A stretch of 64,000 nt of DNA, from NCBI GenBank assembly GCA_000403215.2, contig KE159527.1:107497-171496 (forward strand), read 5' to 3'. Under the pieces are notes generated by a model. That model did no database searches, was not told the origin of the DNA, and saw nothing but the letters and a program-made list of their open reading frames with translations. The stretch's first letter is position 1. Each line of letters begins with the position of its first letter. A program made the position numbers and the translations under genes. This document shows, in pieces, positions 1-64,000 of this stretch. This stretch comes from Lachnospiraceae bacterium A4 (lineage in GTDB: Bacteria > Bacillota > Clostridia > Lachnospirales > Lachnospiraceae).

Positions 1-177
1 GTCGTTTCCTTCAGGCGTATAGAAAGTATTCCCATTATATTCCAGATTCTTTATTTTCTTATTTGTCCGTCTTTCATAGAGCATTACCCGTGCTTTTGAC
101 AGATTGACTGCCCCGTCGGCTTTCTTTCTATACCTCCCCCATTTTCCTATGCCTGCACGTTCTATCCTGTGCCTTTG
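1..177 (-). pseudogene. Open-frame fragment running off the left edge, unidentified
   Basis: On the minus strand an open frame runs from a TGA near 178 to the window edge and encodes a basic stretch including KARVMLYERRTNKKIKN and NTFYTPEGND. An in-frame ATG lies at 84, but no ribosome binding site precedes it. A GGGGGAGG stretch further upstream is too far away to decide a start. It may be the first codons of a gene beyond the window or a remnant. I do not recognise a family. Confidence 0.25.
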
Positions 178-234
178 TCAATATATTATTACGTGAACAG
201 ATTTTATCATGTTTCGCGCATAATAGTAATTCAT

Positions 235-399
235 CTAGTACAGCGTTTTCTTAATCCCCATATACTTAGTGCTTGATATTTTCGTCAGCGCAAGGCGGAG
301 GAAGGAGGCAATGCGGTGGCATTGTTGACTGACGGCAACGCGGCGATGGCGTAAATAGCGAGTGCTAAGTGTATGAGGGATTAGGAAATGCTGTACTAG
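235..399. repeat. 165-bp imperfect palindromic element (MITE or REP-like)
   Basis: The element begins with CTAGTACAGC and ends with its reverse complement GCTGTACTAG. Roughly the outer 45 to 50 bases of each end pair with the other at about 80 percent. The centre is GC-rich compared with its AT-rich flanks and holds a nested small hairpin, CAATGC-GGTG-GCATTG. It has no coding capacity. This is the form expected of a miniature inverted-repeat element or a large palindromic repeat. No second copy was seen in the window. Confidence 0.6.
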
Positions 400-680
400 T
401 ATTCTTCGCACTTTTTGAGGTATAAATTGCGACTTTATTTCCCATGAGCAATGAGTATTGTAGGTACTATCAAGATTTTCAGTGCAAAAATAACGGAACT
501 GATATTTTATACTTATATCGTTAAAAACAGCTCAACGGGAATAATTAGTGGCTATTTGCATAGTAACAGTTCAGCCTGTCCTTTATTTTATTGTCTGGCA
601 GAAGCACACTTATGTTCATGAATATTTGTTCTTGATACTCTGGTATTTTATGCAGGATGTCTTATCACCAAGCCCCACCT
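400..680. other. Intergenic region without recognisable features
   Basis: AT-rich sequence between the palindromic element and the 3-prime end of the response-regulator gene. I see no convincing open reading frame, RNA gene or strong terminator hairpin on either strand. Confidence 0.5.
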
Positions 681-1355
681 TTACACTTCGAGCTTGTATC
701 CCATACCCCAGACTGTTTTGATCAAGTCGCCTTTGCCGCCCATCTTGCTTCTTAATTTTTTTACGTGTGTATCAATGGTCCGCGCGTCGCCGAAATAGTC
801 ATAATTCCATACACTGTTGAGAATTTTCTCTCTGGACAGGGCGATGCCCTTGTTTTCCATAAAGTATGTCAGCAGCTCAAATTCTTTAAAGCTTAGGTCA
901 ATGCCCACGCCGTCGATTGTGACGACATGCGCAGCTTTGTCGATTGATATGCCGCCGTACTCAAGGACTTCGTTCTCTGCGAGCTGGCTGGTCCTGCGCA
1001 GAATGGCTTCCACTCTTGCCACCAAGATTTTGGGGCTGAACGGTTTTGCAATGTATTCATCTACTCCTAATTGGAATCCCTGAAGCTCATCGCGCTCATC
1101 TGTTCGAGCTGTCAGCATAATAATCGGAACTTTAGAATAATTTCTGATTTCCCTGCACACTTGCCAACCGTCCATTTTGGGCATCATCACATCAAGGATA
1201 ATCAGCGCAATATCCTGCTGTTCAAAGAACAGCTCGACTGCCTGACTGCCATCTTCGGCTTCCAGCACTTCATAATTTTGTTTTACAAGAAAATCCTTGA
1301 CAAGCTTGCGCATTCTGCTCTCGTCATCCACCACAAGTATTTTAAGCTTATTCAT
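681..1355 (-). CDS. OmpR-family response regulator
   Basis: A 224-residue protein. An N-terminal receiver domain (about 4-120) carries the acidic pair D10-D11, the phospho-acceptor D55 in LDVMMP, T82 and K104 in AKPF. It is followed by a winged-helix DNA-binding domain (about 130-224) ending in TVWGMGYKLEV, typical of OmpR/PhoB regulators. All phosphorylation residues are intact, so it should act as a phosphorylation-controlled transcription factor. No histidine kinase of the usual paired type is adjacent. The nearest kinase is the CheA-type protein three genes upstream on the same strand, so CheA or the Hpt protein between them may supply the phosphate; that pairing is inference. The start is ATG, 20 bases after the preceding gene. 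Confidence 0.9.
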   Translation of the reverse strand: MNKLKILVVDDESRMRKLVKDFLVKQNYEVLEAEDGSQAVELFFEQQDIALIILDVMMPKMDGWQVCREIRNYSKVPIIMLTARTDERDELQGFQLGVDEYIAKPFSPKILVARVEAILRRTSQLAENEVLEYGGISIDKAAHVVTIDGVGIDLSFKEFELLTYFMENKGIALSREKILNSVWNYDYFGDARTIDTHVKKLRSKMGGKGDLIKTVWGMGYKLEV

Positions 1356-1375
1356 ACAAGATCATACCCTTATTA

Positions 1376-1939
1376 TTACTCGGCAATCAGCAGCTCCTTC
1401 TCTTTCTCTCTGATTACCTGTTCTCTGTCGGATAGCTGCTGTTCCCATTCAGCGTAACGGTTTTGAAGCGTCCTTTCGTAATTTACGATTGTCGGATTCG
1501 AACCTGTGGTTGCTATCACAAACATGACAATCACCAAAACCAGCAGTCCGATATTCACTATTATTGATGTTTTCCTGCTGAAAAATTCCTGCTTTGGTTT
1601 TTCTTTTACAGGTTTACGGCTTGCCTGTATCCGCTCGATTGTTGGATTTGCACTCTCACGCATACTGTACACCCCATATATGGGGATATTGGCAATATCC
1701 TCCTGTGCATTATCATATAATATCCGTTGCAGCCTTTTGAGAAAATCATACCCAACAGGCGTTCTAAATACGCGGTTATTGACTGCCTTTTTATATACTG
1801 CATAGACCATCTCTTGATTCTGGTAATCCAGCTTCTCCTCAAGACGCTCTATGCGGATTTTCTCATTTTGAGCAAGTTCTGCATCTTGCTGGGTGCCAAA
1901 CTGGAACCCATTCACAACCCACTCTGTCTTATCTGCCAT
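1376..1939 (-). CDS. Single-pass membrane protein with C-terminal coiled coil, unknown function
   Basis: A protein of about 187 residues starting MADKTEW. The ATG at 1939 follows GGGAG by 7 bases and is preferred over an in-frame ATG ten codons upstream without such a site. The N-terminal two thirds are hydrophilic and charged, with a likely helical segment near 20-50. A single hydrophobic helix of about 22 residues (IIVNIGLLVLVIVMFVIATT) follows, and then a Glu/Arg/Gln-rich coiled coil to the C terminus. It has no signal peptide and no motif I recognise. It lies between an Hpt protein and a response regulator in what looks like one signalling operon, so it could be a membrane scaffold or sensor for that pathway; this is inferred from context only. 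Confidence 0.65.
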   Translation of the reverse strand: MADKTEWVVNGFQFGTQQDAELAQNEKIRIERLEEKLDYQNQEMVYAVYKKAVNNRVFRTPVGYDFLKRLQRILYDNAQEDIANIPIYGVYSMRESANPTIERIQASRKPVKEKPKQEFFSRKTSIIVNIGLLVLVIVMFVIATTGSNPTIVNYERTLQNRYAEWEQQLSDREQVIREKEKELLIAE

Positions 1940-2056
1940 CCGGTACTCCCTGCCTTTCGCTGGTCTCATTCGTCAGTGCTTGCTGGCAGAAACTATAGTC
2001 TGCCGCCACACTGTTTCTCGGACTTTACAGTAAATGCAACGTCCTGAGCTGAACGA

Positions 2057-2407
2057 TTAAAGCTCTTCTATGACTTTATAAGTCTCCCGATACAATGTTT
2101 CCAACTGGTTCATCTCCGCGTCGAGGTTCAAGTCCTGCACTCGGAGTTTCTCTACCATCGGAATCAGCAAATGGTAGATTTCATTAATGCCGAGGTTTGA
2201 CACAAATCCTTTCATCGTATGTGCCCCCTCAAAAGCTTCTTTGCAGTTTCCGCTCTGGTAAGCCGCCTTTAACTTGTCAAAGCTCGAATCGTCAAGAAAC
2301 TTTCTGAGACATTTCAGATACAACGTCTCGTTATTTAAAAAACGTTTCATCGTGCCATCTACGTCAAATCCTTTTTCCTCCAACATCTTCTTTTGATCTG
2401 CATCCAT
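2057..2407 (-). CDS. Hpt (histidine phosphotransfer) domain protein
   Basis: A stand-alone Hpt protein of about 116 residues. The predicted four-helix bundle carries the signature AHTMKGF, whose histidine (about residue 63) would accept phosphate. I place the start at the ATG at 2407 because GGAGG lies 8 bases upstream; a further in-frame ATG at 2422 overlaps the cheA stop region. It follows cheA by about 14 bases and precedes a membrane protein and an OmpR-type regulator. A separate Hpt beside a CheA that has its own Hpt domain suggests a phosphorelay branch or a phosphate sink, but direction and partners cannot be read from sequence. Confidence 0.85.
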   Translation of the reverse strand: MDADQKKMLEEKGFDVDGTMKRFLNNETLYLKCLRKFLDDSSFDKLKAAYQSGNCKEAFEGAHTMKGFVSNLGINEIYHLLIPMVEKLRVQDLNLDAEMNQLETLYRETYKVIEEL

Positions 2408-2421
2408 GTAGTCAACCTCCA

Positions 2422-4584
2422 TTAATCCTGCATCAGCCCGCTCACATCAAGTATCAGTGCAATACTGCCGTCACCAAGCTGTGTACATCCGGAAATGCCA
2501 TGTACCTTCTTGACATAAGGCGGTATTGGTTTTACAACGATCTCCTGTGTTCCGATCAGTTCATCTATCAGAACGCACAGTGTATTTCCTTCATATTCAA
2601 GCAGAAGCATCACACCATCCTCCACATCTGTGACAGCATCCTCCAGATTATATTTCTGGCTGAGACGCAGAATCGGATAACATTCGCCGCGTATCATGAC
2701 ATATTCCTCACCGTTTGGCTCATGAATGAGCTGATTGTCTGTCACACGGATAAACTGCTTAATCGCACCTGTTTCCATGACAAACTTGGTATTGCCATTT
2801 CTCATGACAATACCATCTATGATAGCCATTGTCAGAGGGATTTTCATGGTCATCGTAGTGCCTTCACCCTCAATGGATTCAATATCCAGCACGCCGCCAA
2901 TCTTCTGAATATTCTTGACAACCACGTCCATACCTACGCCGCGCCCCGAAAACTCTGTGACCTTCTCCTTTGTAGAAAATCCGGGATATGTGATGAACTG
3001 GAAGATTTCTTTATCTGTGTAATCACTCTCTACGCGGTTATCTGGAAGAATGCCGTTTTCCCATGCTTTCTTATACAGTTTGCTTCTGTTGAGTCCCTTG
3101 CCGTTATCACGGACGGAAATCCATACTTTTCCGCCTTCATTCTTTGCTTCGAGCGTTACTCTTGCCGGCTCTGTCTTTCCAGCGGCAGCTCTTTCATCAG
3201 GCATCTCCACGCCATGATCGACAGAATTTCGAACCAGATGCATCAATGGATCTGATATATTTTCAATGATGTTCTTATCCACCTCTGTCGTGTCGCCAAT
3301 CATCTCAAACTCAATGTTTTTCCCGAGCTTTCTCGACATGTCAAACACGGTTCTGTTCATCTTCTGGAACGTGTTTGTGAGCGGCATCATTCGCATCGAC
3401 ATGATGAGTTCCTGCATCTCTGTCGTGATCTTTGACAACTGTGACGCAGCCTTCTGGAAATTGGACAGGTCAAGATTCGGCACCTGTAAATCGGGATTTT
3501 GAAGAACAACAGACTCCGCAATTACCATCTCACCCATCAAATCCATCAGCATGTTCATCTTGTCAATGCTGACACTCATAAACGCCTGTTTGGTTTCTTT
3601 TTTCTTCTTCTTGGTAATCTGCTTTGCCTTTCCAGCTTCCTTCTGAATGACATAGTCACCCGGCTGGGGCTCAGCTTCCTTCTTCTGGGCTTCTGGGCTT
3701 TCCTCCGGTGCGGCGCTGCTCTCCTCCTGAATCGGTTCTCCTGAGAAGCCTCTTTCAAACTCGGCATTCGTGCACTCTGAAATCAGCAAATCCCTGATTT
3801 CGGAGGTCGTATCAAGCAGTTCATGGAGTTTCTCCTCCGTGAAATCACCGCGGACAAGCATCTGAAACCCATCTGCCAGTATTATTTCCGAAGAGCTTTC
3901 ATCTGTGAGAATATCTTCTGGTGTATAATGGACATCCTCCGTGAACTCCTTCAAGGCATATGTGGCAGAATATGCGCGCAGGTTGCTCATCTGCGTATCT
4001 TCATGATATGTAATCTTAATGCGGAAACACTTCGCAGTTCCCGATGCCTGTGGTGCGATGTAGAACTGATTTGGTCCCAGTCCCAGTCCTGATGATGAAG
4101 AGGAAGATGCTGTTGCTTGCGCCTCTGCTTTGGGCTTGGGCTGCTCTGGCGCCGGCTCGCCCGCTTCATCAATCGCGCCTTTTAACTTTACAAGGAACTT
4201 CTCCATCATTTCAATCAATTGGGAATTATCCCCGTCTGGGTCATTTCCATCTTTGATCTTCTCCATCTCTCCGTTGATAAAGTCCAACACCTGAAAAACA
4301 ATGTCGGTAAGCTCCATGTGCGGCTCTTTGATACCAACATTTTCTCTTAAATAGTAAAATATGTCCTCTAGCTTATGGGACACCTTCATAATGTTATCAT
4401 ACATCATGACTCCCGAAGAGCCTTTGATCGTGTGCATGATTCGAAAGATCTCATTGATACTGTTCTCGTCAAATGCATCATCATCTTTTGTCTCAAGTAC
4501 AATCTCCTCCAGATTTTCCAAAAGCTGGCCATTCTCATAAATATATATGTCCACCATTCCGTCTAAATTGAATTCCTCAGCCAT
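2422..4584 (-). CDS. cheA: CheA-type histidine kinase
   Basis: A 720-residue CheA with the usual domains. P1 (Hpt) has H51 in MHTIKGSSG. A low-complexity linker precedes a P2-like region (about 170-290), and a Lys-rich linker leads to the P3 dimerisation helices near 335-400. P4 (ATPase) contains the N-box HLVRNSVDHG, a DNGKGL box and GRGVGMDVV. P5 (CheW-like) runs to the C terminus. All catalytic motifs are intact, so it should autophosphorylate at H51. The start ATG follows GGAAGGGG. No cheW, cheB, cheR, cheY or MCP gene is nearby; instead an Hpt protein, a membrane coiled-coil protein and an OmpR-type regulator follow on the same strand. It may therefore serve a non-chemotactic output or work with chemotaxis genes elsewhere. 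Confidence 0.92.
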   Translation of the reverse strand: MAEEFNLDGMVDIYIYENGQLLENLEEIVLETKDDDAFDENSINEIFRIMHTIKGSSGVMMYDNIMKVSHKLEDIFYYLRENVGIKEPHMELTDIVFQVLDFINGEMEKIKDGNDPDGDNSQLIEMMEKFLVKLKGAIDEAGEPAPEQPKPKAEAQATASSSSSSGLGLGPNQFYIAPQASGTAKCFRIKITYHEDTQMSNLRAYSATYALKEFTEDVHYTPEDILTDESSSEIILADGFQMLVRGDFTEEKLHELLDTTSEIRDLLISECTNAEFERGFSGEPIQEESSAAPEESPEAQKKEAEPQPGDYVIQKEAGKAKQITKKKKKETKQAFMSVSIDKMNMLMDLMGEMVIAESVVLQNPDLQVPNLDLSNFQKAASQLSKITTEMQELIMSMRMMPLTNTFQKMNRTVFDMSRKLGKNIEFEMIGDTTEVDKNIIENISDPLMHLVRNSVDHGVEMPDERAAAGKTEPARVTLEAKNEGGKVWISVRDNGKGLNRSKLYKKAWENGILPDNRVESDYTDKEIFQFITYPGFSTKEKVTEFSGRGVGMDVVVKNIQKIGGVLDIESIEGEGTTMTMKIPLTMAIIDGIVMRNGNTKFVMETGAIKQFIRVTDNQLIHEPNGEEYVMIRGECYPILRLSQKYNLEDAVTDVEDGVMLLLEYEGNTLCVLIDELIGTQEIVVKPIPPYVKKVHGISGCTQLGDGSIALILDVSGLMQD

Positions 4585-4667
4585 GTAGGCACCCCTTCCA
4601 TATAAAACATTAATCTTACGTCTGTTTATATCGTGCTACCTTTTGCACAACACACCTATTTACAATT

Positions 4668-4844
4668 TTATATCCATTTTGCGCAATAGTCAATGTTTTC
4701 TGATATTTTTGTCGTATCTCTTTTTATTTTACCAAAAAACAGAAAATCCAGACTTGCCTCATCGGTTTCAAAGCTGCCGCATTTTGGGCATTTTCCATAT
4801 GAATAATCAATCGCTCTGCACTTTTTGCAAAAAAATATTTTCAA
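4668..4844 (-). CDS. Small zinc-ribbon protein with TTG start
   Basis: A 58-residue protein with two CxxC knuckles, CKKC and CPKC, separated by 10 residues, which is the pattern of a zinc ribbon. I chose a TTG start at 4844 because a GGGGGAAG ribosome binding site lies about 8 bases upstream. The open frame extends further upstream only to another TTG without such a site, through a Lys-rich, AT-rich stretch unlike protein sequence. The tail is charged and has no membrane helix. It is a single gene between cheA and a divergent secreted hydrolase. Function unknown; small zinc ribbons often bind nucleic acid or protein partners. Confidence 0.5.
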   Translation of the reverse strand: MKIFFCKKCRAIDYSYGKCPKCGSFETDEASLDFLFFGKIKRDTTKISENIDYCAKWI

Positions 4845-5136
4845 GCGAGCTTCCCCCTTTTTTAAATTCTTTAGCCTGTCTTTTAACAATTTATTAACAT
4901 ATTTGCGTTTCTTGTGTAATAAAATTAACAATATCTGTACGATTTCTTAATAATTTTCGAAATAATTTAGAAATTAGTATTGAATTTATCGCCGTCTGCA
5001 TTTATAATAAGCTCAGGCTTAGGTTTCTACATGGTAATGAAACTTTTAATAGATTTTTAAGTAACTGTCAATCAAAACAATTTATTACTTTTATTATTTT
5101 ATTGGTGCTTTATTATATGAAAGGAGCTTTCAAGCC

Positions 5137-6024
5137 ATGAAAAAATATACCAATTCGGTGATTGCACTCTTTATTTGTATGCTGATTCTGACCCCTTCAA
5201 CAGTTTATGCGGAGGAGCTGGCATATATGCCTGCATTTTCGGTTATACAGCCAATTACAGGTGCTGCACTGCCCAATGAAAATCTCTCGGACAGCCTCAC
5301 CGCACGCTTAAATTATTACCTTGTGGATAATTATACCAATGGAACGATTGATGAACAGCAGTTTCAAGAAATTGTTTCGAGCGGAATGGTTTCTGAGAAT
5401 GCATTCTTTGCTAATTCTGTATTCGTGGGAGACTCGCTCACTGTGGGCTTCAAGGAATACTGCCAGACCCATTCTGATTCCATCGCTTCCGACTCCACAT
5501 ACTTTCTAGCAAGAGTCAGCAGCTCTGCCAAAGCTGCCATATCTGGAAATGCCCTCACCACACACGCTGACATTATGCCGAAATACAATGGAAAAGTTCA
5601 GTATATTGAAGATTCTGTATCACAACTGCCAAATGTAAGCAAATTGTTTATTTGTTACGGAATGAACGACTTGACCAGCAGTACCCCTGAGCAGTTTGTC
5701 GATGACTTGCAGACGCTGATTGCAAGAATCACCGCAAAGACACCGGGACTGCAAGTATATGTGATTTCTATTCCATGTATTATGTCCGGGGTGAACAATG
5801 GCAGGCTGAACAATAAAAATATCCAGACTGCGAATATTTTGCTGCAAAATACATGTACCTTAAACGGCTGGGGCTTTATCAATATCGCGGAACACCTGAT
5901 GGGTGCCGACAATGCGATTCGTCCGGAATACAGTTCTGACAAATACGTGCATGAAAACAGCCGTGCTTACAAGATTTGGAACAGAGTCCTAAAGGATTAT
6001 GCCTTTATGGAAATTACCAAATAA
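5137..6024 (+). CDS. Secreted SGNH/GDSL-type hydrolase
   Basis: A 295-residue protein with a clear signal peptide: KK near the start, a hydrophobic core, and likely cleavage after VYA near residue 25. The SGNH family signature is present. Block I is VFVGDSLTVGF with nucleophile S100, block III is YGMNDL, and a C-terminal DKYVH supplies the probable catalytic His272. The family removes acyl groups from lipids, carbohydrates or cell-wall polymers; the substrate here cannot be read. GGAG lies upstream of the ATG. It is the only plus-strand gene in the first 22 kb and ends in a strong terminator. With the lyase gene further right it fits an extracellular polysaccharide-processing role, but that link is inference. 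Confidence 0.8.
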   Translation: MKKYTNSVIALFICMLILTPSTVYAEELAYMPAFSVIQPITGAALPNENLSDSLTARLNYYLVDNYTNGTIDEQQFQEIVSSGMVSENAFFANSVFVGDSLTVGFKEYCQTHSDSIASDSTYFLARVSSSAKAAISGNALTTHADIMPKYNGKVQYIEDSVSQLPNVSKLFICYGMNDLTSSTPEQFVDDLQTLIARITAKTPGLQVYVISIPCIMSGVNNGRLNNKNIQTANILLQNTCTLNGWGFINIAEHLMGADNAIRPEYSSDKYVHENSRAYKIWNRVLKDYAFMEITK

Positions 6025-6042
6025 ATATTATGTATTATGCAT

Positions 6043-6097
6043 AAAAAATCAGTATACAGACAGAGGGAACATGCCCTCCGCTGTATACTGATTTTTT
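6043..6097. terminator. Bidirectional rho-independent terminator
   Basis: A long perfect hairpin: AAAAAATCAGTATACAG pairs with CTGTATACTGATTTTTT, with an inner GAGGG/CCCTC stem and a short loop. Runs of A on one side and T on the other make it work in both directions. It ends the SGNH hydrolase on the plus strand and whatever reads leftward through the surface-protein remnant at 6118-6219 on the minus strand. Confidence 0.9.
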
Positions 6098-6117
6098 ATA
6101 ACTTTTTTGTACTATTA

Positions 6118-6219
6118 CTATCGCTGCTTCTTGAATATGGTCATCCATTTGGGAAGGATTCTGTACTTCACACCCTTGGTTCCGCCATACTCTCCTATTC
6201 CTGTAATGGTTACTTTACC
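6118..6219 (-). pseudogene. Orphan C-terminal fragment of a surface protein like the 7269-17342 gene
   Basis: Immediately after the Rpn gene, in a different frame, the minus strand encodes about 33 codons containing TITGIGEYGGTKGVKY and RILPKWM, then a TAG. The giant lyase ends in TIRGTGKYGGTKTVKF and KILPKWM, so this is the same C-terminal repeat module. A stop codon lies four codons before the homologous stretch and no start is available, so it is a remnant. The body of the ancestral gene is missing and the Rpn gene stands in its place. The shared bidirectional terminator follows at once, as expected for a true gene 3-prime end. Confidence 0.75.
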
Positions 6220-7031
6220 TATACGCTTCTATCCGCTTTCAGTTGTTTGACTTCCTCAAGAGAAAGTCCTGAAATATTAACGATTTCCTCTAAAGCATAT
6301 TTACCGGCTGCCAACATACGGAGCGCAACTTCTTTCATTCCCTCTTTCAATGTCTGATTCCTCATATCTTCCATAGCCCGACACATAATTTCGATTCCCT
6401 CCTTGCTTTCTTTGAAAAAACTTACTCTGTCCGCCAGTGTCCTATAGTACATATCCGCAGCGTCTGTGCAGGAGAAGTCATGCATTAACTTCCCGATTGG
6501 CGTATCGCTACGATAAGCTCCATTTACATACAGTATGTGCGAACCGTCCTCAAACCTTTCCCCTGTTCCTAAAAAGCACCGCTCAATCGGATAGAGCGGC
6601 AGCCCTTTTCCCATTACGTCATTCTCTGTGATAAAGATTACCCACGTTTCCGGCAGCTTATCGAAGTCCTCGCCTTTCTTCAAAAGATTAGCGTCCATCA
6701 TGCTGCTGTTGTACCTAGCTCTTTTTCTCCCGGCTCCTTTGTCGGAGCGCTGTACTTCCACATTTAGTTTTGCTCCTATGCTGTCCGTAGCCAAAATATC
6801 CAGCCTCACCGAACAGTTCAGTAGATTCTCCACAAACACCTGAGTGCGGACGTCCAGCACCTTTAAATCCGGCTTTTCCAATACAATCTGCAATACCAGT
6901 TCTATACTTGCCGTATCTCCCTCAAAACACTTTGTGAGGAAATCATCATCAAGCAGACGAAAATCTTTTAGCCTCTGTAAATCTTCTTGATGTTTCTGGT
7001 CTATCTGTTCTGTCACTGTCAAACTTCCCAC
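6219..7031 (-). CDS. Rpn-family (recombination-promoting nuclease) PD-(D/E)XK protein
   Basis: A 270-residue protein of the Rpn / PD-(D/E)XK nuclease transposase-like family. The N-terminal half starts RLLDDDFLTKCFEGD and contains the nuclease core, VRLDILATD followed by NVEVQ. These are the acidic residue and ExQ pair that replaces the usual ExK in this family. The C terminus is helical and charged, ending EEIVNISGLSLEEVKQLK, a tail common in these proteins. Family members cleave DNA and promote RecA-independent recombination in E. coli. Its stop codon abuts a decayed surface-protein tail, which suggests insertion or rearrangement at this locus. Confidence 0.85.
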   Translation of the reverse strand: MGSLTVTEQIDQKHQEDLQRLKDFRLLDDDFLTKCFEGDTASIELVLQIVLEKPDLKVLDVRTQVFVENLLNCSVRLDILATDSIGAKLNVEVQRSDKGAGRKRARYNSSMMDANLLKKGEDFDKLPETWVIFITENDVMGKGLPLYPIERCFLGTGERFEDGSHILYVNGAYRSDTPIGKLMHDFSCTDAADMYYRTLADRVSFFKESKEGIEIMCRAMEDMRNQTLKEGMKEVALRMLAAGKYALEEIVNISGLSLEEVKQLKADRSV

Positions 7032-7175
7032 CTACTTTCATACCTAATTTTATCATGTATATTCATATTTTACAATCTTATAAGCTACTTTTCAAAATTA
7101 GTTATACCAAACCAGCAGTGAAAAAAATTTTCCCTAGACACGGGCAGTTTAAGCTGCATCATTCCTTTCCACGTG

Positions 7176-7228
7176 CACAAAAATAAATCCACAGTCAATT
7201 ACATTTCTGTAACTGACCATGGATTTAT
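7176..7228 (-). terminator. Rho-independent terminator of the giant lyase gene
   Basis: A hairpin with outer arms ATAAATCCA and TGGATTTAT and inner pairs GTCA/TGAC and TTACA/TGTAA around a TTTC loop. On the minus strand it is followed by a TTTTT run. It lies about 40 bases after the stop codon of the gene at 7269-17342. Confidence 0.8.
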
Positions 7229-7268
7229 ATGTGTCTAATACTTGATTTTTTTAACTACGCTTCTGAGA

Positions 7269-10200
7269 TTATTTCCGCTGCATCCATTTCGGAAGAATCT
7301 TGAATTTTACGGTCTTGGTTCCGCCGTACTTGCCAGTTCCACGAATCGTGAGTGCGGCGTTACCAGTCTTGATATTGTTGCTATATCCAACGATGGTAAA
7401 ATCCTCCCCTGCCTTTAAGGGTGTTTTGTTTTTACCGCTGCCGATTGTCACCTCAAGCTGGTCGATTGATGGGCAAACCGCTTCGCCGTTGTTATAGTAA
7501 TATTTGCCGTTAACTTTTACCTTTGTGGAGGAAATCAAGGTTTCTCTGATATTGATCAGTACCTCGCGTGTTCCGCTGTAATTCTTCCTGCCTTCCAAGA
7601 TTACTTTGATTGTTCCGCACTTGCTTTCATCGTCCACTTGTACATTGTCTGCCTCGACTGCACCTACAGAATATTCGTTTGATGCGAACTTTGCACCGTG
7701 GTCATATACTGTGACTTTTGCCTTGTACTTCCCATTTGCTGCATATTTCAAATCTGCTGCGTCAATCACAATGGCTTCATCTGTGGTATCTGAAATATCC
7801 TTTGGTACGATTTCGAACGAAAGTACATTCTTCAAACTTCCTGTGTAGTTTCCGATGCCGCTGACAGAAACTTTTCCGTTTGTTCCTACTGCTTTATTGC
7901 CGCTGTAGCTTACTTTGTAGTCAACCTCCTGAACCAGAAGCTTGTCGCCGTAAGTCACCTGAACTGCTGGCTTTGCACCGCTCTTGTCCTGTGACACCTT
8001 TGTCAGTTCTGGCTCTGCGAAGCTGATCTGAACGCTCTGCGCATTCTGAAGTTTTACCTTGCCGACTGTAAAGTTTTTCTTAACGGTTCCGCTGAACTCT
8101 CCAATGCCGTTTATGGTCATGGCTGCCTTTCCGGTATTGACATTGTTGTCATATTGGATAGTGTAATCTTTGCCTTCCTGTAACGTTCTCTCATCGGCTT
8201 TGCCTTTGTTGAGCACCAGTGTCACTTCCTGACTCAGCGCCTGTCCGGTATAGTCTAAAACAGACTTGAAGCCGTCGATGCGTGCCTTCTTGATTTCAGT
8301 GCCCTTTATAGTAAAGTCCACTGCCCTGCTGCCGTAATATTCACTGTCCTTCTTCGCTGTCAGGATTACGGAGGCTGTACCTGCATTGATATTATTACTA
8401 TAGTCAATATCAAAGGAACCTTCTGGTACTTTCTTGTTCTTGTACTTGATAGTTATATCCTCTAAGGATGGTTTTATTTCTGCGCCTGTCCACTGCTGTG
8501 CTGGAATGCTCACTTTGAGATCTGTGACTAAAATCTTGTCTGTCAGATCGACCTGATATTCTAATTTACCGTGGAAACTACTGTTTTCTGTCGTTTCAAG
8601 CACCATCTTGTAAACGCCTTCTTCTGTCAGCTTCTCAACGGCTTTCTCAATATCATTTCCTTCTGCGTCTTTAATCTGCTTATAGGTCACGGCATACTCT
8701 TTTGCAGGAACACTGAGTGAACCGCACTTTAATGTTACCTTCTGTGTCTGTCCGACAAGGTTTCCTTTCTTGTCTTTCTTGACATTCATAAGCGGTGCAT
8801 ACTTGATTGTGACATTTTCTTCTGTAAGCTCTTTTTGTACGATTTTGAATGCAACTGTAAACTTGCTTGCCTTCTCATAGTTGCCGCAGGGTGTGATTGT
8901 CACTTTTGCCTCGCCTACTTTTTTGTTGTTGGCATAACTTACTTTGTAATCTGTCTTTTCTGCCAGCTTCGTAGTGCCGTCATAGACGATTACTTCTGGC
9001 TTTATCGCTTTTCCAGTATACTGCTGGTCGTCAATCCGAATCGCCCGGATGCCTGTCGGCTTTGTATCAGAGCTGCCGTCCTCATCGGTCTCCTCGTAGA
9101 TATAGGAGTAAACGCCATATATACTGATATCCTCTGTGATAGCCGTGTTAAAATTGTAGAGTATGGTCTTGGCTTCATCTGCGTACCACAGGATTCCATA
9201 TTTTCCGTTTGCGTCTGTCGCCTCAAATTCTGGTTTTGTCAGGGCTGTGTTTGGATCAAGGGTTACGATTTCTGTCTTTCCGTCGGGATAATACAGGGTT
9301 ACTGTTATCTTATCTTTATAGTAATAATACGCGCCGTACAGATTCAGGTCTGATGAAACTGCTGTATTAAAATCATAAAGTATTGTCCTGACTTCATCGG
9401 TGTACCACTTGATGCCGTACTTGCCGTTCTCGTCCTCTGCCTCGAACTCTGGCTGTGTTAATTTTCCATAAAGCTCTAAGGTTACGGCTTCTGTCTTTCC
9501 ATCTGGATAATGGAAGGTTACGGTCAGTTTGCTTTCCTCATCAAGGTAATAGTATGCGCCGTACAGGTTTAGATCCTGTGCTACTTCTGTGTTGAAGTCA
9601 TACAGTGTTGTCTTTGTCTCGTCGGTATACCACTTGATGCCGCGCTTCTTTCCATCATCATCTGCATCCTCAAAATCAGGTTTTGTCACTTTTTCATTCT
9701 GCTTTATGGATGTGGTCTCTGTCTTTCCGTCGGGATAATGGAAGGTTATGGTTACTTTGGTCTCGGGCTCTTCCAGATAATAGTACGCCCCATATAAGTC
9801 TAAGTCCTGCGTTACATCTGTATTAAAATCATACAGTATTGTGTTTGCTTCGTCAGTATACCACTTGATGCCGCGTTTTCTGCCTTCCTCGTCAGTATCT
9901 TCAAATTGTGGCTCAAACAATTTCGTGTTGAGTTCTACGGTTTCCTGTTTGGTTGTGCCATCTGGATAATGGAAGGTCGCTGTGGCTGTTTCTTTTTCTG
10001 CCTCGTAAATCAAAATGTATGTATCTGTCGAGAATTTATCTGTCTTAAATGTAATTGTATTTGGCTCTGTATCCAAATCTGATAAAATCTCTGCTTTTCC
10101 TCCGCGTACCCGAATCATCTCGAAATCTGATCCTAATGCCCCAAATTCTTCTGAAATGTCAGCCGTAAATGTAAACTCACTCTTTGTTTCAGTAATCGGA

Positions 10201-13200
10201 GTTTTAGACAGACCTTCAATTTCTTTGTTTAGATCAAGGCTCCAACAGCAGCCCATTTCTTTGCCCTCTGGCAATATTTGTTCTGCTGCGGCAATATCCT
10301 CTGCTTTGTCAGCCTTGTCCACTTCATTGCCTGAGAAAATAAATTTTACATTATATCCATTTTCTATAGAAGCCTTATCTTCTTCTGTTAATTCTGCCTG
10401 CAAAGTTTCTTTTGAAGCATCAACGGAAAGCATCAGCCTGCCCTCGCTGTTGTTCACATCCCAGAGCACATCTCCGGGTTCTGCCGCTGCATCCATACTC
10501 AGAATAGAAGCATTTAAAGTTCCTCCCACCAAGCCGGATACATTTGCTGTAATAGTGATACCTGTGTCATCTTTTGTCACAGTGACACCATTGTCACATT
10601 GGTATTCTGAAAGCCCTGTGCCTTCCAGATGAAGCGTGATTGTACTGCTCTTCTGTGTCGGATCTGATATTGCGAACTGGATCATCTTATGCCCATTATT
10701 ATACATGGTTACAGATGCTGGCGCATCGCTTGTCAGTTTCTGGATACCATAATTTTCAGGGACATTGCTTTCACCTGCTGTAAAGAAATTATAACCGGAA
10801 ACACCTGTCACAGTATCTGCTGCTGCCTGTAGCTTGTCTGTATTTGAGAGAATCTCAATACCATTGTCCTTTGCGTAAGCTGTCATCTCTTCCTGTGTTT
10901 TGCCCGGAAGAAGTACATATCCGTAAGATGCATCTGCAGGATTTGTTCCATGATCCATTGCAATGCTGATATATTGCTTTGTAACCTCATCTGCGTCTCC
11001 AGCGTTTGTATTTGTATTTACCTCACTCCACTTTCCAGTGCGTGTTTCACGCTTCAAAGATACAGTTGTCTCCTCTGGGAAGTAATAGCCAATCGCAGAA
11101 CCTTTGGTATTCTCAGACAGCCATGCCCAATTTGCTGCCTGCTGATCTGCGCTGTCTGATGCGACAACTTCGTTGCCGTTTACCAACAGTTTATTGTTAT
11201 TGTCTATCTTTCTGTTTTCTACGACTGTTTCTGTAGTATCGCCAGCAGTCGTCTTGATGCCTGCGCCCAGTGCAACAATCTGGTCTCCAAATACGAACCA
11301 TGATTTCTTTGCTTCCAAATCGGATATGGTTGACTTAAAGTCCATACCGACTGACGCATAATTTTCTACGTTTAGTGCAGAACCTCCTACCCAGTCACGG
11401 TCATTCGTCTTATTGTTGTTGCTTGACATTGATTTCGTTTCATGGTTTGTTGTAATACCTGCCAGACGGGTGTGGTCTATGGTCGCCCAGAAACCTTCTC
11501 CAAACTGCCCTTGATCACCGTTATACAATGTCAGTGCACCATCGGAAGTATACCAGCCTTTGAGGTTTTCATTATTGATGCTCTCCACACCGCCATTGCG
11601 GCTAGAAAACATACTAAAACCTAATGAGAAATCGTCACCATGTGTCACTGCCTTGTCCATCGAGCCGTAAATTTTTGTATAATTCTCCGTGTCTAGTGGA
11701 ATAGAATCATTATTTAAATAATTCTTTACATGTACTAATGAGGACAGAGATTTCATTCCGCCATAATAGCTTGTCGGGTCATAAGCAACACCCAGGGCTG
11801 CCTGTGTCTTGACAAAGGTATCCAGCGCCTTCTTGTACTGTGCCGGGGCATTTGCCGCCAGTCTTACGATCGCATCCATGGCATAGCGCCCTGTTGTAAT
11901 ATCGCTTCTGTTGTAACGTGAAATACTGCGTCCCTGTACCATATCAAAGATTCCGCCGTCTGCATACAACGGTCTGTAAGCATTGAGTATCCACTCATAC
12001 ACGATATTGGAATCTGCGTCGGTACACTCCCAAGGGGTATTGTTGAGTACGGTTGCCAGTGTTGTCACTGCTCTTAACTTCTCAACACCGTATGCACCAT
12101 TATAAGCAAAGTTTCCATGCTGCTTGAAAGAACCATCTTTATAGAAGCCTTCGCCGCTCTCCACATAACGCAGCTCATTTACCATTGTATCACTTGCTTT
12201 GAACAGGCTTACCGGATCATTGCCAATCATACCGTTCAATACCGTAGTCATCGCCATCTCACTGCCATTTGCACCTGTTGCCGCGTATCTTGTCGCTCTG
12301 CCGTTAGAGCTGCGTCCCCAGTAGTAATTGACATCTGGTACTAATAGCAGAATCATATTGCAGAGCTCTCTGCGGTAGCTTTCGTCTAAGTCATCATAGA
12401 GCAGAATGCCCACGATTGTCAAATCTTTTGGCACACCGATCGACCAGTCCCACCAGTTTCCAAATACCCTGTCATGATAGTTCAAAATATTCGGAAAGCC
12501 GCTCATCAGGTATGCAAGGCAGACATCAATCGCCTTTTTCACCTCTGAGTCATTGTAGTATTTTGTGCCTTGGGATTTATATGCCATCACAATATCCTTG
12601 ATGCGTGTCGTCGTTGTTGTCAGAGTGGCACTGCCATGCGTATTATTGTCGCCCTTATTTTCCCAATCCAGCAGTTCTAGGTCATCAAAAAGCTTTGTTC
12701 CCTTTCCTGCGTCCATATTGAGCTGTTCTAAAGCTGCTGTCGCTGCATCCTCATACTTTTTCATATATGTAAGATACTCCGCATCTGTCTTGTCGGTCAT
12801 ATCGTTTCCTGTCAAGCCGTTCGCATATGTCTCACGCATTGATGCCAATTTATCGAGCTGTTCCTGAGGCAGATCTTCATAATGCAATGTCACCTCAATC
12901 GTTGCACCCATTGCGTCCTTTGTATCAACTGTCAGCTTAACACCATACTTGTCAAATTCTGCCTTTACTTTGTCGTTTCCTTCTGCCATGCTCAGGTTAT
13001 TGCCGTAGATGCGGAAGGTCAGGCTGTCTTTGTTTTGATGAACATCCGAGATACCGACTTTCATCGTATGTGTCTGAGGATCCTTTGCTGTTGTGATAGA
13101 ACCAACTGTACCTTCCACCTCACCGATGCGGAGCGGTGTCGTGATATCACCCCAGAATATGTACCCTGCTGCATTTGCCTTGTGGTCCGCAACTGCCTGC

Positions 13201-16200
13201 ACAAACGTAGAATTGCACAATACCTGAATATCAGGATTCTCAGCATACGCCTTCACTTCCTCACTGTTCATGCTCGGAAGGAGTACATAGCTGTAGCTTT
13301 CCTTCTTGAAGGAATCCAATTTGTTGTTGGCGTTCTCACCATGCGGTACTGCAAGACTCAGATAATTGCGTGTAATTTTAGACGCATCCATTCCCGCTGA
13401 ACCGTTAATGTCCGCCCAGCTGCCTTCACGGCTCTCTCTGAGCACATCAAGCTTGCTGCCTTCTGGGAAATAATATCCCATCGAATCTTTGGATGTATTG
13501 CCCTCCAGCCATGCCCAGCTTACGTTCGACAGCGAATTTTTCTGGTTATTTATTGCCGTACTCTGCTCTGCGCCGTCGATGATGAGCTTGTTAGCGCCGT
13601 TGATCTTCTTATTTTCAACAATTGTCTCTGTCGTTTTGCTGGTGTCGATGCCTGAGATGCCCATACCAAGAGCCACGACTTCATTGTCAAATACGAACCA
13701 TGACTTGCGCGCCGCAAGATTTGGATTCGTTGCATTCTTATAGTTCTTAAAGTTCATGGTCACAGTTGCAAACTGTCCTACCGATGAACCGCCGTTCAGG
13801 TTGGCATTACCAGGATAGTTGCCCCAGTTTGTCAAACCCCAAGTACTATGATCCGTCGTGATACCAGCCAGGCGCTGACTGTCCACAGTGTTCCAATAAT
13901 TATCTGAATACTGGTTCGGATCACCATTATAAATATACGTAGCGCCGTCGCCCTGATGCCAGCCCTGTTTATTCTCCTCGTTACCAAACTCAAAACGTCC
14001 TGTGCGGGCTGAAGAATAACTGATACCCAGGCTGAAATCTGGATTGTGCGATACTGCCTTATCCATACCGCCGAATACTTTCGCATACCCTGCATTGTCA
14101 ACGGCTTCAATACTGCTGTCATATAAAATACCCTGAATTGCGCTGATCGCTGCGCCGCTTCTGCCTGTGAAATAAGTCTCTTTGCCCATTGCATCGATGC
14201 CTGCCTGTGCCTGATATTTCACAAAACTTTGCAGCTTGCCGCGCCACGCTTCGGGTGCGCTGTTTGAGAGCAGTGCAACAGCTTCCAGAATCACTCGACC
14301 AGTCTTTAAATCGCTTGCTATAGGACGGGCTATACCACGTCCCCCGACCATGTCGAACATTGCACCATCTGCATACAGCGGACGGATGCCGTCCCAGATA
14401 AAGTTCCATAGCACCTCAAGCTTCTCACTCGCGACTTCCCAGTCGGTGCCTGCGCTGACATAAACCAGCTTCTCTGCATTATTTAAGAGTGTAGAGCCAT
14501 AGCCGCCTGTATATGCCAGATTGGTATGCTGAATAAAGGAACCATCGCTGAGAATACCTTCTTTGCCCTTCTCCACAACGCTGATAAACTCGTCAAAATA
14601 CTTTGTTCCGTTCACAACTGCCAGCGGGTCACTGCAAGCAGCGCCGCGCAGCTGGGAAGCCAGACTTGTGTCCGCCAGATTTGCGCCGGTCATTTCCATA
14701 GGTCCTGCCGCACCTTTTACTTTATATACGGTCTTAGGATCTTCATTAAAGTGCTTCAGTACCTTTGCCTCACTCTGAATTAATTCTTCCGGCATCTCAT
14801 CATGCATCAGAATTACGATACTAGAAACGCCCTGCGGCAGGCTGATCCACCAGTGATACCAGTTGCCAAACATCGCCTTGTTGTCCAGCTCTTCATTCCA
14901 GACATTGTCATAATACCACTGCACTGCATAGAGAATATCTTCTTTTAATGTTTCATCCTGATAATATTGGCTACCCTCAGATGCATATACGACAGCCATG
15001 CTCTGTATGCGGGAAACAGCCGTTGTGTACGCTTCACTATCAGTAGCCGTTGTGCTCGTACTGCCAGCTTTATACAAGTCCATTGTCAGATTCAGATCAT
15101 TAAATAACTCGGTATCCGAACCCTTGACCAATTTTTCTCTTGCCTTCTCTGCACCCTCCTCGTTAGTAGCAAGAATCTTCTTATATTCATCAGATGTTGC
15201 ATCGCCCTTCCACATAGAATTGCCTGTGAGACGCTCTCTCCATCTGTCGCGCATTCCCTGGAACTGTACTTCTGCCTCTGGATCCTTTACCACAACCGTA
15301 CATATTGCCTTGTGATCTGCGTCCACAGAAGCTGTAATTTCCACGACACCAGGTGCTACTGCGGTTACTTTGCCATCTTTGTCCACTGTAGCGATTGTCT
15401 CGTCAGCGCTTGACCATGTGACTGTCTTGTCCGTAGGCATCCCCGATGCGGTGATCATATCGGTTTCTCCGATATCCAGAATCATATCTTTTTTGTCCAG
15501 TGCTAAACTCCAGACTTCTACTAATTCCACATTGTCAATCCAGATCTCGCCGGTCATATACTCTGCAAACACTTCGATGGTCGCCTTACCAGATTTTTGA
15601 CCTGATGCCAGTTTCGAAGCATCTGGATAAGATAATTCATACAAGGTCCAGTCATTTGTACCTTTTAATTTATGCCCATCACCGAGATTCACATATTTCT
15701 TATTGGAATCTGAATAAACCTGTGATCTGGCATAAAATCCTGTGCCTGTGACATCCTTGGTTTTAACCCACATACGAAGTTTATATTCTTTGGTATAATC
15801 AAAGTTTTCCAGCTTTGCAGTTATGGAAATGCGTGTAGCACTGTCCTGTGTGCTGACATGCACGGAATGATCGCCCTCATAAGAATCTGCGTCTGTCACT
15901 TCCAGCTGAAGATCGCCGGCGTAAATGCCTGTACCAAATCCGATAGAATCCCACTGTACAGGATACTTGCCGTCTTTCCAGTATTTTATCATGGTGGCAT
16001 TGGTGGAAGTTCCCAGTTCTCCCTCAAAGTCATCGGAGAAAATCACAGTCTCGCCTTCTACAGGCGCTTTTACAATAACTTTACAAGTTAGGTTTTTTCC
16101 TTTGACGGTCGCGGTGATCTCTGTTTCTCCGATGGCTACAGCTGTTACCAAACCAGTATTATCTACTGTCGCGATCATTTCATCACTGCTTGCCCATGTT

Positions 16201-17342
16201 ATTTCCTCACCATCTGCACCTGTTACTTTTAATTGATGCGTCTTCTCTGGAGTCAGTGTCAGAGTGGTTTTATTGAGCGTGATGGTTTCACCTTCACTTG
16301 TGCCGTTATCGATGGGTGTGATGCGGATGTCGTCTACCCATACGTCGCCAGTCATCTTATCTGCTATGATGCCAAGCTGAATAGATTCTGTCTTACCATT
16401 CTCATTTTCAAGAGGAAAATTTGATTCAAATTCGTATTGCGTCCAACCATTCGTAGTTCCTGTGATTGTCGGACTTGATACGTCTTCTTTTGTTCCCGCA
16501 TTTACTACCTTTCGTTTCATCGCAACACGGAAACCAGTTCCAGTCACATTTTCCGCTTTTGCCCAAAATGTACATTTATAATTCTTATTCGGATCGATCG
16601 GCAAACCGGGCTTCGCCAAATCCCATACTTCTGTCTTAGACTCTTCTGTAGATTTTATGTGTAATACTTTATTTCCATCCTTGGCTTCTGTAGTTTCCTC
16701 TACTGCAAAAACCATTTTTCGATTTCCGCTAGCGCCATTAGTCGGCCAGAGAGCGTTGTATCCTTTAGGCATTTGACCATTAGTCCACATTGTATCAGTG
16801 GTAGTTGTGACTTCCTCGAAACTACCATTAGCAAGTACATTCCCGCCTTCCGCATTCGTGCTTTCTCCAGCCTCCGCAGAAATACTCTCCGTTTCTTCTT
16901 CCTCTTCTTCTGTCTCCTCTGTCTTACCTTCCTCCGTTGTAATCTCCTCTGTCGAGCTTTCCTCGCTTGTGCGTTCGTCAGCCGATTCCTCTTCGCTTGA
17001 AGCACTCTCCTCGGCTGTACTCTTCACCTCATCTGTCTCACCTTCAGCGACTGAGGACTCAACCGATGATGTCTCCTGCGATTCCGAAGTTTCTTTTACG
17101 TTTTCGACGGTCGAACTCTCATGCTCCGCAATCTCCTGCTCTTTTTCCTCCTCCGGGGTTTCTGCCTGCGATTCCTTCTCCGTGTCATCAGCCGCAGCTT
17201 TTTCTGGCGCTTCTTCGCTCTCTGATGTCACCGTACTTTCTTCTGCCAAAACGGGAACACCGTTCTGCATAACCAAAGCTGCCGACAAAAGAACAGACAA
17301 CAATCGTTTGTGGTACCTTTTCTTTCGTTGAAACTTTCCCAT
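7269..17342 (-). CDS. Giant secreted polysaccharide lyase with two family 8 lyase domains
   Basis: A 3357-residue protein. A signal peptide (about 1-33, ending VLAEE) precedes a Glu/Ser/Thr-rich linker to about 165. Two rounds of a CBM-like beta-sandwich plus a Big_2-type Ig domain follow (about 170-430 and 435-690). Two complete polysaccharide lyase family 8 modules come next (about 692-1480 and 1498-2270). Each has the aromatic patch (GNWYHWW; GNWWDW), the catalytic Asn (GAN), His and Tyr nine residues apart (HTNLAYTGGY; HGNFAYNGAY) and the Arg motif (GRGIAR; GRSISR). Four repeats of about 70 residues with TFHYPDG follow (about 2452-2755), then seven or eight Ig-like repeats with YTG and YGG motifs. 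The family cleaves uronic-acid polysaccharides such as hyaluronan, chondroitin or xanthan by beta-elimination. No LPxTG or S-layer anchor is seen. The start follows GGAGG. Confidence 0.92.
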   Translation of the reverse strand: MGKFQRKKRYHKRLLSVLLSAALVMQNGVPVLAEESTVTSESEEAPEKAAADDTEKESQAETPEEEKEQEIAEHESSTVENVKETSESQETSSVESSVAEGETDEVKSTAEESASSEEESADERTSEESSTEEITTEEGKTEETEEEEEETESISAEAGESTNAEGGNVLANGSFEEVTTTTDTMWTNGQMPKGYNALWPTNGASGNRKMVFAVEETTEAKDGNKVLHIKSTEESKTEVWDLAKPGLPIDPNKNYKCTFWAKAENVTGTGFRVAMKRKVVNAGTKEDVSSPTITGTTNGWTQYEFESNFPLENENGKTESIQLGIIADKMTGDVWVDDIRITPIDNGTSEGETITLNKTTLTLTPEKTHQLKVTGADGEEITWASSDEMIATVDNTGLVTAVAIGETEITATVKGKNLTCKVIVKAPVEGETVIFSDDFEGELGTSTNATMIKYWKDGKYPVQWDSIGFGTGIYAGDLQLEVTDADSYEGDHSVHVSTQDSATRISITAKLENFDYTKEYKLRMWVKTKDVTGTGFYARSQVYSDSNKKYVNLGDGHKLKGTNDWTLYELSYPDASKLASGQKSGKATIEVFAEYMTGEIWIDNVELVEVWSLALDKKDMILDIGETDMITASGMPTDKTVTWSSADETIATVDKDGKVTAVAPGVVEITASVDADHKAICTVVVKDPEAEVQFQGMRDRWRERLTGNSMWKGDATSDEYKKILATNEEGAEKAREKLVKGSDTELFNDLNLTMDLYKAGSTSTTATDSEAYTTAVSRIQSMAVVYASEGSQYYQDETLKEDILYAVQWYYDNVWNEELDNKAMFGNWYHWWISLPQGVSSIVILMHDEMPEELIQSEAKVLKHFNEDPKTVYKVKGAAGPMEMTGANLADTSLASQLRGAACSDPLAVVNGTKYFDEFISVVEKGKEGILSDGSFIQHTNLAYTGGYGSTLLNNAEKLVYVSAGTDWEVASEKLEVLWNFIWDGIRPLYADGAMFDMVGGRGIARPIASDLKTGRVILEAVALLSNSAPEAWRGKLQSFVKYQAQAGIDAMGKETYFTGRSGAAISAIQGILYDSSIEAVDNAGYAKVFGGMDKAVSHNPDFSLGISYSSARTGRFEFGNEENKQGWHQGDGATYIYNGDPNQYSDNYWNTVDSQRLAGITTDHSTWGLTNWGNYPGNANLNGGSSVGQFATVTMNFKNYKNATNPNLAARKSWFVFDNEVVALGMGISGIDTSKTTETIVENKKINGANKLIIDGAEQSTAINNQKNSLSNVSWAWLEGNTSKDSMGYYFPEGSKLDVLRESREGSWADINGSAGMDASKITRNYLSLAVPHGENANNKLDSFKKESYSYVLLPSMNSEEVKAYAENPDIQVLCNSTFVQAVADHKANAAGYIFWGDITTPLRIGEVEGTVGSITTAKDPQTHTMKVGISDVHQNKDSLTFRIYGNNLSMAEGNDKVKAEFDKYGVKLTVDTKDAMGATIEVTLHYEDLPQEQLDKLASMRETYANGLTGNDMTDKTDAEYLTYMKKYEDAATAALEQLNMDAGKGTKLFDDLELLDWENKGDNNTHGSATLTTTTTRIKDIVMAYKSQGTKYYNDSEVKKAIDVCLAYLMSGFPNILNYHDRVFGNWWDWSIGVPKDLTIVGILLYDDLDESYRRELCNMILLLVPDVNYYWGRSSNGRATRYAATGANGSEMAMTTVLNGMIGNDPVSLFKASDTMVNELRYVESGEGFYKDGSFKQHGNFAYNGAYGVEKLRAVTTLATVLNNTPWECTDADSNIVYEWILNAYRPLYADGGIFDMVQGRSISRYNRSDITTGRYAMDAIVRLAANAPAQYKKALDTFVKTQAALGVAYDPTSYYGGMKSLSSLVHVKNYLNNDSIPLDTENYTKIYGSMDKAVTHGDDFSLGFSMFSSRNGGVESINNENLKGWYTSDGALTLYNGDQGQFGEGFWATIDHTRLAGITTNHETKSMSSNNNKTNDRDWVGGSALNVENYASVGMDFKSTISDLEAKKSWFVFGDQIVALGAGIKTTAGDTTETVVENRKIDNNNKLLVNGNEVVASDSADQQAANWAWLSENTKGSAIGYYFPEETTVSLKRETRTGKWSEVNTNTNAGDADEVTKQYISIAMDHGTNPADASYGYVLLPGKTQEEMTAYAKDNGIEILSNTDKLQAAADTVTGVSGYNFFTAGESNVPENYGIQKLTSDAPASVTMYNNGHKMIQFAISDPTQKSSTITLHLEGTGLSEYQCDNGVTVTKDDTGITITANVSGLVGGTLNASILSMDAAAEPGDVLWDVNNSEGRLMLSVDASKETLQAELTEEDKASIENGYNVKFIFSGNEVDKADKAEDIAAAEQILPEGKEMGCCWSLDLNKEIEGLSKTPITETKSEFTFTADISEEFGALGSDFEMIRVRGGKAEILSDLDTEPNTITFKTDKFSTDTYILIYEAEKETATATFHYPDGTTKQETVELNTKLFEPQFEDTDEEGRKRGIKWYTDEANTILYDFNTDVTQDLDLYGAYYYLEEPETKVTITFHYPDGKTETTSIKQNEKVTKPDFEDADDDGKKRGIKWYTDETKTTLYDFNTEVAQDLNLYGAYYYLDEESKLTVTFHYPDGKTEAVTLELYGKLTQPEFEAEDENGKYGIKWYTDEVRTILYDFNTAVSSDLNLYGAYYYYKDKITVTLYYPDGKTEIVTLDPNTALTKPEFEATDANGKYGILWYADEAKTILYNFNTAITEDISIYGVYSYIYEETDEDGSSDTKPTGIRAIRIDDQQYTGKAIKPEVIVYDGTTKLAEKTDYKVSYANNKKVGEAKVTITPCGNYEKASKFTVAFKIVQKELTEENVTIKYAPLMNVKKDKKGNLVGQTQKVTLKCGSLSVPAKEYAVTYKQIKDAEGNDIEKAVEKLTEEGVYKMVLETTENSSFHGKLEYQVDLTDKILVTDLKVSIPAQQWTGAEIKPSLEDITIKYKNKKVPEGSFDIDYSNNINAGTASVILTAKKDSEYYGSRAVDFTIKGTEIKKARIDGFKSVLDYTGQALSQEVTLVLNKGKADERTLQEGKDYTIQYDNNVNTGKAAMTINGIGEFSGTVKKNFTVGKVKLQNAQSVQISFAEPELTKVSQDKSGAKPAVQVTYGDKLLVQEVDYKVSYSGNKAVGTNGKVSVSGIGNYTGSLKNVLSFEIVPKDISDTTDEAIVIDAADLKYAANGKYKAKVTVYDHGAKFASNEYSVGAVEADNVQVDDESKCGTIKVILEGRKNYSGTREVLINIRETLISSTKVKVNGKYYYNNGEAVCPSIDQLEVTIGSGKNKTPLKAGEDFTIVGYSNNIKTGNAALTIRGTGKYGGTKTVKFKILPKWMQRK

Positions 17343-17365
17343 ACGCTACCTCCATTTTTCCACCT

Positions 17366-17388
17366 GAATCCTCCACATGGAAGGATTC
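17366..17388 (-). promoter_or_regulatory. Leader hairpin just upstream of the giant lyase gene
   Basis: Inverted repeat GAATCCT...AGGATTC with a four-base loop and one bulge, about 24 bases before the ATG and just ahead of the ribosome binding site. In the transcript it would form a short stem in the 5-prime leader. It could affect stability or translation; no known regulatory RNA class is recognised. Confidence 0.4.
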
Positions 17389-17643
17389 CTACCTTTGAAA
17401 ATATAAGTTGTATTTACATTTTAGCGTGCATTTTTGGGAAAATCTATCTGCTTTATTTTGACTTTATTGTCAATTCTTGTGCTTTCTATCCTATTTTAGT
17501 TATTTTAATTGTAAATTTTGCATTAATATTATATTGAATTATTATAGTACATGTGCGTATTGGATACAATTTCTGCTTTTTATACTATAAATCTATACTT
17601 TTTATACATTCAGCAAAGCGGTTTGCTGCATCTAATTTAGTAA
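17389..17643. other. AT-rich upstream region of the giant lyase gene
   Basis: A gene-free stretch upstream of the lyase gene. It contains an inverted repeat TTGAC-TTTATT-GTCAA at 17458-17473, which on the minus strand also gives a TTGACA hexamer that could be a -35 box. I could not assign a good -10 at the right distance. Nothing else is recognised. Confidence 0.4.
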
Positions 17644-17645
17644 AT

Positions 17646-17664
17646 CAAAAAGGCATAACGCCTT
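17646..17664 (-). terminator. Weak terminator of the ATPase-nuclease gene
   Basis: Hairpin AAGGC-GTTAT-GCCTT followed on the minus strand by a short T run, about 65 bases after the stop codon of the gene at 17728-19464. The stem is only five pairs, so efficiency is doubtful. Confidence 0.45.
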
Positions 17665-17727
17665 ATTGGTTCAATAAGACCTTACACCTCTTTATCATTT
17701 TCTCCTGTTCCTCCAAATCAGTGACAC

Positions 17728-19464
17728 CTAACCAATCAGGCACTCTTTGCCCTTAAATGCAAAACCGTACTTCTTGATCTGCTCTGGGACAAATCCTTCC
17801 GCAATCAGTTTGGCATCATACAGCTTCTCGTCCATTTGGGAATGGGCATTCGCAACTGTCTGTGCAAGATCTTTTTCCTTCAAGGGCTTATGCACCTTAA
17901 ACTCAATGATGTAGGCACAGTCCCTCTCCCTGTTTTTGGGCGTCAGCATGATATCATACCGTCCAAAACCGCTTTCCCTGTTCGATGTGATCTCAAATCT
18001 TCCCGCAAGCTCAACCATCAGCCCCAGTACAAAACCGTGATAAAACCGTTCGGGCGCGTCGTCCTCCGACACATTTTTTGCAATATCAAAACTGGAAAAA
18101 CTGTGCAGTGCGATTTTATTCATAAACTCATTCATCTCATCTACGTCATTTACAAGAAGTGCTTTGATGAAATTATTGTATGGCATCTCAGTATTTCCAC
18201 CAAACCAGCTTTTCACCATCTTGCGAAACATTCGTCTTACTTCAAAATTCGTGATTGCCAGCGTGTACCATACATCGCCTTCTTCACCTACACCTTCCTC
18301 GTCCTCCTCCAAAGTTCTAACATTTAATACTTTCAGATAACCTGTTGCGAGCAGGAGACTCCACAATGCATCTGCGCTGCCGTTTAACTGGTCAAATACA
18401 ATTTTTTCGTCAATTTCCGCTTCAAAACTTTTCCCTTGAAGGAGACCTTCCATTGTCTTTTTAATCTCCGGCGTCCCTTTTTGAATCAACTTGCTCACAA
18501 GTCCGTTTCCGCTGGTGTTTGACCAGTAGGTATCATATCTTCCTTGTTTCTTAATAAATGACGCTATAGACCACGGGTTATAGATGTCTGTACAGGTACC
18601 AAACGTAAATCCGTCATACCATCGCTTTACTTTCTCTTTCTGATCTCCTAATCCAGCAGCTTCAAGCGCCGCAAAAACTTCTTTTTCTGTAAAGCCAAAA
18701 GATGCAGCATATTCACAGGAAGTCGTTGATATGACATCAAGATTATTCATACCAGTGAAAATGCTCTCTTTTGCTACCCTTGTTACTCCTGTGATCAATC
18801 CACGTTCAAGATATTCATTTGTCTTGAATGTAGCGTTAAACAGACCACTAAAGAAGCTTGCAGCCTCCTCCCAATAACCAGAAATCCACGCTTCCTGCAT
18901 TGGGGTATCATATTCATCTAAAAGAATGATTACTTTTTCACCATAACAACGCTGCATAAAACCTGCCATTGAATGTATTGCACCAGCAGCCAGTTCAGCG
19001 TTCATTCCGATTTGAATACTGTTAAAGTAATTTCGTTCATTATCACTTAACAAACTTATTGAAAGCATGTAATCATTCTCGTTATATAAATCAGAAATTT
19101 CTTTTGTGATCTTAAAAAGCATCTCCTTATATGTCGCTGCTTTCACATTCGCAAAGCTCAAAAAGATTACAGGAAAAGTTCCTTGCAGCTTTCTGTATGC
19201 ATATTCCCCGTCGGGAGATTGTTCTTTCCATATGGACAAGCCTTCAAACAGGTCACTTCTGCCAGCGTATTTTGTTGAGAAGAAACACGCTGTCATACTC
19301 ATATTCAATGTCTTTCCAAACCTGCGCGGACGGGTAATCAGCGTCACTTGATCTGCATTTTCCCACCATTCCCTGATGAAATCTGTCTTGTCAATATAGA
19401 ATATCTGTTTTGTTCTGACTACCGCAAAGTCCTGATAACCCAGCCCAGCCCTGTTTTCATTCAT
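17728..19464 (-). CDS. AAA-ATPase fused to a PD-(D/E)XK nuclease domain (DUF1703-type)
   Basis: A 578-residue protein of the large clostridial/bacteroidal AAA-ATPase-like family. The N terminus (GLGYQDF, FYIDKTDFI) leads to a Walker A variant, RPRRFGKT, near residue 50. Walker B is IILLDEYDTP. A PD-(D/E)XK nuclease domain lies at the C terminus (GRYDIML ... IIEFKVHK). It ends GFAFKGKECLIG. It is closely related to the gene at 36640-38343 (shared N terminus, ARFYHGFVLGLMVELAGRF-like stretch and C-terminal ending) and more distantly to 58757-60349. The biological role of the family is unknown; mobility or defence has been proposed because copies vary between strains. GGAGGG lies 6 bases before the ATG. 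Confidence 0.85.
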   Translation of the reverse strand: MNENRAGLGYQDFAVVRTKQIFYIDKTDFIREWWENADQVTLITRPRRFGKTLNMSMTACFFSTKYAGRSDLFEGLSIWKEQSPDGEYAYRKLQGTFPVIFLSFANVKAATYKEMLFKITKEISDLYNENDYMLSISLLSDNERNYFNSIQIGMNAELAAGAIHSMAGFMQRCYGEKVIILLDEYDTPMQEAWISGYWEEAASFFSGLFNATFKTNEYLERGLITGVTRVAKESIFTGMNNLDVISTTSCEYAASFGFTEKEVFAALEAAGLGDQKEKVKRWYDGFTFGTCTDIYNPWSIASFIKKQGRYDTYWSNTSGNGLVSKLIQKGTPEIKKTMEGLLQGKSFEAEIDEKIVFDQLNGSADALWSLLLATGYLKVLNVRTLEEDEEGVGEEGDVWYTLAITNFEVRRMFRKMVKSWFGGNTEMPYNNFIKALLVNDVDEMNEFMNKIALHSFSSFDIAKNVSEDDAPERFYHGFVLGLMVELAGRFEITSNRESGFGRYDIMLTPKNRERDCAYIIEFKVHKPLKEKDLAQTVANAHSQMDEKLYDAKLIAEGFVPEQIKKYGFAFKGKECLIG

Positions 19465-19524
19465 GCAGCGCCCTCCATTGTACGGAAACCATTTCCCAAC
19501 GCCCCTTCTAATTCCTCAGTTCAT

Positions 19525-20331
19525 CTATCTGTTCATATTTGCGAAATTCATAAAGCTGTCCTCTCCGCCCGGCTCAGAGCTGGCTACCCTGACAGCCACA
19601 AATTTTGCACCTTGCGCCACGGCCGCATCAAGTTTATTCTTTCCCGCACAGAGCGTAAAAATACCGCCTTTTTCAGTGACTTCTATATCCCCGTCTGCGA
19701 TTGCTTCTCCAGCAGCGCCCTTTTCCGGCACTTTGACTGACGAGGGATTCAGCTCCATCATTTTGTCAAAGTCCCCATTTTGGTATGCTGCCATTTTGTC
19801 CAAGATTTCCCGAACAAGCTCTTCCGGCGCCGCGTTTGTGCTTTCTATCACAAGGTTGTAATTGCTCATATCGTAGTAATCAATGTCATAAATCTCTTTA
19901 TATCGCACTGTCTCAAGCTTTTGTCTGTTGATTAGTGCCTTTCTGCAAGCAGCCTGCGTTTCATAGGACTCTGAGTTTGCGCGGAGACTGTCGTTGAACA
20001 CTCTGCGGCTCGCCTCGTCAAGATCTGTGATGATAAACACTTTGAAGCTCTTTGGCGCAAAGTGCCACGCAAGACGCGAATCAAATACAACGCGATCGCG
20101 CTCTTCACCGATTCTGGTGGTCGTATCATCAATCATCTTGTCTACAGAATGGTCCCCCCGGCTTGCCGCCTCATTGACCTGCTTATTAAACTCCTCGACA
20201 GACAAGCCCTGTTCCATCGCAAGCTGCCTGAATATATTTCCTGTAGATGAATATTCATATCCCTGCTCTTTGAGTATTTTTGCCACACTGGACTTACCGC
20301 TTCCGAGATTTCCTGTGATTGTAATATTCAT
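19525..20331 (-). CDS. Cytidylate-kinase-like P-loop protein with extra C-terminal domain
   Basis: A 268-residue protein. Residues 1-190 resemble (d)CMP kinases: Walker A GNLGSGKSS near the N terminus, STGNIFR at the NMP-binding position, RVVFDSRLAWHF, and a DYYDMSNYNLVI stretch near the end of the kinase fold. Residues beyond about 195 form an extension, with a final stretch (GGIFTLCAGKNKLDAAVAQGA) that normal cytidylate kinases lack. It probably phosphorylates a nucleoside monophosphate or a related small molecule, but the true substrate is uncertain. AGGAG lies 9 bases before the ATG. It is 24 bases downstream of a discoidin-like gene on the same strand, so the two may be co-transcribed. 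Confidence 0.65.
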   Translation of the reverse strand: MNITITGNLGSGKSSVAKILKEQGYEYSSTGNIFRQLAMEQGLSVEEFNKQVNEAASRGDHSVDKMIDDTTTRIGEERDRVVFDSRLAWHFAPKSFKVFIITDLDEASRRVFNDSLRANSESYETQAACRKALINRQKLETVRYKEIYDIDYYDMSNYNLVIESTNAAPEELVREILDKMAAYQNGDFDKMMELNPSSVKVPEKGAAGEAIADGDIEVTEKGGIFTLCAGKNKLDAAVAQGAKFVAVRVASSEPGGEDSFMNFANMNR

Positions 20332-20355
20332 ATTCCAACTCTCCTTTATGCCTTT

Positions 20356-21141
20356 TTAGCCAACTACTGTACCATACACTTCTAGCTGTGTCAATGCAGG
20401 AAATGGGGATTGTGTCTCTGCTTTGATCAGATTCTTGAACTCTACCCAAGTGACAGTTCTCTTCTCAAAAGTAACCTCTTGTCCCGTCGCAAGTTTTTTC
20501 AGGTTTACTGTCACAGCGCTTCCGTCTGAAAAAGCGAGCGTGACTTCCTTCCACCAGTTATCATGCGGAAAATCAGCCCGAAGATAGATGATTACCTTGT
20601 CGGTCTCAATCTCACGTCCAAAGTCTATCTTCAAACATGCATTCGGGTCACGGTTGATTCCCCATGAAGCATACGGCCATTCTCCATGAGAGCTGTTTGC
20701 CTTCACGCCATCAATCGCATTTCTGGCTGCAAACACCGCCTCATTTCTGGTTTCCACGTTGGCAGAGGCATGTGGGAACGAATTGATATTCTCATGGCTG
20801 TCATATACATTGAGCGCGTGATTCCGGTATGCCACAATCTCCTCCTTTGCTGCATACCGCGCATAGATATAATGACAGCTTCCTGCAAATGCCTTGGGCG
20901 AATATCCGCGTCTTGCCTCGCCAAACGGAACAATGATATCCACATTGCCCTTCACGTAAATCAGCGCTGTCCCCATCGCATCATCTGCCTGAAATACAAA
21001 ATACCGCGGCTCGCCAAAATACTCGAGCACAATCCTGTCGCCCTCCTCATACGCAGAGGTTGCCACCAGCGTTACTTCCTCCTTGCCCCGCTCGACAAAC
21101 TTTGTCTCACCGGCTGCCTTTACTACTTTAATTGAAAACAT
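20356..21141 (-). CDS. Cytoplasmic protein with C-terminal discoidin (F5/8 C)-like domain
   Basis: A 261-residue protein starting MFSIKVVKA. The ATG at 21141 is preceded by GGAAGGAG at 8 bases and is preferred over an upstream in-frame start inside the preceding gene. The N-terminal half is a beta-rich domain of unknown type. From about residue 135 the order of motifs (AIDGVKANSSHGEWP, SWGINRDPNACLKIDFG, DKVIIYLRADFPHDNWW) is that of an F5/8-type-C carbohydrate-binding domain, normally found on secreted glycosidases. There is no signal peptide here. A sugar-recognition role is plausible but the partner and substrate are unknown. Confidence 0.6.
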   Translation of the reverse strand: MFSIKVVKAAGETKFVERGKEEVTLVATSAYEEGDRIVLEYFGEPRYFVFQADDAMGTALIYVKGNVDIIVPFGEARRGYSPKAFAGSCHYIYARYAAKEEIVAYRNHALNVYDSHENINSFPHASANVETRNEAVFAARNAIDGVKANSSHGEWPYASWGINRDPNACLKIDFGREIETDKVIIYLRADFPHDNWWKEVTLAFSDGSAVTVNLKKLATGQEVTFEKRTVTWVEFKNLIKAETQSPFPALTQLEVYGTVVG

Positions 21142-21166
21142 GCCATTTTCTCCTTCCCTTGATTGA

Positions 21167-22288
21167 TTATGGATTGCATCGTTTACAAGGCTCATAGCCC
21201 TGTTCTATAATTGAACTCCTGCTCTCTGACGAATCCTCGCGGTTCTCATCTTCGGGCAGCGCATTGCAGGAGGGCTTATGAAATTTGTTTGATTTTGTAT
21301 TTAAAATATATGTCACTTCGTCTTTGGCAGCCTCGCTTTTTCCGGCAGAAGGCTTGGTATGATTCCAGACAGCACCTGTTCCATTTGGTTCTCCCGCCTG
21401 CCATGTATCGGACTCAGGAACACTAAAGGTTATCTTCTCCCCGTCGGAGGTGGCGATTATCGTACCTTCTTCATCTGTCCGGTAGACCTTTACGCCATTC
21501 ATACGGAATGTGTTGAGTGTCTGTGCGTGCGGGTGGCCGTAAGAATTATCTTCGCCGCAGCTAATAACTGCACTCGAAGGGCTGACAGCCTCAAAAAATT
21601 TCTCGGAAGTGGCTGTCCTGCTGCCGTGATGCCCTGCCTTGTACACGTCCGCCGAAATATCCAGACCATTTTCCAGAATATCCTGCTCCGCATCTTCTTC
21701 TGCGTCTCCTGTAAACAGAAAACGGTTTTTCCCGTTCTGAAGCAAGAGCGCAATTGACGCATCATTCGGATTACGATAAGTATTATTGGGCGCTAAAATC
21801 GTAAACTCGGCTGTTCCCAAAGAATACTTTGTGCCCACCTTGGGCGTTGTCTGCTTCAGGCGCTTGTTATCCAGTGCCTGTATCAGCTTCATATATGTCT
21901 TATTATCTTTTTCATAATTGGATGTGAAAACTTTGTCAATCTGAAACTTGGTGATGATGACTGGCGCCCCGCCAATATGGTCTGAATCCGGGTGTGTCAG
22001 AATCAGATAATCCAGCTTGTCAATTTTCTGTTTTTGCAGGTAATTTTGTATTGCGGTTCCCTTCGTCGCTTCACCGGTGTCGATTAACATGGCGTGTCCT
22101 TCACATGTAATCAGCGTCGAGTCCCCTTGCCCGACATCAATAAAATGCACCTCCATGGTGCCTGCCTTGGCGTCTTGTTTTTCGTCCCCGGACGCTTGGG
22201 ACATCTTCGTATTCACAATCGTTCCAGCGCCAATGAGTACTGCTGCCGCCATCAAAAAATTCAACAATTGCCTATATACTTTTTTCAT
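21167..22288 (-). CDS. Secreted ComEC-like metallo-beta-lactamase-fold hydrolase with C-terminal cysteine motif
   Basis: A 373-residue protein with an N-terminal signal or anchor helix (about 8-28). Its MBL-fold domain is of the ComEC/Rec2 C-terminal type: HFIDVGQGDS near 50, the metal site THPDSDHIGG near 100, FTGDAEEDAE, and AGHHGS. Such domains hydrolyse phosphoesters, often in nucleic acid, outside the membrane. A Ser/Asn-rich linker joins a C-terminal module with SNKFHKPSC and GYEPCKRC, a Cys/His pattern also seen in Ada-like and competence-related proteins, perhaps a metal or DNA-binding site. Its own strong AGGAGG site precedes the ATG. It may act in DNA uptake or extracellular DNA use; no transporter parts of ComEC are present. 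Confidence 0.8.
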   Translation of the reverse strand: MKKVYRQLLNFLMAAAVLIGAGTIVNTKMSQASGDEKQDAKAGTMEVHFIDVGQGDSTLITCEGHAMLIDTGEATKGTAIQNYLQKQKIDKLDYLILTHPDSDHIGGAPVIITKFQIDKVFTSNYEKDNKTYMKLIQALDNKRLKQTTPKVGTKYSLGTAEFTILAPNNTYRNPNDASIALLLQNGKNRFLFTGDAEEDAEQDILENGLDISADVYKAGHHGSRTATSEKFFEAVSPSSAVISCGEDNSYGHPHAQTLNTFRMNGVKVYRTDEEGTIIATSDGEKITFSVPESDTWQAGEPNGTGAVWNHTKPSAGKSEAAKDEVTYILNTKSNKFHKPSCNALPEDENREDSSESRSSIIEQGYEPCKRCNP

Positions 22289-22385
22289 ATGTACCTCCTT
22301 TTTATAAATATTATATAGTGCTTCCTGTGATGTTGCAAGCTATTTTCTCGCGCAGTCCACTCCTCTGTGTTTCTGTAATTCCATC

Positions 22386-22414
22386 TTGACTTTTCTTGCA
22401 AAGAATACTATAAT
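22386..22414 (+). promoter_or_regulatory. Sigma-70-type promoter of the TetR gene
   Basis: Near-consensus -35 TTGACT at 22386-22391 and -10 TATAAT at 22409-22414 with 17 bases between them, 31 bases before the TetR start codon. Confidence 0.85.
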
Positions 22415-22426
22415 GAACGTTGTTCA
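22414..22426 (+). promoter_or_regulatory. Probable TetR-family operator
   Basis: Inverted repeat TGAAC-GTT-GTTCA overlapping the last base of the -10 box and the transcription start of the TetR gene. The position is ideal for autorepression by the TetR protein encoded next. Binding is inferred. Confidence 0.6.
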
Positions 22427-22445
22427 GTATGAAAGGAGGCCGTGT

Positions 22446-23003
22446 ATGAATACCATTATTACTTCCAAAGAAGCGATTTTAGAACAGAGCCGGCAGCTCG
22501 TGGCGGCAAAGGGCTGGCCAGCCGTCAGTATTCGGACTGTCGCCGCAGCCTGCAACGTTTCAGTGGGTTCCATCTACAACTATTTTGCGTCCAAATCTGA
22601 TTTAGTCACTGCCACAGTGGAAAGTATCTGGCATGAGATTTTCCACTTTTCTGAGCGTCAGACAGAATTTGACAGTTTTACAGACTGTGTGCAGTGGATT
22701 TTTGACAGCATAAAAACAGGCAGCGAAAAATATCCGGGCTTTTTCGCCTCGCACTCGATGCATTTTTTAGAAAATGACAAAACTGATGGAAAACAGAGAA
22801 TGTCACAAGCGTGGGAACACATTCAGGAAGAACTCTGCTGTGTATTAGAAAAAGACAAAAAAATCCGCCCCGATGCTTTTGACGAAGCACTAACGGCACA
22901 GAAATTTGCAGACCTTATATTTTCGCTGGTTCTTTCCGCACTGCTGCGCCAAAATTATGACAGCAGCAGTATTCTGGAAATCATTAAGCGGACTATTTAT
23001 TAA
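22446..23003 (+). CDS. TetR-family transcriptional regulator
   Basis: A 185-residue protein. I place the start at the ATG at 22446 because AGGAGG lies 8 bases upstream and because the promoter and operator occupy the sequence before it. The N-terminal helix-turn-helix (about 10-55: VSIRTVAAACNVSVGSIYNYFASKSDLV) is typical of TetR regulators. The C-terminal ligand-binding part is helical and not assignable to a ligand class. It precedes a membrane protein gene by 19 bases and probably represses both genes through the TGAAC-N3-GTTCA site. Confidence 0.9.
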   Translation: MNTIITSKEAILEQSRQLVAAKGWPAVSIRTVAAACNVSVGSIYNYFASKSDLVTATVESIWHEIFHFSERQTEFDSFTDCVQWIFDSIKTGSEKYPGFFASHSMHFLENDKTDGKQRMSQAWEHIQEELCCVLEKDKKIRPDAFDEALTAQKFADLIFSLVLSALLRQNYDSSSILEIIKRTIY

Positions 23004-23022
23004 TTTTTAGGAGGAAAAAATT

Positions 23023-23685
23023 ATGCAGGCTATCGTAGAAACTTTATTTGACGCCGTTTATCTCGTCACCGTCATCACCCTTGGCATCATCATGATTCTA
23101 AAAAGCGCCGGGCGCAGACAATACTGGCTGTTTGGCATTATGGCAGTCGTGCTGGGGCTTGGCGACTCCTTCCACCTCGTTCCGCGCGCACTTGCGCTGT
23201 GCACGACTGGACTGGAAAACTATACCGCTGCCCTTGGCGCCGGCAAGCTCATCACCTCTGTCACGATGACCGTTTTCTACATTCTCCTGTACTATGTATG
23301 GAGAAACCGCTATCACATTACTGGGAAAAATGGGATAACGGCTGCCGTGTACCTGTTGTCTGTACTGCGCATTGTTCTATGTCTCTGCCCGCAAAACAGG
23401 TGGCTGCGCCCAAATCCCCCTCTTGCATGGGGAATTTACCGCAACATTCCCTTTGCGCTGTTTGGCCTGCTTATTATCATACTGTTTTTTCAGGAAGCGA
23501 GACGGCAGCATGACACTGCTTTCCAGTACATGTGGCTGACGATTGTTCTGAGTTTTGGGTTTTATATTCCTGTCGTACTCTGGGCAGACGTAATTCCCAT
23601 GATTGGAATGCTCATGATTCCCAAAACCTGCGCCTATGTATGGACTGTCCTGATTGGCTATCGCGCAATGCGCAGCGAAAACTGA
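23023..23685 (+). CDS. Polytopic membrane protein, TetR-linked
   Basis: A 220-residue protein with about seven hydrophobic helices, starting with LVTVITLGIIMIL near 14 and including FYILLYYVW and ALFGLLIIILFF. No transporter signature is recognised. AGGAGG precedes the ATG. It is the second gene of the TetR operon, so it probably handles or responds to the compound sensed by the regulator, for example as an exporter; this is inference. Its stop codon is two bases from the stop of the convergent response-regulator gene. Confidence 0.75.
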   Translation: MQAIVETLFDAVYLVTVITLGIIMILKSAGRRQYWLFGIMAVVLGLGDSFHLVPRALALCTTGLENYTAALGAGKLITSVTMTVFYILLYYVWRNRYHITGKNGITAAVYLLSVLRIVLCLCPQNRWLRPNPPLAWGIYRNIPFALFGLLIIILFFQEARRQHDTAFQYMWLTIVLSFGFYIPVVLWADVIPMIGMLMIPKTCAYVWTVLIGYRAMRSEN

Positions 23686-23687
23686 TG

Positions 23688-24467
23688 TCAAGGCGTTTCA
23701 TTTAAAATTTTTTCAATTTCCTGAAGCAGCCGTTCCTTCACTGGCGGCTTCAGGAAATATCCTGCCGGTTTTAATTTCAATACCGCCTCGATATTTTCCC
23801 GGTTATTGATCGCCGTCAAAAACACTACTGGAATACTTGTCAGCTCTTCATCGGCGCGTATCATTTCCAAGGTCATCTTTCCGTCACAGACAGGCATCTC
23901 ATAGTCTAACAAAATTAAATCTGGTCTTTTTTTACCAATCGAAGTCATTGCCTGCGCGCCGGAAATCGCTAGAGCAACCTCATAAGTATCTTCTAACATT
24001 GCCTTGATTGTCCTAAGCGCTGTACCGTTGTCATCGACCACCAGAATCCGCTTTTTCCCGCTGTGCTCTTTGTTTTTGTCACGCGCCTCCTGCTCGACGC
24101 TTGTCTCCTCCAGCCCAAGCCGTCTGCACACTGCATTCATAATCGCCGTATTCTCCACTGGACGAATCAGATTTTCAAACTGCTCTCCTTCATAGTATTT
24201 AAAGAATTTGCCGCTCTCCTCTTTCGTTCCGATGGTCAGAACTGGAATCTGTGCATACTGGTCACTCAGCAGAAAAAAGATAGAGGTGTCAATGTCATAG
24301 GCGCCAATCAGGCTGATCAGCACCAGATCAGGGTTGACGATTTTTAACATGCCCTCCAAAACGCCTGCATTCTCCGAGCAGAGCTGCACATGAAAGTACT
24401 GGGACAAAAATTGATTCGTCTCGTTCACCACCGTGTTAAACTTTCCGATTAATAGTATTTTTTTCAT
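23688..24467 (-). CDS. Response regulator with pseudo-receiver plus receiver, no output domain
   Basis: A 259-residue protein. Residues about 1-105 fold like a receiver but lack the phospho-acceptor (LVLISLIG in place of an Asp). A linker rich in Glu and Lys follows. Residues about 140-258 form an intact receiver: VVDDNG acidic pair, phospho-acceptor in ILLDYEMP, FLTA, and K in FLKPPV. There is no DNA-binding or enzymatic domain. It lies 18 bases downstream of a hybrid histidine kinase and is probably its dedicated receiver, passing phosphate on or acting through protein contacts. GGAGG precedes the ATG. Confidence 0.85.
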   Translation of the reverse strand: MKKILLIGKFNTVVNETNQFLSQYFHVQLCSENAGVLEGMLKIVNPDLVLISLIGAYDIDTSIFFLLSDQYAQIPVLTIGTKEESGKFFKYYEGEQFENLIRPVENTAIMNAVCRRLGLEETSVEQEARDKNKEHSGKKRILVVDDNGTALRTIKAMLEDTYEVALAISGAQAMTSIGKKRPDLILLDYEMPVCDGKMTLEMIRADEELTSIPVVFLTAINNRENIEAVLKLKPAGYFLKPPVKERLLQEIEKILNETP

Positions 24468-24485
24468 TTCGTCCTCCCATTCGTA

Positions 24486-27400
24486 TTATCCTGCCATTTT
24501 TTCTGACAATAAATTTGCAAGGCGTTCTGTTTCCTCTGGGTCCAGATTGGTCACTGCCTCCGCAAGCTTTTGAATCTCCTGCCAGATTTCTGCTGGAAAA
24601 TCATAGTCGCGCAACTGTCTGACGCACTCGTCCGCTTTGTCAATCTCCATCTCCTGCATACTGACGCGCACCATTTCCACAAGCGCCCGTATCACCGAAT
24701 AGTCGGTAACTTCCTTCCCCTGTGTGCTTCCGATACCAAATACCCCTTGTAATTTTAGCCGGTAACTGCGCCATTCCTCCAGAAAAATTGCCGTCATAGA
24801 TAAAATCACTTCTATTCTACCATCTTTTGCCGCAGATTCCAATACCCTAGCAATACCCGACAATGAGATGATGCCAATTGTCGCCGCAAGGCTCTTCATC
24901 GCATGTACCTGAATGCGGTACGGCTCTGGATTCTTCTCTTCTGTACACTGTCTGTATGCCCGTTCCAGACAATCCGCCGCCGAGTCAATCTGATCATAAA
25001 ATTCCCTGACAGTATAGGCAAGCAGCTCGTATTCTGGCAGATGCAGCCATGCATAATTCCAGTCAAGCCCCTCCACAAAAGGCAGCTCCTCCAAAGGCAG
25101 CGCTGCCGCTTCCTGCGCTTCTGGCTTTTTGACGGGTTCCCTGACAGTGCACAGCAATGCCTCCGGCAGCATTTTTAGCAGCATTGCCTCTAGTTTATCC
25201 GGCACGATAGGTTTGGACAAGAAATCATCAAATCCCTCTGAAAGATACGCCTCCTTCGCCCCGGACACGGCGTTTGCGGTCAGCACGACAACGGGGGTAT
25301 CCTTGCACGGATATTCAGGCAAAGCCTTCATGCAGTGCAGTGTCTCCACGCCGTCCATCTCGGGCATCATATGATCCAGAAAGATCAGGTCAAACTGATT
25401 TTCCTGAACCAGTTGCAGGCACTCTGCACCCGATGCAGCCTCCGTTACCTGAATCGCGGTCTCTTTTAACAGATTTCGCAGCACCTTGCGGTTCACCACA
25501 TTGTCGTCCACCACCAGAAGCTTTGCATCAGGCGCATAAAGTGCAGCTTCATAGTGAAAATCCTGTGCCATCTGCTGTACATTTGATGCAAAATCTCCAA
25601 TCGGCGTATCGTCTATAATCTTCTGCTCAAGCTCAAAATAAAACTTTGAACCCTTTCCGTAAGTGCTCTCAACATGCAGCCTGCTGCCCAGCAGCGCAAG
25701 CAGTTGAATCGTGATGCTCATTCCCAGTCCAGTGCCTTCAATATTGCGGTTTTTGTCCTCCTCAATCCGCTCAAACTCTGCGGAGAGCTTGGGCAAATCC
25801 TCCGCTTTGATGCCAATTCCTGTATCCTCTACCTCAAAATACAGCAACGCTGTCTCGTTCATGACACGGCTATGAACCCGCAGCCAGACGGTGCCCTCAT
25901 GCGTGTACTTGACTGCATTAGTCAAAATATTAATTAAAATCTGGCGTATCCGCACATCGTCCCCATACAGGCGGGAAGGGATTTGGGCGTCTGCCTCCAC
26001 CTCTAAGCTCAGCCCCTTGTCCGCCGCCCGCTGCGAGGTCATATTGACCAAATCGTGAATCAGGCTGCTGATATCATACTCAACTGGCACAATTTCCATT
26101 TTCCCAGAATCTATCTTGGAAAAATCCAGAATATCATTGATCAATGACAGCAGCGACTGGCCAGCCGTATAAATGTCCATCGCGTACTCCCTGACATTCT
26201 GTTCTTTCGACTCCCGCAGAATCATCTCGTCCATGCCGAGCACCGCATTAATCGGAGTACGAATCTCATGGGACATTTGTGCGAGAAATTTTCCCTTTGC
26301 TTCATTTGCAGCAAGCGCCTCATGCCTTGCGAGATCTGCGTCCTTGTTCGCCTTCTCCAACAGTTTATTCTGTAATTCCGCCGCCCTTATTTTTTCTTCT
26401 GCGTCGAATCTGTATTCCTTTGAAATCTGTAAAATATGCAGAACTGTAAACATCATGCCGGACGAAGTCATGCCATGCAGCCCCGCCACTGTCGCATAAG
26501 AATACATGGAAAACGCATTCAGAAGGACTTTTCCCACTTCTCCTGCCAGCAGCATAAAGACAGACAGAACTGATAATGCCATTTGATAACGGCTGCTTTT
26601 GTTCTTCATTTGCAGCAGACTGATTATGCCTGTCACGCAGGCCAGCCCCACGACTGCTGTCGAAATATCCGCCATTTGTACGAGCTTCCAGCCTCCCAGC
26701 CATTCGAGTAAAATCTGTATGACAGCATTGCAGCTAACCACACACAGCAACGCTGCAAAACGGCGCGGATAAAGACTGCGCAGATTTTGCTCGAAATAGA
26801 GTGCCAGAAAAAGCGGAAGCATCAGCATCAGATACTCTTGTATCACATAGGCTTCGCGCATATCAAAAAAGAGATTCAGCGTGTATGTTCCTATAAAACT
26901 GTAAACGCCTGCCGTCAAGCCAAACAGTCCCAGATACAGCTCTCCCCGGCTTGGCTGGCTGGTGTACCAGCGTATCATCGCAAGTACAAACATAATCATC
27001 GCCGTAATCACAATCAGCAGACAACAGACAATGTCCGTCAAGTTGCTGCCGACCAGTCCAACGACAAACGTGCTGTTTATTTCAGCTATCATACCACCAA
27101 GCAGAATCTCGCGTTCCTGCTCTAAAACAGTCAGTTCAATACAGAGTTGTCTCTCCGCGGCGTCGTCCTCTGTAATATCGGGAATATACACATAATACTG
27201 CCCTTCCCCGGTATCCTCCTGCGGTTCCTGCGGATAAAGTACTTCTCCGTCCAGCAAGACGCGCACGGCTGCATTTTCAGCCGAAAACTTCAGCGTCAGA
27301 TCAGCGTATTCTTCTGACAGTGTATTTTCAAAAATAATCGTCTCAGACGCCTGTATTTTCCCCGAGTAGGGCAGCGTCACTGCCACCTTCTCCGCGCTGT

Positions 27401-27557
27401 ATGAAGAATACATCAGCCAGCCCTCATCAAAATAATATTCAAGCTGTTCAGGCACCAAGGGGGTGTCATCGTATTCTTGATATCTGAAAAGTGCAATCAC
27501 CATAAAGACTGCAACCAAAACAATTGTTATTTTCGAAAAATTTCGTATAGATTTCAT
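24486..27557 (-). CDS. 7TM hybrid histidine kinase with receiver and Hpt domain
   Basis: A 1023-residue protein. A first membrane helix (about 9-25) and an extracellular beta-rich domain to about 160 are followed by seven hydrophobic helices (about 165-375), the layout of 7TMR-DISM sensors, which often bind carbohydrates. A coiled linker precedes the HisKA motif MSHEIRTPIN with the phospho-His near 430. The ATPase boxes are ILTNAVKYT, DTGIGI and GTGLGMSI. The receiver has its acceptor in IFLDHMMPEMDG near 727. A C-terminal Hpt domain carries VHAMKSLAATIG near 885. Together these form a complete phosphorelay ending in Hpt, presumably passing phosphate to the regulator encoded next. Confidence 0.92.
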   Translation of the reverse strand: MKSIRNFSKITIVLVAVFMVIALFRYQEYDDTPLVPEQLEYYFDEGWLMYSSYSAEKVAVTLPYSGKIQASETIIFENTLSEEYADLTLKFSAENAAVRVLLDGEVLYPQEPQEDTGEGQYYVYIPDITEDDAAERQLCIELTVLEQEREILLGGMIAEINSTFVVGLVGSNLTDIVCCLLIVITAMIMFVLAMIRWYTSQPSRGELYLGLFGLTAGVYSFIGTYTLNLFFDMREAYVIQEYLMLMLPLFLALYFEQNLRSLYPRRFAALLCVVSCNAVIQILLEWLGGWKLVQMADISTAVVGLACVTGIISLLQMKNKSSRYQMALSVLSVFMLLAGEVGKVLLNAFSMYSYATVAGLHGMTSSGMMFTVLHILQISKEYRFDAEEKIRAAELQNKLLEKANKDADLARHEALAANEAKGKFLAQMSHEIRTPINAVLGMDEMILRESKEQNVREYAMDIYTAGQSLLSLINDILDFSKIDSGKMEIVPVEYDISSLIHDLVNMTSQRAADKGLSLEVEADAQIPSRLYGDDVRIRQILINILTNAVKYTHEGTVWLRVHSRVMNETALLYFEVEDTGIGIKAEDLPKLSAEFERIEEDKNRNIEGTGLGMSITIQLLALLGSRLHVESTYGKGSKFYFELEQKIIDDTPIGDFASNVQQMAQDFHYEAALYAPDAKLLVVDDNVVNRKVLRNLLKETAIQVTEAASGAECLQLVQENQFDLIFLDHMMPEMDGVETLHCMKALPEYPCKDTPVVVLTANAVSGAKEAYLSEGFDDFLSKPIVPDKLEAMLLKMLPEALLCTVREPVKKPEAQEAAALPLEELPFVEGLDWNYAWLHLPEYELLAYTVREFYDQIDSAADCLERAYRQCTEEKNPEPYRIQVHAMKSLAATIGIISLSGIARVLESAAKDGRIEVILSMTAIFLEEWRSYRLKLQGVFGIGSTQGKEVTDYSVIRALVEMVRVSMQEMEIDKADECVRQLRDYDFPAEIWQEIQKLAEAVTNLDPEETERLANLLSEKMAG

Positions 27558-27604
27558 CTTATCCTCTGTTTATCTCTTTCGCTTGCATTATATTTTAACT
27601 CTAT

Positions 27605-27886
27605 TTACAGATAGCGAATGTCCTCTTGTTTTATATTTTCCCAATTATCCGATAACATGTTGGACAATGTATCATATGTTATTTCTGCCGGTGCCACTTT
27701 CCAGTGAAACGCACTGGTTGCAGAATAAGGCTTGATCGTAACTGTCTTATGCCTGCTGTCAAAATACAGTCGTTCTATATCGGTACAGATTTCCAGATCA
27801 GCATCACATTCAAGCGCATTTTTGAGCTGCTTCATAAGCCGTTCACTGCGCAGCGCGTCAAACACAAAATCAAAAGTCTTAATCAT
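27605..27886 (-). CDS. Small conserved-looking protein of unknown function
   Basis: A 93-residue soluble protein without a signal peptide, membrane helix or motif I recognise. It is acidic, with alternating hydrophobic residues suggesting a mixed alpha/beta fold. AAGGAG lies about 10 bases before the ATG. It lies 47 bases upstream of the hybrid kinase on the same strand and may be the first gene of that operon. Confidence 0.55.
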   Translation of the reverse strand: MIKTFDFVFDALRSERLMKQLKNALECDADLEICTDIERLYFDSRHKTVTIKPYSATSAFHWKVAPAEITYDTLSNMLSDNWENIKQEDIRYL

Positions 27887-28049
27887 GCCTGCTGTCTCCT
27901 TGATCTTGTATATTTTTTTCGGTATTTGGTTTTAAACATTTCTCTCATTTTAACACATCTAACTTCAACTTTCAATTCCTGTCTTATGCGCCTTCAAGAT
28001 CGCTTTTAACAGATTTTTGGATGAATATATTTTTTTGGAAGGCAACTTA

Positions 28050-28058
28050 TGCTATACT
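28050..28058 (+). promoter_or_regulatory. Extended -10 promoter of the methyltransferase gene
   Basis: TGC-TATACT fits an extended -10 element 29 bases before the ATG. The -35 region is only a T-rich run. The match is partial. Confidence 0.4.
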
Positions 28059-28087
28059 GTTATTGAATATTAAAAGGAGGTCTTAAC

Positions 28088-28960
28088 ATGAATACCATTT
28101 GGTCAGACAATATCCAAAATATCGGTACACTGTATCATTCCCGCACGCTCAGATTTTCTGATACCTATAAAGAAGCTTTTCAAAATGCCTTTTGTATTGG
28201 CAAAAACGCTGGCATTCTTGAAATAGGCTGTGGTCCCGGCGCGCTGACCCAGTCGCTTGCCCGCTGGTATCCTGACGCTGCAATAACTGGTATCGACAGA
28301 GATTCTGCGTTTATTCAATTTGCCGCACAAAAAGCGCCTCAGCTCAAATTCATGGAAGCTGATGCAGCGGCACTGCCCTTTGCGGACAATTCTATTGATG
28401 TGACCATCTCAAATACTGTTCAGGAGCATATCGAGCCGTCAAAGTTTTTTGGAGAACAGTTTCGCGTGTTAAAGCCGGGCGGCATCTGCCTTGTCCTGTC
28501 TGCACGGCGCGGGATTCAGAACACTGCCGGCTGTATTGCTGAGGAAAACAGCTTTGAACAAGAGATCTGGAGCAGAATAGAACAGTTAGACTGCAATATG
28601 ACAGAAAAGTATGCTGTGGGGCAATATGCCATGAGTGAAAGCGCGCTGCCCACTGTCATGGAACGCTACGGTTTCCGCCAAGTTTCCACAGAATATATTG
28701 TCGCAAACCTCACACCGGACAATCCACAAAACTCAAAAGAGCTGGCACATTGCATGATTAATGCCCACCGACAGACCGCGCTTGATGCCGTAAACGCCAT
28801 TCCATACACCGCGCCCGGCGTGGTGAGCGATGTGGAATTAAAGCAGTTAAGGACACGCATCAATGAAAAATATGATCAACGCATTGCACTGTATAATGAG
28901 GGGATTAAACAGTGGGATACGAGTATATCACTGACAATGGTGCTTCGTGGGGTGAAGTAA
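28088..28960 (+). CDS. Class I SAM-dependent methyltransferase
   Basis: A 290-residue protein. Motif I ILEIGCGPGALTQSLA (near 43-58) and the acidic residue after strand 2 (TGIDRDS) bind S-adenosylmethionine. EADAAALPFADNSID and VLKPGG are the later motifs of the Methyltransf_11 group. The substrate cannot be read; the last 80 residues are specific to this protein. AAAGGAGG precedes the ATG. A decayed glycerate kinase follows 12 bases downstream, suggesting the two were once one operon. Confidence 0.85.
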   Translation: MNTIWSDNIQNIGTLYHSRTLRFSDTYKEAFQNAFCIGKNAGILEIGCGPGALTQSLARWYPDAAITGIDRDSAFIQFAAQKAPQLKFMEADAAALPFADNSIDVTISNTVQEHIEPSKFFGEQFRVLKPGGICLVLSARRGIQNTAGCIAEENSFEQEIWSRIEQLDCNMTEKYAVGQYAMSESALPTVMERYGFRQVSTEYIVANLTPDNPQNSKELAHCMINAHRQTALDAVNAIPYTAPGVVSDVELKQLRTRINEKYDQRIALYNEGIKQWDTSISLTMVLRGVK

Positions 28961-28972
28961 GGGAGAATCATC

Positions 28973-29582
28973 ATGAACATCGTCATTGCAATGGATTCTT
29001 TTAAGGGCAGCCTGTCCTCTATCGAGGCCGGAACTGTCATCAAAAATACGATCGAAAAAGTTATGCCTGATGCGGACGTGCGCGTCTGTCCGCTCGCCGA
29101 CGGCGGCGAGGGCACGGTGGAGGCACTTACCCTCGGAATGGGCGGTGCACTGGAAACAATCACTGTGACAGGACCTCTTGGAAAACCTGTGAAATGCGTC
29201 TATGGAATCCTTGCGGACAGCCAGACTGCAATTATTGAGATGTCTGGCGCCGCAGGGATTACACTTGTTCAATCCCTCTGGGCGCAAAAGGTTTACAGAA
29301 GCTTTGCTCCATCACCGACACTTCTGTCCTTCCAGCACTCAAAGCGTGCTCTTTTCAAATCGCCTGTGATGTGACCAATCCGTTGTGCGGCACGCAAGGA
29401 TGCAGCACAGTATTTGGACCGCAAAAAGGAGCTGATGCCGCCATGATTGCCCAGATGGACCAGTGGTTAGCCCATTACGCAGTGCTTACCGCACAAAAAT
29501 ACCCTCATGCAGACGCAAACCGGGCTGGAACAGGCGCCGCCGGCGGCTTAGGCTTTGCCTTCCTCTCTTATATGAGTTCTCA
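28973..29582 (+). pseudogene. Glycerate kinase pseudogene with internal deletion and lost C terminus
   Basis: The N-terminal part (MNIVIAMDSFKGSLS, CPLADGGEGTVEAL, EMSGAAGITLV) is a normal glycerate kinase start. Homology then jumps, with a change of frame near 29280, to a later region: GAKGLQKLCSITDTS, ACDVTNPLCGTQGCS, VFGPQKGA and RAGTGAAGGLGFAF. About 50 codons, including the expected GIGGSATNDGG-type motif, are missing, and the frame is shifted. Homology stops at FLSY near 29582, so the C-terminal third is also absent. The product cannot be functional. An Rpn-family gene follows closely. Confidence 0.9.
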
Positions 29583-29737
29583 TTTGCATCACCCTCCTTT
29601 GTCCATATATTTCCGTACTCTGTACAGATTTATTATGTAATCAGAGACTACATTGGATTCGGAGGGCTAACCGCCTACCGTTATGACAGTACCCATGAGG
29701 GCATTATAACCTGCAATTTTACCAAAGGATTAAAACA

Positions 29738-30613
29738 TTGAAAACCAAACGAAAGGAATTACACATAGACCCTATGAACAATTTTCTAATGAAACCCAAA
29801 ATTGATTTCGCCTTCAAGGAAATCATGAACGACGAAAAAGCCCGCACCGGATTTCTGGCTGCTGTGCTACATCTGGACCCGGCAGACATCAAATCAACCC
29901 GTATACTCAACCCATATTTGCGGCAGGCACATGCAGATGATAAGCTTGGCATTCTCGATGTCAGGATTCTCATGAATGACGATACAGAGATTGACACCGA
30001 AATCCAGCTCTCTGAATTAAAGATATGGTCTGACCGCTCCCTGTTCTATGCTGCTAAGATGTACACAGACCAGATCAAGTCGGGACAGAAATATAATGTG
30101 TTTAAAAGATGTGTAAGCATCAGTATCCTCGACTTCGTACTATTCGAAGGTGAGAACGAGTTTTACTCCTGCTTCCACATCTTAGAGGATACACGCCACT
30201 TCAAGTACACGGACAAGATGGAGTTCCATGTCATAGAACTGCCAAAGCTTGCTCCAGCACTGAAAGAAAACAGCAGCCGTGTCGAGTTGTGGGCTAAATT
30301 TATCAACGCCGAAGAAACGGAGGAATTTAACATGATTGCTGAAAAAGACCCTTATATCAAAAGTGCCTATGACCAGTTGCAGCGAATCAGCCAAGATGAA
30401 CAGAAACGTCTGGAATACGAAGCGAGAGAGAAAGCCATCCTTGATTACAATCAAGGCATGTTTGAAGCAGCGCAGCGCGGTGAGCAGCGCGGCATCAGAA
30501 ACACCGCACGCAACTTTCTCTCGCTGGGCGTTGATATTCATATCATTGCAGAAGCAACCCATTTGTCTATTGCAGAAATCGAAGCTTTAAAAAATGAAAT
30601 AAATTCAGACTAA
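29738..30613 (+). CDS. Rpn-family PD-(D/E)XK nuclease (transposase-like)
   Basis: A 291-residue protein with the family signature MKPKIDFAFKEIM, a nuclease core LGILDVRIL followed by EIDTEIQ (D and ExQ), and a SLFYAAKMYTDQIKSGQKY stretch. The charged tail contains EYEAREKAILDYN. I use a TTG start at 29738 because AAAGGA lies 8 bases upstream; the alternative ATG at 29774 has no good site. The stretch 29583-29737 between the glycerate kinase remnant and this gene has one open frame (GGLTAYRYDSTHEG) that may be more debris. Like the Rpn gene at 6219 it borders a broken gene. Confidence 0.85.
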   Translation: MKTKRKELHIDPMNNFLMKPKIDFAFKEIMNDEKARTGFLAAVLHLDPADIKSTRILNPYLRQAHADDKLGILDVRILMNDDTEIDTEIQLSELKIWSDRSLFYAAKMYTDQIKSGQKYNVFKRCVSISILDFVLFEGENEFYSCFHILEDTRHFKYTDKMEFHVIELPKLAPALKENSSRVELWAKFINAEETEEFNMIAEKDPYIKSAYDQLQRISQDEQKRLEYEAREKAILDYNQGMFEAAQRGEQRGIRNTARNFLSLGVDIHIIAEATHLSIAEIEALKNEINSD

Positions 30614-30656
30614 TTGCAATATCACAATGTACACTCTTCCTCTACTCTGGGTGTCC

Positions 30657-30760
30657 GTGTGCAAATCAAGTAGGGAAATGACCTTCTCCCCTTCTCCCGC
30701 GCCGGACGTCCGTCAGCTTCTGCTGACATTGTTCCTTGGGACGCCCGTGTGCATAAAAGG
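30657..30760 (+). repeat. Short dispersed repeat, copy 1
   Basis: Two motifs, GTGTGCAAATCAAGTAGGG at 30657 and CCCGTGTGCATAAAAGG near 30744, lie about 65 bases apart. Both recur in the same order, closer together, at 38421-38470. The rest of the gap 30614-30826 has no gene or other recognised feature. Confidence 0.5.
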
Positions 30761-30826
30761 GCATCTATGCTCGCAACATAAATGCCCGAAGATAACCTCT
30801 ATGATTCCGCTTTGCAAAATCTCACA

Positions 30827-32473
30827 CTATCCAGCATAAGGCACCATCTCAAAATATTCATTCTCTGACAAACCATCTATCAAAAGCTGCCACTGTTCAT
30901 CGTCGCGCACATAGCTGATTGTGCCTGTCTCGCCTGTATCCAGCCTAAAGTACGCAGTCCCCGCATTGTCTGTTCCAGTAATCTTGAGCACACTGCCCAC
31001 AGGGATTGTCGTCTCTGCCCCCGCCAAAGTCACCGGCAAGTCTTTTACCACTTTCAGCTCAAAGGCCGTATCGACCGCAAACACTTCCTCTGTCTGAAGC
31101 AGCTTTCCTTCCTTTGTCAACTGATACTTCATACTGCCCACATAGGTACCAAGCACATCTAGGTGCATATACAGACTAAGCGTATCTGTTCCCAGATAAA
31201 ATTTGTCAGATGTACCTGAGTATCCACCCTCAAAGGACGCTCCCTCCAGCTTGTCACATGCCCGCACGTTCCCATCTGTGACTTCATACACATATGTCAC
31301 AAAATCATCCGATGCGTAATCACAGTAAAACACCAGAAAGCTGCGCCCATCTGCGCGTTTTACCGCATATCCCATTACAAAGCGGCTAAATTCCCCGACC
31401 GTCTCGCTGGAATCTCCTGACACCACTGTCACTTCTGTCTCTCCATATTCCTCATTATACGCAGAGACAAGCATCACCTTGCCATCTATGCCCAAAAGCC
31501 TTGAGATATCCTCATTCTCCTTCACGCGCGCTACCATGCTGCTGCATGGGCTAGTGTACTCCTCTTTGAGATATTCAGCAAACACATCATAGGGCAGCGT
31601 CACAGACGGCGCACCTGTCGCATACGGCGCAACGCTGTATGGATTATATTGTATCACGATTCCTGTGTTGTCCAAATACCAGCACGCCGGCGTCTCGCCA
31701 AACGTATCCTCCTTCACGACCTCTCTATATTCTGGGAAAAGTCCGTCCCCGTAATTTTCCTCTAGTTCTGCGGTGAGATAACTGACGGCCTTGTCATAAA
31801 ATCCCTCTGCATCGCTCAACATATCTTCAAGCTGCATTTTTTTGCCGCTTTTCACATCAAACGTTGCACCGTCAAAGTCATAGTTTCCGTGCGCTCCGCC
31901 TTCATAACTGTCATAAATACAGCAAAAACTGGCAACACGGTTATCAATCCTGTACGCCACAACATTTTCATGATGATAATAGTTGCTAAAATAATAACCA
32001 AAATCTTTCTCTGATTGATAATGCTCTTTGGCTGATTGCAGCAATCCTTCATAGCCCTTCGTTAGCCCGTCCCACTGCGCGGACAGCGCGGCATTCAGCG
32101 CATCGAACCCATTTTCTTCCACTGTGACTTTGTCAGCAGTGACTGTCAGCAGCAAAGTTTCGCCATCGTCTGTGTACCATTCTTTTTTCTCTGTTGTGAT
32201 CCCAATCGCTGGGAGGTGTTCGCCAGTTTGTGTCTGCTTCGATGCTTCGCTGTCCAAAGCTTCATTGTTCATATCATCATGATTTGCAGCATCATTGTCC
32301 AGCTCATTGGTACTGATTCTTTCAGTTTCTGAAGTCCTGTTTTCAGCAGTTTCATCTGGTATCTGTAACTCCTGTGCGAGCTCTGAATCCGGCTCTGCGC
32401 CCTGACCTGCGCCGCACCCTCCCATGATAAAGCCTGACAAAATCCATGCAGTGCACCATAGTTTCTTTTTCAT
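30827..32473 (-). CDS. Lipoprotein with RsiV-like (DUF3298/DUF4163) domain
   Basis: A 548-residue protein with a lipoprotein signal peptide: KKK, a hydrophobic stretch, and lipobox IMGGC at Cys20. An acidic, Asn/Ser-rich linker follows to about 90. Residues about 95-310 have the order of the RsiV/PdaC-like domain (YYFSNYYH, YEGGAHGNYDFDGATFDVKSGKKM, a following DML helix), found in anti-sigma factor RsiV and other surface proteins. A second half of about 230 residues, with an SH3-like C terminus, is unassigned. It should be anchored to the outer face of the membrane. The role is unknown; a lysozyme- or peptidoglycan-related function is possible. GGAG precedes the ATG. Confidence 0.7.
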   Translation of the reverse strand: MKKKLWCTAWILSGFIMGGCGAGQGAEPDSELAQELQIPDETAENRTSETERISTNELDNDAANHDDMNNEALDSEASKQTQTGEHLPAIGITTEKKEWYTDDGETLLLTVTADKVTVEENGFDALNAALSAQWDGLTKGYEGLLQSAKEHYQSEKDFGYYFSNYYHHENVVAYRIDNRVASFCCIYDSYEGGAHGNYDFDGATFDVKSGKKMQLEDMLSDAEGFYDKAVSYLTAELEENYGDGLFPEYREVVKEDTFGETPACWYLDNTGIVIQYNPYSVAPYATGAPSVTLPYDVFAEYLKEEYTSPCSSMVARVKENEDISRLLGIDGKVMLVSAYNEEYGETEVTVVSGDSSETVGEFSRFVMGYAVKRADGRSFLVFYCDYASDDFVTYVYEVTDGNVRACDKLEGASFEGGYSGTSDKFYLGTDTLSLYMHLDVLGTYVGSMKYQLTKEGKLLQTEEVFAVDTAFELKVVKDLPVTLAGAETTIPVGSVLKITGTDNAGTAYFRLDTGETGTISYVRDDEQWQLLIDGLSENEYFEMVPYAG

Positions 32474-32534
32474 AATCTATCCCTTTCTCCTCTAAATTTC
32501 CGCTTCACTCCTGCAAATTGGCCGCCATAAACAA

Positions 32535-32566
32535 GCAGGCACCTGCGCGCCCATGCAAGTGCCTGC
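32535..32566 (-). terminator. Probable terminator of the nitroreductase gene
   Basis: Hairpin of GCAGGCAC and GTGCCTGC arms extended by a TGC/GCA pair around a short loop, followed on the minus strand by TTGTTTAT. It lies between the nitroreductase stop and the lipoprotein start. The T run is interrupted. Confidence 0.5.
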
Positions 32567-32706
32567 ATAACGAATTGTCTTATTTTGACACAAAATTACC
32601 TGAACTGCCAACTGTCATCCATATGCGTCCAGCATTCCTCTGACTTTAAATCTGCCTGAACGCTTCTATTCCCTCTGGCTGGCACGTGAAAAATACGCAT
32701 ATCTGG

Positions 32707-33249
32707 CTACACAAATTTTACCAGCTCCTCCACATTCTTTCTCTTAGGCGCAGCCGGCTCCTCGTCCGCATAGCCCACTGCCACGAGCGCCGCTACTTTC
32801 TGCCCTTCCTCGATGCCGATAATATCAGCGACTTTCGCCTCATCAAAAATGCCGAGAATCACAGTGCCTACTCCTTTTTCATGGGCGGCAAGGCAGAAGG
32901 TCTGTGTCGCAAGCCCCGCGTCAAACACTTCCCAGCGGTCCTCTTTTGAGGTCGTGTAAGAGCCGTCGCGCTCAAAACCGCTTCTGCCATGAATCATGCT
33001 GACTACAACAAGCGAAGCACAGCCCTTGATGATACCGTTATTGTGCTCAAAACCAAGCGTTGCCTCCTCTGCGAGTTTTGCCTTGATATCCGCATTTTCC
33101 ACAACGACATATCTCGTCACCTGCGTATTTTTCCAAGAGGGTGCAAAGGACGCCGCCGACACGATTTCCTGCATTACCTCGTGAGGTACCTGCTCTGCTT
33201 TAAACTTTCGAATACTTCTCCTTGTCTCGATGCACTTGATTGTTTCCAT
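32707..33249 (-). CDS. Nitroreductase-family FMN protein
   Basis: A 180-residue protein of the NADH oxidase/nitroreductase family. The N-terminal ETRRSIRKF binds the FMN phosphate, APSWKNTQ is the typical second motif, and GVGTVILGIFDE with VAVGYADEEPAAPKRK near the C terminus completes the fold. These enzymes use NAD(P)H to reduce quinones or nitro groups; the physiological substrate is not evident. GAGGT precedes the ATG. It is downstream of the sufCB-type genes on the same strand, about 90 bases away. Confidence 0.88.
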   Translation of the reverse strand: METIKCIETRRSIRKFKAEQVPHEVMQEIVSAASFAPSWKNTQVTRYVVVENADIKAKLAEEATLGFEHNNGIIKGCASLVVVSMIHGRSGFERDGSYTTSKEDRWEVFDAGLATQTFCLAAHEKGVGTVILGIFDEAKVADIIGIEEGQKVAALVAVGYADEEPAAPKRKNVEELVKFV

Positions 33250-33337
33250 AGTACTACCTCGCTTTCTTTTGTTTTTGGTCTTATTAGTTTATCTGTATTC
33301 TGTTATCGCGCTCTTGTCTCATTTTGTGCATGGCAGG

Positions 33338-34255
33338 CTATTTCAAAAATCCGTTTACAATCTGCTCCTCTGCCTCTGCCTCTGTCAGTCCCAGCGTCAT
33401 CAGTTTAATCAACTGCTCACCCGCGATTTTTCCGATTGCCGCCTCGTGAATCAGGCTTGCATCAAGGCTGTTTGCCGTAATCTCCGGTATCGCGCGCACC
33501 ACCGCATTGTCCATAATAATCGCGTCGCACTCGGAATGCCCTGCACACTTGTTGTTGCCATTAATATGAGAGTAAAAGGTCTGCTCGGAGGAATCCTTTG
33601 CCACAGAACGCGAAATCACGTTTGTGCTCGAGTCCTCGCCGTCCAAATCCACATAAAAATTTGTCGTCGCCTTCTGTCTGCCATGTGTCATTAGCTTTTC
33701 TTTGATGACAAGCTGTGCACCCTTTCCAAGCTTTGCCCTCGTCACCCTGTCTGTGGAGTCTACCCCCCGGATTTGAACCGTATCCATCTCCATGTAGCTG
33801 TCCTCGTCCAGATTGACGATTGTCTCCGGATTCATCACACGCTCTCCAGTGCCCTCACCAGAACCATAGTGCTTCTCTACATACCGCACCTTCGAATTTT
33901 TTCCGATAAAAAAGGAATGAATGCCGCTGTGTTCACTGGTCTTGTCACCGCCGTTGTGAATGCCGCAGCCTGCCACAATCGTGACATCACAGTCCTCTCC
34001 AATATGAAAGTCATTGTACACCAGCTCTTTGAGTCCCGTCTGTGTCATCAGCACAGGAATATGCACACTTTCCTTTTTGGTGCCGGGCTTGATGAAAATA
34101 TCAATTCCCGGCTGGTCCTCTTTGGGGACAATCTCAATATGCTCTGTGGACTGCCTGCCTGCCGGTTCACCGTTTGCGCGGATGTTGTAAGCGCCTGCGG
34201 GCACTTCATGCAGCCCCGCCACCTGCATCAGCAATGTTTTCTGAAGCTCATCCAT
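33338..34255 (-). CDS. sufB: SufB/SufD-family Fe-S assembly scaffold (SmsB-like)
   Basis: A 305-residue SufBD protein, shorter than the classical SufB of about 470 residues. It contains the beta-helix core with repeats such as VTIVAGCGIHNGG and GKGAQLVIKEKL, a GNNKCAGHSECDAIIMD motif with cysteine and aspartate for cluster building, and an HEAAIGKIAGEQL C-terminal signature. I start it at the ATG at 34255, whose GGAGGG site lies inside the end of sufC; the two reading frames overlap by 8 bases. With SufC alone and no SufD, SufS or SufU nearby, this is the minimal two-component SufBC/SMS arrangement known from archaea and anaerobes. Confidence 0.9.
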   Translation of the reverse strand: MDELQKTLLMQVAGLHEVPAGAYNIRANGEPAGRQSTEHIEIVPKEDQPGIDIFIKPGTKKESVHIPVLMTQTGLKELVYNDFHIGEDCDVTIVAGCGIHNGGDKTSEHSGIHSFFIGKNSKVRYVEKHYGSGEGTGERVMNPETIVNLDEDSYMEMDTVQIRGVDSTDRVTRAKLGKGAQLVIKEKLMTHGRQKATTNFYVDLDGEDSSTNVISRSVAKDSSEQTFYSHINGNNKCAGHSECDAIIMDNAVVRAIPEITANSLDASLIHEAAIGKIAGEQLIKLMTLGLTEAEAEEQIVNGFLK

Positions 34256-34976
34256 GTATACACCCTCCTGCATTATGTCTGCACTCAAGATTTCCGTCTA
34301 ATAATTTGGGCAGAATCTCTGCCTTCGACCCGATCTCCTGAATCTCGCCGTTTGCAATCACCACAATTTTGTCTGCAATCTCGAGAATGCGTTCCTGATG
34401 CGAGATAATCACGATATTTCCCTGTGTCTTGTCGTGCATTTTTTCAAACACCTTGATTAAATTCTGAAAACTCCACAGGTCAATTCCTGCCTCCGGCTCG
34501 TCAAACACTGACAGCTTCATCCCTCTGGCAATGACCGTCGCGATCTCAATCCGCTTGAGCTCTCCGCCGGACAGACTGGCGTTTACCTCCCGGTTGATGT
34601 AATCCCGCGCACAAAGCCCCACCTCTGCGAGATATTTACATGCGCCTTCTACGCTGAGGTTCTCCCTCGCCGCCAGCCGGATAAGATCAAGCACTGTGAT
34701 TCCCTTGAACCGCACTGGCTGCTGGAAGGCAAAGCTGATGCCCAGATTTGCCCGCTCTGTGATGGACAGCTCTGTGATGTCCTGCCCCTCAAAGAAAATC
34801 CGCCCCTCCGTCGGCTGTATAATTCCTGCTATCATCTTTGCGAGGGTCGATTTGCCGCCGCCGTTTGGCCCTGTGATTGCCGTAAACCGGTCATTAATCT
34901 TTAGGTTGATATGATTCAATATATCTTTACCATTCCCATCATCAACATGGTAGGATATATCTTTTAATTCTAGCAC
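34248..34976 (-). CDS. sufC: SufC ATPase of the minimal Fe-S assembly system (SmsC-like)
   Basis: A 242-residue ABC ATPase. Walker A is TGPNGGGKST, the Q-loop is FAFQQPVRF, the signature is LSGGELKR, Walker B is LSVFDEPEAGID, and the switch histidine is in IISHQER. PEAGID rather than LDEPTSGLD and the FQQP stretch mark it as SufC. The start codon is GTG with AGGAGG 9 bases upstream. It powers cluster assembly on the SufB-type scaffold encoded next, with which it overlaps, so the two are translationally coupled. Confidence 0.92.
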   Translation of the reverse strand: MLELKDISYHVDDGNGKDILNHINLKINDRFTAITGPNGGGKSTLAKMIAGIIQPTEGRIFFEGQDITELSITERANLGISFAFQQPVRFKGITVLDLIRLAARENLSVEGACKYLAEVGLCARDYINREVNASLSGGELKRIEIATVIARGMKLSVFDEPEAGIDLWSFQNLIKVFEKMHDKTQGNIVIISHQERILEIADKIVVIANGEIQEIGSKAEILPKLLDGNLECRHNAGGCIHG

Positions 34977-35109
34977 GTATCCGCGCCTCCTCTCCTGATG
35001 CCTCTAAGGAACTATTGCAGCTATCGGCGTTCTTGCTTGCTGAACAGCTCCTAATTTATTATACGCTCTTACAGTATAACCAATATTTGACAAAAAAGCG
35101 ACTGTTTTC

Positions 35110-35541
35110 TTAAATTTTCATATGAATATTTGACAAGTGCTCCTCATTCAAATTCACCAGCTTCATGCGTTCCATGTCCAGCCTTCTGTAAAAGCAGTTA
35201 TTTGCCACGCCTTGATAGGAGGTATGGCAGATATTACCATTTAGGGGTCTGACTTTATATACGAGCGAATTTTGCTCGCAGTTGACAAAAATCTCTGCCA
35301 GCTCAAACTCATTTCCTGAAGTTTTACCCTTGTGCCACAGCTCATTGCGCGAGGTACTCCAAAGCACCAGACGGCGCAGTCTGACGGACTCTAACATTGC
35401 CTGCTCGTTGGTATAAGCCACAAGAATGACTTCGTTTGTATCTGCATTCTGAACCGCGACAGGAATCACCTCCTGCCCAGACATACTTTTTATTTTTTGA
35501 AAATCCAGTTTTAATTCATCGGTCTCTTCGATATAGCCCAT
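35110..35541 (-). CDS. HisI-like protein with altered metal site
   Basis: A 143-residue protein resembling phosphoribosyl-AMP cyclohydrolase (HisI), which opens the purine ring in histidine synthesis. Conserved parts are VILVAYTNEQAM, ELWHKGKTSGN and the three zinc cysteines (NCE, ICHT, NNCF). The usual DCDxD that binds magnesium is changed to NCEQN, and the spacing between the last two cysteines is 11 instead of 7. No other his genes are nearby. It may be a zinc-retaining relative with another substrate, or a diverged second copy. Confidence 0.65.
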   Translation of the reverse strand: MGYIEETDELKLDFQKIKSMSGQEVIPVAVQNADTNEVILVAYTNEQAMLESVRLRRLVLWSTSRNELWHKGKTSGNEFELAEIFVNCEQNSLVYKVRPLNGNICHTSYQGVANNCFYRRLDMERMKLVNLNEEHLSNIHMKI

Positions 35542-35569
35542 TGTAAATACCTCTCTTCATCTATCGTTC

Positions 35570-36619
35570 CTAACTGGTTTTGACTGCCCAGCGCAGCTTG
35601 GTAGAGCGCGCCCTCGGATTCTGCCTGCACTCCTCCCCGGACGGCCGTATCACTTCCTCGGAAATCTCACAGAATACGCCTTGTTTTTTTCCCTGCTTAA
35701 AAGCCTTTTTGACCATTCTGTCCTCCCCGGAGTGAAAAGTCAAAATCGCCACTCTGCCATTCGGCGCCAATGCATCGGGCAGTTTGTCAAGAAATGCCTC
35801 CAGCACTTCAAATTCACTGTTGACATCAATGCGCAGTGCTTGAAAAGTGCGCTGGCAGGTCTTTTTGATAAGTTCTTTTTTCTCATTATTCGCCGGCAGA
35901 AAGGATAATGCTTTCTCTATCACTTCCCTCAACTGCGTTGTCGTCTCGATCGGCTCTTTGCGGCGCAGCGTCCTTGTGACCTCCGCCGCGATTTTTGCAG
36001 CGTAGGGCTCGTCCGAATTTTCTATGAGCATTCCCTCTAACTCCTCCGGTGTCAGTTCTCTTAGGCGCTCTGCTGCCGAGATACCCTTTTCAGGATTCAA
36101 GCGCAGATCAAGTGGTCCTTCCACCTTATACGAAAAACCTCTGTCGGGATTGTCAATCTGCATGGAGGAGACGCCCAAATCCGCAAGAATGAAATCAAAT
36201 GGTCCATGTGTCTTGGCAATCTGGTCTATCTTCGCAAAATTCTCCTGTATAATGGTCAACTGCGCGGTGCCATAGCCAGCCTGTTCCAAACGTTCTTTTG
36301 TTCTGACAAGCTCGATCGGGTCCACATCAAGCGCACAGATGTGTCCAGTGCCCTGTAGCTGCTCTAGCATTTTTCGTGTGTGACCGCCATAACCCAAGGT
36401 AGCGTCCAGCCCCTTTTGTCCCGGCTTAATCTGTAGAAAATCAAGTATTTCCTGCACCATAATCGGCAGATGCATCCCTGCCGGCGTACTCCCTTTACGG
36501 ATAACCTTTTCGATGGTGTCCGCATATTTTTCAGGATGATGTTCTTTGTACTTTTCTGTATATGTTTTTGGATGTGTTCCCTTGTAGCGCACGCGCCTTT
36601 TGTGTTGTTGTTCCTCCAT
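35570..36619 (-). CDS. rsmH: RsmH-type 16S rRNA methyltransferase, isolated copy with N-terminal extension
   Basis: A 349-residue protein of the RsmH (MraW) family, which makes N4-methyl-C1402 in 16S rRNA. SAM motif I is GLDATLGYGGHT. DLGVSSMQIDNPDRGFSY is the family signature, and ALRIDVNSE and FHSGEDRMVKKAF follow. About 60 basic residues at the N terminus (RYKGTHPKTYTEKYKEHHPEKY) are absent from the copy normally encoded in division clusters. I use the ATG at 36619, which has GGGGGA 6 bases upstream; an upstream ATG lies inside the preceding gene. The isolated position away from ftsL/pbp genes suggests it is a second RsmH paralogue. Confidence 0.88.
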   Translation of the reverse strand: MEEQQHKRRVRYKGTHPKTYTEKYKEHHPEKYADTIEKVIRKGSTPAGMHLPIMVQEILDFLQIKPGQKGLDATLGYGGHTRKMLEQLQGTGHICALDVDPIELVRTKERLEQAGYGTAQLTIIQENFAKIDQIAKTHGPFDFILADLGVSSMQIDNPDRGFSYKVEGPLDLRLNPEKGISAAERLRELTPEELEGMLIENSDEPYAAKIAAEVTRTLRRKEPIETTTQLREVIEKALSFLPANNEKKELIKKTCQRTFQALRIDVNSEFEVLEAFLDKLPDALAPNGRVAILTFHSGEDRMVKKAFKQGKKQGVFCEISEEVIRPSGEECRQNPRARSTKLRWAVKTS

Positions 36620-36639
36620 ACGAATCCCCCATATGCCAA

Positions 36640-38343
36640 CTAGCCGATCAGACATGTTTTGCCCGCAAAAGCAAAACCGTATTTTCGAATCTGATCCGGT
36701 CTCATTCCCTCTGAAATCAATTGAACCGCATACTGCTTTTCTTCTATCTGATTTAAGGCATGTTTTACTGTTTCTTCAAGCCCTTTTTCCTTTGCAGGCT
36801 TATGCACTTTAAACTCAATGATGTAGGCATTATCCTTTTCTTGATCGAGTGGCACAAGCATGATATCATAACGCCCAAAACCACTTTCCCTATTTGACAT
36901 GATACGAAATCTTCCAGCCAGCTCCACCATCAGTCCCAGTACAAATCCGTGATAGAACCGTTCAGGTGCATCATTTCCCGACACCCCCTTCGCTGTATCA
37001 AAATTCGAAAAACTACACAGTGCAATTCTATTCATAAATTCATTCATGGAATCTACATCGTCGAGTATCAAAGCCTTAATAAAATCATTGTACGGAAGCT
37101 GGGCATTATCTCCAAACCAGCCTTTTATCATCTTATGAAATAACTTTTTGACTTCAAGATTGGTGAGTGCCAGTGTATACTGCATCATTCCGTCATCGTC
37201 TGGCTTTTCCGCCCTAACATTTAAAACCTTTAAATATCCTGTCGCCAGCAAAAGACTCCAGACAGCATCGGTACTTCCGACCAGTTGATTCAGCATGATC
37301 TGCTCATCAAGATTAGCCAAAAAGCTGTTTCCCCGCAAAAGTGCCTCCATAGTCTTTTTAATTTCTGAATTTCCCCGCTGTATCAATGAATTGACAAGAC
37401 GGTTGCTGCTCGTATTTGCCCAATAGGTCTCATACCTGCCTTTCTTATTCAAAAAAGAAACGATCGACCACGGATTATACATGTCTCTCTGGCTGCCAAA
37501 TGTAAATCCATCATACCACTGTTTCACTTTCTGCTGCTCTGCACCAAGTCCCGCCTGTTCGAGCGCCTCAAAAGTCTCTTTTTCCGTAAAGCCAAATGAA
37601 GTTGTGTACTTCTCAGAAGTTGTAGTGACAACCTCCAAGTTGTTCAAGTCAGAAAAAATACTCTCCTTTGAAATTCGTGTTATGCCAGTGATCAATCCCC
37701 TGCACAGATATTTATTGGATTTAAAGGTATAGTTAAAAAAGCTTCTGAAAAAATCAACTGTCTCATCCCAGCATCCTGCTATCCATGCCTCCTTCATTGG
37801 CGTATCATACTCATCCAGCATGACAATCACATTTTTATGATAATACTGATACAGATACGAGCACAGACGGTTCAACGCGGTATATGCAGTCATGTCGTCC
37901 ATCTGTTTGCTTACCGCATCGAAGTCCTCCCGATCTTTTTGATGAAAAATCTGAGCTTCCATAATAAACCGATATTCACGGTACACGTCCGCAACAATCT
38001 GTTTCAATGCCGCCTTGATCTCATCAATTCTCCCCGTCTTAATTGGCGCAAAGCTTAAAAATATGACGGGGTAAGTGCCCTGCATGTTTCTGTATTCTTC
38101 ACTCTGCCAAATAGATAAACCTTCAAATAGATCACCGCGGTTCGCAGACCTATTAGAAAAAAAACATTCAGCCATACTCAGGTTTAAGGTTTTACCAAAC
38201 CGGCGCGGACGTGTGATCAGCGTTACCATATCAGAATATTCCCACCACTCTTTGATAAAATCTGTCTTGTCTATATAAAATATATGGTCCTCTCTCATTC
38301 TTCGAAAGTCCTGATATCCTAACCCTGCCTTGTTTTCATACAT
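36640..38343 (-). CDS. AAA-ATPase fused to a PD-(D/E)XK nuclease domain (DUF1703-type)
   Basis: A 567-residue paralogue of the protein at 17728-19464, with the same layout: GLGYQDF start, Walker A RPRRFGKT, Walker B VIVMLDEYDTP, and a C-terminal nuclease core GRYDIMLVP followed by IIEFKVHK. It ends GFAFAGKTCLIG. The two share most of their length by eye and differ mainly in the linker near residues 105-160. The stop codon is 20 bases before the rsmH start, so rsmH may be read from this gene's promoter. GGGGT lies 6 bases before the ATG. Confidence 0.85.
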   Translation of the reverse strand: MYENKAGLGYQDFRRMREDHIFYIDKTDFIKEWWEYSDMVTLITRPRRFGKTLNLSMAECFFSNRSANRGDLFEGLSIWQSEEYRNMQGTYPVIFLSFAPIKTGRIDEIKAALKQIVADVYREYRFIMEAQIFHQKDREDFDAVSKQMDDMTAYTALNRLCSYLYQYYHKNVIVMLDEYDTPMKEAWIAGCWDETVDFFRSFFNYTFKSNKYLCRGLITGITRISKESIFSDLNNLEVVTTTSEKYTTSFGFTEKETFEALEQAGLGAEQQKVKQWYDGFTFGSQRDMYNPWSIVSFLNKKGRYETYWANTSSNRLVNSLIQRGNSEIKKTMEALLRGNSFLANLDEQIMLNQLVGSTDAVWSLLLATGYLKVLNVRAEKPDDDGMMQYTLALTNLEVKKLFHKMIKGWFGDNAQLPYNDFIKALILDDVDSMNEFMNRIALCSFSNFDTAKGVSGNDAPERFYHGFVLGLMVELAGRFRIMSNRESGFGRYDIMLVPLDQEKDNAYIIEFKVHKPAKEKGLEETVKHALNQIEEKQYAVQLISEGMRPDQIRKYGFAFAGKTCLIG

Positions 38344-38420
38344 AGAAATACCCCACGCTTATATCATTCTATGAGTTTCTGTTAACAGTATACCTGATTC
38401 CGTCATTTTGTACAACACCT

Positions 38421-38470
38421 GTGTGCAATCAAGTAGGGAAAGTAAAGCCGGAGTGTCCGTGCGCATAAAA
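38421..38470 (+). repeat. Short dispersed repeat, copy 2
   Basis: GTGTGCAATCAAGTAGGG at 38421 and GTCCGTGCGCATAAAA near 38455 match the pair at 30657-30760, with a shorter spacer. It lies upstream of an ATPase-nuclease gene and downstream of a SHOCT-like gene. Confidence 0.5.
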
Positions 38471-38525
38471 AGAGAGCCGTTTCCCGCCCTCCTTTCACAC
38501 GAACCTGTTCAACTATGCTTCAAAG

Positions 38526-39044
38526 CTACTGCAAAATACTCCGAACCTTTTCCTCGTACTCCTCTCTGGTGATGATATCCATCTCAAACTGCAATTGAAG
38601 CTTTTTCAAGGCTTCGAAATTGTCAAATTTCCTGCGTGCCTTCGCCAGCTTCTCCTCATATTCCAGCTCTGTGACAATATCCAAATCCTTTGCCTTGTCG
38701 AGCTTGCGCTTCTCGTTCTCAAACTGTTCAAGCGCCCTTTTTCTATCCTTCTCGATAGAATGCTGTCTGAACTGCTGTTCTTTCTGTTCTACCTGCTCTA
38801 CAATGTCCGCGATCCTCTCCAGATCAGGATTGATGACATCAAGGATATCTGTCACATCAAACGGCTCCGTTCGGAAGGTATCTGCGATGTAAGCGACATA
38901 TCGCTTGCCGATTTCTGCGTACTGGCTCTCTAGCTTCTTCTCAATTGCCGCCTTTTGAATCTTGAGATTTGCAAGCTCTGTCTGTTCCCGCGTCGCATTG
39001 CCGATATCCCTGACAGCTTTGGTCGTCTTATCAAAAAAATCCAT
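38526..39044 (-). CDS. Coiled-coil protein with two SHOCT-like helical hairpins
   Basis: A 172-residue soluble protein. The start is the ATG at 39044 (MDFFDKT) with GGAGG 8 bases upstream. Residues about 20-110 are strongly coiled-coil. Two related C-terminal segments, DIVTELEYEEKL and DIITREEYEEKV, match the pattern of SHOCT domains (hydrophobic-I-T-x-E-E-[FY]-x-x-K). SHOCT domains are short oligomerisation units common at protein termini. The function is unknown; it has no signal peptide and stands alone between two intergenic regions. Confidence 0.65.
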   Translation of the reverse strand: MDFFDKTTKAVRDIGNATREQTELANLKIQKAAIEKKLESQYAEIGKRYVAYIADTFRTEPFDVTDILDVINPDLERIADIVEQVEQKEQQFRQHSIEKDRKRALEQFENEKRKLDKAKDLDIVTELEYEEKLAKARRKFDNFEALKKLQLQFEMDIITREEYEEKVRSILQ

Positions 39045-39175
39045 CCTTTTTTCCTCCTGTTTTCCACTGCATGTACCCGAAATCTTCAGGCACATGCACG
39101 TCTTCATTAATAAGTTATCCTTATTCTACCATTCTATCGTTGAAGATGCCACAAAACTATCTATAAATTCTATGA

Positions 39176-39198
39176 AAAAAGCATAAAGCGCTACCGCT
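39176..39198 (-). terminator. Weak terminator candidate after aat
   Basis: A four-pair stem AGCG-GTAG-CGCT overlaps the aat stop codon and is followed on the minus strand by TTATGCTTTTTT. The stem is short, so this is tentative. It would end the long operon that starts near 58.6 kb. Confidence 0.3.
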
Positions 39199-39844
39199 GC
39201 AATCCTTTTGCGAGCAGACGCTCGTACTCCTCCCACGAAATGTATCTGCCGCCCATGCTCTCCAAATGCTCTGTGTGGAACTGACAGTCAATGAACAGAA
39301 ATTTTTCCTTCTCCAAGAAGTGCGCAAAAGCAATCAGCGCTGTCTTAGAGCCATTTTCCTTTTCGGAGAACATACTCTCACCAAAAAAGCACTTTCCAAT
39401 GCTGACGCCATAAAATCCGCCTGCCAGCACGTCATCTTCCAACACCTCCACGCTGACCGCATACCCCTGCTCGTGCAGACGGCGGTATGCCTCCTCCATC
39501 TCATCGGAAATCCAAGTTCCCTCATTGAATTCTCTCTTTAACCGGCAGCGGTGCATCGTGTCTGCAAAATCTCTGTTCAGCACAACGCGGAGTGTGTGCT
39601 TTTTCATGTACTTTCGCATAGAGTGCGACACATGAATCTCGCTTGGAAAAATAACAAAGCGCTTTTTCGGACACCACCACAGAATTTCCTCTCCCGGATT
39701 GTACCATGGAAATATCCCGTGCGAGTATGCTAACAAGAGCCGCTCGACAGACAAATCCCCGCCAACACCCAGCAGTCCATCCTCCCTTGCAAGTGTTGGA
39801 TGCGGAAACGAGATTTCCTTTTCATTGATGCGAAATACTGGCAT
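39191..39844 (-). CDS. aat: Leucyl/phenylalanyl-tRNA-protein transferase
   Basis: A 217-residue Aat enzyme, the usual length. It transfers Leu or Phe from tRNA to the N terminus of proteins beginning with Arg or Lys, making them N-degrons. Family motifs are FPHP, GLLGVGGDLS, AYSHGIFPWYN, WWCPKKRFVIF, GTWISDEM, GGFYGVSIG, FFGESMFS and LFIDCQFHTEHLESMGG. The start ATG at 39844 has AAGGAG 7 bases upstream. It follows clpA by 22 bases and completes a clpS-clpA-aat unit, so the enzyme making the degron is encoded with its recognition adaptor and unfoldase. Confidence 0.95.
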   Translation of the reverse strand: MPVFRINEKEISFPHPTLAREDGLLGVGGDLSVERLLLAYSHGIFPWYNPGEEILWWCPKKRFVIFPSEIHVSHSMRKYMKKHTLRVVLNRDFADTMHRCRLKREFNEGTWISDEMEEAYRRLHEQGYAVSVEVLEDDVLAGGFYGVSIGKCFFGESMFSEKENGSKTALIAFAHFLEKEKFLFIDCQFHTEHLESMGGRYISWEEYERLLAKGLQR

Positions 39845-39866
39845 GACCGTTCTCCTTTTCTGTAAT

Positions 39867-42191
39867 TCATACTTTTTTCTTTTTCGGATGAATGCTCTTT
39901 TTGGGCTGATCCTGCGGGTATTCAAGATGAAAGCAGTCCTCCTGCGTTGTCAGCTTACATACTCCGCCTTTTTTGAGTTTACCGAACAAGATTTCATCAA
40001 CGAGAAGCGGTTTCACTTCGCTCTGTATCACCCGGTCAATCTCTCTTGCACCAAATTCTGTAGTAATGCCTTTTTGCTGTAATAATTTTTTTGCTGCTGC
40101 GCTGACTGACAACTCGACCTTTTTCAAGCGAAGCATCTTTTGCAGCTCGCCTAGCTTTTTCTCTGTAATCTGGGCTGCCATCGCACTGTCCATACCGTGA
40201 AATACCACAATCTTATTCAGACGGTTGCGAAATTCCGGTTGGAAGATACGTTTCACTTCCTCCATAATCACATCCGACTTGACGTCCTGTCCGGTGAAGC
40301 CGATGCCATGCTTTCCAATCCGGCTTGCACCCGCGTTGGAGGTCATGATGACAATGACATTGCGAAAATCTGCCTTTCTGCCCTGATTGTCTGTCAGCGT
40401 GGCATAATCCATCACCTGTAGGAGAATGTTATAAATATCTGGATGCGCCTTCTCAATCTCATCCAGCAATAGCACTGCATGGGGATTTTTGCGAATCTCC
40501 TCCGTCAGCAGCCCGCCCTCCTCATAGCCGACATATCCTGCGGGAGAGCCGATCAGCTTCGCAACGGCATGTTTTTCCTCATACTCACTCATATCAAAAC
40601 GAATCAGTTTGATGCCCATCTCATCGGCAAGACTTCTTGCAATCTCGGTCTTTCCGACACCTGTAGGTCCCACAAAAAGCAGGCTTGCAAGCGGTTTTCC
40701 CTCCTCCAAAAGCCCTGCTCTCGAAAATTTTACGGCATTGACTACCTGTGCGACTGCCTCGTCCTGACCAAACACACGGCTCGTCAGGCGCTTTTCCAAT
40801 GTCGCAAGTGTTTCAATCTCATCCTGCTCTACCACTTGTTTGGGAATCTGACAGGTTTTGGAGAGAATCTCATCTATCAAATCCGTTCCAACAGACTGTT
40901 TTTTTTGATTTAAAGGATGCAGTCTGCGATACGCCCCCGCCTCATCAATCAAATCAATCGCCTTGTCTGGCAGATAGCGCTCATTGACATATTTCGCACT
41001 CATGTTTACTGCATACGCGATGACACCCTTCCCGTAAGTGACGCCATGATATTTTTCATAGTTCTCTTTGAGTCCCTCCAAAATGCAGGTGGCATCTTCG
41101 ATGTCAGGTTCTTTGATATCAATATTCTGAAAGCGTCTCACAAGGCTCTTGCTCTTCTCGAAATGCTTCTTGTATTCCTCATAGGTCGTCGCACCGATAA
41201 ATCGGACATTCCCTGCTGCCAGATAGGGCTTTAGCATATTAGAGATGTCAAATGCGCCTCCATTCACCGCACCGGCACCGACAATGTTGTGAATTTCATC
41301 AATGTACACGATGGGCTTCTCCTCACGGCTGATGCTGTCCATCACGCGCTTAAACCGTTTCTCAAAATCACCGCGAAACTGTGTTCCGGCAATCAAGCTT
41401 CCAAGATCCAGCGAAAAAATCTTCGCGTCCCTCAATGGCTCTGGCACATTTTCCTCTTCAATCAGCCGCGCAAGACCATATGTAATCGCTGTCTTGCCAA
41501 CGCCGGGCTCCCCGATATGGAGAGGATTATTCTTCTCTTTGCGGCACAGAATCTGCATCGTCCGCTCAAGCTCCTCCTCCCTGCCAATCAGAGGATTTAC
41601 GCCGTCCAGCGCATCGTTGAGACAGACTGCAAACTGCTGCCACACCTTCTCCGGCAAGGCTTCTGACGCTGCCTCCTCCGCCTCCGCGGTGTGACCCTCA
41701 TCATCTCGGTACGCGTCTTTTGTCTGCCTGACAGCAGCCGCCTCCTCGTGCAAAACAGTCATCTGCTGTAAGAGCTCAGCATGTTCGATTCCCTGCAACT
41801 GCATGTAGTATACGGCATAGCTTTCCTCCAGCTCAAACATGGCATGGACAAGATGCATCAAGCCAACAACATTCCGCCCACCCCCCTGCGCCGAATGCCA
41901 TGCGTAGGACAACAGGCTTCCCATACCAGCAGAGAACTCTGGATTTTGATCAGGCGCCTGATTCGTACACTCCTCAGAGTGAACCGCAACCATATATTCG
42001 TTAAAATAGCCTTCAAGCTGCGCAGTCAGGTCATGAATACTGCCGCCGCAGTCCTCAAATGCCTCCGCAAACAACTGATTCTCACAGATCACATACAATA
42101 ACAGCTCTGGCGTCACAAGCTCGTAATGCCGTTCCTTCGCCAACACGATCACAGAATTGATAATCTCTGCAACTTCCCTTGATACCTGCAT
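39867..42191 (-). CDS. clpA: ClpA AAA+ unfoldase
   Basis: A 774-residue ClpA with the N-terminal domain (about 1-145, two four-helix repeats binding ClpS), a D1 AAA module with Walker A GEPGVGKT and Walker B IVYIDEIHN, and a D2 module with Walker A GPTGVGKT and Walker B LLLDEIEKAHPD. The loop HGIGF in D2 is the IGF/IGL type that docks on ClpP. The C terminus is rich in lysine. It unfolds substrates for ClpP; clpP is not in the window. The ATG lies 6 bases after the clpS stop and its GGAGG site is within clpS, so translation is coupled. Confidence 0.95.
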   Translation of the reverse strand: MQVSREVAEIINSVIVLAKERHYELVTPELLLYVICENQLFAEAFEDCGGSIHDLTAQLEGYFNEYMVAVHSEECTNQAPDQNPEFSAGMGSLLSYAWHSAQGGGRNVVGLMHLVHAMFELEESYAVYYMQLQGIEHAELLQQMTVLHEEAAAVRQTKDAYRDDEGHTAEAEEAASEALPEKVWQQFAVCLNDALDGVNPLIGREEELERTMQILCRKEKNNPLHIGEPGVGKTAITYGLARLIEEENVPEPLRDAKIFSLDLGSLIAGTQFRGDFEKRFKRVMDSISREEKPIVYIDEIHNIVGAGAVNGGAFDISNMLKPYLAAGNVRFIGATTYEEYKKHFEKSKSLVRRFQNIDIKEPDIEDATCILEGLKENYEKYHGVTYGKGVIAYAVNMSAKYVNERYLPDKAIDLIDEAGAYRRLHPLNQKKQSVGTDLIDEILSKTCQIPKQVVEQDEIETLATLEKRLTSRVFGQDEAVAQVVNAVKFSRAGLLEEGKPLASLLFVGPTGVGKTEIARSLADEMGIKLIRFDMSEYEEKHAVAKLIGSPAGYVGYEEGGLLTEEIRKNPHAVLLLDEIEKAHPDIYNILLQVMDYATLTDNQGRKADFRNVIVIMTSNAGASRIGKHGIGFTGQDVKSDVIMEEVKRIFQPEFRNRLNKIVVFHGMDSAMAAQITEKKLGELQKMLRLKKVELSVSAAAKKLLQQKGITTEFGAREIDRVIQSEVKPLLVDEILFGKLKKGGVCKLTTQEDCFHLEYPQDQPKKSIHPKKKKV

Positions 42192-42197
42192 ACCTTC

Positions 42198-42497
42198 CTA
42201 CGCCTCCTCTATGGTCATTCGAAACGGAAACCCTTCTGCCTTTGCCCGTGCCGCCGCCGACTGTACCTTTGAGACTGCAATATCGTATGGGTATGTCCCC
42301 ACGGCTGCCTTTCCTGTCTCATGTACCAACAGCATCAGTCTCTCCGCTTCTATTTCATCTTTATGAAAAAGCTCGCGCAGAATGTCTACCACAAAATCCA
42401 TTGTGGTAAAATCATCATTGTGCATGATCACCTTATACTGTTTGGGCTCCCGTATTTTTATACGTGTACTCTCTCTTGTTTCTCCCTGTATCGCCAT
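42198..42497 (-). CDS. clpS: ClpS N-degron adaptor
   Basis: A 99-residue ClpS. The core has KVIMHNDDFTTMDFVVDIL and HETGKAAVGTY, in which the NDD and the following T/M residues form the pocket for N-terminal Leu, Phe, Tyr or Trp and the HxxG stretch the second wall. A short basic N-terminal extension would enter the ClpA pore. It hands N-degron proteins to ClpA. The gene begins 18 bases after the stop of the VWA gene, with GAGGT 9 bases upstream, so it appears to continue the MoxR/VWA operon. Confidence 0.95.
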   Translation of the reverse strand: MAIQGETRESTRIKIREPKQYKVIMHNDDFTTMDFVVDILRELFHKDEIEAERLMLLVHETGKAAVGTYPYDIAVSKVQSAAARAKAEGFPFRMTIEEA

Positions 42498-42515
42498 CTT
42501 GTATTACCTCACAAA

Positions 42516-43700
42516 TTACCTCATTTTCTCAAAATTAGACAAATCCTGCCCTTTCAGCGCCTTCTCCAGAAGCGTCGGCAAAAGCTGCGGTATGCAGGCA
42601 AAACAAGGAACCCCCAGCCCTGCAATCTTCTGTGCTGTCTGTGCATCATAATACGGCTTGCCGCCGTCGGCAATCGCCAAGAGGCTGATCACCGTCACAC
42701 CGGACTCCTTCATATCGCTGATTCGCCGCAAAAGCCCTGCTCTGTTTCCACCCTCATCCAAGTCGGAGATCAGAAAAAACAGGGTCTTTGCCGGATTCTC
42801 AATGAACTGTTCACAGTAGGCGATAGATTTGTTTATATCTGTGCCGCCGCCAAGCTGAAAACCAAAGAGCAGATCAACAGGGTCCTCACTTTTCTCTGTC
42901 AAATCCACGATATTCGTGTCGAACGCGACAATCCGCGTCTTGATGCTCGCCATGCTCGCCAGAATACAGCTAATGATCGACGAATAGATGACCGACTCCC
43001 CCATCGAACCACTCTGGTCAATGTCAAGAATAATCGTCCACTTGTTTGCTGCCGTGGTACTGGTCCGGTCAAAAAAGTAAAAATGTTCCGGCACAATTGT
43101 CTTTAAATCAGGATTATAGTGCTTTAAATTGCGGTTTATAGTCATCTTAAAATCCATCGCTGATGCGGACGGAATCGGTGAATGCTTTCTTTTGTTGACC
43201 GCAGCAGTTACAGCGCGCCGGATATCCTGCTCGAGCAGCTTATTGATTTCCTCGACAATCTTCTTGATAAATGTGCGCACACTTTCCTTGGAACGCTTTG
43301 GGATCTGGTCCTTGAGTGTCAGTATTGTCGAGGCAAGCCCCATATCCGGCTCCATATTCTCCAATAACTCCGGCTCAAATAACAATTGTTTTAGTCCGCA
43401 GCGCGTCACAGCATCATTCTGGATAACCGTCACCAACTCCTTATCAAACAGTGTCCGCACATCGCCGAGCCAGCGGCTGATCTGCGGATTGGAGGGGCCC
43501 CTGCCCGCACCTCTGCCCGGATTATTCTGCCCGCCAAAACCGCCGAATTCTGTCCTGTTATAGATCGAAGCCAATGCCTGATCCATCAAGTCCTGCTCGT
43601 GTGAGAGCGACATGTCTCCGTCTCCCATGCCCGACAGCCGCTTGTCACTCTCCTGCCCCAGAATCAGCCGCCATCTGGTGATTTGTTCTTTTGCTTCCAT
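42516..43700 (-). CDS. VWA (von Willebrand A) domain protein of a MoxR/VWA system
   Basis: A protein of about 394 residues, counted from the ATG at 43700 (GGAGG 11 bases upstream). The N-terminal half is helical with a Gly/Asn-rich stretch (about 53-68). A VWA domain follows with a complete metal site: DQSGS (about 228-232), the threonine of GGGTDI and the aspartate of SDLDEGG. VWA proteins of this kind act as partners of MoxR ATPases, as in RavA/ViaA and CbbQ/CbbO, helping to insert metals or remodel targets. A MoxR gene lies three genes upstream. The target is unknown. Its stop is 18 bases from clpS. Confidence 0.88.
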   Translation of the reverse strand: MEAKEQITRWRLILGQESDKRLSGMGDGDMSLSHEQDLMDQALASIYNRTEFGGFGGQNNPGRGAGRGPSNPQISRWLGDVRTLFDKELVTVIQNDAVTRCGLKQLLFEPELLENMEPDMGLASTILTLKDQIPKRSKESVRTFIKKIVEEINKLLEQDIRRAVTAAVNKRKHSPIPSASAMDFKMTINRNLKHYNPDLKTIVPEHFYFFDRTSTTAANKWTIILDIDQSGSMGESVIYSSIISCILASMASIKTRIVAFDTNIVDLTEKSEDPVDLLFGFQLGGGTDINKSIAYCEQFIENPAKTLFFLISDLDEGGNRAGLLRRISDMKESGVTVISLLAIADGGKPYYDAQTAQKIAGLGVPCFACIPQLLPTLLEKALKGQDLSNFEKMR

Positions 43701-43722
43701 CGTATCACATACCTCCTCTGGT

Positions 43723-45981
43723 TTACAGGTCAAAATCAAAGTCGTCCAGCCCCTCGATCATCTGCTGTGCGCTCTCGTCGAGCACAGCATTTACCACCTC
43801 GCTGACCTCCTGTCCATTCAGTCCTAAAATCTCGCCAAGATTTTCTGCGATCTGGTCTTTTTCCACGGCGGAAAAGTCGGCAAACGCACGCCGCAGAAAC
43901 ACGAGCGCCCGCTTGAACTCCTCATCGTCGAGTGTAACAAGATAATCATTCAGACTTTCCCACAAGGACAGCCGCGCAATCAGCGCATACCTGTTTTTCA
44001 TGGCGAGTCCCTCAAACCACCCTGCGCCCAAATCCGCCGGAATCCCCTTGGACAACCGCCTTGATACCTCTGTCCGTAACTGCTGCGTGTTCATATTTCC
44101 ACGTTCCAGCAAAATCGCTGCCGCAAAGCCCGATAATTTGGTATTCAGGTCATCGCGCTCGGAAATGTTGTTCAACACCTTAATCCACTCCTCATGCGCC
44201 AGAAAATCGTGCGCCAGCTCGACGCTGTTTAACTGTTCGACTGCGGTAAGAACTGCCTTGCTTGCCGCATCATCACACACACAGGCAGACTCAAGTATCA
44301 GACATGCCCTGTAAAACAACTGTTTGAGAATTGGCTCTAACGGCTTTGCATCAATGCGCCGGATATTTCCGTACTGTATGACAACGGAGAGCCGCTGTGC
44401 TGTCTTTGCCAAGTCCTCCACAGAGGCGGCATCGACTGCCATTTTTTGCAGCGCCGCAGTCGCATAGCCAACCGCCTTCTCCATACCGCAGCAGCAGGCG
44501 TCCTCAATGACAAGCGCAATATCGCCCATTTTCGCTGCGTTCTCGACACGCTCCTTCATGGCAAACGACGCTGCACCGTCTATCGTATCGCCCTTTAACG
44601 CCGATTCCACCAGCTCAATCTCCGCCTCTGGCGACCAGCGCACGACCCAGTGTTCAGACCACGTCGCATTGTCCTGATTGACCGCCTGCTGCTGGGCAAA
44701 ACTCACTTGAATAACCCTGAGCCGATGCAGGAAAAAAGATCGGTGCAGGTCCATAAAAGCTGATTTTTCGGAGCTGACCCGTCTGTTCTCCCGCAAATCC
44801 AGCATTAAATCCTGCGCTGTGAGCTCACGGTATTTCTCGAGCTTCAAGTCTTTTAACTGCCTGTAAAAATCCTCCTGAATGCTGGTGCGGCTCACCCCGT
44901 CAGGAAGCGCACCGATGGTTGTGCCAATCTCTGTATCAGCCGTCGCCAGGATAATGTTTGACACACTGCCCTCCCCGATACAGGTCTGCGCCGCATCGCG
45001 CAAATCCCTGAGCGAAGCGATCGTTCCACCCCTGAGCGAAGCTAACGACATTGCCAGCCGGACTGCCTCAATCACAGACGCCGATGAAATAGGGTTTCCT
45101 TTCTCGCGCTGGTATTTTGCGAGCCGTATCAGATAACTGTAAACCGCGTACATCGGCTCGCCCTTCTTCAAACCTTCCCACAAAAGTGCATAATACGCGG
45201 GCGCCTTATTCCCTGCGCCGTATCCCGCCCTCGTGGAAAGCCGATAGTAGGAGTACGGCATCAACGTATGGTTTGCGCCCACCTTGGGCATTTTTGACAA
45301 ATCCTCGTCTGCCTCCTGCCAGCTTTTCAAGCCTTCGACATGATAGGACCCTGTCACCACGACGATGTTCTCCGGCTCAATGCCCGAATCCACCGCCTTT
45401 TTGATCTGCTGGCGCATATATGCCTCACGAAGTACAGTTTCCGCCCAGTCATTTTCCCGTCCTGCGGTGAGACTCCTGATATTGGCGCCAAAGCTATTGG
45501 CACCCATGTGATAGGCTTCTATGCTGCCTGCCTGCTCCATGACACGCTCCCAGAAGGTGTCGTGACCGTCCTCGCCGCTCTGCTGGTCAAGCTGCTCATA
45601 AACATTCATCCGGCACTCCTCGCCCTCCGCCTCCTGCATTCCGCACTCTGGTATCGCGAGAAATGTCTCTGAGGGCAGATCTATAAAACGGCACGTGACA
45701 TGATGGTTGTGGCACCACTGGATTGCCTGATACTCGGGCGAGTACTCTGCAAAGGGATACAGTATTGTCCTCACAGGCGCCTCTTTTGTGTAGGCAAGCA
45801 CTGCGATCGGCGGCTTTGTCTCCTTCCGCACCATATCCGACAGCAAATCTTCAAAATCACTTGGTCCCTCGACCAATACCAGCTTTGGCTTCTTCTCGTC
45901 GAGAAATCCCCGCAGGTAATACGCCCCGGCAGGCGATAAATGCCGTATTCCGAAAAAATTTGGATTTTTCATCTTGAACAC
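43723..45981 (-). CDS. DUF5682-type protein (TraB/EreA-like N-terminal fold), MoxR/VWA-associated
   Basis: A 752-residue protein. The N terminus has FGIRHLSPAGAYYL and PKLVLVEGPSDFEDLL, and later VTGSYHVEGL. The RH, E and HxE positions resemble the TraB/TIKI/erythromycin-esterase-like fold, whose members use His and Glu for metal binding or hydrolysis. This match is by pattern only. Residues beyond about 300 are alpha-helical and rich in Ala, Leu and Glu. A GTG start with AGGAGAGG upstream is used; an ATG three codons in is possible. Such proteins are found with MoxR, VWA, SWIM and HEAT-like genes in many Firmicutes and Actinobacteria; the biochemical role is not known to me. Confidence 0.75.
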   Translation of the reverse strand: MFKMKNPNFFGIRHLSPAGAYYLRGFLDEKKPKLVLVEGPSDFEDLLSDMVRKETKPPIAVLAYTKEAPVRTILYPFAEYSPEYQAIQWCHNHHVTCRFIDLPSETFLAIPECGMQEAEGEECRMNVYEQLDQQSGEDGHDTFWERVMEQAGSIEAYHMGANSFGANIRSLTAGRENDWAETVLREAYMRQQIKKAVDSGIEPENIVVVTGSYHVEGLKSWQEADEDLSKMPKVGANHTLMPYSYYRLSTRAGYGAGNKAPAYYALLWEGLKKGEPMYAVYSYLIRLAKYQREKGNPISSASVIEAVRLAMSLASLRGGTIASLRDLRDAAQTCIGEGSVSNIILATADTEIGTTIGALPDGVSRTSIQEDFYRQLKDLKLEKYRELTAQDLMLDLRENRRVSSEKSAFMDLHRSFFLHRLRVIQVSFAQQQAVNQDNATWSEHWVVRWSPEAEIELVESALKGDTIDGAASFAMKERVENAAKMGDIALVIEDACCCGMEKAVGYATAALQKMAVDAASVEDLAKTAQRLSVVIQYGNIRRIDAKPLEPILKQLFYRACLILESACVCDDAASKAVLTAVEQLNSVELAHDFLAHEEWIKVLNNISERDDLNTKLSGFAAAILLERGNMNTQQLRTEVSRRLSKGIPADLGAGWFEGLAMKNRYALIARLSLWESLNDYLVTLDDEEFKRALVFLRRAFADFSAVEKDQIAENLGEILGLNGQEVSEVVNAVLDESAQQMIEGLDDFDFDL

Positions 45982-46291
45982 CTAATTCCTCTCCTATAAG
46001 TATGTGCATATTGGGATACATTAAATCTCCAACCTGAATCGTCACTTTATACAGATTACCATATGCCCCTATCATTCCCAATTGAAAAAAATTGTCCGGT
46101 GTTGTATATCTCGCATCAATTTCGCCTCGCAGCATCATGATAGTCAATTCATCTTTTGACTTATCTGTGTATTTTATAACTGCCGATTTCACCGTTGCAG
46201 TATTGTCTGGGCACCATTCCACATCAACTAATCCAACCCACTGATCAGGGTATTTTTTTTGAATCTCTTCCCATGTCATGCGATTTTCCAT
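45857..46291 (-). CDS. Small protein overlapping the DUF5682 start
   Basis: A 144-residue open frame beginning MENRMTWEEIQKKYPDQWVGLVD. The first 77 residues (to FQLGMIG) look like a conserved small soluble family of unknown function; GAGGTG lies 5 bases before the ATG. The rest of the frame overlaps the first 125 bases of the DUF5682-type gene in another frame. The tail has odd composition, as expected for non-native coding. Either the two genes truly overlap or a frameshift removed the original stop. It lies between the MoxR and DUF5682 genes. Confidence 0.6.
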   Translation of the reverse strand: MENRMTWEEIQKKYPDQWVGLVDVEWCPDNTATVKSAVIKYTDKSKDELTIMMLRGEIDARYTTPDNFFQLGMIGAYGNLYKVTIQVGDLMYPNMHILIGEELGVQDEKSKFFRNTAFIACRGVLPAGISRREEAKAGIGRGTK

Positions 46292-46307
46292 ACAAACACC
46301 TCATTCC

Positions 46308-47390
46308 TTATACCAGCTCCTTACACGCCTTATACAATCCCAGCCACTCTGAGCCGCGCTTTTTCATCACATTCTCGAGATACTCCTTCCATGCCACTTG
46401 GTCTTTGTCCTCATCCTTGATGACTGCTCCCTGCAGTGCTGCCGCCAAATCCTCATTTGTGATTGTGCCATTTCCAAAACTTCCAGCCAGCGCCATGCTG
46501 TTACACAGCAGAGAGATAGCCTCTGCGGTGGAGAGAACACCCGATGTACCCTTAACCTTCTGTGTGCGGTCTAAGGTCTCGCCGCAGCGCAGCTCACGGA
46601 AGATCGTGCAAACCTTCTCCACCACATCATCTGCTGGCTGCTTTGCATTCAGGTCAAGATTTTCTGACAACTGTGTCACTCTCGTTCTGACAATCTCCAT
46701 CTCGGAAGTAAGGTTTGCCGGTGCAGGCAGTACCACAATATTAAAACGTCTCTTGAGCGCGGCAGACATCTCATTGACACCTTTGTCTCTTGTGTTTGCT
46801 GTCGCGATCACTGAAAATCCCTTTTGCGCCGCCACTTCCACCGCAAGCTCTGGCACAGAGATTCTCTTTTCGGATAAAATAGAAATCAGCGCGTCCTGCA
46901 CCTCGGAAGCACAGCGCGAAATCTCCTCAACGCGCGCGATGGAACCAGTCTCCATCGCATTGAATACAGGGCTTTTGAGCATCGCCTCGTGGGACGGCCC
47001 CTTGGCGATCAGCATTGCATAGTTCCATGAATACTTAATCTGCTCCTCTGTCGTTCCTGCGGTTCCCTGTATAACCTTCGTGGAGTCGCCGTTGATGGCG
47101 GCTGTCAAATGCTCAGAGAGCCAGCTCTTTGCCGTACCCGGCTCACCGATCAGCAAGAGCGCTCTGTCTGTCACGAGCGTGGAAATGGCGATTTCCACCA
47201 GCCGTTCATGTCCTATGTATTTGGGGGTGATCTCGGTCTTGCCAGCCTTTCCGCCGCAGATGTACGTCTTTACAGACTGCGGAGACATGCGCCAGCCTGT
47301 CGGTATTGGATTTTTTTCTGCTGCGATCAACGCGTCAATCTCTGCCTGAAATAATTTTTCAGCAGGTAATCTTAAAATTTGCTCACTCAT
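46308..47390 (-). CDS. MoxR-family AAA+ ATPase
   Basis: A 360-residue single AAA+ module. Walker A is GEPGTAKS (82-89), a Walker B-like acidic pair lies in ARVEEIS, and sensor 1 is ATANTRD. An arginine-rich SAALKRRF segment follows as in MoxR proteins, and then the helical lid domain. MoxR ATPases form hexamers that work with VWA proteins to remodel or activate targets. Here the VWA partner is three genes downstream and HEAT-like and SWIM proteins are upstream. GGAAG precedes the ATG. Confidence 0.9.
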   Translation of the reverse strand: MSEQILRLPAEKLFQAEIDALIAAEKNPIPTGWRMSPQSVKTYICGGKAGKTEITPKYIGHERLVEIAISTLVTDRALLLIGEPGTAKSWLSEHLTAAINGDSTKVIQGTAGTTEEQIKYSWNYAMLIAKGPSHEAMLKSPVFNAMETGSIARVEEISRCASEVQDALISILSEKRISVPELAVEVAAQKGFSVIATANTRDKGVNEMSAALKRRFNIVVLPAPANLTSEMEIVRTRVTQLSENLDLNAKQPADDVVEKVCTIFRELRCGETLDRTQKVKGTSGVLSTAEAISLLCNSMALAGSFGNGTITNEDLAAALQGAVIKDEDKDQVAWKEYLENVMKKRGSEWLGLYKACKELV

Positions 47391-47444
47391 TATTTGTATC
47401 TTCCTTTCTACTATTATAATGATTCCTTCTGCGCTGTATGCGCG

Positions 47445-49313
47445 CTAAATACTCATCATTCTTTTCTTGAATGTCTCGTATGACCTTGCATCCACCCGGA
47501 TTTTCCCTGTATCAATCATCTCGCAGACTGCCTTGTATTCCTCGTCAATCGCAGCCGCGCCGCCGGGCAGTTCACGCAGAAAATAACAGGTTTCCCATGA
47601 ACTGATCTCGTTGGGGTGCATCTTGATATAGTGCACGCCAAGTCCTTTACAGTCCGTCCATCCGCATTGCTTCATATAGCCCAGATAACTCCTGCCGCCG
47701 GAAGAAACCTGTAATGCTCTGTTATAGAAGTATTCGCCGAACTCATGACACAGCTCTTTATCATGCAGCGGCAGCCATTGCATTAAGATTCGGTCCGTTT
47801 CCTCCGATGCATGTCTTTTGAGCCAGTCCATAAATTTCTTTGCATGTGTCAGCCGAAGCGCCCTGCCGTAAATTTGATAAGTATTTTTATTTTCATCCCA
47901 CTGAATATAAGCCGCTGCATCCACTACCATATTCATACATTGGGCAGGATATTTGGCTGTGGAAATCTTATTTTCCAGCCAGTCCACACAATCTTCGTCT
48001 CCGATTAGCTTTGCCGTCACCGCGGCGGACAGGAGATCTAATTCCAATGCAAGTGCGCACAGGTCTGCATCAGGATTGACAACCAAGGACTGTTGCAGGA
48101 TTTTATCCAGTCCTCTCTCAATAGGAATTGGCTTCTGTTTGCGGAAATACCAGAAATCGCTGTCGATGACATCACAGTGCCATGAATACGGATATACTTC
48201 TCTCCATTTGTCAAGAAAACTGTTTATGCGTTCCTTTCGTTTCAGTAATTTCTGATAGCATCTGCGAATGGCTGGATGGCTCTTTCCATACATCGCCAAA
48301 ACCAGATCATACGGAATCGCGATTTCGTTCAGTCGCTCTTTATCCAGCTTTGCAGGATCTCCTGCCCGGTCAAACCGTTCAAGCACCTTGTCACAGATTT
48401 TCTCGACAAGCTCTGCTGACCACGAGGATACTGCATTGATCAGGTACTTTAAGACGGTCTCCGGCTGTTTCTCTGCGGCTTGTTCCAAACAGGCACGGGC
48501 GTTTTCATCTTCTATACTGGCAAGTGCCATAAAAACAGCATCTTTGTTCTTGCCTTTTTCTGTCTTTATCATGTCCATAAGCAGCGGTACATTTTTCTGG
48601 TCATGCCTGAGTGCAAAGATCACCGCCTGCCGAATCTCCTTCTGCGCTTCCTCGAGCATTCTGAGATAGAAATCGTTTGCCTCTGCGCCGGCAAGTGCAT
48701 CTATGAGGTTTACACGGCGCACCATCTCTTTCTTGCCCCTGGGGTCAAACCCGTGATATAAAAGCGGCAGAATCGCTCTGTCCCTGCTTTCTCTAAGCCA
48801 CTCCTCCACCTTGTCTGCAAGCTCTGCATAGGAAGCCCCCAACGCCTGCACCAGCGCATACTTGACGCGGTAATCGTCAAAAAGCTGCGGCTGGCTGTCG
48901 TGCAGCTCACATACGGATGCATAGTGCCCGCCGCCCGATGTTGTCAGCGCCTCCAGCAGTTGTCTCAGCACAGAACAGGGTGCATTGACAATGGTACTTC
49001 CTGTGTTTTCTTCCTCATAGGCAGCATGAAGCTGCTCAACCTCCCCCTTTATCTCAACAACGCCAAGCGTGCAGATCACGGCATCTGCCAGTGTCAGTGC
49101 ATCAAGCAGTGCGCCCTGAACATTTTGACACTCCGGCGCCAAAAGCTGTGTTGTCATCTGTCCCAATTTTGCAAAGACCGGTGAAGCTGCCTCTAAGGGC
49201 TTGAATGCCTCATACGCACGCTTTAACCGAAAGTCCTCTGTCAACAGGTTTGTGCCCGCGATGCCTGCCGCGCGCAGGCGTTCCCGCAGCTCATAAATTG
49301 GTGTTGTGTCCAT
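47445..49313 (-). CDS. HEAT-like repeat protein, paralogue 1 of the MoxR/VWA cluster
   Basis: A 622-residue all-alpha protein with helical repeats of the HEAT type. The N terminus YELRERLRAAGIAGTNLL, EAASPVFAKLGQ and DAVICTLGVVEIKG, and the DYRVKYALVQALGASYAEL stretch, are shared with the proteins at 51837-53807 and 56173-58140. Downstream, MVRRVNLIDALAGAEANDFY and LPLLMDM-type helices repeat, and it ends FKKRMMSI. It is probably a scaffold or target-recognition protein for the MoxR ATPase encoded next. It resembles the large helical proteins (DUF5691-like) found in similar clusters; this assignment is by gene context. GAGGAGG lies 9 bases before the ATG. Confidence 0.75.
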   Translation of the reverse strand: MDTTPIYELRERLRAAGIAGTNLLTEDFRLKRAYEAFKPLEAASPVFAKLGQMTTQLLAPECQNVQGALLDALTLADAVICTLGVVEIKGEVEQLHAAYEEENTGSTIVNAPCSVLRQLLEALTTSGGGHYASVCELHDSQPQLFDDYRVKYALVQALGASYAELADKVEEWLRESRDRAILPLLYHGFDPRGKKEMVRRVNLIDALAGAEANDFYLRMLEEAQKEIRQAVIFALRHDQKNVPLLMDMIKTEKGKNKDAVFMALASIEDENARACLEQAAEKQPETVLKYLINAVSSWSAELVEKICDKVLERFDRAGDPAKLDKERLNEIAIPYDLVLAMYGKSHPAIRRCYQKLLKRKERINSFLDKWREVYPYSWHCDVIDSDFWYFRKQKPIPIERGLDKILQQSLVVNPDADLCALALELDLLSAAVTAKLIGDEDCVDWLENKISTAKYPAQCMNMVVDAAAYIQWDENKNTYQIYGRALRLTHAKKFMDWLKRHASEETDRILMQWLPLHDKELCHEFGEYFYNRALQVSSGGRSYLGYMKQCGWTDCKGLGVHYIKMHPNEISSWETCYFLRELPGGAAAIDEEYKAVCEMIDTGKIRVDARSYETFKKRMMSI

Positions 49314-49352
49314 ACCTGAATCCTCCTCTATTTTATTTTCACACGGATATGT

Positions 49353-49617
49353 TTATGCGGTTCTCCGCTTCCACCCAAACAAGGTCTTTTTGAAATTGCG
49401 CTTATTTTCTATGACACGAATGTCACCCGGAAACTTATCCCAATAAGCAAAGCCTTTCTTGATATCAGCCGGTACGCCCAGCCCATACGCATAAATCTCA
49501 CCCAGTCCGATCGCGCTGAGCCGCTCGCCCGGATACTGCTCAAACTCCCGCTTTGTCACGCTTCACCCAAAGCTGATTCACTGCATAGTCCACCCGTTCA
49601 TCAAAACACGCACTCAT
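49353..49617 (-). pseudogene. Remnant of a SEL1-repeat-like gene
   Basis: An ATG at 49617 with AAGGAG 7 bases upstream begins MSACFDERVDYAVNQLWVKR and reaches a stop after about 25 codons. From 49559 another frame continues ERLSAIGLGEIYAYGLGVPADIKKGF and ends FKKTLFGWKRRTA at 49353, a typical SEL1 repeat and C terminus. The middle of the gene is missing and the frames do not join. It is therefore a deleted and frameshifted remnant of a SEL1/TPR-type gene lying between two HEAT-like genes. Confidence 0.7.
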
Positions 49618-49684
49618 ATTCCTACTCCTTATCATTTGCCATGTATCATAAATTCACGCCTGCATCAAACACTTTCTGCGCTCA

Positions 49685-50218
49685 TCAATAATAATATTCA
49701 CTCCAGTTCTCAACCACAAAGGACGCATAGTCCGGCTCCACATGAAAATCCCGCGCAAGGATATTGTGTGCCTCCTGCTTATTGCCCTTGATAATAATAT
49801 CATTCAGTGCCTTGAGCTGCTCTAACGGATATGTCATACCGCCAATCTTTGTCTCTTTTAATTCAAGATATACCGATGACGCCGACGCTTTGTCCGGCGC
49901 AAAGATACCGATGCACAGCAGCACAAGACCAACAAGTGTCATGCCGCCAAATATCAAGGTGTTCTGCCTTATACCGTCAAGATTTACGCTGTACAACATA
50001 TAGGGAAGCGTAATTTCCTCCAACTCCGACGCCTGCTCGACAAGCCCTACTTCAAGAAGCCAGTCCGTCATCTTTTTCTTGGTTTCATCATCTACTTGCA
50101 AAACCACTCCCTGAAACGGCACGGTCATTGTCCCCAAATCATTTGCATCGCCATACATATAATCCATTGATTCTTCCACTATGTTTGAATAATTCCCGGA
50201 ACTGCCGCAGATTTTCAA
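49685..50218 (-). CDS. Membrane protein, possibly N-terminally truncated
   Basis: A protein of about 177 residues. A TTG at 50218 has GGAGG 7 bases upstream; the frame is open a little further into the preceding gene. It has one clear hydrophobic helix in the middle (TLIFGGMTLVGLVLLCIGIF) flanked by soluble parts, and ends NWSEYYY. It has no N-terminal membrane segment, and the sequence looks like the second half of a larger two-helix membrane protein, so it may be truncated at the junction with the ATPase-nuclease gene upstream. Function unknown. Confidence 0.5.
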   Translation of the reverse strand: MKICGSSGNYSNIVEESMDYMYGDANDLGTMTVPFQGVVLQVDDETKKKMTDWLLEVGLVEQASELEEITLPYMLYSVNLDGIRQNTLIFGGMTLVGLVLLCIGIFAPDKASASSVYLELKETKIGGMTYPLEQLKALNDIIIKGNKQEAHNILARDFHVEPDYASFVVENWSEYYY

Positions 50219-51807
50219 ATAACCGCCTCCACGATGGTCTTGCCACAAGCTTGAATTTCTTTCACACCGATTTCTTTGTGTTGATTAAAATTAAAGCTAA
50301 TCATATATCCTTTCTCTTTATGATAGGCTTCCAGATAGTCCGCAAGCTGTTTCTCGCCTCTCTCATTGTATTCTTTTCCATGCCAAATTTTTAGTTCGAC
50401 AATAAACTGCTCTCCCAGATAATCCACGATGATATCTGTGCGCCGCTCATCTCTTGTCTGCGCCTCCATGTAATAGTTTCCCGTGCCGTTAATGATAGGC
50501 TCTAAATATAATAAAAAGAATTTGCGGCCGTATTTCTCAATGAAGTTCATATCCTGTTCACCGTATATCTCATGAAAATGGGCGACAAATTTTCGCAGTA
50601 CCAATTCCATGTCAAGCCTGTTATTTTTGATAAACTGTATCCTGTCACTCCCACCTCTCCGATAGACTTCACTTTCTATGGCTTCCCTTGTCATAAAAAA
50701 GTTTAACAGGTACATCTCAAAAATACGGTTTGCAATCGCAACCTGACCCGTTCTTTCTGTCAGGAAGCCAAACATCACGCCGATACTGACTGCTTTTTCG
50801 TCAGGACTATATGGAATCCTTCTTCCTTGATATAGAATGCTTTCAATGATGGCGTACAGCTCGCTGTACAAGTCAAGCTGCTTTACCATACTCTCAAACA
50901 GTGGACTGCTCTCCCTTAAAATTCCAGCGACTGCCTTCGCCACACCCTCTTTTGACCATGCCGCACTTGGTGTCTCAAACCCTTCGCTTCCCACAATTTT
51001 CTCATCAATGCATTTACATATTAATGATACAAGTACAGGATAGCCTGTGGTATATTGATAGATCTCCTCTGCCACTGTAGACAAATCCGCGCCTGTAGTG
51101 TAATCAGCCTCATATTCCTCCAGCATCAATGCAATCTGGGCAGCAGAAAAACTCATCTCGATCTCAAATGGTGCGGCAATATTCCACGGACTGTTATACT
51201 GGTGCTCTACCTCAGCACGCAGCTTTAATTTGAGATTTTTGATATTGTAGACTCCCGCCAGAATGACACTATGAAAAATCGGAACGCGGTCTCGTTTCAG
51301 ATAATATCCCCGAAGCTGTGCCAAAAAGTCAATAAACACTTGATTATTGCTCGCGCTGTCCACCTCATCAATCATCAGCACAACAGGGCGCAGACTGATT
51401 CCGCACAGCTCACTCAGACACTCAAAGAGTTCGCTCAATCCGCCCTCCGCATTTTCTTTCATAAAATCATGCAATACTTGCAAAAGTCTGTCTTTATCCT
51501 CTGCCTTTGCAAACTGGAATGCGCGCGACAACTTCTTTGCAAAAGTCTGGGAGAAAAGAACATCATCCGCAAACTTTGCCATTTCAATTTCCTGAAAATC
51601 TAAAGATAAGACAAGATAGTTGTTCTCCAAATAAGTTTCCAGTGCAGCTAACGTTGTTGTCTTTCCATACTGCCGTCCCTTATTGATGACAAAGTAGCTG
51701 CCCTCGTCCACATAATTCTCCTTGATTTCCTTTAGCCGGTCATCAAGCCGAACCATATAATGTCTTTGCGGATTACAGACGCCTGTGACATTAAATCTAC
51801 GCCTCAT
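50215..51807 (-). CDS. ATPase with C-terminal PD-(D/E)XK nuclease-like domain
   Basis: A 530-residue protein, only distantly related to the DUF1703-type genes in the window. Walker A is KGRQYGKTT near residue 48, Walker B is VVLMIDEVD, and a nuclease-like core RTDIIVDYLG followed by FIVELKIWHG (D and ExK) lies at the C terminus with EKGYMISFNFNQ after it. The layout, ATPase then restriction-like nuclease, is the same as in the other copies. It interrupts the MoxR/VWA cluster between a HEAT-like gene and a shortened membrane protein gene, so it may be a later insertion. Confidence 0.8.
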   Translation of the reverse strand: MRRRFNVTGVCNPQRHYMVRLDDRLKEIKENYVDEGSYFVINKGRQYGKTTTLAALETYLENNYLVLSLDFQEIEMAKFADDVLFSQTFAKKLSRAFQFAKAEDKDRLLQVLHDFMKENAEGGLSELFECLSELCGISLRPVVLMIDEVDSASNNQVFIDFLAQLRGYYLKRDRVPIFHSVILAGVYNIKNLKLKLRAEVEHQYNSPWNIAAPFEIEMSFSAAQIALMLEEYEADYTTGADLSTVAEEIYQYTTGYPVLVSLICKCIDEKIVGSEGFETPSAAWSKEGVAKAVAGILRESSPLFESMVKQLDLYSELYAIIESILYQGRRIPYSPDEKAVSIGVMFGFLTERTGQVAIANRIFEMYLLNFFMTREAIESEVYRRGGSDRIQFIKNNRLDMELVLRKFVAHFHEIYGEQDMNFIEKYGRKFFLLYLEPIINGTGNYYMEAQTRDERRTDIIVDYLGEQFIVELKIWHGKEYNERGEKQLADYLEAYHKEKGYMISFNFNQHKEIGVKEIQACGKTIVEAVI

Positions 51808-51836
51808 TGTTAAACCTCTTTTCTGACATTCTGACG

Positions 51837-53807
51837 CTAATTTCTGCGATACCAGTCCTCCATAGATGCTTCGAGCTCCTCTGGCTTGAGGCGGTCTGCT
51901 TTCAGCGCGCCGCTTCTGACCATCGTACAGATTTCCCGCATCTCTTCCATAATCGCGTCCTTGTCCCCCGGCAGCCGAATCAGCCGCACATAGACATTAT
52001 TTGCATTGAATGACAGATGCTCTTTGACAAATTTTACGCCCAGTCCTTTGCAAACGTTCCAGTTACAGTCCTTCATGCAATTGATCAAATACATACTATA
52101 GCTGGAGTCCCAATTGATCAAATACATACTATCAGTGTCCTTGTTGGTCAATGCCCTTTGATAAAAGTACGCGCCCGCTTCCATACAGAGAACCTTATCA
52201 TTTAACGGAACCCAGTTTACCAGCACCGCATCTGTATCATGCGATGGATGCCGCATCAGCCATTGAAGCATATTCGCAGCATGGGACACTTGAATTTCTC
52301 TTCTGACCGACAAAATATCCGAATTACGACTGCTGCCAAACAATTCATACGCACCTTTTAATTTATCCCAACAGATAAAACCAACCGCCTCAAGAATCAT
52401 CCGCATCCGCTTTTCTGCTATTTTTGACGTTCTCTGGTCTATGAGCTGTGCTTCAAGCCAGTCCGCACAATCCTCGTCGTTTAGAAGCTTTGTCATCACG
52501 GCAGCAGGCAGAAAGTAGGCATCCGCCTGATACAATTCCAGCGCGAGCGCCTGCAAATCTGCATCGGGATTTACCACCAAAGACTGCATAAGAAGCAGCC
52601 CCAGACCACTAATAAATTTACCCATCGGATACAGATACTGCACATTTGCCAGACTTTGCAAAAAATCAAGCCGCCACATAATTTTCTCAACAGGATTATG
52701 CTGCTTCTTACGTTTCTCAAACAGCGCATTGACCGCAGGCAGATGTTTCAACAGCTTCCTGTAGCATTCACAGCCATGCGCACCGCCCTTTCCATATAGT
52801 GCCCGCATCATATCATGCAACAGATAAAATACATCGCTCTGTTCCTTATCTGCAGCCGAATCCTCATCTATTTTTTCTATTTGTTCAAGGACTCGGTCAC
52901 AGAGTTCTTCTACGACCTCTGCCGCCCAGTTTGAGGACGCATCTACCAGATACCCCAGCACCGCCTTTAGGTTCCTCTCTGCATACTCCCTGAAATAAGC
53001 TGCTGCCCGCACATCTTCCATATTGGCGAGCGCCTTAAAGGCGGCGTCTTTATTTTTGCCACGCTCCTTCTTTGTCAGCTCCAAAAGAAGCGGCACATTA
53101 TCCTGATGATGGCGCAGGGCAAAAATCAATGCCTGCCGTACTTCCTTCTGCGCAGTGTCCAGCATTTTGATATAAAAATCATTGGCATCTGCCCCGGCAG
53201 CCGCCTCAATTACCTCGACACGCCGCACCATCTCTCTCTTGCCTGCGGGATCGAAATTCTGATACAGCAGCGGAAGGATACTCTTGTCCCTGTCCTCACA
53301 AAGCCATTTTGTCACATCGTTTGCAAACTCTGCGTAAGAAGCACCCAGTGCCTGCACGAGCGCGCATTTCACACGGTAATCCCTGAAAAGCTCAGGGTGT
53401 TCCTCGCGGATACGATAGGAGCTGCCGCCTGCTCCTTGCAGCCCCTCCAGCAATTCCTTTAAGACTGAATACGGCGCATTGACAATCATGCCAGCCGCTG
53501 TCTCCTCCGACTCGAAGATCTCAATCGGAGTGACTTCTCCCTTTATGTCCACTGCGCCAAGCGTGCAGATCACGGCGTCTGTAAGGGACACTGCCTCCAG
53601 CAAAAGACCCTGTGGATTGAGTATGTCATTTGACAATAGCCGTTCTGTCAACTGCCCCACTTTGGCAAAGACTGGTGATGCCGCCTCCAATGGCTTGAAT
53701 GCCTCATATGTCCGCTTTAACCGAAAATCCTCGGCTAACAGGCTCGTCCCCGCCATCGCTGCCGCACGGAGACGCTCCCGCAGTTCGTTTATTGGTGTTG
53801 TATCCAT
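51837..53807 (-). CDS. HEAT-like repeat protein, paralogue 2 of the MoxR/VWA cluster
   Basis: A 656-residue all-alpha protein most similar to the one at 47445-49313: nearly identical start (MDTTPINELRERLRAA), LLAEDFRLKRTYEAFKPLEA, DAVICTLGAVDIKGE, and DFYIKMLDTAQKEVRQALIF. It has an 11-codon tandem duplication near the C terminus not seen in the others. GGAGG lies 9 bases before the ATG. The close likeness to paralogue 1 suggests they arose by duplication, with the ATPase-nuclease, membrane protein and SEL1 remnant now between them. It is probably a scaffold or substrate-recognition subunit of the MoxR system. Confidence 0.75.
   Translation of the reverse strand: MDTTPINELRERLRAAAMAGTSLLAEDFRLKRTYEAFKPLEAASPVFAKVGQLTERLLSNDILNPQGLLLEAVSLTDAVICTLGAVDIKGEVTPIEIFESEETAAGMIVNAPYSVLKELLEGLQGAGGSSYRIREEHPELFRDYRVKCALVQALGASYAEFANDVTKWLCEDRDKSILPLLYQNFDPAGKREMVRRVEVIEAAAGADANDFYIKMLDTAQKEVRQALIFALRHHQDNVPLLLELTKKERGKNKDAAFKALANMEDVRAAAYFREYAERNLKAVLGYLVDASSNWAAEVVEELCDRVLEQIEKIDEDSAADKEQSDVFYLLHDMMRALYGKGGAHGCECYRKLLKHLPAVNALFEKRKKQHNPVEKIMWRLDFLQSLANVQYLYPMGKFISGLGLLLMQSLVVNPDADLQALALELYQADAYFLPAAVMTKLLNDEDCADWLEAQLIDQRTSKIAEKRMRMILEAVGFICWDKLKGAYELFGSSRNSDILSVRREIQVSHAANMLQWLMRHPSHDTDAVLVNWVPLNDKVLCMEAGAYFYQRALTNKDTDSMYLINWDSSYSMYLINCMKDCNWNVCKGLGVKFVKEHLSFNANNVYVRLIRLPGDKDAIMEEMREICTMVRSGALKADRLKPEELEASMEDWYRRN
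52078..52132 (-). repeat. Tandem 33-bp duplication inside HEAT-like paralogue 2
   Basis: Two identical 22-base copies, at 52078-52099 and 52111-52132, are offset by exactly 33 bases. The protein therefore reads SMYLIN twice, in frame. The other two paralogues lack the extra 11 codons. This is a recent slippage-type duplication. Confidence 0.8.
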
Positions 53808-53851
53808 ACTTTATTCCTCCAAATAATTAAGAATTGGCACACGAATCCATA

Positions 53852-54193
53852 TCAATTCATCCACACAGTTTCCTTTTCTATTGTTTTATAAGCACTGCTG
53901 TTATTCACAGCCAATCCCATATCTAATAGCATTCTATCCATTTTGTCATCATCTTCCTTTAGCGCAGCTAAATCCACAATATCAAATTTGATTTTTATTT
54001 CTTTATTTAATGCGTCATACAATTTAAAATAATCTTCCCCAGATAATTCACCCTTGCCGGAGACTATAATATCCAAATCACTTTTTTCATTTGCCTGTCC
54101 CCGCGCATAAGAGCCTGCATATCCAAGCCTATATCCTAAGTTTAACTGCATCAATGCCTTGAATACACAGTCAATCTCCTTCATTGACAGCAT
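53852..54193 (-). CDS. mntA: MntA-type nucleotidyltransferase antitoxin
   Basis: A 113-residue minimal nucleotidyltransferase. I use the ATG at 54193 with TAGGAGG 9 bases upstream rather than upstream in-frame ATGs lying in hepT. The motif GSYARGQANEKSDLD fits GSX10DXD exactly (G27, S28, D39, D41). In type VII toxin-antitoxin systems MntA adds AMP to the HepT toxin and silences it. The hepT gene lies immediately upstream, as expected for this pair. Confidence 0.9.
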   Translation of the reverse strand: MLSMKEIDCVFKALMQLNLGYRLGYAGSYARGQANEKSDLDIIVSGKGELSGEDYFKLYDALNKEIKIKFDIVDLAALKEDDDKMDRMLLDMGLAVNNSSAYKTIEKETVWMN

Positions 54194-54206
54194 AAAATAA
54201 TACCTC

Positions 54207-54590
54207 CTATTCATTGGCATTTTTATGTTCCTGACAATATTTTATCCTATTCTTGACCTGATCATAACTTCCATTTTGAATACAATCCTGCACAAAAGAA
54301 AACAAAACTTGTCTGTTTAGTTTTATATAATCATGTGCAATCATATTGCGTACAGGAACTAAATTTCCTGTACTGATAAAATTTAATACCTGATAAGAAT
54401 CTGTTGTAAGCTGCCTGCTCAAACTATCAATTTGCAGTATACAAAATGAACAAATATCCATGCAATCCTCATTCAATGCAAATTCGAATGAAGTTTTGCA
54501 TTGATATCTTTTTAATGCACTTTTTATTTTATCCATATACGTCAGTATTTTTAATAATACTTGTACATCCCTTGCTAAAGTTTTCCCCAT
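54207..54590 (-). CDS. hepT: HepT-type HEPN ribonuclease toxin
   Basis: A 127-residue HEPN protein with the active-site motif RNMIAHDY (R81, H86, Y88), exactly RX4HXY. HepT cleaves RNA unless MntA adenylylates the tyrosine. It is directly upstream of mntA. The pair lies between the SWIM gene and a HEAT-like gene of the MoxR/VWA cluster. The gaps are 62 bases to the SWIM stop and 44 bases from mntA to the next start, so the pair may be read with the cluster or from its own promoter. Confidence 0.9.
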   Translation of the reverse strand: MGKTLARDVQVLLKILTYMDKIKSALKRYQCKTSFEFALNEDCMDICSFCILQIDSLSRQLTTDSYQVLNFISTGNLVPVRNMIAHDYIKLNRQVLFSFVQDCIQNGSYDQVKNRIKYCQEHKNANE

Positions 54591-54652
54591 TTCTCACAAA
54601 TCCTTGTTTGCACAACAATTCAATAATTGTTATTTGAATAACTACTGCTATA

Positions 54653-56131
54653 TCAATACAGCAGCCGCACCACCGCATCATGTGTAACGATGCTGAGCGG
54701 CTGTACCATGAGTCTGCGGTTCTCTTTATTGTAGTAAAATGCACCCAAAAGTACCTGATTTTCAAGCAGAGAGGCACTCGGCAGCATGGAAAGGCGCACG
54801 ATTGTCTCCTCCAGCTCTGGCATATCGCCCAGCAGGATTGTGTCATTGTTCTTGTCCACCAGCACAAAATCTTCCCCTATTTTTCCAATCTGGTTAAAGG
54901 CGAGAAGCTTCACCATCATGGGTTGTGTCATTGCATTTTTGAGGAAATTTTTGACAGCCTTTGCCTCCTGCTTGACAGAGGTCACTGCATGTTCAAAAAC
55001 TGCTTCATAATCTGATTTTTCGTACTCTCGGATCTGGGCACCGTCCCATCTCACGCGGACATTGCCGTCGCCCGGATAAAAGACGGCACTCGGAACCTTC
55101 GCAACGCCAAAGACCGTATCCTCCTGCTTGACGTATTTGAGTGATTTTAAAGGGCGGTAATTGTAGTTCATATAGACCTCGCCTGTGTCCAGATCTGCCC
55201 AGCAGCCTGTGTCGATGTACTCTTTTCTCGCCTCGTCATATGTCACCCAGAATGAAAGCTGCATCAGATTTGCATCCTTTTTGCTCTTGCCCAGCTCCTC
55301 TAACTCCGACAGCTTCCAGATACCGCCCAGCTCTTCATATAAAACGGTGTCCTCAAGCGTCACATCATCCTTCTCTAACTTCTCATTCAAATATTGGCGT
55401 GACTTTTTGATCAGTGTCCACAGCTTTTCCAGTACGCTGATCGCCGCATCGTAATGAGACTCATCCTGATCTTTCTGAAATGCAGTGATCTCGATCAAAA
55501 GCTGGCTGCACAGCCGCTGCGGTCCCGGCAGATAATAGTCGCCCATCTGCTTTGCAAGCTGCTGATACGTCTTGAGCGAAGCGCCGCCAATCGTGCCAAG
55601 CCCCGCAGACATCAGGTCATTGACTACCTTTTCGACGAGGTCCAGCCCCTCTAGCTGTGTTTTGAGCTTCTTCACTCTTGCATTCTTCGCCGTCTTTGCG
55701 GCGGAAGCTTTTTTCTTCTCGGCCTTTTTCTTTTCCTCCTCGGTCATCTCGCTCTCTGGTTTTGCCACCTCGGCTGCCTTGTTTTCCTTTGCCTGCTTCT
55801 TCTCGCGCTTTTTCTGGATATCCTCCGGGATTTCGCAGATGTCAAAGGTCTTTTTCGCAAGCATCTCATACATCAGTGCCAGACTGTGCTTGCACGGAAA
55901 CTGCCTGCTGGGGCAGGAACAGCGAAACACGGGATTATTTTCATCTATGTAGTCTGCCGATGTGATATAGTTGCTCTTGCCGCTGCCTGTGCACTCGCCC
56001 ATATAGAATGTATCATCCTGCGACTGCTCTAATTTCACAAAGCCGCCTTTCTGTGATATCTTTTTGCCGTTTGAAGCTGCCGCAGCGTTCGGCGCCAGCG
56101 CTAAGATTTGTTGTTCATTGATCTCTCTCAT
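54653..56131 (-). CDS. SWIM zinc-finger protein of the MoxR/VWA cluster
   Basis: A 492-residue protein with a SWIM zinc finger near the N terminus: C71, C73, C80 and H82 (CSC...CKH). A Lys/Glu/Ala-rich coiled region (about 108-155) follows, and then a helical and beta domain of about 330 residues of unknown type. SWIM fingers bind nucleic acid or protein; here they may recognise the target of the MoxR/VWA machine. The same combination of SWIM, HEAT-like, MoxR, DUF5682 and VWA genes recurs in other bacteria, as I recall. Confidence 0.85.
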   Translation of the reverse strand: MREINEQQILALAPNAAAASNGKKISQKGGFVKLEQSQDDTFYMGECTGSGKSNYITSADYIDENNPVFRCSCPSRQFPCKHSLALMYEMLAKKTFDICEIPEDIQKKREKKQAKENKAAEVAKPESEMTEEEKKKAEKKKASAAKTAKNARVKKLKTQLEGLDLVEKVVNDLMSAGLGTIGGASLKTYQQLAKQMGDYYLPGPQRLCSQLLIEITAFQKDQDESHYDAAISVLEKLWTLIKKSRQYLNEKLEKDDVTLEDTVLYEELGGIWKLSELEELGKSKKDANLMQLSFWVTYDEARKEYIDTGCWADLDTGEVYMNYNYRPLKSLKYVKQEDTVFGVAKVPSAVFYPGDGNVRVRWDGAQIREYEKSDYEAVFEHAVTSVKQEAKAVKNFLKNAMTQPMMVKLLAFNQIGKIGEDFVLVDKNNDTILLGDMPELEETIVRLSMLPSASLLENQVLLGAFYYNKENRRLMVQPLSIVTHDAVVRLLY

Positions 56132-56172
56132 GTGATTTCGATTCCTTTCCTCTATAAAATAATATGATAAGC

Positions 56173-58140
56173 CTACAACTGCTTCCTCAGCTTTTTGCTG
56201 TACTCTGCCACCTCCGCGGTCATGCCCTTGATCGTCTGCTCCTCCGCCAGCTTGATAAATTCGTCAAGTTCTGCCAGCACTGCCTCCATGTCGCCCGGAA
56301 GCCTCTGGAAAAAGGCGCGTATCTGCCACGGTTCTCTGGCGATGATATTGCCAAGAACCAACGCAAAGACGCTCGAAAGCCCCTTGCATTTTTTCCATCC
56401 GCAGCTCTGCATATATTCCAGATAGGAATACAGCATTGAGGATGCGGGTGTTCCGCCATGCCGCCCAATCGCAAGACATCTGTCATAAAACCATTCTCCC
56501 ACCTTAGCACATTCCGCCGGGTCGTCTTTGTTTGTCCATTGGTAAACCAGCTCGTCCCATCCTGCCTGCATCATCCAGTCTAAGATGGCTCTGTGTCCGG
56601 GAATATCTATTGTGCGCTTTACCTCCTCATCACTTCCCTGTGTGTGACCAGTCGCAACATACGCATGCCGCGACGCGTCCCACTGGATATACTGCAATGC
56701 AGCTTTGATTGCAGTCAGTTTATTCACATCAGCTTTCGCATAGACGCCATCACTTAACTGTGCATCAAACCATTCTGTACAGTGTTCATCGCGGCACAGC
56801 TTCACCAGTGACGCCGCTGTCAGAAAGTAGACATTCTCCTTTGCCTGCGCCATGATAAAATCCGCTATTTGTGGTGCGTCATTCAGGACAAACGAGCTTG
56901 CCAGATGCATACCGATCACCTGATCCCACGGACGCTTCTTCTTGTCATTCCAGCTCTTATATCCGGTTGTGATGACATCATAATTCATATCTTTGCTGAT
57001 GACTTTGAGCTCTTCCTGATGTGCAAGCAGCTCCTGATAACATGCAATCACTTCATCGCCGCTCTTGCCGATCAGCGCCTCCACGCATTGACAAAACTCA
57101 TATTTCAGGGTATTTTTGAGCGGGCATTTGTTCTCATCATCACAGTTACATTTGGCACAGATCTCATTGTCCGACCGCCTCAGCTCGTCCTTCGATGCCA
57201 GTACCTTCGCAAGCAGCTCCATACACAGCCGGGCAATCAGCTTTGACGCACTCTTTGTCGTCGATGTCAGCAGACATCTGCATACGGTTGAGAGCCCTTT
57301 CTTCGCCATTTTCTCATAAATGACAACCACTCTGTCGTCGTCCATACACCCCAGTGACTCAAGTGCCATCTCTTTATTTTTGCCCTTTTCTGTCTGTGCC
57401 AGTTGCAGCAGCAGTTCGATATTGGACTGGTCCAGACGCAGCAGGCGGAGCAGTTCCAGACGAATATCCTTCGTGGCATCTGGAAGCATTTCGCGGTAAA
57501 AATCGTTCTCTTTTGCCCCGGCAATGCTCCCGATCAGTTGTAATCTGCGCATCATTTCTATTCTGCCCTTTGGATTAAAATCCTTTTTTAATAAAGGAAC
57601 AATCGACTCATCCTCGCCAAACAGCATCGTCTGTACCAGCCCGGCAAGCTCTGTATAAGAGGCGCCAAGTGCCTTGACCATCGCATGTTTCACACGGTAA
57701 TCTTTAAAAATCCAAGACTTTGTTTCGTACAGATTCTCCACATATGCATAGTGACCGCTGCCGCTGGTGGTCAGTGCTTCGATCAATTCCTTTACCAGTG
57801 AACAGGGTGCAGGAACCATCACACTCCCCAGATGTCCGGCAGCACTCGCGAGTCCAGCCGCCTCGACATTCCCTTCCACCTCCACTGCCGCCAAAGTACA
57901 GATCACTGCGTCGAGCAGTGTGACTGCCTCGAGCAGTGCAAACTGTGGACATGGACAATCCGGCGACAAAAGCTGTGCCGTCAACTGCCCTGCTTTTGCA
58001 AAGACTGGCGAAGCTGCCTCCAATGGTTTCAATGCCTCCAGAGCACGCCGCAGACGAAAATCTTCCGACAATAGATTGACCCCTGCGAGCATGGCTGCAC
58101 GTAGACGCTCACGCAGCTCATATACTGGTTTTACATCCAT
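56173..58140 (-). CDS. HEAT-like repeat protein, paralogue 3 of the MoxR/VWA cluster
   Basis: A 655-residue all-alpha protein, the most divergent of the three: it shares YELRERLRAA, EAASPVFAKAGQL, ALLEAVTLLDAVICTL and KALGASYTEL but differs through most of the middle. It carries a cysteine cluster absent from the others (CAKCNCDDENKCPLKN, then CQC) that could bind a metal. The start ATG at 58140 has AAGGAGG 8 bases upstream, and a GTG lies one codon before it. It is the first of the HEAT-like genes, 41 bases ahead of the SWIM gene and about 16 bases after the thioesterase stop. Confidence 0.75.
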   Translation of the reverse strand: MDVKPVYELRERLRAAMLAGVNLLSEDFRLRRALEALKPLEAASPVFAKAGQLTAQLLSPDCPCPQFALLEAVTLLDAVICTLAAVEVEGNVEAAGLASAAGHLGSVMVPAPCSLVKELIEALTTSGSGHYAYVENLYETKSWIFKDYRVKHAMVKALGASYTELAGLVQTMLFGEDESIVPLLKKDFNPKGRIEMMRRLQLIGSIAGAKENDFYREMLPDATKDIRLELLRLLRLDQSNIELLLQLAQTEKGKNKEMALESLGCMDDDRVVVIYEKMAKKGLSTVCRCLLTSTTKSASKLIARLCMELLAKVLASKDELRRSDNEICAKCNCDDENKCPLKNTLKYEFCQCVEALIGKSGDEVIACYQELLAHQEELKVISKDMNYDVITTGYKSWNDKKKRPWDQVIGMHLASSFVLNDAPQIADFIMAQAKENVYFLTAASLVKLCRDEHCTEWFDAQLSDGVYAKADVNKLTAIKAALQYIQWDASRHAYVATGHTQGSDEEVKRTIDIPGHRAILDWMMQAGWDELVYQWTNKDDPAECAKVGEWFYDRCLAIGRHGGTPASSMLYSYLEYMQSCGWKKCKGLSSVFALVLGNIIAREPWQIRAFFQRLPGDMEAVLAELDEFIKLAEEQTIKGMTAEVAEYSKKLRKQL

Positions 58141-58156
58141 CACATTCTCCTCCTTT

Positions 58157-58585
58157 TCATTGCATCATCTTTCGAAAACATACATCTATCTCAGGATTGT
58201 CGTGTTTTAACGAAATGACATGCCCGTCACTGTCCAAAAAACAATGTGTGCTTTTCCCTTGCGTGCGAAGCTCTCCCGTGCTGCTGTCTGTCACCTCATA
58301 TTCCAAATCAAGCCTCACCCCGTTATACTTCACCACTTTGACCTGAATCTGAACAGTATCATCAAAATGCACCATGCTTTTATATTGACAGCTTACGGAG
58401 ACAACGGGACTGATAATCCCTTTTTTCTCCATATCGCAGTAGGAAATCCCAAACTGGCTCATAGCGTCCATCCGCGCCTCCTCCATCCAACGGATATAGT
58501 TGGAATGGTGGACAATCCCCATCTGGTCTGTCTCATAATATTTCGCATGATGCATGTATGGTCTGATATGATTTTCTGTGCTCAT
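58157..58585 (-). CDS. Acyl-CoA thioesterase (4HBT hotdog family)
   Basis: A protein of about 142 residues beginning MSTENHIRPY. ETDQMGIVHHSNYIRWMEEARMD is the signature of YbgC/FcbC-type hotdog thioesterases, in which the aspartate of DQMG is catalytic. They cleave acyl-CoA thioesters; the chain length cannot be read. The start lies about 11 bases after GGGGAG. It is about 16 bases upstream of a HEAT-like gene, so it may be the first gene of the MoxR/VWA operon by position only. Confidence 0.88.
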   Translation of the reverse strand: MSTENHIRPYMHHAKYYETDQMGIVHHSNYIRWMEEARMDAMSQFGISYCDMEKKGIISPVVSVSCQYKSMVHFDDTVQIQVKVVKYNGVRLDLEYEVTDSSTGELRTQGKSTHCFLDSDGHVISLKHDNPEIDVCFRKMMQ

Positions 58586-58692
58586 CTTTTGAATCGCTCC
58601 CCTTTTCATGAATCAATATAATTTCATACAAATCATATTTCTAAAGATTTGTTTAGCTGTAAACTTGTCGTATTTCATCAAATCTAATAAAT

Positions 58693-58701
58693 ATCATAAC
58701 A
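58693..58701 (-). promoter_or_regulatory. Candidate extended -10 promoter of the 58.6-39.2 kb operon
   Basis: On the minus strand TGT-TATGAT forms an extended -10 element about 110 bases before the thioesterase start, downstream of the terminator at 58728-58768. No consensus -35 is at the right distance. It is the best promoter-like match ahead of the operon. Confidence 0.35.
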
Positions 58702-58727
58702 CATTCCTGCAGAAAAATATATAAAAT

Positions 58728-58768
58728 GTCAATAAAAATAAAAACCACTTCACAACTTATGGAAGTGG
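58728..58768 (-). terminator. Rho-independent terminator of the ATPase-nuclease gene
   Basis: CCACTTC and GAAGTGG arms form a stem overlapping the stop codon of the gene at 58757-60349, followed on the minus strand by a long T-rich run (TTTTTATTTTTATT). It separates the pgeF/yraN group from the operon starting at the thioesterase. Confidence 0.8.
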
Positions 58769-60349
58769 CTTTGATTCCTTTTTTGTCCGCTCAATCACAC
58801 AGCTATGCGGTTTGTTGGGACAATCCTTATTGTAATTGATTCCCACAAGCAGTATGTCACCCACATAACCTTCAAGTGCCTGTACATAATTTCTGTCTCG
58901 AATCTGGTGTATTGCTGTCTGAGCTGTTTTTTGATATTTTAATTCCACTACAAACGCCGGCTTCGCAGTACGGGGCTGCGGCAGAAAAACAATATCCGCA
59001 AATCCCTTTCCAGCGGGAAGCTCCCGTATGAGCTTATAATCCTTTCTCGCACTGTAGTACGCAAGTCCGATCGCACATGCAAGAGAATTTTCATCATTGT
59101 AGGTCAAGATCGAAGCAGCTTCTGTATGCGCCTTGTCCAGTGCTTTTGCTACACTTTTCTCATCGCAACGAAGCGTGTCCTCGAGAAGTCTCTCCGATGC
59201 CTTTAATACATTCATAACCTCTGACCAGCCGCCGACACTCATGGCATTCTCAAACTCCATGATAATCTCTTTATTTGGAATGAACGCCTCCGCTGACAAT
59301 GCATCATACCCTAGATACCCCAAGTGAATCAAGAGCGTCAAGACATCGTCCTTGATTTTAAAATTGCGCATATCATTCTGAAAGCTGCGTGTGTTCACCC
59401 TGACACGGCCGCCGCCAAGCATGTGCACAATATCCGCCCTCAGTCCGTCAAAATCCATTTCTATATAGATTTTCAATGCATCATATGCCTCCGTGGCAGT
59501 CCAGTAATTTAAATATTTATGCCGGCGCATTGCCTCCACAACCGATTTCGGATTGTAGATGTGGTGATACGTGGTGAACCTATAGCCGTCATACCAGCTA
59601 TTGATTTCGTGAAAATCCATCGAAAAACGCTCACATAATTCTGCCACTTCCATCTCTGTAAATCCCGTATATTCCTCAAAGATGTCTTGTTCTGTCATCG
59701 AGTACTCCGTAAACATATTCAATGCCGAGTGCTCTCCATACTTTTTTACAGGCAATATTCCGGTTACATAGGCAAGTGCTATATACGGCTGGTCTTTGAT
59801 AAGATTTCTCAGGAAATCAAGGTACTGTTTCTGCATTGTTTCGGATTCCTGCCGCTCGCGCATCACACAGTCCCACTCGTCAATCAAAAGAATAAACTGT
59901 CTGCCCGTCTCTACGTATATCTTCCTCAGTGCAGCCGCCAATCCCAGCGCTGGTTCCCTCAGATCTTCACCGTATTCCCGCCAAAACTCTTTGAGCACCT
60001 CCCGCTCTAAATACTTTGTCAAAGGCTCCGATTCCGCCTCAATCAAAAACTGCTGCATATTTAGAAAGATCACATCATATTGATTCAGATGCTCGTAAAA
60101 GGTATCTGCGTTTTCTATCTTGCGCCCCTGAAATAACTTTGTTGAATCACAGCCGCGGCTGTAATAGGCGGCAAGCATTTTCAGCGCCATTGACTTCCCA
60201 AAGCGCCTCGGTCTGCTGACACAGATGTATTGCTGTTCGGTATTGATCAGCTCATTGGTACAGGCGATCAGTCCTGTCTTATCCACATAAATCTTTGATC
60301 GCACCGCTTTCCAAAAGCCTTTGTTATCTGGATTCAGGTAATACCCCAT
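58757..60349 (-). CDS. AAA-ATPase fused to a PD-(D/E)XK nuclease domain (divergent copy)
   Basis: A 530-residue protein of the same superfamily as 17728-19464 and 36640-38343 but clearly diverged. Walker A is SRPRRFGKS, Walker B is FILLIDEWDC, the middle motif is INSWYDGYRF with IYNPKSV, and the C-terminal nuclease core is FADIVFL followed by FVVELKYQK. It sits 19 bases after pgeF and ends in a good terminator, so it may be read from the pgeF operon. Role unknown, as for the family. Confidence 0.85.
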   Translation of the reverse strand: MGYYLNPDNKGFWKAVRSKIYVDKTGLIACTNELINTEQQYICVSRPRRFGKSMALKMLAAYYSRGCDSTKLFQGRKIENADTFYEHLNQYDVIFLNMQQFLIEAESEPLTKYLEREVLKEFWREYGEDLREPALGLAAALRKIYVETGRQFILLIDEWDCVMRERQESETMQKQYLDFLRNLIKDQPYIALAYVTGILPVKKYGEHSALNMFTEYSMTEQDIFEEYTGFTEMEVAELCERFSMDFHEINSWYDGYRFTTYHHIYNPKSVVEAMRRHKYLNYWTATEAYDALKIYIEMDFDGLRADIVHMLGGGRVRVNTRSFQNDMRNFKIKDDVLTLLIHLGYLGYDALSAEAFIPNKEIIMEFENAMSVGGWSEVMNVLKASERLLEDTLRCDEKSVAKALDKAHTEAASILTYNDENSLACAIGLAYYSARKDYKLIRELPAGKGFADIVFLPQPRTAKPAFVVELKYQKTAQTAIHQIRDRNYVQALEGYVGDILLVGINYNKDCPNKPHSCVIERTKKESKPLP

Positions 60350-60368
60350 ACACTCACCCCGCTGTGGT

Positions 60369-61286
60369 CTATTTTTTGAGCATCAAAAACGCCCCAAGGT
60401 TCCCGCGCCGCCCCTTGCTCGCCCTGTGGCTAAACAACAGTTCTGGATTGCAGCAGGTACACACATCTGTCACCTCAATCTTTTCATCTGGCACGCCTGC
60501 ATCGCGAAACACCCTGAAATTAGCATACCATAAATTTAATTGATACTTGCCATTTTCCTTCTGATACACCAGACAGTCGTCAAGCTCTTTCTGTGTAAAG
60601 TCCTGCTGATACCGCGCAAGGTACTCTGCTGCTTTTGCATCGTCCTTTTGAAACGCCTGCTCAAATGCTGCTGCGACATCCTCACTTACCTCGTAGCAGT
60701 GCTGGCAGATTGACGGCGCGATCGCGACACGAACCTCCTCAGGCTTCGTGCCATACTCCTTGTGCATCTGCGCCAATGTCACCTTCCCCATCCTGCCCGC
60801 CGTGCCGCGCCAGCCTGAATGTGACAGTCCGATTGCCTGATGCACAGGGTCCACGATAAAAAGCGGCACACAGTCCGCATAAAAGGTCGCCAAGATAATT
60901 CCTTTTTCATTGGTAATCAGACCATCTACGTCCGTGTAATCCCGCTCGCAGACAACGCCCTTTCCTTTGTCGAGCGCCGTAACTTTGCGGACATTTGTGG
61001 TATGCGTCTGCTGAGAGCATACAATGTCGCTGCTGGTCATATTCATGTGCGCCGCAGCCCTTCTAAAATTCTCATCTACATGTTCTTTAATGTCTCCCTG
61101 CGCATAACTAAAATTGAGGGAATACAGATAATCACTGCTCACTCCGCCGTACCGCGTCGAGAAAAAGTGGTCTACAATCCCCGTCTGTTCCAATCCTGCG
61201 AAAGTAAAGTATGCCATTTCCCGATGTGCTTTGTCATAGTCAAGCCTGCATGTGCCGCGGTTTCCATGTCTGATAATTTTTTCCAT
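60369..61286 (-). CDS. pgeF: PgeF / YlmD-family multicopper-like hydrolase (laccase domain)
   Basis: A 305-residue protein of the YfiH/YlmD family. The conserved metal and catalytic residues are in SQQTHTTNV, FYADCVPLF and LSHSGWRGT (His, Cys, His), with DVCTCCNPELLFSHR near the C terminus. E. coli PgeF (YfiH) edits peptidoglycan precursors, and related proteins are purine nucleoside phosphorylases/deaminases; which activity applies here is uncertain. I use the ATG at 61286 with GGAGG 5 bases upstream. Confidence 0.9.
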   Translation of the reverse strand: MEKIIRHGNRGTCRLDYDKAHREMAYFTFAGLEQTGIVDHFFSTRYGGVSSDYLYSLNFSYAQGDIKEHVDENFRRAAAHMNMTSSDIVCSQQTHTTNVRKVTALDKGKGVVCERDYTDVDGLITNEKGIILATFYADCVPLFIVDPVHQAIGLSHSGWRGTAGRMGKVTLAQMHKEYGTKPEEVRVAIAPSICQHCYEVSEDVAAAFEQAFQKDDAKAAEYLARYQQDFTQKELDDCLVYQKENGKYQLNLWYANFRVFRDAGVPDEKIEVTDVCTCCNPELLFSHRASKGRRGNLGAFLMLKK

Positions 61287-61342
61287 GCGAACCTCCATGA
61301 TTCCGCCGTGCGGAATCTTAAATCAAGATGAAAAACTTTGTA

Positions 61343-61699
61343 TTACGAATAAATATGCTCAAACGCATTTTGATACCATGTGATTTCCGCGCCGCAGATT
61401 GCAACTACATCGTAGCGAACTGGCGTGAAATCTCCCATTTGATGCATCATTCTATAGTAGTCTGCCACCTTGCAGATCTTTCGCTGCTTGCCGTAAGTCA
61501 CTGCTTCCGCAGGCTGGCCGGCTGCGCTGTCCTTGCGGTATTTTACCTCGATAAAGACTGTGTAGTCTCCATCTTTTCCAATAATATCAATCTCGCCCCT
61601 GCGGTTTCTGTAATTGTGCTCTAATACCGCTACACCCCTGTCCTGCAAATAATTGATGGCAAGCTGCTCATATGCCGCGCCCTTTTCCCTCGTATTCAT
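61343..61699 (-). CDS. YraN-family (UPF0102) nuclease-like protein
   Basis: A 118-residue YraN protein with the restriction-endonuclease-like core: GEIDIIGKDG (D) and VFIEVKYRK (ExK), and YRNRRG before it. Members are small and conserved in bacteria and are encoded next to rnhB and ribosome-related genes. The function is unresolved; the fold resembles Holliday-junction resolvases. AAGGA lies upstream of the ATG. It is 20 bases after the FlhB-like gene. Confidence 0.9.
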   Translation of the reverse strand: MNTREKGAAYEQLAINYLQDRGVAVLEHNYRNRRGEIDIIGKDGDYTVFIEVKYRKDSAAGQPAEAVTYGKQRKICKVADYYRMMHQMGDFTPVRYDVVAICGAEITWYQNAFEHIYS

Positions 61700-61719
61700 T
61701 GATCCTTCCCTGTCAATCC

Positions 61720-62028
61720 CTACGGCTTGCTGCCGTCCTGATATGCACTCACCTTCGCTTTAATCTTATCCATACTGTCCACGAACATTAGTATCTCCGC
61801 CACAACCTCGTAGAGCTCTGGTGGTATCATATCGCCAATTTGCAGTTTAGACAAGGTATTTGCCAGTTTGTCATCTTTGTGGACAGGCACGTTTGCCTGC
61901 TTCGCCTGCTCTATAATTTTTTCCGCCAGCGCGCCGCGCCCCATCGCAATCACTTTGGGCGCGCTGTCCGCCGGGTCGTATTCGAGCGCTACTGCCTGTT
62001 TTACCTTATTATTTTTATCCACCGCCAT
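61720..62028 (-). CDS. FlhB C-terminal-domain-like protein (YlqH family)
   Basis: A 102-residue protein like the cytoplasmic domain of FlhB, the flagellar export switch: VALEYDPADSAPKVIAMGRGALAEKI and VPVHKDDKLANTLSKLQIGD, then PPELYEVVAEIL. The self-cleaving NPTH motif of true FlhB is replaced (YDPADSAP), so it is probably not a switch. The same pair (YlqG/YlqH) occurs in Bacillus next to rnhB. It may interact with the FliK-like protein encoded just upstream. Confidence 0.88.
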   Translation of the reverse strand: MAVDKNNKVKQAVALEYDPADSAPKVIAMGRGALAEKIIEQAKQANVPVHKDDKLANTLSKLQIGDMIPPELYEVVAEILMFVDSMDKIKAKVSAYQDGSKP

Positions 62029-62044
62029 CTATTTTACACCCTCT

Positions 62045-63964
62045 TTATGCCCTTGTGTCAAAAGTCCGATATCCAAGAACTGCGCTGCCGCCTGCCACCT
62101 GCTCCTCCATATGCTCCAGAACTGTTTTTTCCTCATTCTTCTCCAGAACCATATTTTTGCATTGATATCCTTTTTTCAGCAGTCTCTGGGACAGCTCGTC
62201 GATATGCTCCTCCACCAGCGCAATCGACGCCTCGTCGAGATAAAACTTTGTAGTGACCTGATTCCGCTCGGTCTGAAGGGAAATACTCACATCCAGCGAC
62301 CCCAGATAATCCAGATCCAGATGCAGAAATGCCGTGAGCATACCGTCCTTGCGCGCCATATTTTTCTTGTTGGTATAGACGTACAAATCCCCATGCGCCT
62401 GAGAATTGCCAAACTTTAACGGAAGCTGTACATACGTGAACATCTGATTCATCTGATTCATAAACTCGACGTTCTCACTGAGGTTTGCCATTGCACGCGC
62501 AGGCGTCCCTGCGCTATTTTGCCCGCCTGCCTGCATTGCCTCGTTCATCATGCGTGTGAGCTGGCTGCTTTCTCTGGCAAGCTTTTGATAGAACTCTTCC
62601 ACCTTGCCTTCCTGTGCCAGCTCTTGCGGCGACAAGGTCCACTGCTTTTGCAGCCCGTTTTTGAGCATGGACTTAAATGGCTCTGAGCGAAAAATCTCAG
62701 CCTTTTGTTCCGCTGTAAGCTGTCTCCCAATCTCACTGTCCAGCAGCAGTTGCTTTACGTCCTTTAGCCCAAGCGTGCCTTCCTTGAGCCCTCCACGGAT
62801 AAACGAAATGATTTTGCCCGGCATTGCCTGCGGTGTCTCACCCTTGAGGTGGTTTAAAATGGTTTCCAGCGCCTTGCCCGCTGTAGCTCCTGTCGTCTCT
62901 GCCTGTTTGGACGCCTGCTCTGTCTGCTGCAATTCAGTTTTCTCAGCGGATTCCTGCGGGTTCGCTTTCACACCGGCATCGCTTTCCATATTCTTTCCAA
63001 TAAGATTTTCTGTGAGCTGCTGGGACTTATCCAATATAGGAGTCTGTATCACATTTTCTGTATTGGGCTGCGCTGAACCACTGTTCTGCTCATGCTGTAC
63101 ACCCTGATTTTCCTGTGAGACCGCGGCATCTGTATTTGTATTTGTATTTGCATTTATGTTTCCGCTGCCCTGTGCTGTGCCCGTCTGCCCTTCCTCTCCA
63201 GTGAGCAGCACAAGCACCTGTTCCATAAATTTTCCGCCAGTTGTCAGTGCTGTCTGCCCTGACAGAATACCCTGCGCAGCCCCATTCTGGCTTCCCTGTC
63301 CCGCTGCCGTTCCAGTCAACGCATCATATAATTTTAATATCTCGTCAGACGCTTCTCTAATCCCGTCTAACAGCTTATGCTCCATATTTTCATAATGCTG
63401 TAGCTGGGATAGACTGTTGTCGTTGACGGGAAGCTGTAACTTGGTTAATTTTATCAAATCTGCCATGCTCGCATTGGGATTTTGCAGCGTGAGACGGTTA
63501 AACAGCATCAACGTATTTTTGTTGATCGACATACCGTTTTCCAACAGTGTAGACACCAGTGCCATCGTCCTGTCATTGACTGCCATATGTGCCGCGCGCA
63601 GCGCCGCCTCACCCACGCGGAGCATCTGCATTTTGCCATCATATACTGGTTTGAGCACCACGCGGTTATCCTTGTTGGACTGCACTTGCAGATTCATGAC
63701 CTGCCCGAGCGCAAGCTGCACATCGCGTTCCAGCTTGGCAGCCATATACTGCCCGTTTGCAAGCTGTATCTGCACATCTTCTCCGTTGACAGAGACAATC
63801 TCTCCCTGAAATGTATCGCCGGGCTGCAACTGTGTCACGTCCACGCCCTGCGCACTGCCAGAAGCGGCACTCCCTGTAGTGCCTACATTTCCTGTATATC
63901 CCTGTCCCTGCCCGATTTGTGTTCCGCTATAGTTCTGTGAATATCCCGACAATACACTGTCCAT
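62045..63964 (-). CDS. FliK-like hook-length-control family protein (YlqG-type)
   Basis: A 639-residue protein. The N-terminal part (about 1-130) has a beta-rich domain with GDTFQGEIVSVNGEDVQIQL. A long Gln/Asn/Thr/Gly-rich disordered linker (about 225-370) follows. The C-terminal domain (about 500-625) resembles the FliK/Flg_hook domain: VQLPLKFGN, GDLYVYTNKK, LDLDYLGSLDVSISL. FliK senses hook length in flagella; here no other flagellar genes are near and the partner is the FlhB-like protein encoded 16 bases downstream. GGAGGGG precedes the ATG. The frame is open back to the window edge, so an upstream gene may overlap. Confidence 0.82.
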   Translation of the reverse strand: MDSVLSGYSQNYSGTQIGQGQGYTGNVGTTGSAASGSAQGVDVTQLQPGDTFQGEIVSVNGEDVQIQLANGQYMAAKLERDVQLALGQVMNLQVQSNKDNRVVLKPVYDGKMQMLRVGEAALRAAHMAVNDRTMALVSTLLENGMSINKNTLMLFNRLTLQNPNASMADLIKLTKLQLPVNDNSLSQLQHYENMEHKLLDGIREASDEILKLYDALTGTAAGQGSQNGAAQGILSGQTALTTGGKFMEQVLVLLTGEEGQTGTAQGSGNINANTNTNTDAAVSQENQGVQHEQNSGSAQPNTENVIQTPILDKSQQLTENLIGKNMESDAGVKANPQESAEKTELQQTEQASKQAETTGATAGKALETILNHLKGETPQAMPGKIISFIRGGLKEGTLGLKDVKQLLLDSEIGRQLTAEQKAEIFRSEPFKSMLKNGLQKQWTLSPQELAQEGKVEEFYQKLARESSQLTRMMNEAMQAGGQNSAGTPARAMANLSENVEFMNQMNQMFTYVQLPLKFGNSQAHGDLYVYTNKKNMARKDGMLTAFLHLDLDYLGSLDVSISLQTERNQVTTKFYLDEASIALVEEHIDELSQRLLKKGYQCKNMVLEKNEEKTVLEHMEEQVAGGSAVLGYRTFDTRA

Positions 63965-64000
63965 AAACTTCCCCTCCTGCCGGGCAGCAGTTTCATGTTC

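Follow-up and report, generated by a model that had tools for sequence, protein, structure and literature searches.

A predicted Yeh-type remodelling machine (SWIM, HEAT, MoxR, DUF5682, VWA) lies directly upstream of clpS-clpA-aat in one clade of Lachnospiraceae

Pairs of MoxR and vWA proteins have been described in ternary conflict systems, where the third component is VMAP, an inactive STAND or FtsH according to the available text of PMC7159879. In E. coli, a MoxR, a DUF5682 and a VWA protein are encoded together with a SWIM protein by yehL-yehM-yehP-yehQ. A literature search found no assigned role for the YehL subfamily of MoxR proteins, and did not find the DUF5682/YehM family by name. The original prediction on the locus studied here, that the role of such a module is not established, holds, but the module is not without known relatives, given the E. 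coli yehL-yehM-yehP genes. The N-degron pathway is represented by ClpS, ClpA and Aat, where ClpS takes proteins with leucine, phenylalanine, tyrosine or tryptophan at the N terminus, and those with lysine or arginine after tagging by Aat.

The window, a stretch of 64,000 nucleotides from Lachnospiraceae bacterium A4, carries both kinds of genes. The named genes of the one-strand run that had been proposed are all on the minus strand, where they had been placed, in the order thioesterase, HEAT3, SWIM, HepT-MntA, HEAT2, ATPase-nuclease, HEAT1, MoxR, DUF5682, VWA, clpS, clpA and aat. The features of the run are the following, with E values unless bits are given.

58157..58609, minus: 4HBT thioesterase, flanking gene (PF13279, 5.7e-18)
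56173..58143, minus: HEAT3, variable alpha-solenoid protein (HEAT_2, 0.0047, below cut-off)
54653..56131, minus: SWIM zinc-finger protein, core gene (PF04434, 7e-5; CxC...CxH motif)
54207..54590, minus: HepT-like protein, accessory (PF01934, 0.0044, weak and below cut-off)
53852..54220, minus: MntA-like nucleotidyltransferase, accessory (PF18765, 1.1e-9; PADLOC PDC-S09, 4.2e-9)
51837..53807, minus: HEAT2, variable alpha-solenoid protein (HEAT_2, 1.1e-5, below cut-off)
50215..51807, minus: AAA-ATPase (AAA_35) with a PD-(D/E)XK nuclease domain (PDDEXK_3), accessory cargo (PF14516, 1.7e-12; PF13366, 8.1e-6)
49685..50248, minus: DUF6709-like membrane protein, accessory (PF20456, 1.8e-5, below cut-off; hydrophobic stretch)
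49353..49559, minus: SEL1-like remnant (open reading frame; resemblance to SEL1 judged by eye)
47445..49313, minus: HEAT1, variable alpha-solenoid protein, putative client receptor (HEAT_2, PF13646, 1.2e-7, above cut-off)
46308..47390, minus: MoxR AAA+ ATPase, YehL-like, core gene (AAA_5, PF07728, 7.1e-38)
45857..46291, minus: small protein, accessory (runs out of frame into DUF5682 at its 3' end)
43723..45981, minus: DUF5682 protein, YehM-like, core gene (PF18934, 4e-150)
42516..43739, minus: VWA protein (CoxE-type), partner of MoxR, YehP-like, core gene (VWA_CoxE, PF05762, 1.4e-42; DxSxS present)
42198..42497, minus: clpS, N-degron adaptor (PF02617, 1.5e-30)
39867..42191, minus: clpA, AAA+ unfoldase of ClpAP (TIGR02639, 981 bits, slightly short of the 993-bit cut-off)
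39191..39925, minus: aat, leucyl/phenylalanyl-tRNA-protein transferase (TIGR00667, 188 bits, above cut-off)

Pfam scans took in 20 genes of the window, and the gene maps of the other loci were made from the longest open reading frames and BLAST to the window proteins, with approximate starts. Rfam at gathering thresholds and ARAGORN gave no matches, and the search for a known structure by sequence returned two PDB entries at E<=10, both of which were judged to be chance. In 62 of 80 related loci the gene for the SWIM protein precedes MoxR. The thioesterase gene is upstream in several relatives and missing from others, and is probably outside the machine. The ATPase-nuclease gene is found in only part of the relatives, and the small protein has no Pfam match and has relatives in only two genomes (G003 and G029) among the 17 loci compared.

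Three of the proteins are homologous to proteins of the E. coli Yeh system: MoxR has 38% identity to YehL over 362 amino acids (1e-80), DUF5682 has 26% identity to YehM over 759 amino acids (8e-38, and 6.9e-84 by profile), and VWA has 34% identity to YehP over 388 amino acids (1e-76). These homologues are encoded in like order, and a SWIM protein is present in both systems. Nonetheless, a profile of the window SWIM protein (19 sequences) does not match YehQ, despite the PF04434 match of the window protein, so that it is the triad that is of Yeh type, while the locus as a whole is a variant and not a member of the E. coli-like YehLMPQ group. In the window, HEAT proteins also take the place of YehI, the DUF4132 protein of E. 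coli, no DUF4132 partner being matched in the 20 genes scanned, and clpS-clpA-aat follows. A second copy in the same genome (contig C36), of type B, resembles the E. coli arrangement more closely and includes both DUF4132 and a SWIM protein.

DUF5682 is built of an N-terminal domain and a long, largely helical C-terminal part. On profile alignment, the N-terminal domain (approximately residues 1-260) is placed in the Tiki/TraB superfamily, an assignment which is new here. With hhalign, residues 1-260 against a TraB/PrgY/GumN alignment gave 95.8% (E 7.1e-9, as a single comparison) over 217 columns (residues 4-235), where the alignment consisted of the 14 sequences, from 25 loci, that had a plus-strand match. 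Five control families gave at most 0.4%, the C-terminal part of DUF5682 against TraB gave 0.6%, and 37 control families taken from the genes of the fetched loci gave at most 1.9%. Five TraB columns (H, E, R, G and H) are conserved in 13 or all of the 14 sequences, and they all fall on DUF5682 residues, namely H14, E38, R185, G211 and H214, which are invariant in the 15 members of set A1, four of type B included, and in the 50 members of set A2. The GxxH, E, R, GxxH constellation of the Tiki/TraB/PrgY/GumN superfamily, to which ChaN and Ere also belong, is thus kept in DUF5682, with proline for the first glycine in type B, and YehM retains GIRH, RE..M and GGWH. A ChaN/Tiki Pfam match was obtained for 5 of 15 DUF5682 members. 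In the AF2 model (pLDDT 81) strands and helices alternate in order, with H14 after the strand 8-12, E38 within the strand 34-40 and H214 after the strand 206-211. A Foldseek search with the full-length model gave no Tiki/TraB structure among the 50 matches listed, and none at E<=0.001. What sets DUF5682 apart from the superfamily is the fusion to the helical C-terminal part and the encoding together with a MoxR-VWA pair.

The activity of this domain would be that of a hydrolase, and DUF5682 is a candidate peptidase. According to the available text of PMC6254334, members of the Tiki superfamily are not always peptidases, as seen for the Ere esterases and for a homologue lacking the catalytic set, and one Tiki-family endopeptidase requires two histidines and two glutamates, the first glutamate being two residues before the first histidine. 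DUF5682 keeps this set, as given there, only in part: the position of the first glutamate is I12, and it is threonine or serine in TraB. As TraB members are also without the first glutamate, its absence bears on the mechanism.

HEAT1 has 39% identity to HEAT3 and 51% to HEAT2 in the alignment, and its AF2 model (pLDDT 85.8) is almost wholly helical, with Foldseek listing mostly HEAT/ARM proteins and none at E<=1e-3 for the full-length model. Between the genomes G000 and G005, the HEAT proteins have 40-55% identity, while MoxR has 95% and DUF5682 has 93%. The dN/dS of the HEAT genes was 0.135-0.31 in eight comparisons, made without the third HEAT copy of G019-G024 (a split reading frame in G024) and the copies with no clear partner, and that of the other genes was mostly 0.01-0.08. 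Given that these values are below 1, relaxed constraint fits them too. The HEAT genes, with one to three copies per locus, are thus often multi-copy and fast-evolving, by which they resemble client receptors, a role that they may have here.

The same variability also fits a defence or conflict system, in which variable HEAT sensors would detect a product of an invader, MoxR-VWA would activate the Tiki-type hydrolase and the accessory nucleases, and ClpAP would be incidental. The patchy presence of DUF5682 (22 of 38 genomes of the genus, 24 of 250 in a draw from the family, and, in a draw from the phylum, 5 of 299 above the cut-off) points in this direction, as do the AAA-PDDEXK and HepT-MntA cargo of the window and the RtcB, HSDR_N-type nuclease or hydrolase genes that some relatives carry between DUF5682 and VWA. 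The locus shares with the MoxR-vWA conflict systems, as they appear in the available text of PMC7159879, the combination of a MoxR-VWA pair and a conserved third protein, and part of the domain of the window MoxR also matches bpMoxR (29.8 bits, cut-off 27). However, the third protein is DUF5682, and Pfam scans of the 20 window genes gave none of VMAP, inactive STAND or FtsH in that place; the terms SWIM, YehL and Tiki are absent from the same available text. PADLOC, in a scan that took in HEAT1 and HEAT2 of the HEAT proteins, has no match for VWA, DUF5682, SWIM or HEAT2, and gives weak partial matches for MoxR (0.0044) and HEAT1 (1.7e-4), its candidate models being matched by the accessory MntA (4.2e-9), small protein (7e-5) and ATPase-nuclease (0.001). 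Furthermore, the chromosomal neighbours of the E. coli K-12 core include metG and btsSR. Taken with these observations, defence is an unlikely function for the machine.

The N-degron set that follows is complete and contiguous, as in the known pathway, with ClpA just under its equivalog cut-off. The short distance between the stop of VWA and the start of clpS, which had been put at 18 bases, was measured as 18 nt and contains an SD-like GAGG, and no terminator-like site was seen between the two genes on the minus strand. The spacing of clpS-clpA-aat is as tight as anticipated, with 6 nt between clpS and clpA, and the longest Aat reading frame overlapping clpA by 59 nt. The widest stretch between large reading frames, 371 nt from 49685-50248 to HEAT1, has the SEL1-like remnant inside. 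Promoter-like sites numbered 35 versus 25.5 (sd 5.8) in shuffled sequences, and terminator-like sites 18 versus 16.5. From the sequence, the Yeh-type core is likely to be co-transcribed with clpS-clpA-aat.

Conserved adjacency, which had been proposed as a check, was found within the genus and not outside it. Of the 18 genomes of the genus with the DUF5682 type of the window, 16 have clpS on the same strand no more than 3.4 kb further downstream, and in 13 of these 16 clpS is the gene directly after VWA, with gaps of at most 107 nt. Among less similar loci clpS was found in none of 66, of which 50 extend past VWA by 500 nt or more, and in the family draw (250 genomes) none of the six other genomes with DUF5682 and ClpS has both on one contig. 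ClpS was not found in 12 of 16 type-A genomes of other genera in this draw, where one genome (G259) was assigned to neither type A nor type B. In the window clpS comes after the Yeh-type core, while the unlinked genomes examined have clpS-clpA in other contexts.

In the RpoB tree, made of 30 of the 38 genomes (a match was present in 34, and 30 loci at most entered the tree; the linked G005, G028 and G036 had no match), 13 linked genomes and G016 form one clade (support 95, midpoint rooting). The linked ClpA proteins are likewise monophyletic (100/99) in a tree with 13 of the 16 linked genomes, G023, G026 and G029 being left out. A nested subclade carries the core with no adjoining clpS. The core of G031 is nested among the linked cores and its RpoB and ClpA fall in another clade, a conflict which indicates that the core probably moved without clpS-clpA-aat. 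Given one linked clade, and cores elsewhere with no adjoining clpS or no ClpS found, the link between core and clpS arose once and is optional. Candidates for a second linkage were rejected: the ClpA labels past VWA in L154, L157, L159 and L178 are matches of 34-148 amino acids only, and those in L169 and L185 are on the opposite strand, at a distance of about 7-8 kb. The run clpS-clpA-aat-MoxR-DUF58 in G078 is a single case with a different type of MoxR, and was not taken as support. For G016, inside the linked clade, a joint loss of the core and ClpS was considered, but the contig begins about 260 bases ahead of where the right-flank gene matches, which makes an assembly gap likelier than a loss. 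A search of G016 with the thioesterase gave no match, a negative that carries no weight here.

A single origin also fits neighbours with no functional tie, in which one rearrangement joined the Yeh-type core and clpS-clpA-aat and slow decay of gene order kept them together, with at most a common promoter. The one RpoB clade with G016, the monophyly of the linked ClpA and the probable movement of the G031 core are all in line with this, and the lacc/thioE and SHOCT flanks are also kept in several linked genomes, while in other genera a wide variety of genes follows clpS-clpA. In the genus genomes that lack the link, co-occurrence of DUF5682 and ClpS is not significant (p 0.23). In the family draw, however, it is seen in 6 of 249 genomes versus 1.76 expected (p 0.004, with genome size and phylogeny ignored), and the junction itself, with its 18-nt gap, SD-like sequence and lack of a terminator-like site, is not what indifferent neighbours would suggest, nor are the short gaps in the 13 directly linked genomes, which are kept though the HEAT and accessory genes change around them. 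We regard this absence of a tie as a serious possibility.

The original prediction in its strong form, that ClpAP is a necessary output, to which MoxR-VWA passes the substrates it has unfolded or selected, draws on the tight linkage in 16 of 18 genomes. As a general rule it does not stand, given that no ClpS was found in 11 of the 14 genomes with a core that were chosen by hand and that, by the trees, the core has probably moved without clpS-clpA-aat; obligate output through ClpAP was rejected on the former count, and the strong form is very improbable. The Tiki/TraB assignment of DUF5682 nonetheless gives a concrete form to the idea that the module selects or prepares N-degron substrates.

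The explanation that we tentatively prefer is that of a Yeh-type machine in which MoxR-VWA drives clients chosen by HEAT proteins to a Tiki-type hydrolase, and, in the linked clade, ClpS-ClpAP clears the products. The variable HEAT proteins would pick the clients, a MoxR hexamer acting with VWA would remodel them, and the Tiki/TraB-type domain of DUF5682 would clip them by hydrolysis. Where ClpS is present, products with a new N-terminal leucine, phenylalanine, tyrosine or tryptophan would pass to ClpS-ClpAP, and those with lysine or arginine would do so after tagging by Aat. We infer this order of steps, and that co-transcription would serve the clearance of products. The Foldseek result, the partial set of two histidines and two glutamates and the frequent failure to find ClpS speak against this explanation, and so does a single link event in a region where unrelated flanks are partly conserved too. 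A bolder version, that DUF5682/YehM is one missing endoprotease that makes N-degrons, as a MoxR-VWA-driven and HEAT-targeted Tiki-type peptidase that clips for ClpS-ClpAP, so that the linked clade would hold a route of choosing, clipping, tagging and unfolding in one transcription unit, is improbable on present evidence.

The assignment gives DUF5682/YehM a biochemical identity that can be tested, that of a Tiki/TraB-type hydrolase, and provides a lead on the role of the YehL subfamily of MoxR proteins. Since E. coli K-12 has a homologue, the test is simple. The proteases acting upstream of ClpS are called unknown in the available text of a review (PMC7966870), a gap that would be filled should the linked form indeed produce N-degrons. 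The placement of the genes makes it testable whether a Yeh-type machine supplies some of the unstable front ends.

The one-strand gene run described in the original prediction was borne out: the genes lie on the minus strand as described. The VWA stop and clpS are separated by 18 nt containing a Shine-Dalgarno-like GAGG, clpS and clpA by 6 nt, and a terminator scan of the window found no minus-strand terminator-like site at the VWA-clpS junction. Given this short gap with its GAGG and the terminator-free junction, the sequence makes co-transcription of VWA and clpS likely. A second, stricter scan found terminators at none of 25 clpS upstream junctions, 16 linked (core genes upstream on the same strand) and 9 unlinked, three genomes with an inserted gene being scanned over the insert-clpS gap only, and therefore it does not separate the two. 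The accessory genes (HepT-MntA, ATPase-nuclease, membrane protein and small protein) are variable among relatives. Sequences for a ClpS pocket and for the IGF loop of ClpA can be read in the window proteins, and both may be functional.

AAA-ATPase_like/PDDEXK_9 genes flank the locus on both sides (window 36640-38343 and 58757-60349). The frame of the small protein (45857-46291) overlaps DUF5682 by 125 nt, out of frame; given that its homologues in genomes G003 and G029 have 78 aa and stop short of DUF5682, the window copy may have lost its stop codon. In the window MoxR (46308-47390), Walker A is GEPGTAKS and the Walker B region, ARVEEI, deviates from the usual hydrophobic-DE form.

The core genes SWIM, HEAT, MoxR, DUF5682 and VWA were all found on the match strand in 57 of 80 related loci from genome contigs, many of the remainder being truncated by contig ends, and their order is kept in 54 of the 57. 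Loci that are sufficiently complete to be judged have one to three HEAT copies. In other Clostridia, an RtcB ligase (L175:12325-13521), an HSDR_N-type nuclease (L171:4327-5532) or an alpha/beta hydrolase (L170:12799-13587) lies between DUF5682 and VWA. E. coli K-12 is annotated with yehI (DUF4132), yehK, yehL (MoxR), yehM, yehP (VWA) and yehQ (SWIM); the window MoxR, DUF5682 and VWA match YehL, YehM and YehP, whereas the window SWIM profile does not match YehQ. The genome of the window carries a second, E. coli-like Yeh system, with DUF5682 of type B (the window's being type A), on another contig:

C36:166000-185999 (L074), type-B Yeh locus: MoxR, DUF5682 type B, VWA, SWIM, a small gene and DUF4132 of 1222 aa

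YehL is 47% identical to the C36 MoxR versus 38% to the window MoxR, and YehP 41% to the C36 VWA versus 34% to the window VWA. The single ClpS match in this genome is that in the window. YehL is described in part of PMC3893208 as one of seven MoxR subfamilies, and a text search of a literature collection did not find the name DUF5682 in any paper. Two papers of that collection name two or more of yehL, yehM, yehP and yehQ. The locus represents a variant form of a system that is already known, though functionally uncharacterised, and the catalytic prediction below is new.

That prediction concerns DUF5682, which by its sequence is a Tiki/TraB-superfamily protein. Its alignment is invariant for RH after strand 1, E in strand 2, R-E-x-x-M and GxxH. 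Five of 15 members are hit by the ChaN/'Tiki superfamily' model of Pfam, at E 1.8e-4 for the best of them; the window protein scores E 0.04 and 14.4 bits, below the gathering score of 27.7. With hhalign, residues 1-260 matched an alignment of 14 TraB/PrgY/GumN proteins at 95.8% (E 7.1e-9, for a single comparison), versus 0.6% for the C-terminal part against TraB, at most 0.4% for the controls MoxR, VWA, ClpA, Aat and SWIM, and at most 1.9% for 37 control gene families taken from the loci examined. Only five TraB columns (H, E, R, G, H) are conserved in 13-14 of the 14 sequences, and all five fall on invariant H14, E38, R185, G211 and H214. In the AF2 model (mean pLDDT 81), H14 and H214 stand immediately after strands and E38 inside one; active sites of the Tiki/TraB-type fold lie at strand ends. 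Against this assignment, Foldseek with the full-length model returned no match at E<=1e-3, its list being mostly helical repeat proteins. The glutamate two residues ahead of the first histidine is missing from the DUF5682 alignment, as from TraB; a passage of PMC6254334 describes a Tiki-family endopeptidase employing two His and two Glu. Tiki proteins are presented, in part of PMC12329661, as metalloproteases that cleave the Wnt amino terminus. Since the superfamily also includes esterases and, going by Pfam name, a haem-binding protein, DUF5682 is no more than a putative peptidase.

The HEAT proteins are the fast-evolving part of the core. Between the window genome and G005, identity is 95.0% for MoxR and 92.8% for DUF5682 versus 40-55% for the HEAT copies, which are 52-67% alike over residues 1-300 and 29-43% over the remainder. 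Their dN/dS is 0.135-0.312 in eight comparisons from five genome pairs, the G006-G036 values being based on very low dS, and is greater after residue 300 in seven of the eight; non-HEAT genes are mostly at 0.01-0.08, with one ClpS value of 0.126. This fits receptors with a conserved half that would dock and a varied half that would bind. As HEAT dN/dS does not exceed 1, relaxed constraint is also compatible with the divergence. G006 and G036 share identical SWIM, MoxR, DUF5682, VWA and ClpS proteins, while their second HEAT copies are about 5% apart, a pattern that local exchange or divergence of HEAT genes would produce.

The predicted conservation of VWA-clpS adjacency in Lachnospiraceae held within the genus and was not seen beyond it. 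With type A assigned at an E value of 4e-142 or lower, 18 of 38 genus genomes carry it, and in 16 of these clpS lies on the same strand no more than 3.4 kb further downstream; the two others are G031 (clpS on a different contig) and G030 (ClpS not found). clpS directly follows VWA in 13 of the 16, and a 639-aa gene intervenes in G027, G028 and G029:

L056:10535-12454 (G027), 639-aa insert: DUF6020, as scanned in G027

aat follows clpA in 12 of the 16, its position being unreadable in G010, G023, G026 and G029, where contigs end first. The family draw (250 genomes) holds type A, by score, in 16 genomes of other genera, none seen linked: four have ClpS, always on a separate contig. Other genes lie downstream of VWA in G231, G148 and G278, and in G053 the contig ends soon after VWA. 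By DUF5682 identity, 11 of 14 loci at >=84% are linked versus 0 of 66 below it (80 loci in total), 50 of the 66 extending at least 500 nt past VWA. Among 14 core-bearing genomes chosen by hand, three gave a ClpS; the 11 in which none was found include the L135 and L140 genomes as well as four phylum-draw genomes listed as 100% complete. In another genus (G078, L120 on contig C46), a different MoxR system adjoins the N-degron genes: clpS-clpA-aat are followed after 27 nt by MoxR (AAA_3) and a DUF58 gene.

The RpoB tree places its 13 linked genomes in one clade together with G016, and in the ClpA tree the 13 linked ClpA are monophyletic. The cores of G031, L135 and L140 form one subclade (support 100) nested within linked cores, and RpoB and ClpA of G031 group in a different clade. 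In the simplest history, the genes were joined once and inherited vertically, and the core was transferred a single time, leaving clpS-clpA-aat behind.

Uncorrected for genome size and relatedness, DUF5682 and ClpS co-occur in 6 of 249 family-draw genomes versus 1.76 expected (p 0.004), and type A and ClpS in 4 versus 1.22 (p 0.025). Type A and ClpS co-occurrence in the genus is 17/18 versus 9/20 (p 0.001), falling to p 0.23 without the linked genomes, so its strength stems from the link itself. Our tentative reading, at somewhat less than even odds, is that co-transcription serves clearance, with products clipped by a Tiki-type machine being removed by ClpS-ClpAP. Only slightly less likely is that the core and clpS-clpA-aat have no functional tie. 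The original interpretation, in which the module feeds N-degron degradation, is partly supported overall. The link is worth testing because E. coli ClpS substrates were all found cleaved, by proteases that are unknown according to a passage of PMC7966870. A Tiki-type clipping machine encoded next to clpS would be a concrete candidate for the protease upstream of ClpS.
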